IMG/VR virus record: IMGVR_UViG_3300030333_005858
Span: 1 to 31,711 of that record
Source: a virus
Direction: 5' to 3' (one strand)
Length of the DNA: 31,711 bases
Part shown: positions 1-31,711 of the stretch, piece by piece
Layout of the letters: every line of letters begins with the position of its first letter
How positions within the stretch are numbered: the stretch's first letter is position 1
Notes under the pieces: generated by a model
Database searches by the model: none
Told to the model about the DNA's origin: nothing
Seen by the model: only the letters and a program-made list of their open reading frames with translations
Made by a program: the position numbers and the translations under genes

Positions 1-878
1 AACCTAGGAGCCTGCTCAATATTAAGACCTTTTTGTAAATCAAAATAAAATTCCTTCTTAGTCCATAAGGAATCATCTCCTGCTGGCCCGTTATCATTGG
101 TAGCTGTAGATTCGTTCTCGCCTGTATAATAGTACCAACCAGATTGGCTTTTTACATAATCGCTTCCACTTAAATAAGCTATATCGTGTTTACTGTATGT
201 GTCGCCAGCCGCCCAGAACTTTTTAGTTTGATTAAAAGGAATATAATATTGCTGCCAATTTAACAACGACTGATCTTCTCGAAAGAGGACGGTAGACATA
301 GAGTTAACATTTGGATAATCAAATCCTCTTGTGAAATTCTCAATATAAAATTCGTGCTCTTCATTATAAGGCTCAAAAGGAGTAAAGAAAATTCCAGTAT
401 AAGCTCCGCTTGGTTTTTCACCTTTATTAAATGAATCTTCTAAAAAATGAGCCAGTGCTCGAGTCTCTTTATCGCTTCTTTTGCTGAAAGGTAAATTAAA
501 TTTAACCTTCAAAGAGTTTTCACTTTTGTTAGCCACATTATAGTATCCGTCTCCATATGTTGCATCGAAAGTCTGGTTAAAATAATCTACAGAAACTGGA
601 TAAGAAGGCTCAAAAAATAATTTTTGTGTCCAAGCGCTGTCAGCTCCCGCAGGAGAATTTGCTGCTGTAGATGTAGCTGCTGTAGCGCCACTATAATAAT
701 AGTGACCAGTAGCAGTACCAAGGCTTTCTGCCGTAGTAGGAACAGGAGGTGTTCCAGCTACTGTATACCCACTAAAAAATACAATATCATATTGAGAGTA
801 AGTATTGCCAATCTCAAAAGAATTTACTCCGTAAACATTAGTAACACCTGAGCCTAAAACATATGATTGATCAGCCAT
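1..878 (-). CDS. Tail-tip protein with two carbohydrate-binding-like repeats (partial)
   Basis: The gene starts at ATG 878 and stays open to the left edge, so its C-terminus is missing (292 codons visible). The start overlaps the previous stop as TAATG. A central segment, about residues 122-200, contains KVKFNLPFSKRSDKETRALA and resembles minor tail proteins of marine phages; I place it with tail-tip (lambda gpM-like) proteins by resemblance and position only. Two related segments flank it, residues 21-95 and 221-285. Each runs aromatic - GDTYS.(Y/H)DI - FSG/LSG - YYY(S/T)G - PAG.DS.WT, the layout of CBM5/12-type chitin-binding modules. I infer a structural protein at the distal tail that may touch surface glycans. 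Its place at the end of the tail operon fits. The domain order and coding frame are clear, the function is tentative. Confidence 0.75.
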   Translation of the reverse strand, partial: MADQSYVLGSGVTNVYGVNSFEIGNTYSQYDIVFFSGYTVAGTPPVPTTAESLGTATGHYYYSGATAATSTAANSPAGADSAWTQKLFFEPSYPVSVDYFNQTFDATYGDGYYNVANKSENSLKVKFNLPFSKRSDKETRALAHFLEDSFNKGEKPSGAYTGIFFTPFEPYNEEHEFYIENFTRGFDYPNVNSMSTVLFREDQSLLNWQQYYIPFNQTKKFWAAGDTYSKHDIAYLSGSDYVKSQSGWYYYTGENESTATNDNGPAGDDSLWTKKEFYFDLQKGLNIEQAPR

Positions 879-1675
879 TAGTAAAATGTCCTTCCTGTTA
901 AATACTCTTGAGAAACAGAAATTGTACCATCAATGTAGCCTCCTTCTGTGACGGTCAAATTGTTATCAAAAATTTGACCAGTGCATCCGAAAGTTGCTAA
1001 CGGAGTAGTACCATACGTATCTAAAACATTAATTTTAAGTTCTGCATGATTGCCGCTACTTTTTAAAACATCTCCAATGTCTTCTCCTGCAATTGATAAA
1101 TTTATTCGAACGTTTTCTTTTGTCACTCTTGTTGGCAATTCATTTCCTACTGTAACAACTGGGTTACGCTCTGCGGCTACAGAATAATTAAATGATACTT
1201 TTTTATTTATTTTTACGTCTGTTCCAGCCATATACGATCTTAAACTATGAGAAAAATTTGTTTCATTTCTAAGTTCATTATCAGCATCTCCATCGTCGTC
1301 AAGTACACCAAGCTCTCCATATATATCCATTTCTGAACTGAATAAAATAGGGCTATAAGGAGAAAGAGAAAAACTTAAGCTTTTTATGTAGCCGCTTGAA
1401 AAAGTCATTCCAGCTAAACTACCATTTAAAGGTTCTCCTGTATGCTCAATAGCAGTAAGAGGATTTAAAAAATCATGAAAAGTTCCTGTACAATAATGAG
1501 TAAAAGACAATGTGCCTTTTACCGGAGCAGTAGGCGCATATCTTATGACAGAGCCAGTAATATTAGTTATAGGCTGCAAAGAAGCTGAAACCCCCAACTC
1601 CGCAGATTCAGCCATAATGTTTGTATCTGCGATTTTGAGTAAAGCTTTTTCGTATTTTATAAACTTTGTTGCCAT
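878..1675 (-). CDS. Small tail tube-fold protein (distal tail candidate)
   Basis: 265 residues, almost entirely predicted beta strand, with no signal peptide or membrane segment. Two halves have the same strand pattern as the other tube-like proteins here. The first has a GTLSFTHYC strand, then a loop, then SGYIKSLSFSLSPYSPILFSSEMDIYG. The second has VSFNYSVAAERNPVVTVGNE, then ENVRINLSIAG, then ATFGCTGQIFDNNLTVTEGG. I read it as a tandem tail-tube fold, as in tube-related distal tail proteins. Start and stop are both TAATG overlaps with neighbours (1675 and 878), so translation is probably coupled. It lies between the fibre and tail-tip genes, which suggests a place at the distal tail. Fold assignment is by pattern only. 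Confidence 0.7.
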   Translation of the reverse strand: MATKFIKYEKALLKIADTNIMAESAELGVSASLQPITNITGSVIRYAPTAPVKGTLSFTHYCTGTFHDFLNPLTAIEHTGEPLNGSLAGMTFSSGYIKSLSFSLSPYSPILFSSEMDIYGELGVLDDDGDADNELRNETNFSHSLRSYMAGTDVKINKKVSFNYSVAAERNPVVTVGNELPTRVTKENVRINLSIAGEDIGDVLKSSGNHAELKINVLDTYGTTPLATFGCTGQIFDNNLTVTEGGYIDGTISVSQEYLTGRTFY

Positions 1676-3540
1676 TAAGCTCCTAAATTATCCGGTACAT
1701 CAAATTCAACTGTTACTGTCACGTTGCACTTGCCATTTCCAGTATTAGTATCCATCGCCAACATTAAAAACTCTCCTTGAGAAAAATCTAAATTAGCTTG
1801 ACCCCCACTGCTTGCTGTAGCAGCAAAATCATCAAATCCTAAAGTAAAAGAATTGGAATTAGCCGAAGACACGTCAAGATTAGTCTTATGTGCTGAATCT
1901 GAAGTGGTCAATTTATTGCCTGTCGGCATAGAAGAACCAGTGAAAATATATGCCTTAACTACATTGCTAGGGCTTGACATGTATAATGACACATCAATTC
2001 TTGTTATCCTTCCTCCCATCGGAGCTAAAGATGCATATTGTTTGGTCGGTGCATCGGTTCCATGATAATTATTAGTTGTGTCATAAGGCGCAGCAAATAA
2101 AGGAGACCACCGTTGGTTAGTGGTTTCAAAATAATAAGGAAAAGAAAAGGTTTGTGTAAATCTTCCTCTACAATAATTTCCAGCAGTATTCCCTCCTTGA
2201 TCATAATATGCAGACGCTTCCATCGTGCCTTTAAATCTAACATTTCCGCTAGTATCTAAGCGCATTTCATTAGCAGTAGTGGTTGCATTGAATATATATT
2301 GGCCTGCAGTTGGACTCGCCTGACTACTGCGATGTATCATAAAATAATTATTATCAGGATTGGAATTATCTTTATGAGTTCCTATCATCCAGTTCGCATA
2401 TTCAGTTCCTCCAATATTATTAGGGAACGCAATTAAACTATTCTGCACGCTTGCGTCAGCATCGGCCGTATTCCTAATTAGGATTCGAGTGCCAACCGGA
2501 CTACTACAATTAAACTCACTCACAATATTATTACTATCAGTAACATTAAACTTGCGAGTAAATCCAGTTGCACCCACATCCAAGCTGCCTGCTCTAAAAT
2601 TAACAGAATCAGAACCAAGAGTAACTGCAGAAACATTTCGTATTCCTAAATTAGTTCCATCCCAAACCATTTGTTGCTCTAAGGATGTAGAACCGACTGT
2701 TCTTGTGAATCGTAAAATTGAATTTGGAGATCCACTTGCAACTCTGTTTTCTAGTTGTAATGCTACATTATCTGCCCCAGAGCTTTCGTAAACATGTAAT
2801 CTTGCTCCAGCACTGCTCTTAGCTCCTATCGACCAACGCTTGTTAGTGGATTCTATTTTGCCAGCAAAGTCAGTACCGTCTCCATACATAAACCAAATGT
2901 CTTCGCCTGCATTTCTATTTAAATGAAGCGGGCCACTCGCTGAGCCACTGCTTTTCAGACCATGAATATCTGCATTGCTAGCATCAATAGCCACACCGTA
3001 AGTGCTGTGCAAAATTCTAAAATCTCCAGCAACATCTAAATTTGCTGCTGGGCTAGCTACACCTACACCAATATTACCATCAGTATTAATAACTAAATGA
3101 TTCTGAGCGGCAAAAGCGCTATGATTATTTATCTTAAATACTGCCGCTGAGTGGTCGTACCCCATGATCGCTTGGCTAGTGCTCGTTTGGTCAAATCGTA
3201 TAAGAGAATCGTGAGAATCACCAGACCGTATTCTAAAATTTGTAACACCTGTGGTCTGAAGATCTAAATCATAGGCTGGATCTACTGTCCCGGGATTTAT
3301 TCCAGTTCCAATTCCAACTTTCCCTCCATCATCTATGTAAATCCCATAAGTGCCGCTATCATCACGTAACTTTAACCCATCTCCATCAGCAGCATCGACG
3401 TTCCGCTTTTTGTTTAAGTCGGCAATTGTCAACCGCATAGTAGTCGGATTACTTGCGTTTGCGCTATAATCGCCCATGAACAGCAAATCATTGTCTGCTG
3501 GAGGTGCGCCCAAATTGCTATATTCTAATATTTTGCCCAT
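1675..3540 (-). CDS. Tail fibre / receptor-binding protein with GIGT-type repeats
   Basis: 621 residues, rich in Asn, Ser, Gly and Thr. The N-terminus (LLFMGDYSANASNPTTMRLT) is likely the attachment segment. The middle carries repeats of the 'DGxxGIGTxxPxxxLDV' kind: KVGIGTGINPG near residue 74, NIGVGVASPAANLDVAG near 154, and weaker SAGARLHVYE and TSGNVRFKGTMEAS copies. Such repeats are common in phage and bacterial fibre proteins, often ahead of an endosialidase-type chaperone, but none is visible at this C-terminus. The last 170 or so residues look like a separate beta-rich head domain, the probable receptor-binding end. The gene begins two bases after the previous stop and ends in a TAATG overlap. 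Role as fibre is well supported by composition and place; receptor unknown. Confidence 0.8.
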   Translation of the reverse strand: MGKILEYSNLGAPPADNDLLFMGDYSANASNPTTMRLTIADLNKKRNVDAADGDGLKLRDDSGTYGIYIDDGGKVGIGTGINPGTVDPAYDLDLQTTGVTNFRIRSGDSHDSLIRFDQTSTSQAIMGYDHSAAVFKINNHSAFAAQNHLVINTDGNIGVGVASPAANLDVAGDFRILHSTYGVAIDASNADIHGLKSSGSASGPLHLNRNAGEDIWFMYGDGTDFAGKIESTNKRWSIGAKSSAGARLHVYESSGADNVALQLENRVASGSPNSILRFTRTVGSTSLEQQMVWDGTNLGIRNVSAVTLGSDSVNFRAGSLDVGATGFTRKFNVTDSNNIVSEFNCSSPVGTRILIRNTADADASVQNSLIAFPNNIGGTEYANWMIGTHKDNSNPDNNYFMIHRSSQASPTAGQYIFNATTTANEMRLDTSGNVRFKGTMEASAYYDQGGNTAGNYCRGRFTQTFSFPYYFETTNQRWSPLFAAPYDTTNNYHGTDAPTKQYASLAPMGGRITRIDVSLYMSSPSNVVKAYIFTGSSMPTGNKLTTSDSAHKTNLDVSSANSNSFTLGFDDFAATASSGGQANLDFSQGEFLMLAMDTNTGNGKCNVTVTVEFDVPDNLGA

Positions 3541-3542
3541 TT

Positions 3543-4481
3543 TTAGTCTTTATTGTAATAATCTTTAAACTCTAAATTTACACTTAAAACTCCATCAACT
3601 GAGGAGCTAATACTCTCTGACACTAAATGTCCTGTAGTACTTAAAAATTCATATCTTGTTATACCTTCTCCGTCATCTCCTAAACAATCACCATTATTAT
3701 CTTGCAAACAAAGCTCGTCTCCAACTACTGCGTGACCATCTAAGGTTTCTTCTTTATCTCCCAATCTAATTTCAACTCCAATAGTTTGATAATTTCCACT
3801 CCTAATATTGTCAATCATGTTGGCCGTGTCATAATCGTCCATTTCAATTGTGAAGTTAGTTGTTATTTCTATTGGGTATTCAGTAATAACTTCTGATGGC
3901 GCATAAAGTGTTTCGCTAGTTTTTTGATCCAAAGTATAAATTGGAACACGATTTATATTATAATCTTGTGATACAGAAACGGCCCGGTTAGTTCCAGAGC
4001 CATTAAAAGTTAAAAATACAGATTCATGATTAACAAAACCTAAATTTTGAAGAGGAGCGACGCCCGAGTAGTCTAATTCACCTTCTCTAGCGCCGCTCCC
4101 CAACTGGCCAAAAACAGCAAATGTTGTCTCTATCGTGGGGACATCTTGAACATCGCAATTTATACTATAACTGGTTAGATAACCGGTATTAAAGCCATAA
4201 ACTTTTTCTGCGCCATCTAATTCAACTCCATGCAGTAGAGTTCCTGAAACGGGTGTTTCTCCAGTTAAATTTAAAACAGGATCTTGGTAGAGCATGTCTC
4301 TTGTCATTGACATCTCTCCGCGCAATGGTTCAGCTATAACTTCATGCACAAACCCGGCGCCCAAAGTTCGAATTTGTTTTTGACCAACGCTATATCCTGC
4401 ACTTAAATTACGAATACCTGAGACGCCTGTACCTCCCAGATAAAATATTTGTTCGTAACTTGGTGACGCGTTTTTAGCCAT
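3543..4481 (-). CDS. Small two-domain tail tube-fold protein
   Basis: 312 residues, directly downstream of the tape measure and starting in its stop codon (TAATG at 4481). Two similar halves are visible. The first contains FYLGGTGVSGIRNLSAGYSV, then RGEMSMTRDML, then GYLTSYSINCDVQDVPTIET. The second contains AVSVSQDYNINRVPIYTLDQ, then YPIEITTNFTIEMDD. The segment 'YLTSYSINCDVQDVPTIETTF' matches in pattern the 'FISDYSIDASVGAIPTASVTV' region of the tube proteins at 15004 and 16597, so I place it in the same superfamily. By position just after the tape measure it is a good candidate for the tail completion or distal ring next to the tube. Precise role is inferred. Confidence 0.75.
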   Translation of the reverse strand: MAKNASPSYEQIFYLGGTGVSGIRNLSAGYSVGQKQIRTLGAGFVHEVIAEPLRGEMSMTRDMLYQDPVLNLTGETPVSGTLLHGVELDGAEKVYGFNTGYLTSYSINCDVQDVPTIETTFAVFGQLGSGAREGELDYSGVAPLQNLGFVNHESVFLTFNGSGTNRAVSVSQDYNINRVPIYTLDQKTSETLYAPSEVITEYPIEITTNFTIEMDDYDTANMIDNIRSGNYQTIGVEIRLGDKEETLDGHAVVGDELCLQDNNGDCLGDDGEGITRYEFLSTTGHLVSESISSSVDGVLSVNLEFKDYYNKD

Positions 4482-7400
4482 TATGCTTGCCTGCTATTTT
4501 TACTTAGCGATCCTCCTAGTCTTTGCTCTTGCTGTATAACTTCCACTACAGCACTACGAATTCTCTCGCTAAGTTCTTTACCTTGCGTTGCTTGATCTGT
4601 ATTACTTTGTTCGCTAGCATTGACATTGCCTGTTGATTCAGAAGCTCCTTGCCCGCCTCCTCCTCCACCTCCTACGCTAACATTAATCGAAATATTATTA
4701 GTGTTTGCTGCGGTTTGAGTATTTAACGGTGCGGCTTCTGGCCCAACGACTCCGCCCGTTTGCATAGCTGGAATTAAACCTCCGTTAAGTCTGCCCATAA
4801 AGCCAAGACCATACTTACGCACTGCGCGATTGTTCATTACAAACTCGCCGCCTGCCATGTAAGCTGGGACACTATCACGATTGCTAAAGCCTGTTTTTAC
4901 TCTACCTCCTCGTTGATAGTCGAAATCAAACCCTCCTTCTTCTGGGCTATTATAAAATCCTGTACTTTCGCCAGTTCTTTTAAGATCTCTCTTTGTTTTG
5001 AAATCTTTAAATTTGTCTGCCCCCATATCTATTAATTTGCCCACGCCTACGGTTGCCACTGTTTGCAAAAATGTACTGAGTAGCTGTTTTTTCTCTGCTT
5101 TTTTAGCTTGCTTTTTCTCGTACGCAGCTCGTGCCGCTTCGCGAGCTTCCATTAATTCTGGATTATCCGAAGCTAAAAAGAAACCGCTCATACGATTGCT
5201 AGTGGCGCTTTCGTTGATACCCATCATGCCGCCATTTCCAAATCTTGGAAAAGCACCAAAGTTAACTGCATCTAAATTATTTTTTCCGACGCCTTGAACC
5301 GCTTTTCGATTCATGACATATTCACCCGGTTCTAACATAGCAGGAATCCGATCTCCAGATCCTGTGCCCGGAACAAATGCGCCATTTTGGCTATGCAATA
5401 TGCTACCGGGACGTTTGCCAGATTCTCTAAAACCTTCACTAGCCCCCATGCCAATTAAACTAGTCAAATTATTCATAGAATATGTTAGTGAAGCGCGACG
5501 AATCATCTTGAGCATATCTACTGCCACGCCTCTCATTGCATCTCCAAAACTTTCAGCTTTGTCTAGCGAAGCTTCGAGTGCATTGACCATTCCGTCTCTA
5601 AATGCAGTTGGCAAGTCTTTGCCTAAACGATTATAAACATGATCTATATCTTTATATATAGTATCAAAACCTTCTTGCAATCCAGCTTTGAATTCAGTAT
5701 CACGTTTAGCTTCGCGCATACCTATTTCTTCTTCTAAATCTAATTGTTCTCTTAAATTCTTAATTCTTTCACGCAATTGTTCATTATTACCTTTAACATC
5801 AGCATTATATTGTTTCTCTAACCTATTTATTTGTTCTTGTATAGTCGCAACTCTTTCAGAACTCTTCTCAATACGAACTGCAGGAAGTGTTCCCGACTCA
5901 GGAATATTTGATCCTGTAGAGCCTGCTGGTGTTGATACTGGGCTTAAACCTGCTCGCTCAAGTTCTTGATCAATATATCCTTGTCTAGTCAACGGCGTTA
6001 GATTAGCTGCCGCACCGAGCCCCTTATCATACTCAGTGCCAAATAATTGGCTTGCCATTAGGGTAGCCAATTTTAGAGTCGCTTCTTTTAATTCTTCTTC
6101 CGCACCAACTAAGGCTAAATTAGAGTTGATTAAAGTTTTTTGAGATTCAAGTTCCATTTCTAGATTTTTATTTTCTGCCTTAACTCTAGCTTCATCCATT
6201 GCAATTTGTTTTTCCAGAATAGCCCTTTGGTTGTCAAATTGACGTTGTTGATTTTGGGTAGTTGTTAAGCCTCGAGCTCGTGCCGGATCATCAGCTCTGA
6301 GTTTAAACACATCAATTTCTTGCTGCATACGCATCTGTTCTAACTTGGTAACGTTTTCTCGTCGAGTTAAAGCAAGCTTTTCTGATGCTTGGAGAGCTCG
6401 CTCATCCATAAGATTTTTCGCTTTTATTTGTTCTATGCTTTGTTTTGTTTTGTTGATCAACTCTTCTGTAGCAATATTTTGCTCTTGTATCTCAAAAGCT
6501 CGTATCATCTCTTTCGCAGCATTTCTAAATTCAGCAGCTTTAGGCAATTCACCTCTTCGTTGTGCAAATAGTCCCGGCTCCCGATTCATATCCCCTTGCC
6601 TTGTTAAGTTTCTTAATTCCTCCATAGCTGCTCCGGGGTTAGTCAATAATAAATTAGAAACATTTTCAAATGCACCTAATTGATCTGACCCTAAAGCAAA
6701 TGAGCCTTTAAATTTTTTAGCGAAAATATCCTGCTGACTAATCCCAAATTGTTGCCGAGTAGCTCTATTAGCAAGAAATGATTGCCGATTAGTAGCATCT
6801 GCCCTGAACCTTGCCGCCCCTACTTCATCCCCTAAAACTGTTCTGATATCTGACCCAATGCTAGATAAAGTAGTGTTCAATTTTTTGAAAGAATCTTTAA
6901 ACTTCATCAAAGTAGAATCTTTAATAGAATTTATAGACTCATCCAGCCTTTTATTAATAGTTGAAAAACTGTCTTGAAGTTGTTCTATTCTTTTTAGTTG
7001 AGCTGCAGCCACCAAGTCTTCTATATGTTCTAAATTAAACGCATCAACAAAAGAAGTAGCCATCGCTCGGATCACTTCATCAGGAAGAAGAGACTCTTTT
7101 TCTTCATCAGATAATTTAGCCATCGAAACCGGAGCTATATCTTGAAATATTTCTAAAATGTCCTTTCTAGCCATATCAAATTCTGACGTAAAAGGTTTAT
7201 TGCCCATGCCGAGAAATGAATCTTTAACATTTTTTGCTATACTTTGTATTCTTCCTGCGGCCATCATTCCTTCGGCACCTTTTGGAAAAGCAGTGTCAAA
7301 AAGGTCTTCAAAAATACCTCTAAGAAGTTCCGCCCTCTTTTTTGTGTCTGTTACTACCCTATCTTCAAATGTTGGCACTAGTTGCGTTTGCCCTCCTCCG

Positions 7401-10400
7401 GGCTTTACGGCCTTAAACCCTGTTTGAAATGGCTTTGTTGTTACTGTTCCTTTTAAATCTGTCCCAGCAGCTGTACCCCTTATCATAGCTCGCCTTAAAG
7501 CACCTTCTGTCTTAACGCCTTCCGCAAAAGTTTTTAAACTATCGGTCATTTTATCTACATCAGTTCCAGCCTCACGGAAATGTTCTTCTAAAGCCGTGCC
7601 CTTTATGGCCTCAAAGTTTTTTGCTATTCTTTTTTGAGCATCTTCAAGCTCTGCGGAAGTAGTTGCTGTAGTTAAATCTTGCTGAGCTTTTATATACTCT
7701 TCTGCAGCAGTAGTTTGCTCTGTAGATGTTCTTTCAAACTCCTGTAAATCCTTACTTAAAGTTTCTAAACTTAAACCAACTTTATTAACTTGAAAAACAA
7801 AACCTAGAACAGCGCCTGCAATAGCGCCTACAAGAGCGCCTTTCGGTCCCGCAATCATACCGATACTAGCTCCAGTTCCAGCTGCTGTCAGTGCTCCGGT
7901 AGTTTCACGGCCAGCGCCTGCTTGCTCAGCACCACCTGCAAGCATTGGTAATCCCATAGATAAACCCATCATCATGCCCATACCGCGTGCGCCACCCATA
8001 AACCCTTCTCCTTTACTAGCTGAAGCGGTACTCGCCATAGTAGAGGCTGTTGTTTTAACTCTGGTTTGTAACGTAGTTAACGCTGCTCCACTTTTACCTG
8101 CAGCTGCTCCTAAACGCTGAGTAGCTCTCATTGCTTGGGCTTCAGTTATTTCCTTTTTGGCTAACTGTAAAGCTACTTTGTCTATTATTCTCTGGAATCT
8201 GGCAAAACCATTATTCAGGCCGGCTAATTGCTTATTAGTTTTTCCTACTACTCCCCCTACGTCTACTCCCATAGGATCAACATAATTAGGAACGTAACCT
8301 CTTGAAGCTCCAACTACATCTGCTAAACCTCTAGGTTCATCACGCGTATTTGTTACGCCTAATCCAGCTGGATTATTAGGCCCAGCCAATCTGCTTGAAC
8401 GCCCCACACGAATAGATCCCAAAGGAACTCCTGCAGCAGCCTCTCTTTCTACCGCATCTCCAAGTGCAGCAAAATTAGGAACATAACCTCTAGCGGCCGC
8501 CCCCATAGTAATAGGTAGAGATTTACCGAAGTTCTTCATAATTTGTTCGGTAATTTTTGTTCTGTTGCCTGATGACCAGCTTGACTTAACATCTGCATGT
8601 GTTGCATTTGTTGCTGAGCCGGTTATACCAAAAAGCTGTTCCGCATTTCTTCCTGCTGTTCCAGATAAAAGAATATCTAGAGTCGAAGTATTTGCTGCGC
8701 CTTTTTCAAATTTTTGGCCTACCAAACGACTAACAATAGCTTCAAATAAAGCGCCTTTAAAGGCACCCATCGCGCCCGCGCCACCCTCTTTTAGAAATGT
8801 TCCTTCTACTTTTTTTCTGCTGACAGGTATTGTAGCCAAAGATGGGCTATAAGCCATGATCACACTTTCTGCCGCTTTAACTAAAGCATTATCTAAAACG
8901 TCTTCAACTTTAGCTAGCCTACCTCCTTTTTGTGCGTCTTTGCTGGCTGTAAGACTAGGCCCATAAGCATTCAAAAGCATTCCATCAACAGGCTTTCCAT
9001 CCTTAGATACCATGGACGACATTTTTTGTAATGCGCTCCCGGCTCCAAATATATAAGGATAATTCTCCACTTTGAATCCAGCTTGAGGAGTAAGCATATG
9101 AGCTTTTTGCCGAGCATCAAAAAATCTTCCTTTGGAAGTTTTTGCCCCGCTTTTTCTTTGTAAATTTGCACGTAGTGCGGCAACCCGAATGTCTCCACCC
9201 TTTGTAAATAAAGAAGGATGTGACTCTCGAGTAATACCTGCCTCTCTAGCCATCTGGCCAGCATTTGCTTTGTTGACATCAACAAAATTAGGCACATATC
9301 CACCAGCTCCTCTGATTGGTTTTGCACCAGCAGGCATTCCGTACTGCGCAATCATATTAGGATTAAAAATAGCAGAGCCGCCGCCTTTAAAGTTAGGAAC
9401 TATATGCTCTCCAGTATTAGCGATCATAGTTCCACGAACTCCACCGCCAAAAGCAAAATTAGGAATAACAACTGGTCTGGCTGAAGGGCTCACTCCTCCT
9501 ACGCCCTTTTTAATGTCATGAATTTCCCCGGCCATTCCCGGAATAAAACCAGACGCTCCTCTTCTTCCTCCTTTGCCGCCACTAGTAACTGCCGCAACAT
9601 TTAATGCTCCTTTAGGCATCTTCATTAAAGTAGCCGCTATGCCTGCAACTGATGCTTCTTGGCGATCCATATCATCTGCCGCCATCTGGGCATAATCAGC
9701 TAATAGTTTGGCTTGCATTGCTGTATTGCCCGTATACCCTTGTATAGCCAACGCTAAACCAGACTCTCGTTGTAAAATACTTTCAACTTGTTTTTCTAAA
9801 TTAGCTCTTTTTTGAGTTTCGGTTGTTATGCCTGCAAGAGCTGGCAAAGATTTGAAAATATAAGCCGTGGTGTTAAAAAAGACTTTAGCTATTAGCCCAA
9901 ACGCAGCAACTAAACCGGGACCTCCCAATACATTCCTTATTCCTTTTAAAAGGCCGTTTGCAACTTCACTTCCAGCTCCTTCTCCATCAATTAGATCATT
10001 GATGCCTTTCATCAACCCCTTTAATGGAGCTAGTAATTCTCTAGCGATAGGCTCAAATGTAGCTTTACCAATATTGCTTTGCAGCCTTTGAAACTCTAAT
10101 CCAGTCTGCTCTACCAATGCAGATAAAGTCCTATTTAATTCAGCGGTAGCTTGATTAGCTTCATCTGTTGCATTAGTGGAAGTATGTAAAGCGCTAGAGT
10201 AAGTGGATTGTTGTTTGTTTAAATCTTTTAATATTGCAGAAAGAATGTTAGCTTGGAACACGCCTGCAACTTGCTCTCTTAAATATGATTGACTCGCATC
10301 AGCCAAACCAGCATAAGATTTTGCAAAGTTATCTAATATTCGCATTGCTGGCAAAGTGTTACCTTCTACATCTCTCACCGCTACATTATAAGATTCCAAA

Positions 10401-11212
10401 GCTTCAAGAGTGCTTTGACGTTGCAAACGCGTAAAAATAGTTTTCATGGCGTTACCGATAACAGCACCACCTCGCCCGGTAGTTTGCTGCACCGAAGTAA
10501 CCATTGCATTTAACTCATCGAATCCTACTTTTGCATCTCTGGCAGATGAACCCACACGTCCAATAGCTTCTACCAAATCTCGCGCTCCTACAGCAAATTT
10601 AGTTTCCACAGCTACAAACTTATTAACTGCGGTTGTTGTGTCCAACATAGTTCCCTCGAATGCGTTAACTGTAGCAGTAAGAGTTGCCACAGCTTTATCA
10701 GCATTGATTCCGGTTAATCGAACCAAAGTTAATGCATCAGAAGTTCTTTTAAGCGTCTCTTCTGTTTTTAAACCTTGACGAGCAAATTCTAATGCAGCTT
10801 TAGTTGTATCTTGAAAAGCGGTCGCATTCTTTTTACTAATTTCAAAAAGTTGATTTCCAAATTTTTCAAAGTTTTTATTACTTAGTGATAAAATACGATT
10901 GATGTCAGCAAATTGTTTTCCCACTTCAATAGTGGTTTTAGCTAACTCTTTAAAAGCTTTAGATATTCCTCCGATAACGGCAGTTGAAGCACCGAACGCA
11001 ATAACACGAGCATTTGAAGCGGCGAGCGCCGAATCAAACATATTTAAATCTCCAGTAATTCTACCAAGAGGCTGACGAAATCCTTTGTCGTCTAATTTTA
11101 GCTTAATTGAATTGGCACGTTTCTGCATGGCCCGGTTAGCCAATTTCATGCCTTTTTCCACGTCTCTTACAAAAGCTGCGTGATCAATTCCTGCTTTTAA
11201 GTCGATAGCCAT
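4481..11212 (-). CDS. Tail tape measure protein
   Basis: 2243 residues. The N-terminal 100-400 region is a TP901-type tape-measure core (helical, with LTGINADKAVATLTATVNAF and QTTGRGGAVIGNAMKTIF). A hydrophobic stretch lies at about 430-450. A glycine-zipper hydrophobic stretch at about 1071-1143 is a likely membrane-crossing or pore part. Residues 1580-1845 are coiled coil. The C-terminus has two GDRIPAMLEPGEYVMN-type motifs (about 1953-1968 and 2113-2127), common at the ends of tape measures. At about 1.5 Angstrom per residue the tail would be near 330 nm. Residues 550-980 carry repeated V/IPNF motifs and an inserted domain that looks nuclease-like (see findings). It starts 27 bases after the chaperone gene and has its own AGTGTATAATGTA box. 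Identity is near certain. Confidence 0.97.
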   Translation of the reverse strand: MAIDLKAGIDHAAFVRDVEKGMKLANRAMQKRANSIKLKLDDKGFRQPLGRITGDLNMFDSALAASNARVIAFGASTAVIGGISKAFKELAKTTIEVGKQFADINRILSLSNKNFEKFGNQLFEISKKNATAFQDTTKAALEFARQGLKTEETLKRTSDALTLVRLTGINADKAVATLTATVNAFEGTMLDTTTAVNKFVAVETKFAVGARDLVEAIGRVGSSARDAKVGFDELNAMVTSVQQTTGRGGAVIGNAMKTIFTRLQRQSTLEALESYNVAVRDVEGNTLPAMRILDNFAKSYAGLADASQSYLREQVAGVFQANILSAILKDLNKQQSTYSSALHTSTNATDEANQATAELNRTLSALVEQTGLEFQRLQSNIGKATFEPIARELLAPLKGLMKGINDLIDGEGAGSEVANGLLKGIRNVLGGPGLVAAFGLIAKVFFNTTAYIFKSLPALAGITTETQKRANLEKQVESILQRESGLALAIQGYTGNTAMQAKLLADYAQMAADDMDRQEASVAGIAATLMKMPKGALNVAAVTSGGKGGRRGASGFIPGMAGEIHDIKKGVGGVSPSARPVVIPNFAFGGGVRGTMIANTGEHIVPNFKGGGSAIFNPNMIAQYGMPAGAKPIRGAGGYVPNFVDVNKANAGQMAREAGITRESHPSLFTKGGDIRVAALRANLQRKSGAKTSKGRFFDARQKAHMLTPQAGFKVENYPYIFGAGSALQKMSSMVSKDGKPVDGMLLNAYGPSLTASKDAQKGGRLAKVEDVLDNALVKAAESVIMAYSPSLATIPVSRKKVEGTFLKEGGAGAMGAFKGALFEAIVSRLVGQKFEKGAANTSTLDILLSGTAGRNAEQLFGITGSATNATHADVKSSWSSGNRTKITEQIMKNFGKSLPITMGAAARGYVPNFAALGDAVEREAAAGVPLGSIRVGRSSRLAGPNNPAGLGVTNTRDEPRGLADVVGASRGYVPNYVDPMGVDVGGVVGKTNKQLAGLNNGFARFQRIIDKVALQLAKKEITEAQAMRATQRLGAAAGKSGAALTTLQTRVKTTASTMASTASASKGEGFMGGARGMGMMMGLSMGLPMLAGGAEQAGAGRETTGALTAAGTGASIGMIAGPKGALVGAIAGAVLGFVFQVNKVGLSLETLSKDLQEFERTSTEQTTAAEEYIKAQQDLTTATTSAELEDAQKRIAKNFEAIKGTALEEHFREAGTDVDKMTDSLKTFAEGVKTEGALRRAMIRGTAAGTDLKGTVTTKPFQTGFKAVKPGGGQTQLVPTFEDRVVTDTKKRAELLRGIFEDLFDTAFPKGAEGMMAAGRIQSIAKNVKDSFLGMGNKPFTSEFDMARKDILEIFQDIAPVSMAKLSDEEKESLLPDEVIRAMATSFVDAFNLEHIEDLVAAAQLKRIEQLQDSFSTINKRLDESINSIKDSTLMKFKDSFKKLNTTLSSIGSDIRTVLGDEVGAARFRADATNRQSFLANRATRQQFGISQQDIFAKKFKGSFALGSDQLGAFENVSNLLLTNPGAAMEELRNLTRQGDMNREPGLFAQRRGELPKAAEFRNAAKEMIRAFEIQEQNIATEELINKTKQSIEQIKAKNLMDERALQASEKLALTRRENVTKLEQMRMQQEIDVFKLRADDPARARGLTTTQNQQRQFDNQRAILEKQIAMDEARVKAENKNLEMELESQKTLINSNLALVGAEEELKEATLKLATLMASQLFGTEYDKGLGAAANLTPLTRQGYIDQELERAGLSPVSTPAGSTGSNIPESGTLPAVRIEKSSERVATIQEQINRLEKQYNADVKGNNEQLRERIKNLREQLDLEEEIGMREAKRDTEFKAGLQEGFDTIYKDIDHVYNRLGKDLPTAFRDGMVNALEASLDKAESFGDAMRGVAVDMLKMIRRASLTYSMNNLTSLIGMGASEGFRESGKRPGSILHSQNGAFVPGTGSGDRIPAMLEPGEYVMNRKAVQGVGKNNLDAVNFGAFPRFGNGGMMGINESATSNRMSGFFLASDNPELMEAREAARAAYEKKQAKKAEKKQLLSTFLQTVATVGVGKLIDMGADKFKDFKTKRDLKRTGESTGFYNSPEEGGFDFDYQRGGRVKTGFSNRDSVPAYMAGGEFVMNNRAVRKYGLGFMGRLNGGLIPAMQTGGVVGPEAAPLNTQTAANTNNISINVSVGGGGGGGQGASESTGNVNASEQSNTDQATQGKELSERIRSAVVEVIQQEQRLGGSLSKNSRQA

Positions 11213-11222
11213 AATTCTATCC

Positions 11223-11235
11223 TACATTATACACT
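11223..11235 (-). promoter_or_regulatory. AGTGTAA-type box before tape measure gene
   Basis: AGTGTATAATGTA lies 22 bases upstream of the ATG at 11212 (measured from the GTG). It differs by one base from the boxes at 13032 and 16576. Candidate late promoter. Confidence 0.6.
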
Positions 11236-11239
11236 TTTT

Positions 11240-12232
11240 TTACTTGTCTAATACTTGCATAAGCTCTTTCATGTTCATTTTTCCTCCTTTTTCGCGCAGC
11301 TTTGCTGAAAGCGTGTTTTCTGAAGAACTTTTAAGTCCTAAATATTCATAATCTTCTTTTTTGGCACCAACAATCGTAGACGCCCCGTCCTTATCCATGT
11401 TCTTTAAATTATCTTTGGCTTTTTCTTGGGCGTTAACATAGTCTAATATTTTGTCAGGATCTTGTTTAATTCTATCTGGTATTGCTGTATAGTTTTCAAA
11501 AATGTTCTTAAACATTCTGCTGTATATAACTAATTTTACTTGATTTAAAGAAAGCTCAAAAAGAGGCTTAGAAAACATATTTTGAACGTTTTCGCAAAAA
11601 GCTAAATAAGGTTGGTAAAAATCCTGAAGCGCAACTCTTTGTATTTTATTATCATCAAATGCTGAATAAGCCGTGTTATATAATTTAACAATACTGGTCA
11701 TTTCAGTCCGCCCCATATTATCGACTTCTTTTTCTGAATAATAAGTTTGGGTTAACTGTTTGTCTTTGTATAAAGAGCGAATTATATAATGGTCAGAAAC
11801 TCTTGAATCTGCGTATTTTTCACAAGTTTGACCAAGCAAAGCTGATTTTTGGGCTTCTAATTTGAAAAGCTCTTGTTGTGTCTTTTGTATTTCTTCGTTT
11901 ACTCTATCTATTTCTTTTTTTAGATAAAGTTGTTTTTTTGAAGTTTCAATCTGTTTTAAGTATTCTCTTTTTTGGGCAATTTCAGAATCTTCTTTGTCGC
12001 CCCACATTTCTTCCTCTCGCAGGCGCTCTAAAGCTTCTTTTTGAGTAGGCAGTCCTCTTTTTTCAGCTTTATCGTAATAAATTTTACGAATGTCATCTAT
12101 GTCGACTTGATCAAAAACAGAAAGATGTTTTAAAAAGGCTGGTTTATCGTTGTGAATAATTTGAGACCACCCGAAAACTATGTCTTTAAAAATATGTCTA
12201 AAATTGACATTAACTTGGGTTGTCGATATCAT
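11240..12232 (-). CDS. Putative second tail-assembly chaperone (T-like position)
   Basis: 330 residues, charged and mostly helical, with a coiled coil at about 90-135 (KKQLYLKKEIDRVNEEIQKT). I do not recognise a family. It lies directly upstream of the tape measure, the usual place of the second tail-assembly chaperone (lambda GT, SPP1 17.5*). Its ATG at 12232 overlaps the previous gene by 23 bases in the +1 frame. A TAG stop lies immediately before the ATG in this frame, so a frameshift product could only arise inside the short overlap, where I see no slippery heptamer. Separate initiation or reinitiation is more likely. Chaperone function is inferred from place only. Confidence 0.6.
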   Translation of the reverse strand: MISTTQVNVNFRHIFKDIVFGWSQIIHNDKPAFLKHLSVFDQVDIDDIRKIYYDKAEKRGLPTQKEALERLREEEMWGDKEDSEIAQKREYLKQIETSKKQLYLKKEIDRVNEEIQKTQQELFKLEAQKSALLGQTCEKYADSRVSDHYIIRSLYKDKQLTQTYYSEKEVDNMGRTEMTSIVKLYNTAYSAFDDNKIQRVALQDFYQPYLAFCENVQNMFSKPLFELSLNQVKLVIYSRMFKNIFENYTAIPDRIKQDPDKILDYVNAQEKAKDNLKNMDKDGASTIVGAKKEDYEYLGLKSSSENTLSAKLREKGGKMNMKELMQVLDK

Positions 12233-12977
12233 CTAAAATTTTATCGAAATCTTCTTTGGTCGGGCTGTTACTGAAATACCAATAACTTAATATAGAGGTT
12301 AACTTTCCTGAAGCAGCCGAAAACAGGGAATCTTCTCCTTCGTCTTTTTGATAATAAGAGTCTACTTTACTGTCAAAAGTATCTCCTTCAAAATACTCGA
12401 TTGGCTCGCCATCGTCTTTTTGCGTATACGTTAAATGAGTTAAGTACCATAAAATAATTCTATTTTGCGCTTTAGTATCCGCAGTATGACTAAATAAAGT
12501 TTGGTAAGAAGATTCAAGTGTTACAATGTCGCGTCGACAAATTGCCACTTTAGCTGCCAATTGGTCAATTTGGTCTTTAACCTTTTTTGGAAGCTTTTTT
12601 AAATCTCTATTTGTTAATGTTTTTTTGGTATAATCTCCTTCTAGATCAGCTAATTCAGCATACAAATCAACTAATTTATTTGCATCGCTTTCTGACAATA
12701 AGCCTCCGGTATCAGAATATTTTTTTGCAAGCATTGCTTTTGTTAAAACGCCCTTCTTAATACAGCGGCTCATTTCAATAGAATATTCCATATCTGCTTC
12801 TTCTAGTTCTCTTCGACTAGGATCTTTTAATATAAACTTAACAGGAATTTCTTTTTCTACCGTTTTGGTGACCTCAACTTCTTCCTCTTCGCCTTTTTCA
12901 TTTTTTCGCTTTTCTTTAGTTTTTTCTTGGATTTCCTGTGTATCCTTGACAGTAAATGAATATAATTCTTTGAACAT
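12210..12977 (-). CDS. Putative first tail-assembly chaperone (G-like position)
   Basis: 255 residues and very charged, with a Glu/Lys-rich stretch near residues 17-45. The C-terminal part has NRIILWYLTHLTY and YFEGDTFDSKVDSYY, a pattern I associate with putative tail chaperones of marine phages, though I cannot name a family. It is the first gene of the minus-strand tail operon and precedes the T-like gene and the tape measure, as in the G/GT/H arrangement. Upstream lies a divergent promoter region shared with the plus-strand block; the minus-strand side has a weak AAAAAGTATATATA box about 35 bases from the ATG. No clear Shine-Dalgarno sequence. Confidence 0.6.
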   Translation of the reverse strand: MFKELYSFTVKDTQEIQEKTKEKRKNEKGEEEEVEVTKTVEKEIPVKFILKDPSRRELEEADMEYSIEMSRCIKKGVLTKAMLAKKYSDTGGLLSESDANKLVDLYAELADLEGDYTKKTLTNRDLKKLPKKVKDQIDQLAAKVAICRRDIVTLESSYQTLFSHTADTKAQNRIILWYLTHLTYTQKDDGEPIEYFEGDTFDSKVDSYYQKDEGEDSLFSAASGKLTSILSYWYFSNSPTKEDFDKILDDIDNPS

Positions 12978-13047
12978 AAATCAGTAAAAATAATATTCTA
13001 TATATACTTTTTTTCTAAAGGTTTTTTAAAAAGTGTATAATATAAGC
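12978..13047. promoter_or_regulatory. Divergent promoter region
   Basis: A very AT-rich stretch separates the minus-strand chaperone gene and the plus-strand head closure gene. The plus side has AGTGTATAATATA. The minus side has a looser AAAAAGTATATATA about 35 bases from the chaperone ATG. No terminator is seen. Confidence 0.5.
13032..13044 (+). promoter_or_regulatory. AGTGTATAATATA box before head closure gene
   Basis: AGTGTATAATATA ends three bases before ATG 13048. It is identical to the box at 16576 and holds a TATAAT. It lies in the 70-base divergent region between the tail operon and the plus-strand block. If it acts as a -10 element the transcript would be almost leaderless. Confidence 0.65.
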
Positions 13048-13500
13048 ATGGCTAGTTTAATTTCAGATAGCGAAAAAACCACACTGAATAATGTGATGAG
13101 TGATCAGGCAGATACATTCTCACGTTCTGTAACTATCATAAAAGACCCCACTGTGACCGTTCCATCCCCCAGTTCATCATTTAATTCTATTTACGGAAAC
13201 GCCGGAGCAACAACTTCAGTTACTTATACGGAACAAAGCACTACAATACAGGCAAGAATTGAGTATGGAAGTCAAATGCCAGAAGATTATTTTACTGCCT
13301 CGCAATCTCCAAACCAAATAAAAGTATATATTCCCGAGGGATTAGTTCGAATGAAAATAAAAGCATCAGATTTAGCGACTGTTTCAGAAGCTAAAAGAGT
13401 AGAATTTGATGATCAGAAATTTTCTATTTATAGCGATTTTAGAGGGCACGGACTTTTTGACACTCAATATTATACTGTAATGTTAAAGAAAATAACTTAA
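13048..13500 (+). CDS. Head closure (stopper) protein candidate
   Basis: 150 residues from ATG 13048 (MASLISDSEK). An in-frame GTG at 13033 would add five residues (MYNIS), but it lies inside the AGTGTATAATATA box, so I reject it. The C-terminal half is a small beta-barrel-like region (IKVYIPEGLVRMKIKASDLA, then VEFDDQKFSIYSDFRGHGLF, then YYTVMLKKI). That layout suits siphovirus head-closure proteins such as SPP1 gp16. It is followed with a TAATG overlap by a neck candidate and then by a tail-terminator candidate, which is the standard order for these parts. Function is inferred from fold impression and place. Confidence 0.65.
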   Translation: MASLISDSEKTTLNNVMSDQADTFSRSVTIIKDPTVTVPSPSSSFNSIYGNAGATTSVTYTEQSTTIQARIEYGSQMPEDYFTASQSPNQIKVYIPEGLVRMKIKASDLATVSEAKRVEFDDQKFSIYSDFRGHGLFDTQYYTVMLKKIT

Positions 13501-14102
13501 TGCCAATTCAGATATCCAACAAAGAACTTCAAGCGATTGAAACGAAAATACTTAGAGAAAACTCGTTTAAATCAGCACTTAAAAATATTGTCCAAAAAGA
13601 GTTCGATAAAATACAAAAAGAATTTTTATCTAAATTTGATTCTCATCCTGTAACTGTAGAAATAAATGGAGGAGCTTTAGCTTCAAATACAAGCAAAACA
13701 CTTGGCGGCGTAGGCAATTTATTTACTTATATTGGTTTTGATGCAGGTAGCACCCCTATAAAAAACTTAAGAAAATTGTTGACAGAATATGAAATTCAAT
13801 ATCATACAAGAGGAAATTATGTATCTGTACAAATAACTATACCTACAAAAGAACAAGTTTTTGTAGCAACACCATTGCCATGGGCAACTGGAAGAAGTTG
13901 GGCACGAGGAATAGAGCGAGGCTTGTCTGGCTTAGGGCAATATTTAGTAAAAAGTAAGCGAATTGGTCGTTCGCGTTCAGGTTACGCTATTGAGGTAAAA
14001 AATAAAGTACGCCCCGGAAGATTTACAAATGTTCCTTACATGTCTAGTTTATTAAACGATTATAACAAGAAGCTCAAGGAATTAGAAAAGAAAAGATTTT
14101 AA
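13500..14102 (+). CDS. Neck / HK97 gp10-like head-tail joining protein candidate
   Basis: 200 residues with a helical N-terminus, a middle part with LFTYIGFDAG and VSVQITIPTKEQVFVATPLP, and a very basic C-terminal half (ARGIERGLSGLGQYLVKSKR, ending in KKLKELEKKRF). The mix of a long helix, strands and a basic loop is typical of HK97 gp10-like neck proteins (Ne1), which join the tail to the head. Both ends overlap neighbours as TAATG, so the three genes 13048-14947 probably form one translationally coupled set. Assignment is by order and composition; no catalytic motif is present. Confidence 0.6.
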   Translation: MPIQISNKELQAIETKILRENSFKSALKNIVQKEFDKIQKEFLSKFDSHPVTVEINGGALASNTSKTLGGVGNLFTYIGFDAGSTPIKNLRKLLTEYEIQYHTRGNYVSVQITIPTKEQVFVATPLPWATGRSWARGIERGLSGLGQYLVKSKRIGRSRSGYAIEVKNKVRPGRFTNVPYMSSLLNDYNKKLKELEKKRF

Positions 14103-14947
14103 TGAAGACGCTATATCAACACGAATTACTAAATAGTTTTTATCTTTGGTTTGACAACTTTTTAACCACTAAAGGCGAAGCCTACACGACGTATAGTACT
14201 GATTTTTACTATTATGCTGACGAACGCATACAAAATAAAGTTGTATTTGGATCGCCTTATAAACAGTGGGTTTACGATAAAAACATAACCGCCGCGCAAA
14301 TAAATCCTACTATTAGTGGGGATTCTGGCGCGATCGCAGAAGGCACAAGCGGACTTAAATTTGATTTTGATAATGGTAGAATTTTATTTGATTCAGATTT
14401 TGCCACAGGAACCAATATAAGTGGCACTTATACTGTTAAAGATTTTAACGTTTATATTACTAACCAAACGGAAGAATCGATGATAACTGCCACTAAATAC
14501 AAAAAAAATAGTCGTTATGGCCGCACTCTTACATACGTGCCTCCTTACGATCAAGCTACTCCTGCTGCTTTTCTATCTTTAGGGGCCACAACAAATGAAC
14601 CTTTTGCATTTGGAGGCATGGATAATACGATTACTGATGTAACTGCGGTGGTTTTTGCTGAAAATATTTATCAGCTTGATGGAGCTTTATCAATTATGGC
14701 TGATTCTGCCGAAGTAGTTTTTGGCAACATTCCTTTTACTGGAGCTCCTCTAGATGAATACGGAGATGTTAAATCTGCATATTCAACTGGTTATGACTAT
14801 GCGAATGTAGCATCTAATGATCATTATATAATCAATAAGGTAAATGTTTCTAAAATTTCAGATAGTTCTAACAAGGTAATACCTGTTGATCTTTTCGTTG
14901 GTTTTGTTGATTTTGAAATTTATAAATATAGAACACCAAGAAGTTAA
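14102..14947 (+). CDS. Tail terminator / tail completion candidate
   Basis: 281 residues. The N-terminus has YLWFDNFLTTKGEAYT, then SPYKQWVYDKNI, then SGLKFDFDNGRILFDSD and SGTYTVKDFNVYITNQTEES. I recall this set of short motifs from structural proteins of uncultured marine phages, but without an assigned function. Its position after the neck candidate and before the major tube gene matches the tail terminator (lambda gpU, SPP1 gp17), which caps the tube and meets the head. The start overlaps the preceding stop as TAATG. No membrane segment or enzyme motif. Function is inferred from order. Confidence 0.6.
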   Translation: MKTLYQHELLNSFYLWFDNFLTTKGEAYTTYSTDFYYYADERIQNKVVFGSPYKQWVYDKNITAAQINPTISGDSGAIAEGTSGLKFDFDNGRILFDSDFATGTNISGTYTVKDFNVYITNQTEESMITATKYKKNSRYGRTLTYVPPYDQATPAAFLSLGATTNEPFAFGGMDNTITDVTAVVFAENIYQLDGALSIMADSAEVVFGNIPFTGAPLDEYGDVKSAYSTGYDYANVASNDHYIINKVNVSKISDSSNKVIPVDLFVGFVDFEIYKYRTPRS

Positions 14948-14968
14948 AAGTTCTCAAATTCGAAAAAA

Positions 14969-14980
14969 AGTTGTAAATTA
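14969..14980 (+). promoter_or_regulatory. Weak AGTTGTAA box before major tail tube gene
   Basis: AGTTGTAAATTA is a looser match to the repeated box, 35 bases from ATG 15004. It is bracketed by an imperfect inverted repeat (GTTCTCAAATT at 14950-14960 and AATTTAGAAC at 14986-14995). Confidence 0.35.
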
Positions 14981-15003
14981 TTTTAAATTTAGAACATACT
15001 ATC

Positions 15004-16497
15004 ATGGCTAGAAACAGAGTAATTTATCAAAGTCAGGCGGTCTTTATATCGCCCTCATCCACAGGTTTTCACATGCAAACTGGCAATTTGGACAGCAACC
15101 ATTCTGTCAATGCATGGTATAACATGAATTGGACCGGTACTACCGGTATTATACAACCAGATAGTGCAACTTTTGGTGGCGCTGCTGGTAAGTATGTAAA
15201 TCGTTCCTTAATTGAACCTCTGCACAGAATTCAATCTGCTAACTTTAACTTCACGATTAATCGTCAAGATATTAATGAGTTTGGCAAATTATCTCGCATA
15301 GATTCGATCGTAATGGAATCTCCCACTGTTGGTTTAGATTTTAACTATTATCTAACTGATGGCGGAAATGAACGCAAAATGGGATTCAACGTCCCTACAA
15401 ATAACTCGGGAAGTGCTGGTATAGCACAAGGTGTTGGAAGCCGCGCAGCGAATCAGGCCGCATGGACTGGAGATGGCTGTGTATCAGGCTTTTCTGCTCT
15501 TTCAGGGTTGATCGAAGATACTCAAGGAAATAACTATTTTATTGTTACTTCTAAAGAGGGCACAGACGTTCAAGGAGATGAAGTTACTTCTACAGCGGGC
15601 GATTTTGATGTGATTTCAATCGGAAATGGTTTTATTAGTGATTACAGCATTGATGCTTCTGTTGGAGCTATTCCAACTGCAAGTGTAACTGTTGAAGCAT
15701 TTAATATTCGCGTTGACGATAAAATCTCCGGCGCTATAGACGGAACTGCTCCTGCAGCTACTACCGGAAATCAAATTCCCGGTGTAAACGACACTGATGG
15801 TCAGCAAGTTGCTCACAATTACAATTTTGATGGAGGAACATTGTCAACCACAGGTGATCTCGTAGGACCGCTTTCTACTAACGTAGCCGACAACACTATA
15901 ACTGCATTACGTCCGGGCGATATACTTCTTGAGTTTATTGACCCAGATGAAAATGCTTCACCCACATTCAATACGGATGGTTTCACCGTATTAAGTGGCG
16001 CTGGTAAAGCACATATTCAAAGTTTTGGTGTTTCTGTTCCAATGAGTCGCACGGTTCTTGGAAGACTAGGAAATACTTTTGGATATGCTCGCGTTATCGA
16101 TTTGCCGCTAGATATTAGCATCAGTGTTAATGCTATTGTTTCCGAACTGAGAGCTAACAACTTGTTTGAAAGATTAGCTTCTCCAGAGAAACATGACTTC
16201 CGTTTAACTATGCGTCGTTCTGCTGACACTGGTAAAGCTGGAGCAGATGCGTTTGTCATTGACGTTAAAGGCGCTAGACTCGAAGGAGAAAGTTACAGTA
16301 ACTCAATTGGAGATAATGAAACTGTAGATATTACCTTCTCTACTCAAGTTGGTGGAGCAAACGACCAATCAAACGGTATATTCATGAGAGGATCCTACGA
16401 CAAATGGAGAACTTTACCATATTGGCCGCTAGGAGACGCAAAGAATAAACAAGGTTCTTGGACTGGTACAGGAGGAGTTACTAACAGTATTACCTAA
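15004..16497 (+). CDS. Major tail tube protein (two-domain)
   Basis: 497 residues with an internal duplication of a tube domain. Half one has IQSANFNFTINRQDINEFGK and NGFISDYSIDASVGAIPTAS. Half two has the matching IQSFGVSVPMSRTVLGRLGN and ARLEGESYSNSIGDNETVDI. Phage T5 pb6 has a comparable duplicated tube fold and forms trimeric rings that mimic hexamers, so I infer the same here. Arginine is mostly CGT/CGC and GC content is raised against neighbours, signs of high expression. A strong terminator follows at once (16519-16546). The upstream box (AGTTGTAAATTA) is weaker than elsewhere. A second, diverged copy follows at 16597. Absence of any sheath gene supports a non-contractile tail. Confidence 0.85.
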   Translation: MARNRVIYQSQAVFISPSSTGFHMQTGNLDSNHSVNAWYNMNWTGTTGIIQPDSATFGGAAGKYVNRSLIEPLHRIQSANFNFTINRQDINEFGKLSRIDSIVMESPTVGLDFNYYLTDGGNERKMGFNVPTNNSGSAGIAQGVGSRAANQAAWTGDGCVSGFSALSGLIEDTQGNNYFIVTSKEGTDVQGDEVTSTAGDFDVISIGNGFISDYSIDASVGAIPTASVTVEAFNIRVDDKISGAIDGTAPAATTGNQIPGVNDTDGQQVAHNYNFDGGTLSTTGDLVGPLSTNVADNTITALRPGDILLEFIDPDENASPTFNTDGFTVLSGAGKAHIQSFGVSVPMSRTVLGRLGNTFGYARVIDLPLDISISVNAIVSELRANNLFERLASPEKHDFRLTMRRSADTGKAGADAFVIDVKGARLEGESYSNSIGDNETVDITFSTQVGGANDQSNGIFMRGSYDKWRTLPYWPLGDAKNKQGSWTGTGGVTNSIT

Positions 16498-16518
16498 TTA
16501 ATTATAAATAATTATCAC

Positions 16519-16546
16519 AACCCCGCCTTTCGAGGCGGGGTTTTTT
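16519..16546 (+). terminator. Intrinsic terminator after major tube gene
   Basis: The stem AACCCCGCCT / AGGCGGGGTT has a TTCG tetraloop and is followed by a T run. It lies 22 bases after the stop at 16497. It separates the two tube genes. Confidence 0.92.
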
Positions 16547-16575
16547 ATTAATTGTTAGTGAATTTAAGATAATAA

Positions 16576-16588
16576 AGTGTATAATATA
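16576..16588 (+). promoter_or_regulatory. AGTGTATAATATA box before second tube gene
   Basis: This is a perfect copy of the box at 13032, 20 bases before ATG 16597 and 30 bases after the terminator. It gives the second tube gene its own transcription start. Confidence 0.65.
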
Positions 16589-16596
16589 TAAAACAA

Positions 16597-18201
16597 ATGG
16601 CTGGCAGAAATAGAGTAATTTATCAAAGTGAAGGCTTGTACATATCACCTTCTTCTACAGGCTATCATATGCAGTCTGGACAAGGAAAAGTTGATACAAC
16701 TAGCGGCCCCGGACAATGGATATATGGCTTAAATCTTTCTGAAGATGCTGCATACGGCAGTGGAGCTTTAAGGTGGAGCGGATGTATGGATCCAGCGACA
16801 GGACAAGTTCCATCTGGATTTGACGCTGCAACATCAGGCCCATATGGTCCAAGCGGTTCAATTTATCGTTCTCTGCTAGAGCCATTAGATCGCGTTCAAA
16901 CAATAAACTTTGATTTCTCTATTAATCGACAAGACATTAATCAATTCGGTAGGCTTGCTCGCTTAGATTCGATTGTGATGGAATCTCCAACAGTTAATTT
17001 AAGTTTCGATTATTATTTAACAGATGGAGCAAATGAAAGAAAAATGGGCTTTAATGTTCCTACTAGCTGGGGAGTTGGTACCGATTTTAGGCCTTCATCT
17101 GCAGGATATTGGACTGGAGATTTAGCTGTTTCTGGACATAGTGCACTATCTGGACTGATAGAAGATACAGTAGGTAATAATTATTTTATTTTAGTCGGAA
17201 AAGAGGGTAAGGATTTAGAGAATGACCCTATTACTGCTTATGTAGATAAGCCATTTTCCGAAACTGATTTTGACACTATTAGTATAGGCAATGGTTTTAT
17301 AAGCGATTATAATATAGACGCATCTGTAGGAGCCATTCCGACTGCCTCAGTATCTATCGAAGGATTTAATATAAAAACTGATAATAGAGCGTCAGGAAGC
17401 ACTACTTCACATGCCAATGTGGATTCAACTAGTAATCCTCTGAGTTCGGGCAATGGCCTTAATTTTCCAGCAATCCCTGCAGTGGATCAAACAAATGGAG
17501 TGACAGGTATTCAATTGCAAGACTCGGCCGCTTTTGCTAACAGCCCTAGCTGGTCTGCTAATGGAACCCCATTGCCTCGTTACACAAGATTTAGCGTACC
17601 AACATATGATACTGGAAGTGCCGACATGGCTGCTTTGCGTCCCGGAGATATAACTTTCGAAATGACTAACTCTGGTGATTATGATGGATTTACTGATATG
17701 GATGGTGATGGTCAAGCTCATCTGCAAAGCATGAGTATTAATGTGCCAATGAGTAGAACAATATTACAAAGACTTGGCAATACTTTTGGTTATAGTAGAG
17801 TAGTAGATTTGCCTTTAGATGTAAGCGTTAACCTTTCAGCAGTTGTTTCAGAACTGAATAAAAATGACTTGTTTGAAAAACTATCTTCTCCTCAAACACA
17901 TAATTTTAAATTAACTCTAAAGGAAGCTAATTCTGATACAGGCACTCCTAGTCAAACTGCAATGGTTTTTGAAGTAAAAAATGCTAGATTAGATAGTGAA
18001 AGCTTTAGTAATGCAATAGGAGATAATGAAACAGTTGATATGAGTTTTTCAACTCAAATAGGCGGATCTAACGATACCGATAATGGCTTATTTATGGAGG
18101 GTAGTTATTTTAGATTTACTACTTTGAACTATTACCCAATGGGTAAAAATAAGACAAAAGATGGCGCTTATAAAGGAACTCCTCCGAGTTACGAAAGCTA
18201 A
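16597..18201 (+). CDS. Second tail tube paralogue (two-domain)
   Basis: 534 residues, clearly a paralogue of the protein at 15004. Both start RNRVIYQS..., then ISPSSTG.HMQ.G, and share FSINRQDINQFG, SIVMESPTV, YYLTDGANERKMGFNVP, NGFISDYNIDASVGAIPTAS, PMSRTILQRLGNTFGYSRVV and SFSNAIGDNETVDMSFSTQI. The loop regions differ most and this copy is longer between the halves. Arginine codons include many AGA, unlike the first copy, so it is probably made at lower level. It has its own perfect AGTGTATAATATA box 20 bases upstream, after the terminator. Likely a minor tube ring, tail-tip-proximal tube or decorated variant of the tube; which one cannot be told. It ends two bases before a convergent gene. 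Confidence 0.85.
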   Translation: MAGRNRVIYQSEGLYISPSSTGYHMQSGQGKVDTTSGPGQWIYGLNLSEDAAYGSGALRWSGCMDPATGQVPSGFDAATSGPYGPSGSIYRSLLEPLDRVQTINFDFSINRQDINQFGRLARLDSIVMESPTVNLSFDYYLTDGANERKMGFNVPTSWGVGTDFRPSSAGYWTGDLAVSGHSALSGLIEDTVGNNYFILVGKEGKDLENDPITAYVDKPFSETDFDTISIGNGFISDYNIDASVGAIPTASVSIEGFNIKTDNRASGSTTSHANVDSTSNPLSSGNGLNFPAIPAVDQTNGVTGIQLQDSAAFANSPSWSANGTPLPRYTRFSVPTYDTGSADMAALRPGDITFEMTNSGDYDGFTDMDGDGQAHLQSMSINVPMSRTILQRLGNTFGYSRVVDLPLDVSVNLSAVVSELNKNDLFEKLSSPQTHNFKLTLKEANSDTGTPSQTAMVFEVKNARLDSESFSNAIGDNETVDMSFSTQIGGSNDTDNGLFMEGSYFRFTTLNYYPMGKNKTKDGAYKGTPPSYES

Positions 18202-18203
18202 AA

Positions 18204-18767
18204 TTAATAGCCTACTCGACCTCTATAATCATAAGCTGAGTATATATCGCCGCTAGCGTCCACAGAAGCGTCTGTACCAGCAACTTGAACTGGCTGGGCA
18301 TCATATATATTATACTTTGCTACAAGCATATCTAGACGCTCTTGTGCGTCTTTAGCGAAACCTCTGTAAGTCTTGGCTATTTCATTTTTATTCGTTCGCG
18401 TGATCATTGAATCGCCTTCACGAAGAGATATAAAATCTACTGAACTATCAATGCCTTTCAGTACAGCTCTAGCTTTTTTTGTATAATAATTAGTAAGATA
18501 AATTTGTTTATAAATATCAGCTTCTTCAAATCTAAATCTTCCAGAAGGGGAAAGAATCGTGTCGCCCGGATACTCAGAATCATCACTAGCGGCACCTGAA
18601 CCTGAGTATGCTGTGTAAAGCTGAGTATTTAAAAGTCCTACATTGTTGGCTAGCCAGCCAGAAATAGAAGATAATGTAGAAAAACCTGTATCAGAATCAA
18701 ATTCGTCATTAAAGATTCCGGTGGCTATAGTGCTAACTAAATAAGGTGTTTTTGACCTGTCTGGCAT
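18204..18767 (-). CDS. Head-tail connector (adaptor) candidate
   Basis: 187 residues. The segment SISGWLANNVGLLNTQLYTA followed by FRFEEADIYKQIYLTNYYTK and helices DAQERLDMLVAKYN is a pattern I associate with head-tail connector proteins of marine phages downstream of the capsid gene. Small helical connectors (SPP1 gp15 / HK97 gp6 group) dock on the portal. It is the last gene of the minus-strand head cluster and has an AGTGTAAATATAT box right before its ATG. It converges on the tube gene at 16597 with a two-base gap and no visible terminator between them. Confidence 0.6.
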   Translation of the reverse strand: MPDRSKTPYLVSTIATGIFNDEFDSDTGFSTLSSISGWLANNVGLLNTQLYTAYSGSGAASDDSEYPGDTILSPSGRFRFEEADIYKQIYLTNYYTKKARAVLKGIDSSVDFISLREGDSMITRTNKNEIAKTYRGFAKDAQERLDMLVAKYNIYDAQPVQVAGTDASVDASGDIYSAYDYRGRVGY

Positions 18768-18770
18768 ACA

Positions 18771-18783
18771 ATATATTTACACT
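18771..18783 (-). promoter_or_regulatory. AGTGTAA-type box before connector gene
   Basis: AGTGTAAATATAT lies immediately before the ATG at 18767, with the GTG 15 bases upstream. Same family as the other boxes. Confidence 0.55.
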
Positions 18784-18788
18784 AAAAA

Positions 18789-19217
18789 TCAAAAACCTTC
18801 GCTCATTAATTTTTTAGCTTTTTCATGATTTGGATGATTTGGGTCATGAATTGCCAAAGGCTCTTCCATTGAAATTGTACGTGCGCCACGAGTAACACGT
18901 TTAAATTCTTGACGTAATTTGTCTTTTAAACGCGGCAATGTTCCATCTGGAAAGATACCAATCTTCATGGCTAAACTTTGTAAATCGCTTAAATTAGAGT
19001 CTTTCAGTTTGTTTTCAAATATGTTAGGATCGTTGGTGCCAAAAGGATTGACCTCTTTAATTCCTAAAACTTCCTCAAGCTTTTTAACTTTTTCTATAGT
19101 GTCATCTTCTATTCTACCAGTGGTAAAATTTTGTATATCTTCAAGGTCTGTCTTCTTTTTAGAAGCCTTAGAGGATTCCTTTGTTGCCGCTTTTGATGTT
19201 TTCTTTTTCGCTGCCAT
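18789..19217 (-). CDS. Small basic protein with SAP-like segment, downstream of capsid gene
   Basis: 142 residues. Residues 2-22 are almost only Lys, Ala, Ser and Thr, like a flexible nucleic-acid-binding tail. A helical acidic stretch follows. Residues 76-108 (LSDLQSLAMKIGIFPDGTLP, then RLKDKLRQEFKR) resemble a SAP/HeH-type helix-extension-helix, which binds DNA in other proteins. It lies between the capsid gene, from which it is cut off by a terminator, and the connector candidate, and it has its own AGTTGTAATATATT box. A minor head or DNA-end-associated protein is possible; I do not recognise a family with certainty. Confidence 0.6.
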   Translation of the reverse strand: MAAKKKTSKAATKESSKASKKKTDLEDIQNFTTGRIEDDTIEKVKKLEEVLGIKEVNPFGTNDPNIFENKLKDSNLSDLQSLAMKIGIFPDGTLPRLKDKLRQEFKRVTRGARTISMEEPLAIHDPNHPNHEKAKKLMSEGF

Positions 19218-19220
19218 GAT

Positions 19221-19234
19221 AATATATTACAACT
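19221..19234 (-). promoter_or_regulatory. AGTTGTAA-type box before basic protein gene
   Basis: AGTTGTAATATATT is followed three bases on by the ATG at 19217. It lies just beyond the capsid terminator, so it would restart transcription for the last two head genes. Confidence 0.55.
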
Positions 19235-19250
19235 AAAATCACATTTTTCC

Positions 19251-19283
19251 AAAAAAAAACTCCGCCTCTTTCGAGGCGGAGTT
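19251..19283 (-). terminator. Intrinsic terminator after major capsid gene
   Basis: On the minus strand the stem AACTCCGCCTC / GAGGCGGAGTT has a GAAA loop and is followed by nine T. It begins 18 bases after the capsid stop. Its core resembles the terminator at 16519-16546. Confidence 0.93.
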
Positions 19284-19301
19284 ATCAGGATTAAACCTGA
19301 A

Positions 19302-20441
19302 TTACATGATCAAGCCCACTAAGGCTCTGTTATCCAAGACCATACGTCCCTCTTCGAGTGCACCGTAGTAACCAATTCTCTGCTGTCTAGAGGAGAACTG
19401 ATCGTCGGCAACCAAGTTAAACTCGGAACCAGTATCGGAATCTACAGCGATAGCGCGAACCATTGCATCACGGCTACGGTCAAGACCAACAATAATTTCT
19501 TCAGTAGCGCCATTAAATGCGCTACCAGCAGTAGTAGAACCATGATTAAGATAATCAGTAGTTCCAGCAACTGTATCGAAGACATCATTGAATCTCTTGC
19601 CAATACCCATCTCTAAGACTTCCATGATCGATACGCCGAAGAACTCGGTCAAGCCAGCCTGACTAAACACTTGGTTTCTGATATTATCAGTAGCCGGAAT
19701 AGAGGTTTGGCCAGAGGTTGCTTGGCGAGTATTGACTGGATTGTAAGCCATTGCACGAATTTGCTCAACAACTTCGGGCGACACCAAAAGATCAGTCAAA
19801 GCTTTACGAGCTCCGGCAGGAGTACCGCCAGACCAAGAAGCATTAACTCTCTTGATTTTGGTGAATAACTTATTCAAGTCATCTAACTGGAAGACGTTAG
19901 CAGCAGCAGTTCTAAACACGTTACGGTTTTTGGCGCCGAGGGCGGCATTACCATTTGTCGCGTTAGCCAGAGCTGTCATAACCAAGTTAGAAGAAGTTCT
20001 TTCCTGCTTGAGGAGAACTTCCTGAGCTACACGAGTGAAAGTTTTACCAATCACATCAAGACGAGAACGTGAAGCGTACTTTCTGTCGAAAGACACTGCG
20101 CTATCAAGATGATAGGTAGCAAACTTAAGCTCGGAAGCTGTAGGTTGTACGTAGTTAGTCGGAAGACCACCGGCTACAGACTGGCTGTAAACACGAATGT
20201 AATCTTCGTCAAAAACGTCATAATACAAATCCAACGGAATAGAAGGATTGTCGTCAGCGTTATACTGTAACGGAGTGAACAAATTGCTTAAAGTAGGAGC
20301 ATTATTGATAACTTCGGCTAAGACCGGACCAATAAACTCTGCTAATGCAATTTGAGCGGCGTAGGCGGTTTCTCTATTACGAGATCCCATTGCCTTAACT
20401 AGTTCGACTTGCTCGTCAGTTCTTTTTAATGTAATTTTCAT
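19302..20441 (-). CDS. Major capsid protein (HK97 fold)
   Basis: 379 residues of mixed alpha/beta layout typical of HK97-fold capsid proteins. The N-terminal helical arm is followed by PTLSNLFTPLQYNADDNPSI, an E-loop-like strand pair, a long spine-helix region (RLDVIGKTFTRVAQEVLLKQ) and a P-domain ending in beta strands. It stands directly after the scaffold and decoration genes, with raised GC content and codon choice like the major tube gene, so it is likely highly expressed. It has one of the few clear Shine-Dalgarno sequences here (AAAGGA, 20454-20459). A strong terminator follows. An N-terminal arm may be trimmed by the upstream protease; I cannot see the cut site. Confidence 0.9.
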   Translation of the reverse strand: MKITLKRTDEQVELVKAMGSRNRETAYAAQIALAEFIGPVLAEVINNAPTLSNLFTPLQYNADDNPSIPLDLYYDVFDEDYIRVYSQSVAGGLPTNYVQPTASELKFATYHLDSAVSFDRKYASRSRLDVIGKTFTRVAQEVLLKQERTSSNLVMTALANATNGNAALGAKNRNVFRTAAANVFQLDDLNKLFTKIKRVNASWSGGTPAGARKALTDLLVSPEVVEQIRAMAYNPVNTRQATSGQTSIPATDNIRNQVFSQAGLTEFFGVSIMEVLEMGIGKRFNDVFDTVAGTTDYLNHGSTTAGSAFNGATEEIIVGLDRSRDAMVRAIAVDSDTGSEFNLVADDQFSSRQQRIGYYGALEEGRMVLDNRALVGLIM

Positions 20442-20453
20442 ATTAATTAAATA

Positions 20454-20459
20454 TCCTTT
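20454..20459 (-). promoter_or_regulatory. Ribosome binding site of capsid gene
   Basis: AAAGGA lies 12 bases upstream of the ATG at 20441. It is one of few clear Shine-Dalgarno sequences in a window where most starts are translationally coupled or box-linked. Confidence 0.6.
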
Positions 20460-20473
20460 CTTTAGTTAAATGA

Positions 20474-21136
20474 TTAAGCAACATCAATAGAATTAGAGCA
20501 TTCTAACGCCACTAACGCATACTGCGCAGTACCTGTGCCAGCGAAAATGTCAGACTGACCATTCTGGGAGGTTCTGTTACCGGTGGCCAAAATGTGACCA
20601 ACCAAAGTACCAACCAAGTCAGCGAGACTTTCACGTGTAACACCCGTCAATTTGCCATCGTTTGCAGAAATAGCAGCAACGTTACCGGGAACGAAGTCGC
20701 TGTTCTTTTCGTAGGCAGACTCGTCGAACGTAAACAAGCCTCGTGTAGCTACAGGACAAGCCTGACCACTGAGAACTGCTTGAAGTTCGTCTTTCTTGAC
20801 TGGGTTATAAAGGAGTTTTTCTCCATTCTCGTCATTCTTCAATGTTTGATTGAGGGTGACGCCTAAGACCGGGGATCCGGTAGATGCAGCGACAACGCGT
20901 AAAGGCACTGTTGGGTACTTATCTGCACCCAAGAACGGGTAATCAGTTTTGCCCAAGTAGTCACTTCCGACTAAGTCAAAAGTGTCTTGGTTCAGATTAC
21001 CGCTCAATACCTTAACCATCACGCCTGCACTACCATTACCATTGGTTGACGGATTATCATCTACAACTTGATTAGCGAAGATGTTAATGACATCCGATTC
21101 GTTATATTGCCTAAAAGGGTATAATCTAAGTGCCAT
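20474..21136 (-). CDS. Capsid decoration / head structural protein candidate
   Basis: 220 residues, beta-rich, beginning MALRLYPFRQYNESDVINIF. It contains VMVKVLSGNLNQDTFDLVG and VPLRVVAASTGSPVLGVTLN, a small barrel-like pattern seen in proteins encoded between scaffold and capsid genes in other phages, often decoration or head-stabilising proteins. The GC content and codon use match the adjoining capsid gene, suggesting high copy number in the virion. It starts 17 bases after the scaffold gene and lacks a clear Shine-Dalgarno sequence. Function is inferred from place, fold impression and expression signs. Confidence 0.65.
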   Translation of the reverse strand: MALRLYPFRQYNESDVINIFANQVVDDNPSTNGNGSAGVMVKVLSGNLNQDTFDLVGSDYLGKTDYPFLGADKYPTVPLRVVAASTGSPVLGVTLNQTLKNDENGEKLLYNPVKKDELQAVLSGQACPVATRGLFTFDESAYEKNSDFVPGNVAAISANDGKLTGVTRESLADLVGTLVGHILATGNRTSQNGQSDIFAGTGTAQYALVALECSNSIDVA

Positions 21137-21153
21137 AGTAGTTTATTTGTTTT

Positions 21154-21876
21154 TTAATAGGTTATTGAAATGTTTTCGGTATTAAAAGCCTTTCTGAACT
21201 GATCAGATAAGGACTCTTCCGTGGAAGAAGCTTCGTTATTATTAGCGATGCTAGAATGTGGAACCTCAACATTTTCCACAACTTCCTCTACACTCTCTTG
21301 AGATTCAGAAACAGTCTCTGTAGCGACAGCTACCTCTTCCTGAGAAGAAGCTAAACGCTTTTCAAGCTCTTCCTGAACCTTTGCCTCAAATTGTTTTTCT
21401 TGTTCCATTTTAAAAGCTTTGCTTTTATGTTGAAGTAAAGAAGCCAATTTGCCTTGATAACTTTCAAAAGCTTCATCAGAAGCCTCTAAAGTCTTTACTT
21501 CATTCGCCAAAACCGTGCGGTCTTGATCGGAAAGGTCGTAAAGCTCATCGATGGCTTCCATGCGACTATTGAATAGCTGTTCTGCCGCAGCAGCGTTAAT
21601 GGAAGATTCTAATGAAGTAATTTTCTCATTAGCTTCTTCCAACTTCTTATGAAGATCTTCCATTGAAGCTTTAGCTTCACTTGCATCTTTCTCGGCTTGA
21701 GCCTTCTCAGCCTCAATAGCCTCTCTCTCAGCACGAAACTCTGCATCTTTTTCACGAATCTTTTCAGCTACGTGAAGAGCTACATTAGCTACGGCTTCCT
21801 GAGTGAATTCAGCATTGTCCGCTAACTTCGAATCGAGTACCTTCTCGAACTCGGTTTTGAACTCTGTAATATCCAT
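21154..21876 (-). CDS. Possible nested scaffold product (internal start)
   Basis: In-frame ATG at 21876 (Met283 of the fusion) would give a 240-residue scaffold without protease, as lambda Nu3 is made from inside C. Upstream is ACTGTAAAAAACAATAATA (21879-21897), similar to the TGTAA..ATTATA boxes in front of other genes here. GC content rises sharply at this point, from about 20 percent over 21901-21960 to about 45 percent over 21781-21840, which suggests selection for high expression starting there. No Shine-Dalgarno sequence is present. This is a proposal, not an established gene. Confidence 0.4.
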   Translation of the reverse strand: MDITEFKTEFEKVLDSKLADNAEFTQEAVANVALHVAEKIREKDAEFRAEREAIEAEKAQAEKDASEAKASMEDLHKKLEEANEKITSLESSINAAAAEQLFNSRMEAIDELYDLSDQDRTVLANEVKTLEASDEAFESYQGKLASLLQHKSKAFKMEQEKQFEAKVQEELEKRLASSQEEVAVATETVSESQESVEEVVENVEVPHSSIANNNEASSTEESLSDQFRKAFNTENISITY

Positions 21877-22722
21877 AGTATTATTGTTTTTTACAGTCTT
21901 TATTTCACTTTGTGAAATTTTTATATTATTTTTTAAATTATTTTCTTCAGCATCTGACCTTTTATCATTTATTTCTAAGTCAATATTTTTCTGAACTATT
22001 AGCCCATTAACGTCTGCAGCCGGATTAGTCGTGTAACCAATTCCTAAAGGAAATACCTCTCCAACTACCAAACGATAAATTGGCGCCCCATCTTTTAAAG
22101 CTCCCGAACCTCCGAAAGCTTTAAGAAAATGTTTCATTTCGTCTATGTGTTGAGGATTGGTAATTATTTCTGCATCTTTTAAATCTTTTGAACCTACAGC
22201 CAAAACATAATCATTAAATCCTAATTCCCAACTTGCTGAAATTTTATTAAAATAAGAACTGTCTTCATCGCTTGATTGAAGAAGAACGTCAGCAAAATCC
22301 TTGTTTACTGTTTTGTAAACCACGGCAGCCAAAGAAATATAGTACGGATCATCATTTTTTAAAGCTGCACCGTTACCAATAATTTTTTCGTTATTTAAGT
22401 CTGTAAATCCAGCGTTTACAATATGACCAACAACTTTTTGTTTCTTGTGCTCAATGTTAGTTGGCTTGTTTACAAAATAATCAATGAGGTCTACGGCAGT
22501 CTCAGAATTAATTCCATCACCATTTTTATTAAATTTGTTAACTACGGCCGCATTAAATGCAGTTCCAACTAAATCAATATTCCTGTCTAAATTAATTGAT
22601 TTAGGGATTAATGGGCGTAAATTTTCTAATGAAGCTTGACTAATATTTAATTCATCTTCAAGATCAGTTGAAGCATGAACAGTAAAATCATACCTAGTTT
22701 TATATTTAAAATTAGTCGACAT
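21154..22722 (-). CDS. Prohead protease fused to scaffold
   Basis: 522 residues in two parts. Residues 1-245 look like a prohead serine protease: conserved-looking His in NIEHKKQKVVGHI (residues 90-101) and Ser in KISASWELGF (160-169), followed by strands to about 230. Residues 283-455 are a long, acidic coiled coil typical of capsid scaffolds, with a short C-terminal SDQFRKAFNTENI helix that may bind the capsid protein. The protease half is AT-rich while the scaffold half rises to about 45 percent GC, with the change at Met283, a possible nested start (separate entry). The neighbours, portal upstream and decoration and capsid downstream, fit. Catalytic residues are proposed, not proven. Confidence 0.85.
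   Translation of the reverse strand: MSTNFKYKTRYDFTVHASTDLEDELNISQASLENLRPLIPKSINLDRNIDLVGTAFNAAVVNKFNKNGDGINSETAVDLIDYFVNKPTNIEHKKQKVVGHIVNAGFTDLNNEKIIGNGAALKNDDPYYISLAAVVYKTVNKDFADVLLQSSDEDSSYFNKISASWELGFNDYVLAVGSKDLKDAEIITNPQHIDEMKHFLKAFGGSGALKDGAPIYRLVVGEVFPLGIGYTTNPAADVNGLIVQKNIDLEINDKRSDAEENNLKNNIKISQSEIKTVKNNNTMDITEFKTEFEKVLDSKLADNAEFTQEAVANVALHVAEKIREKDAEFRAEREAIEAEKAQAEKDASEAKASMEDLHKKLEEANEKITSLESSINAAAAEQLFNSRMEAIDELYDLSDQDRTVLANEVKTLEASDEAFESYQGKLASLLQHKSKAFKMEQEKQFEAKVQEELEKRLASSQEEVAVATETVSESQESVEEVVENVEVPHSSIANNNEASSTEESLSDQFRKAFNTENISITY
21879..21897 (-). promoter_or_regulatory. Box-like sequence before nested scaffold start
   Basis: ACTGTAAAAAACAATAATA lies just before the internal ATG at 21876, inside the protease-scaffold gene. 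It is a loose match to the TGTAA..ATTATA boxes. Confidence 0.35.
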
Positions 22723-22741
22723 ATTATAATAAAGTTACACG
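22723..22741 (-). promoter_or_regulatory. GTGTAA..ATTATA box before protease-scaffold gene
   Basis: CGTGTAACTTTATTATAAT directly abuts the ATG at 22722 and nearly fills the 22-base gap after the portal gene. Confidence 0.55.
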
Positions 22742-22744
22742 CAA

Positions 22745-24787
22745 TTATTTCTTGAGAGAATTTTTTCTGCTATGATGCAAAATCGCTGCGGCGTAGTCAT
22801 CTAGCTCATGTTCCGCGCTAATTTCTAGAACTGGCTCCATAGGTGATAACTTAATTAATTTGTCGGGATTTTGAATGCACGCTTTACCAGTGGATAACCA
22901 ATCTTTTTGGTCTTTGGCTACCACGACTGATTCGCATACCCTCTCTAACATTTCTTTTTGATTTTTATTTAAACGCTTCTTTTTGAATATTTTTTTAGCT
23001 TCGCTTGTTAAAGAAACATATAATTCGTTAGTTTTATCAGCTATATTTTTAATATCTAAAACTGAATAACATTCTTTGGCTAGAGTTTTTGATCCGGCTG
23101 GTCTCCCCGGATTCGAAGCGCTACGAGCTCTGTTACTTTGCTGATTATTTTGTTGAACAATCTTTGCGCTTTGAGGGTGCTTTATTTCTTCAAGCTCCTC
23201 CTCTTCTTCAAAAGTCATTGGAACTGGAGCCCCACCTACAATTGGATTATAATAACCCTTTAACCTATCTTCGACAAATTTTTCTTGAGACTTTTCAAGC
23301 TCACTAGCACTTGGGAATACGCCGGTCTCTATTACTTTAATTCCTTCATTTGGAGGAAGAATTCCCAACTCCATCATACGAGTGATTGTGCGTTGAACTT
23401 GAGTTTGATCTTGTAAATCTATAGTTTCAAATTTTGCTACAGGTGCACTTTTAAAACCGTAATTTTTACAAATTTCTTTGATCTCTGGTTGCAGAAAGTT
23501 GTTTAAGAATGCATCTCTAGATTCTTTTAGTCTTTGCAAAAACATCTGAGCTTTTATTTCGGTGCTAGCAAACTTTTCTTGATTTAAAATAATATTCTGC
23601 AAGCCTTCTTTAATATCTTGGTTTACCACCTCATATTTAGCTGGCCCGATAACTTTTTGAATATCAGGAATAATAAATTCTGCTTTTGTAGTATAGTCAC
23701 TTACCAAAATACGTCCCACGCTTTGATTTTGAAAAAGCGATTGCATAGCTCTGATATTTCTAGGGTTTACGCCTCCTTTGTCTGGAGTAGTACCCATTGT
23801 AATCATTAAAACAACATTCTCAATGGTTCTGCATATTGATTGATCAATTTTTTTCATTTCCATTTTGAACTCAATATCGTCAAGAACAGCAAATCCAAAC
23901 GGAACTGCAAAAGGCTCATAATCTTGTTTTTTATAGAAGGCGTATTTTAATTTTTTGGGATCCAATTGTACTTTTAGCCCATTTAAAGCCCAAGAATCAT
24001 TTTTAATTTTATTCTTAATTTCAGGGTCAAGGGCATCATACAACTCTCTATCTTCATCAGTTTTTGGATTTTTAAGTCGCTCTGCTTCATATTCGCTAAG
24101 AACTTTTGCATACAAACCTACATCAAATGAAGTTGCTCTTTTTGCCACAATGTCAAATGGATTTAAAAGTAAATATCTGACTGGCAATTTATTAGTTTTG
24201 AGCGTAAGACCAAAATTTCTAACTTTAGAAAAATCCTCTACATTGATTTTACCCTCAATTGTATATAAAAACACATTGCCGCTTCTGTAAAACTCTCTAA
24301 AAAATTGATCTTTTAGATTCCAAATTTTAATTTTTTTGAGCCAAGCATTAATAAATGCTCTAGACTTTGCATTTCCTCCCTCTAGATATAATGTTGAGTT
24401 AGCAAAATCTGCCATCATGTCAACAGCATTTCTAAAAACAGATATATTCGCATAAGCTTTTTGCGTTAACTCTATTGCATCTCGCACATTTACGCCATCT
24501 AAGCCATATTCGTACGGAAGCATTCCGGCCCTAATATTATTATATTTAAAAAGCTTTGGAGCTATTGCAATATTATTTCTGCGAGTAGTCGTAGTTGTGC
24601 TAGGCCCACCTGCTCGACTATATGCTTTTGATTCATAATTGTAAAATGATTCTCCGATCAACTCTGGTTGATAGTTGCTGGTGCTTGCATTCGATAGACC
24701 TAAAGGATCTTGAAAAGATTGTTCATGCTTTTCTTTGAATTTATTCCAATAATCTGATCTTTTTGTATATTTACGTTTTTCGGCCAT
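22745..24787 (-). CDS. Portal protein
   Basis: 680 residues. The order of parts fits a portal: a disordered N-terminus, a clip/wing region (FFREFYRSGNVFLYTIEGKI near 162-181), a stem and helical crown with KKIDQSICRTIENVVLMITM (about 312-331), and a C-terminal helix region. It forms the twelve-subunit ring through which the terminase pumps DNA. It has a C-terminal extension from about residue 530, with an acidic stretch, a Gln/Asn-rich stretch, the AT-hook-like NPGRPAGSK (559-567) and a basic helical part, longer than compact portals. It follows the large terminase gene after 53 bases that hold a box (24788-24806) and tandem palindromes. Confidence 0.9.
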   Translation of the reverse strand: MAEKRKYTKRSDYWNKFKEKHEQSFQDPLGLSNASTSNYQPELIGESFYNYESKAYSRAGGPSTTTTTRRNNIAIAPKLFKYNNIRAGMLPYEYGLDGVNVRDAIELTQKAYANISVFRNAVDMMADFANSTLYLEGGNAKSRAFINAWLKKIKIWNLKDQFFREFYRSGNVFLYTIEGKINVEDFSKVRNFGLTLKTNKLPVRYLLLNPFDIVAKRATSFDVGLYAKVLSEYEAERLKNPKTDEDRELYDALDPEIKNKIKNDSWALNGLKVQLDPKKLKYAFYKKQDYEPFAVPFGFAVLDDIEFKMEMKKIDQSICRTIENVVLMITMGTTPDKGGVNPRNIRAMQSLFQNQSVGRILVSDYTTKAEFIIPDIQKVIGPAKYEVVNQDIKEGLQNIILNQEKFASTEIKAQMFLQRLKESRDAFLNNFLQPEIKEICKNYGFKSAPVAKFETIDLQDQTQVQRTITRMMELGILPPNEGIKVIETGVFPSASELEKSQEKFVEDRLKGYYNPIVGGAPVPMTFEEEEELEEIKHPQSAKIVQQNNQQSNRARSASNPGRPAGSKTLAKECYSVLDIKNIADKTNELYVSLTSEAKKIFKKKRLNKNQKEMLERVCESVVVAKDQKDWLSTGKACIQNPDKLIKLSPMEPVLEISAEHELDDYAAAILHHSRKNSLKK

Positions 24788-24806
24788 GTTATAATAGGTT
24801 ACACTT
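24788..24806 (-). promoter_or_regulatory. AGTGTAA..ATTATA box before portal gene
   Basis: AAGTGTAACCTATTATAAC directly abuts the ATG at 24787. It is close in layout to the box before the protease-scaffold gene. Confidence 0.6.
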
Positions 24807-24838
24807 AAAGTTTTAAAAGTGACTTTTAAAGTTACTTT
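24803..24838. repeat. Three tandem AAGT/ACTT palindromes
   Basis: ACTTAAAGT (24803-24811), AAAAGTGACTTTT (24815-24827) and AAAGTTACTTT (24828-24838) each have inverted arms around one base. They lie between the large terminase stop and the portal box, and the first overlaps the box. They could be an operator or a weak RNA structure. Confidence 0.55.
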
Positions 24839-24840
24839 CT

Positions 24841-26706
24841 TTACATTATAAACTCAGGAACGAATGTTTCTATAACATCTTCTTGGTGTACGTGCTGAGA
24901 ATCAAAGTAGACTTTTGCCATCCAATTCGCTAAAACTAAAGCTGAGTAAGAGTCTTTTCTTGCTTTGTCTGGACCAGTTTGCCTTCTAAGGTTTGAAGGT
25001 AAATCGAATGTTTGAGTGCCTTGTGAAGTTGTAGTAATCTGAACTAATGCACACTCATTTTTTGTCAAATCTATCATATCTGATTGATGCTCAATAAAAT
25101 CAATCATTTTGGCTCCAACAGTTTGTTTTGATTCTTCTGCGGTGCGTAAGAACTTAATATCTTGTATTGGAATGCTTTTATTTTTTTGCCTTGTGTATGC
25201 GTCATCCGTAGCTCTACTAGCGAAATATATTCTACGGTGATCAAAATTGGCTTGCAAAAGCTCGTTGGCTTGCCTAATCCAATTACTTGTAGGCTTTCTT
25301 AAAATAACATATCGATTTTCTTTTTTGTTATAATTATTTTTGTATTTTTTTAAATCATTTTGATACTCTTCTGGTTTATCTAAACCAACATCAATTGTTT
25401 GTAATTTAATATTTTTTTCTTTAAATGTTTCGCTTTCATTGCATGCCTGTAAAAATTGTACTCCACCATTGTAGTCACCGCATATCGCTACTACATTAAA
25501 ATTTTGCAAACAAAATAAAAAATAATCAATGTGGTGTTTTAATGAAGTGCCCGATAAAGCATAACTATGAACTAATACAGTTTTTTGTTGTTCGGGCTGC
25601 AGCTTTAAAATTTGTATAGCGAAATCATCAGAACTTTCTGTTTGTGACCATGAGGGGTCAAAAGCTAACACGTATTCCGAATCTGGATCCCCCTGAACTT
25701 CTACGCAGGGTAGCTCTCCATCAGGAATAGTACACAGCGCCATCTTGCTAGTTTTGAAATATCCAGAACTATCATCTGTAAATATAGCCCCGAATTCTCT
25801 TTCAAACTGAGATTGGCTCATCGTTGCTTTTGCTTGGTTGATCAAGTTTTCATCATATAATTGTTTGGGCGCACAATCATAACTGTATTGCATAATACAA
25901 CGAGATGCTTTATCTTTTTGATTTTCGGCAATAATTAAATTTTCAAATTGAGTATAAAGTTTGTACAAATATTCAAATTTGTAAGATGCAGATGAAAGAG
26001 CTATTAGTTTGTTATTGGGCCAAACATATCTTTCATTCTCTGTCATTTTGCCCTCTTCTATAAGTCTATTTTCTAATTTATACAAGTCATCTCTTTGAGT
26101 TGGATTTTCTACAACAGACAAAAACGGAACAATAACTTCGTTGTAAATTCGTTCCGGCATCAAAAGAAACTCATCAATAATTATTCTATGAAAACGAAAA
26201 CCACGTAGTTTTTCACCATCACCCAAAGGCAACGCTCTTATTCTACTTGAACCAATTTCCATCAACCACTCATCATTACTTTTAGAAGTCTTTGTGATAC
26301 ATTGTCTAAAAAATCCAGCTTCCGGTTTTGCTGCTATGTCTTCAATTTTTTTGAAAATCATTTTAGCTTGTCGAAAAGACTTTGATAAAATTCCTATCTC
26401 CACTCCCTGATTTAACACAGCATCTAATGCTGCAAAAATGCCAGTGGTAAAAGATTTAGACATTCCGCGACTCCACACACCTAGAAAATAATCTCTTTCA
26501 AACATAGATTTGATTGCCATGTGTTGAAACGGAAATAATTTAACGCCTAAAATTAAATCAGCCGAAAATGTAATATTACTTCTTAAGAATTCATAGAGGG
26601 CAAGCTTGGCTTCTTTTTCTTCTAAAAAGCCGTCAATATCTAAAAGCTCTTCGTTATCACGTAACTTGTGTAGAGCCTTTCCTTGATTACCTTCATGCCA
26701 ACTCAT
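24841..26706 (-). CDS. terL: Terminase large subunit
   Basis: 621 residues, the ATP-driven DNA packaging motor with nuclease. The N-terminal ATPase has a deviant Walker A, SRGMSKS (79-85, Lys84), where the usual Gly before Lys is Ser. Walker B is IIIDE (Asp178, Glu179) and the coupling motif is SSAS (238-241). The C-terminal RNase H-like nuclease has Asp350 (AFDPSW), Asp411 (ICGDYNGG) and Asp585 (KDSYSALVLANW), the three metal-binding acids expected. It begins inside the end of the ERCC4 gene (14-base overlap), so the two are probably translated together, and the portal gene follows. Identity is very secure. Confidence 0.96.
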   Translation of the reverse strand: MSWHEGNQGKALHKLRDNEELLDIDGFLEEKEAKLALYEFLRSNITFSADLILGVKLFPFQHMAIKSMFERDYFLGVWSRGMSKSFTTGIFAALDAVLNQGVEIGILSKSFRQAKMIFKKIEDIAAKPEAGFFRQCITKTSKSNDEWLMEIGSSRIRALPLGDGEKLRGFRFHRIIIDEFLLMPERIYNEVIVPFLSVVENPTQRDDLYKLENRLIEEGKMTENERYVWPNNKLIALSSASYKFEYLYKLYTQFENLIIAENQKDKASRCIMQYSYDCAPKQLYDENLINQAKATMSQSQFEREFGAIFTDDSSGYFKTSKMALCTIPDGELPCVEVQGDPDSEYVLAFDPSWSQTESSDDFAIQILKLQPEQQKTVLVHSYALSGTSLKHHIDYFLFCLQNFNVVAICGDYNGGVQFLQACNESETFKEKNIKLQTIDVGLDKPEEYQNDLKKYKNNYNKKENRYVILRKPTSNWIRQANELLQANFDHRRIYFASRATDDAYTRQKNKSIPIQDIKFLRTAEESKQTVGAKMIDFIEHQSDMIDLTKNECALVQITTTSQGTQTFDLPSNLRRQTGPDKARKDSYSALVLANWMAKVYFDSQHVHQEDVIETFVPEFIM

Positions 26707-27649
26707 CTTTTTTACAATCCCAAAAGTATTGCATGTCTGTTCTCCATATGTCTTTACCGTGAATTAAAATTCTAGGAATAATTCTAGAAGCATTAGCTCT
26801 ATTATCTACAAAAATAAATTGGCAGCATCTTGGGAAATCATGACATAATTCTTTTACTCTACGTAAAGTAAAATCTATATTGCTTTTGCGATTAAATATC
26901 TTATTTTCTTTTATCATTTTTTCTATACTAGACTCCACAACTACAAATAAATAAGAATCCATTTCTTGAGCTCTTTGTATTTCGCGGCGGAATCTTTCAA
27001 TATTGTTTTTGCCTACTGTGCCTTGTAAATCATTTCCAGATTTTCTATCTACAAAAGTATAATTGTAATATTTCCCTAAAGTGGTATAGTCTCCTATATC
27101 AAGTTTTAAAATTTCATTTTGGCACCCCTCAAACTCTAAAGGCTTTTGCTCCCTAGTATCAATTGCAATAGTTAAATCTGAAGGGATTTTTTTAGTAAAA
27201 AAATCTTTAGGTAAATTTTTATCAAATAATGGTTCGCAACCAATTTCTTGACATACGGCATTGTAACTTCCAAAAAATTTTTTATATATAGAGACTGAAG
27301 GCAAAAAAGAATTTTTTGTTTCTAAATGAAAAGGCCCATATTCTCTTTGTTTTTTAGAGTGCCTTTTTTTGAGCAAGTTTATAATATATTCTTTCACTTC
27401 TTCGGTGGGCTTTTCTTTGCACCATTTTAGAAGCTGCTGTTTTGTGGAAAAATCTCTTTCAAAGTACTCCTCGTATCTTTTAAAAGGAAGGGGGTCGCCT
27501 GTTAATTTATTCTGTCGTGGAAAATATTTTGTATAGTAAGATGCTAAATTTAAATCGTGCTGTTTAATGTGTTTATGTAAAGAAGCCCTGCTTGCAAATT
27601 CTTTGCCGCACTCTGCACAGGTAAAAACTTTGGATATTACCTCTTCCAT
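26693..27649 (-). CDS. C2H2 zinc finger - ERCC4-type nuclease
   Basis: 318 residues. The N-terminus is a classical C2H2 finger: Cys11, Cys14, His27, His31 (CAECGKEFAS, then HKHIKQH). A linker of about 120 residues follows. The C-terminal part is an ERCC4/XPF-like nuclease: IAIDTREQ (Asp164), then GDYTT (Asp187), then VDRKSGNDL (Asp201, Arg202, Lys203, Asp207). That matches the family signature GDXnERKX3D with Asp in place of Glu. Known family members cut branched or flap DNA. It starts as TAATG in the previous stop and overlaps the large terminase gene by 14 bases. An HNH nuclease often sits beside terminase genes in phages; this may fill that role or resolve replicated DNA before packaging. 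Function beyond nuclease is inferred. Confidence 0.85.
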   Translation of the reverse strand: MEEVISKVFTCAECGKEFASRASLHKHIKQHDLNLASYYTKYFPRQNKLTGDPLPFKRYEEYFERDFSTKQQLLKWCKEKPTEEVKEYIINLLKKRHSKKQREYGPFHLETKNSFLPSVSIYKKFFGSYNAVCQEIGCEPLFDKNLPKDFFTKKIPSDLTIAIDTREQKPLEFEGCQNEILKLDIGDYTTLGKYYNYTFVDRKSGNDLQGTVGKNNIERFRREIQRAQEMDSYLFVVVESSIEKMIKENKIFNRKSNIDFTLRRVKELCHDFPRCCQFIFVDNRANASRIIPRILIHGKDIWRTDMQYFWDCKKDELA

Positions 27650-28719
27650 TATATTGCATCCTGTTTACTAATTCCTAATACTCTAGCTTTCCAGTCAGAC
27701 ATTTTTTCTACTTCGTCAGCCTCTTTCCTTATAGCCTGTTTTTGCATTTCGGCCATTTTTATCATTAACTTTCTTTCATTCTCATCTTGAAAAAGTTGAA
27801 CCAGCGAAAGAATAGAAGCGTTTCTCTGCTGTTGATTAGCTACTCTTTTTGCTCTTTCTCCATTTAATTTGGCTAGCATTTTATCTATTCGATTAGTGCA
27901 TTGATTGTATTCTTCAGCTTTTGTTTTTAACATTTCTGTAAGTCGCATAGTCAAATCATTTTGCCCTTCGGTGTCATCAAACATTAAATTTAATTTTTGC
28001 TTCTGTTGTTCTATCTCTTTTAGGTTGACATAGTCCATGCATACGTTTATATATAAATTTAATTCATCTGAAGTTAAATCTGGTTTGTCCCAAGTGCTTC
28101 TGATATACTCTGACTCAAACAGTTCTCTGTTTTGTCGAGTTATATAAGAATTTATAACTTGTAAAAATCTTGGTGCGCTTAAATAAGATATTAATTTTTC
28201 CACGCACTTTTTATCTTGAATGTTTAACTTATCAATCTCGAATTCTTTGGCGGCGACCTTATTAAGCTTTTTTAGTGCGGTTGAAATAATTTTAGGTGCA
28301 GTGTATTTTTCTCCTGCAGCATCATCGCGCAAACTTACAGACGAAGGAAACTCTTTGTTTATGTAATCGCATAAAGCTACAAATTTATCAGTTTCGCCGA
28401 ACCCTTTACTTTCAGCATCTTTAGGCCACAGTAATTGACCTACTTCTAATTTTGTCATTTCGGGGCAATAATGCTGTTTTATAAATGACTTTTCATCGTC
28501 AGATAAAAAATGCTTGACAACCCTTTTTTTAACTTTAGTTCTATAGCTTAAACCTTTCTCTACCCAATACTTTCTTAAAGCTCTACCTCTGACTGTGCTA
28601 CCTTTTTCATTCTCATCATCAAATAGTTTTTTTGTAGCAGCACTTAAATCTCCGTTAAGCTCCTCAAATAACTGAAGGCTTTTTTCTTTTTCTTCTTTTG
28701 ATAGTGAGTACTCTTTCAT
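27649..28719 (-). CDS. Putative terminase small subunit or DNA-binding packaging protein
   Basis: 356 residues, strongly helical and charged. The N-terminus (LSKEEKEKSLQLFEELNGDL, then GRALRKYWVEKG) looks like a small helix-turn-helix. Residues 230-345 form coiled coils (LKEIEQQKQKLNLMF, then RLTEMLKTKAEEYNQ). DNA-binding followed by an oligomerising coiled coil is the layout of many small terminases. The order DNA-binding protein - nuclease - large terminase also fits. It overlaps the sigma-like gene as ATGA at 28716-28719 and its stop overlaps the next start as TAATG. I do not recognise a named family, so the packaging role is a proposal. Confidence 0.55.
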   Translation of the reverse strand: MKEYSLSKEEKEKSLQLFEELNGDLSAATKKLFDDENEKGSTVRGRALRKYWVEKGLSYRTKVKKRVVKHFLSDDEKSFIKQHYCPEMTKLEVGQLLWPKDAESKGFGETDKFVALCDYINKEFPSSVSLRDDAAGEKYTAPKIISTALKKLNKVAAKEFEIDKLNIQDKKCVEKLISYLSAPRFLQVINSYITRQNRELFESEYIRSTWDKPDLTSDELNLYINVCMDYVNLKEIEQQKQKLNLMFDDTEGQNDLTMRLTEMLKTKAEEYNQCTNRIDKMLAKLNGERAKRVANQQQRNASILSLVQLFQDENERKLMIKMAEMQKQAIRKEADEVEKMSDWKARVLGISKQDAI

Positions 28720-29435
28720 TCAAAAAATATATCAGTTTCATTGCATATTTTTTTAGCTATCTTCTTGTAGAAGTTTTTTAAATTTTTAATTTGCTTGTAT
28801 CCGGCTTTTCTCCCCTTTTCATTACTCTTGTAGCCTAAAACTTTTGCCACCACTTCTTCGTCGATATGATCGATGAATAACATCTTGTATATTATGTAAT
28901 GACGATCATTAAGATACTGCCTCATCAAAAGATGCAATGATTTAACTGCACCGTTTATACTATAATGATCTTCAGGCAATGTATAACGGTCAAAAGGATT
29001 AGTTTCTAGCGATACAGGAATCTTAATGTCATAAGCCTGCTTACGAGTTTTATACCATTTTGCATAATCAGGACATTCATCAGATTGCAGGCCGCTTTGA
29101 GTAAAAGAGCACAAATTTGCAATTTGTCCTTGACCTTGCTCTTTTGATTGATTATGTTTACAGCTGATGCATGGTCTGGCAAAATTTGAATAATTATTAC
29201 GAAGAATATTTTTTAACTGATTAGATATAATCTTATTTACCCATGGCTCTATTGGGCGAGACTGATCCCACTGCTCCCATTTATTGTAAATATGGGTTCT
29301 AATAATTTGAGATACATCGTCAAAGTCAAGCCATGCTAACGCATGTAAATGCCACTTATAGTAGCGCTTTCTTATCTCATTATCGATAATCTCAAATTTA
29401 TCTTCGTAGGTATGTTTTTTATCCGTCGCCACCAC
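28716..29435 (-). CDS. Sigma-like RNA polymerase factor with embedded zinc site
   Basis: I choose GTG 29435 (239 residues): GAGGAAG lies six bases upstream (29442-29448) and the overlap with the previous gene is then 17 bases. The frame is open up to TTG 29504, which would add 23 residues. In the 239-residue numbering, residues 24-82 look like sigma region 2 (WHLHALAWLDFDDVSQII, then PWVNKIISNQLKNILRN). Next comes a Cys4 insert (Cys89, Cys92, Cys109, Cys121). Residues 172-227 look like region 4 with a helix-turn-helix (DEEVVAKVLGYKS, then GRKAGYKQIKNLK). T4 gp55 is a comparable, smaller late sigma factor. The likely target is the AGTGTAA box found in this window. It overlaps the following gene as ATGA. 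Confidence 0.75.
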   Translation of the reverse strand: MVATDKKHTYEDKFEIIDNEIRKRYYKWHLHALAWLDFDDVSQIIRTHIYNKWEQWDQSRPIEPWVNKIISNQLKNILRNNYSNFARPCISCKHNQSKEQGQGQIANLCSFTQSGLQSDECPDYAKWYKTRKQAYDIKIPVSLETNPFDRYTLPEDHYSINGAVKSLHLLMRQYLNDRHYIIYKMLFIDHIDEEVVAKVLGYKSNEKGRKAGYKQIKNLKNFYKKIAKKICNETDIFFE

Positions 29436-29814
29436 CGCCAACTTCCTCAGATCTTCCACGAGAAGAGCCACATTCTGATTGGGAAATTTTAGTGAATTCT
29501 TCAATTGTCATTTTTTTGAAGTTTTCATTAGCTTCAGTATTGTAAGATAATTCATCAGGATTCAAAGGGTTATTAACTAACGTCTCTAAAGTTACTTTTG
29601 ATTTAGGTAAATCAATATCATATTCTAATTTAGAAATATTAGGAATCGAATCTTCACTATTTCTCCCATTCGTTGCTGCCAGACTAGGTTTAGACACAGA
29701 AGCGCTTGCCATTCCAAACGCCGCAAATGTTTCCCCACAGCTTTGGCAGAAGTTGGGTTTCTTTAAAGTGTAACTATTTTTAGCTCCACACTCAGGACAA
29801 AATATACTAGCCAT
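29419..29814 (-). CDS. Small zinc-ribbon protein
   Basis: 131 residues. The N-terminus is a zinc ribbon with CPEC (Cys6, Cys9) and CQSC (Cys23, Cys26). The rest is low in recognisable features: a Ser/Ala-rich linker, then IEEFTKISQSE and a C-terminal tail of Gly, Arg, Glu and Ser. Its last bases overlap the sigma-like gene and it follows phoH after ten bases, so it is part of the same transcript. Small zinc-ribbon proteins can modulate transcription or bind nucleic acid; no function can be assigned from sequence alone. Confidence 0.75.
   Translation of the reverse strand: MASIFCPECGAKNSYTLKKPNFCQSCGETFAAFGMASASVSKPSLAATNGRNSEDSIPNISKLEYDIDLPKSKVTLETLVNNPLNPDELSYNTEANENFKKMTIEEFTKISQSECGSSRGRSEEVGGGGDG
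29442..29448 (-). promoter_or_regulatory. Ribosome binding site deciding the sigma-like start
   Basis: GAGGAAG lies six bases upstream of GTG 29435. It supports this start over the upstream TTG at 29504. Confidence 0.6.
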
Positions 29815-29824
29815 TTTTTATAAT

Positions 29825-30547
29825 TTATTTTACAGGGTTATTTTCTAATTTATTTACAATAAATTTTAATATTTCGCTACGAACAATATCTTCATCTGTA
29901 AAACGAAAAGTATAGATTCCTTGCTCTTTAGATTCTTCATTATCAAATATTTCCATAATCGGAGCAAATCCAGTTTTTCCATTTATATCAGATTGCATCG
30001 GATCGCCACATATAAAGTACTTGGAATTCTCACCTATTCTTGTTATCAAGGTTACCAGCTCTTTCCTTGTAAAGTTTTGAGACTCGTCTGCGATAATGAG
30101 TTTATTAGCCCAGCTAGCACCCCTTAAATAATTTATTGGGGCGCACTGTATGATGTTTTCTTCTATAAGCATTTTTATTTGATCTTTTTCCAAAAGCTCT
30201 TCAAGTTTATCTTGAAGCGGCATCATGAAAGGATGAAATTTTTCATCTACATCTCCCGGCAAGCTGCCTAAATTCTTTTCTCCACTTTCTGCTATTGTTC
30301 TAACATAAAAAACATCTTGGTTCATATTCATGTTAAAAAGCTGTAAAGCCGCATAAATAGAAACAAAAGTTTTCGAAGACCCTGCTGGCCCTGAAACAAA
30401 AATTATTTTTGTATTTTTATCAAAAGCTATTTTTAAGAACTCATGTTGCTTTTTTGTTAACTCAAAATTTTTCAGATAAAGCTTGTACTTATTTTCATTT
30501 AATGCTATTATCTTTTCCGACGCTGAAGACTTCTTCCGTCTGCTCAT
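29825..30547 (-). CDS. phoH: PhoH-like ATPase
   Basis: 240 residues, one P-loop domain of the PhoH family. Walker A is GPAGSSKT (53-60; usual form GPAGTGKT, so Ser replaces the Gly before Lys). The family motif VRTIAESGEKNLGSLPGD is at 82-99 and Walker B is IIADESQN (Asp154, Glu155). CGDPMQSD at 180-187 is the sensor-type segment. PhoH is very common in marine phages, but its phage role is not settled; RNA metabolism or phosphate-stress adaptation have been proposed. It is the first gene of the minus-strand cluster and has a clear AAGTGTAATATTATG box just upstream. Its DNA context is divergent from the glycosyltransferase gene. Confidence 0.92.
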   Translation of the reverse strand: MSRRKKSSASEKIIALNENKYKLYLKNFELTKKQHEFLKIAFDKNTKIIFVSGPAGSSKTFVSIYAALQLFNMNMNQDVFYVRTIAESGEKNLGSLPGDVDEKFHPFMMPLQDKLEELLEKDQIKMLIEENIIQCAPINYLRGASWANKLIIADESQNFTRKELVTLITRIGENSKYFICGDPMQSDINGKTGFAPIMEIFDNEESKEQGIYTFRFTDEDIVRSEILKFIVNKLENNPVK

Positions 30548-30564
30548 TACATAATATTACACTT
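30548..30564 (-). promoter_or_regulatory. AGTGTAA box before phoH
   Basis: AAGTGTAATATTATGTA directly abuts the ATG at 30547. It heads the long minus-strand head and packaging cluster. Confidence 0.6.
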
Positions 30565-30590
30565 GACTTAGGTAAAATACCTTTTAAAAT
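30563..30590 (+). promoter_or_regulatory. Possible host-type promoter of glycosyltransferase gene, with dyad
   Basis: TTGACT (30563-30568), a 16-base spacer and TAAAAT (30585-30590) resemble a sigma-70 promoter. The dyad AGGTA-AAA-TACCT (30570-30582) lies in the spacer and could bind a regulator. The leader would be only a few bases, so this is tentative. Confidence 0.4.
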
Positions 30591-30601
30591 ATAAAGAAGA
30601 T

Positions 30602-31705
30602 ATGATTTTCCATGTTCTATCAGTTCCAATTTACCCTACACGAAAAGAAATAACACTTTGTGCATTCACGCAAAAAGTTTACAAATTTTGCACCGAAATG
30701 ACAAAGAGAGGTCATACGGTGTTTCATTACGGGCATCCTGATTCAGACGTAAGTTGTACAAAGCATTTTGATGTAGTTTCAAGGGAAACTTACAACAAAG
30801 TTTACGGCAAGCAAAGTTGGAAAGAATTTCACGACCAAAATGTTGATAACAAAGTTCATAAAGAATTCAATAAAAATGCCTCCGAATTAATTCGAAAAAA
30901 CAAACAAAGCGAAAATGATTTAGTCTTAGCTTTTTGGGGTTTTGGGCACGCAGCTTGCTGCAATAAATTGAAAGATTTCATAATCATTGAACCAAGTATA
31001 GGATACGATTCTGGATTCGCTCCGTTCAAAGTATTTGAAAGTTACGCTCAATTGCACAAACTGCAACACCAGCTATATAAAAACAATATACCATCTTTTG
31101 GTGATGCTGTCATACCTCCGGGTTTTTACTTTGACGACTTTACTTACGAAGAGCAAAAAGATAATTATATGCTTTTCCTAGGCAGAATGGTAGATACCAA
31201 AGGCATAATTCTAGCCCAAGAAGTTTCAAAAATATTGAACTTACCGATAAAATTTGTCGGCCCACAAAATATGAAAAACAATCTGACTAAAGATAATCCA
31301 AGAGCTGAATACATTCACACTGTTAGTTTTGATGAAAGAAAAAATTTTTTAGCAAAAGCTAGATGTTTGATAATGCCGAGTTTATATTCTGAGCCTTGTG
31401 GATGGACTATGATAGAATCTTTCATCTCTGGCACTCCAGTAATTTCTACAGATTGGGGCGGGATGTCTGAGTACAATATTCACAGAAAAACCGGATTCAG
31501 ATGCAGGTCTTTAAATGAGTTTGTACATGCTGTTAATCAAAGTGCTCAAATTCGACCTCAAGATTGCAGAAAACATGCGGAAGATAATTTTGCGATTTCT
31601 GATATCATGGCCACGTATGAAAGGTATTTTTCTTCTGTTACAAATTTAAAAAAATATCAAGGCCCAAACTACGTCCTTGAAAAGTGCAATTTTATTGTCA
31701 GGTAA
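30602..31705 (+). CDS. GT-B glycosyltransferase (GT4-like)
   Basis: 367 residues. The C-terminal half is a GT-B nucleotide-sugar domain with LFLGRMVDTKG (191-201), the EX7E motif (Glu264, Glu272 in SEPCGWTMIES) and GTPVISTDWGGMSE (277-290), typical of retaining GT4-group enzymes. The N-terminal half is the acceptor domain, with a short strand MIFHVLSVPIYPTRKE. It has no signal peptide, so it acts in the cytoplasm. In phages such enzymes can modify DNA bases, the virion or host surface sugars; the target is unknown here. It is transcribed away from phoH. A short AAAGAAG precedes the ATG as a weak ribosome binding site. Confidence 0.9.
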   Translation: MIFHVLSVPIYPTRKEITLCAFTQKVYKFCTEMTKRGHTVFHYGHPDSDVSCTKHFDVVSRETYNKVYGKQSWKEFHDQNVDNKVHKEFNKNASELIRKNKQSENDLVLAFWGFGHAACCNKLKDFIIIEPSIGYDSGFAPFKVFESYAQLHKLQHQLYKNNIPSFGDAVIPPGFYFDDFTYEEQKDNYMLFLGRMVDTKGIILAQEVSKILNLPIKFVGPQNMKNNLTKDNPRAEYIHTVSFDERKNFLAKARCLIMPSLYSEPCGWTMIESFISGTPVISTDWGGMSEYNIHRKTGFRCRSLNEFVHAVNQSAQIRPQDCRKHAEDNFAISDIMATYERYFSSVTNLKKYQGPNYVLEKCNFIVR

Positions 31706-31711
31706 AAATAT

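Follow-up and report, generated by a model that had tools for sequence, protein, structure and literature searches.

The late promoters of bacteriophage T4 consist of a -10 element only, which is read by the small phage sigma factor gp55. The gp36-dependent middle and late promoters of phage phiEco32 have the consensus tAATGTAtA, with the transcription start site 6–8 bp downstream (PMC8948821, PMC4331800), and gp36 itself is without region 4 (PMC8948821). The late promoters of phage 7-11, which depend on gp47, are bipartite: GTAAtg-(16)-aCTA (PMC8948821). The jumbo phage AR9 has multisubunit polymerases of its own, and its leaders are 26–491 nt long (PMC5312081). For genes of host chromosomes, a TANNNT element ∼12 bp before the start codon is a published criterion of leaderless expression (PMC3160421).

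We analysed a 31.7-kb fragment (31,711 nt, hereafter the window) of an uncultivated tailed phage, with tape-measure, terminase, PhoH, ERCC4-type nuclease and glycosyltransferase genes. A short box in front of several of its genes is, in our reading (to which we give a probability of roughly 0.8), a single-element (-10-like) late promoter that a sigma factor of the phage itself would read, and that would give leaderless or nearly leaderless mRNAs. The kind is known (a single-element late promoter for a phage sigma factor); the motif, the sigma lineage and the leaderless layout are new.

As in phiEco32, a single element with a TGTA core and no -35 element would be served by a phage sigma factor on the host core polymerase. 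But the consensus is (A)GTGTA[A/T]W here and AATGTAtA there, the pre-gene sites of phiEco32 lie ∼20–47 nt from the ATG with a Shine-Dalgarno sequence between, and the sigma factor proposed here, with a C-terminal HTH-like segment and a four-cysteine insertion, is not alignable with gp36. Phage 7-11 is similar in that late structural genes are (here presumably) under a phage sigma factor; the second element of its bipartite promoter, however, is not seen here. With the T4 late promoter TATAAATA the box shares the -10-only architecture and probably the use of a phage sigma factor, whereas TATAAATA is found 22–36 nt before late ATGs with a Shine-Dalgarno sequence between, and gp55 does not align with the sigma factor of this lineage. 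The initial annotation had already separated the box from the T4 sequence, and indeed TATAAATA is not enriched before starts in the lineage. AR9 is likewise a large phage with separate early and late promoter consensus sequences, but its long leaders differ from the leaderless or near-leaderless transcripts predicted here (PMC5312081). Compared with leaderless bacterial genes (PMC3160421), the early class of the lineage has exactly the published arrangement; the differences are that it belongs to a phage, and that a second, non-sigma70 promoter is registered in the same way. The literature searched, mostly outside subscription journals, contained no phage promoter with GTGTAA.

The box in the window

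Seven out of the 20 GTGTA[AT] sites of the window are located at -22 to -12 of one of its 25 starts, where 0.087 would be expected (binomial P=2e-12). Eight boxes had been reported on both strands, 15–22 bases before start codons, and all of them are present, each 15–22 nt before an ATG (Table 1; one, GTTGTAA, is a variant). A stretch of 15 bases (AAAGTGTATAATATA) is the same in the copies at 13032 and 16576, and the copy at 11223 has one mismatch to it, as first described. The box had been written as AGTGTAA/TATTAT: the core stands in the form GTGTA[AT], but the TATTAT half is not conserved and amounts to A/T-richness. The eight copies are spelled AGTGTAA (three), AGTGTAT (three), CGTGTAA and GTTGTAA. 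Over the window as a whole, exact AGTGTAA shows no enrichment (6 versus 4.45 expected), thus it is the position that carries the signal. Boxes occur at 22 per kb at -24 to -12, and in coding sequence at 0.13 per kb in sense and 0.26 per kb in antisense orientation, so the concern that the box might be as frequent inside genes as before starts does not apply to the window. The GTG at 13033, once taken as the start of the gene there, belongs to the box, and the true start is ATG 13048. One extra box at 3583 (minus strand) is 43 nt ahead of a gene and within the upstream coding sequence.

Table 1. Features of the window (positions in nt; box G, first G of the box; orthologue counts are those with a box)
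Feature	Coordinates	Strand	Box G	Sequence	Gene or context	Remarks
Putative late promoter box	11222..11234	-	11234	GTGTATAATGTAG	22 nt before tape-measure gene 4481-11212	Orthologues 14/15, within 60 nt
Putative late promoter box	13033..13045	+	13033	GTGTATAATATAA	15 nt before gene 13048-13500	Orthologues 14/14, at 14–17 nt
Putative late promoter box	16577..16589	+	16577	GTGTATAATATAT	20 nt before gene 16597-18201	Strong intrinsic terminator ends ∼35 nt upstream
Putative late promoter box	18770..18782	-	18782	GTGTAAATATATT	15 nt before gene 18204-18767	Orthologues 14/18
Variant box (GTTGTAA)	19220..19233	-	19233	GTTGTAATATATTA	16 nt before gene 18789-19217	Terminator just upstream; GTGTATACTATTAT at this place in orthologues of another subclade
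Putative late promoter box	22728..22740	-	22740	GTGTAACTTTATT	18 nt before gene 21154-22722	Orthologues 26/26
Putative late promoter box	24792..24804	-	24804	GTGTAACCTATTA	17 nt before portal-like gene 22745-24787	Orthologues 33/33, 14–23 nt; named portal-like after weak similarity to portals of Bacillus phages
Putative late promoter box	30550..30562	-	30562	GTGTAATATTATG	15 nt before phoH 29825-30547	Orthologues 33/33
Intrinsic terminator	16519..16542	+			Directly upstream of box 16577	10 pairs, 7 G-C
Intrinsic terminator	19258..19283	-			Directly upstream of box 19233	11 pairs, 7 G-C
Divergent ECF-like sigma gene	28716..29435	-			Proposed reader of the box	Position of start codon uncertain
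Sigma70-type promoter	30563..30590	+		TTGACT-N16-TAAAAT	Divergent glycosyltransferase gene 30602-31705	

The box in related contigs

Relatives were collected by a terminase scan of viral contigs (592 found, 80 kept), and enrichment was computed on 35 related contigs (878 kb, 785 starts); contigs are fragments, and their genes were called by a simple longest-ORF script. Among all 4096 hexamers, GTGTAA ranks first upstream of starts in this set, with 154 occurrences versus 6.9 expected (the loci of relatives are not independent, and the count per gene family, 34 families with the box, is the safer one). It also ranks first in each of three large relatives (G020, G021 and G023) taken separately. 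The density over the 35 contigs is 17.3 per kb at -24 to -12 versus 0.21 (sense) and 0.31 (antisense) in coding sequence, again opposite to what a motif scattered inside genes would give, and the control words GTGAT[AT] and GATGTA[AT] show no enrichment at -24 to -12.

In alignments of the upstream regions of orthologues, down to 35–50% protein identity, the AGTGTAA core is constant and the flanking bases vary. A logo with one site per gene family has A at position -1 of the box (68%), GTGTA, and then eight positions almost without G or C; no -35-like element is conserved upstream of the box in the logos of the window's clade and of the large genomes. Conservation covers (A)GTGTA[A/T] and about seven A/T positions after it, with no -35 element.

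Boxes lead transcription units, and coupled genes are without them. The initial annotation had noted that genes starting by overlap lack the box, and this extends to the relatives: none is found for terL (0/34), gene 27649-28719 (0/33) or the sigma gene (0/33), nor for genes 11240-12232, 12210-12977, 13500-14102 and 14102-14947 (0/14 each). The major capsid candidate also has no box (0/22); some box-less units, this one included, carry an A/G-rich Shine-Dalgarno-like stretch instead.

The phages that use the box are an uncultivated, widespread marine lineage with contigs reaching 205 kb. No cultured relatives were found for the sigma factor or the major capsid candidate, and terL and the portal have weak matches only; named matches are binned contigs of mixed taxa only (Halobacteriovorax, Flavobacteriaceae).

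Predicted early and late genes

Genes with the box include those for tail sheath, minor tail, tape measure and portal. The strict early-type genes encode DnaB helicase, DNA ligase, UvdE nuclease, NrdB, rIIB, a RuvB-like/clamp-loader ATPase, a DNA polymerase fragment and a dNMP kinase, and none of 47 such genes has the box. Mostly virion genes are on the box, and other genes, among them those for replication, on host-type promoters, except that NrdA and a Lon-like protease also carry the box, which makes the class not purely structural. Judging from gene function and promoter type, the box class is very likely late. For the lineage this would amount to a readable transcription map, in which the box marks a late unit and TTGAC/TAnnnT an early unit, and the timing of expression would be predictable from sequence for hundreds of contigs.

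Three copies in the window contain TATAAT (GTGTATAAT), and TGTAAT is one base from TATAAT, so that the box might be an extended -10 element for the host primary sigma factor, with no phage sigma factor involved. We consider this unlikely: most copies in relatives are without TATAAT and show a G in place of the key A that sigma70 requires at -11, only A/T-richness is conserved around the core with no -35 element seen, and the same genomes have the separate TTGAC/TAnnnT class with a canonical -35 element, to which the strict early genes, never found with the box, belong.

The two classes meet upstream of phoH, where the TTGACT -35 element of the glycosyltransferase promoter abuts the phoH box on the opposite strand in nearly all relatives looked at. 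Mutual exclusion of the two promoters would be expected, and the 54-bp gap between phoH and the glycosyltransferase gene could be an early/late switch.

A candidate sigma factor

The phoH box heads a run of genes (phoH, zinc ribbon, sigma, gene 27649-28719, ERCC4 nuclease and terL), and the run containing the sigma gene is headed in this way in 33 out of 33 contigs. Sigma70_r2 is found in 22/22 members of this protein family, with weak individual scores (the window copy is below the Pfam cut-off), and region 4 in one of the 22 (E 0.047). Two features are shared by the proteins: a conserved HTH-like segment, helical, in the C-terminal part (GRKAGYKQIKNLK), and an insertion with four cysteines (CxxC...C...C) that is invariant. 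By fold, a predicted structure comes closest to ECF sigma factors (E 1.2e-3, prob 1.0), and a second model gives an ECF match at E 8.5e-3, the alignment to sigma E region 2 covering 79 columns at 2.6 Å; the models are of moderate quality (pTM 0.43–0.45), and no Foldseek match is below E 1e-3. No match was found among 50,697 cultured-phage records, and a search of PDB sequences with the sigma profile gave nothing meaningful. Homology with T4 gp55 or phiEco32 gp36 was also considered and rejected, as neither gave a profile match with the tools used.

The sigma gene is present in 18 out of 19 contigs, and the exception ends just beyond terL, with the place of the sigma gene cut off. Both the box and the sigma gene occur in every sufficiently complete contig, and since they are always together there is no natural knock-out. 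Their co-occurrence and the position of the gene in its operon suggest that the phage ECF-like sigma factor is the probable reader of the box, most probably together with the host core RNA polymerase; as this sigma factor is encoded in a run headed by the box, positive feedback is likely. The family adds a divergent, cysteine-containing type of sigma factor with a clear predicted target site.

A single compact element near the predicted start site would also suit a phage-encoded RNA polymerase reading the box in place of a sigma factor. This is very unlikely, given that the RNA polymerase beta subunit is absent from five large contigs (in a search whose control worked) and that the sigma-like gene is present throughout.

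Promoter or ribosome signal

The presence of Shine-Dalgarno-like motifs depends on the distance between box and start codon. In the window's clade such motifs precede 0/80 genes with the box at 12–16 nt, 4/88 at 17–23 nt and 15/48 at 24–60 nt; for the larger relatives the numbers are 4/54, 0/26 and 11/25. The rates near boxes are therefore 0–7%, compared with 10–15% for the early class and 13% for random 14-mers inside genes, which serve as the baseline. Motifs that are frequent in long leaders and rare or missing in short ones fit a promoter at variable distance, and the contrast between near-box and far-box genes argues for a promoter and not for a ribosome signal.

Its closeness to the start codon in genes without a Shine-Dalgarno sequence might suggest that the box works at the level of RNA or translation and recruits ribosomes in place of such a sequence. 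This is very unlikely, because coupled genes also need initiation yet have no box, the distance between box and start codon ranges from 12 to 56 nt among orthologues, Shine-Dalgarno-like motifs return when the box is farther off, and two copies are directly behind terminators. A place just behind a terminator is where a promoter for restarting transcription would be expected. Taken together, terminator-like sites are no more frequent than by chance, and these two are the strongest in the stretch scanned.

On this sequence evidence the box is almost certainly a promoter. The initial annotation had left a choice between a new late promoter and a combined promoter and initiation element. The former is supported by the lock of orientation and distance, the retention of the box at mainly virion units, the two upstream terminators, the ECF-like sigma factor and the separate sigma70-type class; the latter, in the sense of a ribosome-binding motif, is disfavoured by the Shine-Dalgarno pattern.

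Registration of the predicted promoters to the start codon

Larger relatives were reached by a scan with the sigma profile; these contigs (G020, G021 and G023) are of 184–205 kb, and their sigma factors are 51–57% identical. Here TTGAC precedes the ATG by exactly 35 nt in 50 out of 654 genes, with a TAnnnT peak at -12, and 29 genes have GTGTAA at a distance of exactly 14 nt upstream of the start. The registration is also visible with no gene calls: of 148 TTGAC-N18-TAnnnT sites, 49 have an ATG at the +1 position and 24 have it one base further on, and after GTGTAWW an ATG is at offset 14 in 31 and at offset 15 in 12 of 182 sites in the large genomes (other offsets typically have 2–5). The top three of all hexamer-by-position cells are CTTGAC at 36, TTGACA at 35 and GTGTAA at 14, and a pyrimidine is favoured at -1 in both promoter classes. 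TAnnnT at -12 and GTGTAA at -14 thus have the layout of leaderless genes (a -10 element ∼12 bp before the start, no Shine-Dalgarno sequence).

With the G of the box at -14/-15 from the A of the ATG, transcription would start on the start codon or a few nt from it; if initiation occurs 6–8 bp downstream of the element as in phiEco32 (PMC8948821), the equivalent start here falls on the ATG. Late mRNAs would then be leaderless or have leaders of ∼0–8 nt, and the early genes, with a sigma70-type TTGACA-N17-TATAAT registered likewise, would make both temporal classes leaderless in the large relatives. The earlier suggestion that transcripts are 'leaderless or nearly so' gains support from this distance lock, and the start sites as predicted, with leaderless translation, are highly probable.

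Two promoter types, each in base-exact register with the start codon, would imply selection for AUG-first initiation. We think it somewhat more probable than its opposite that the lineage runs its early and late programmes largely on leaderless mRNAs, from two unrelated promoter types, one serving host sigma70 and the other the phage sigma factor, and possibly the virus shifts the mode of translation. If true, the lineage would offer a strong case of phage early and late units that are mostly leaderless, and with it a natural system in which to test how AUG-first messages are initiated by ribosomes in infected cells.

The registration is looser in the window's own subclade than in the large relatives: the distance from box to ATG is mostly 14–22 nt, the leaders would often be of 2–8 nt, not zero, and the predicted leaders of the early promoters are ∼3–5 nt.

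Genomic context of the proposed late box and the putative sigma gene

The TTGACT -35 element of the glycosyltransferase promoter immediately adjoins the opposing minus-strand late box (the proposed late promoter) of phoH. This junction is kept in relatives, and the two elements possibly constitute an early/late exclusion switch. Upstream of the major capsid candidate gene the box is absent in 22 relatives; an A/G-rich, Shine-Dalgarno-like GAAAGGA is conserved there instead.

The sigma gene, the proposed reader of the box, is also present in two binned contigs, L231 (57% identity; bin label Halobacteriovorax) and L232 (about 40% identity; Flavobacteriaceae), both with GTGTA boxes that have an ATG 14-15 nt away. 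These are likely phage contigs within bins, and the bin labels are weak hints to the host. An invariant CxxC...C...C insertion, which perhaps binds zinc, separates the two sigma-like domains of the encoded protein.

A long conserved stretch ∼34 nt 5' of another gene does not match the canonical box. A palindromic stretch, located between the terL (terminase gene) start and the portal box region, is kept in nearly all relatives displayed.

Coordinates of the features discussed
Feature	Position	Strand	Sequence
Conserved stretch	14966-15003		AAAAGTTGTAAATTATTTTAAATTTA
Gene 3' of this stretch	15004-16497		
Major capsid candidate, upstream	20442-20473		GAAAGGA
Palindromic stretch	24805-24840		AAGTAACTTTAAAAGTCACTTT
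Sigma gene	28716-29435	minus	
phoH/glycosyltransferase intergenic region	30548-30601
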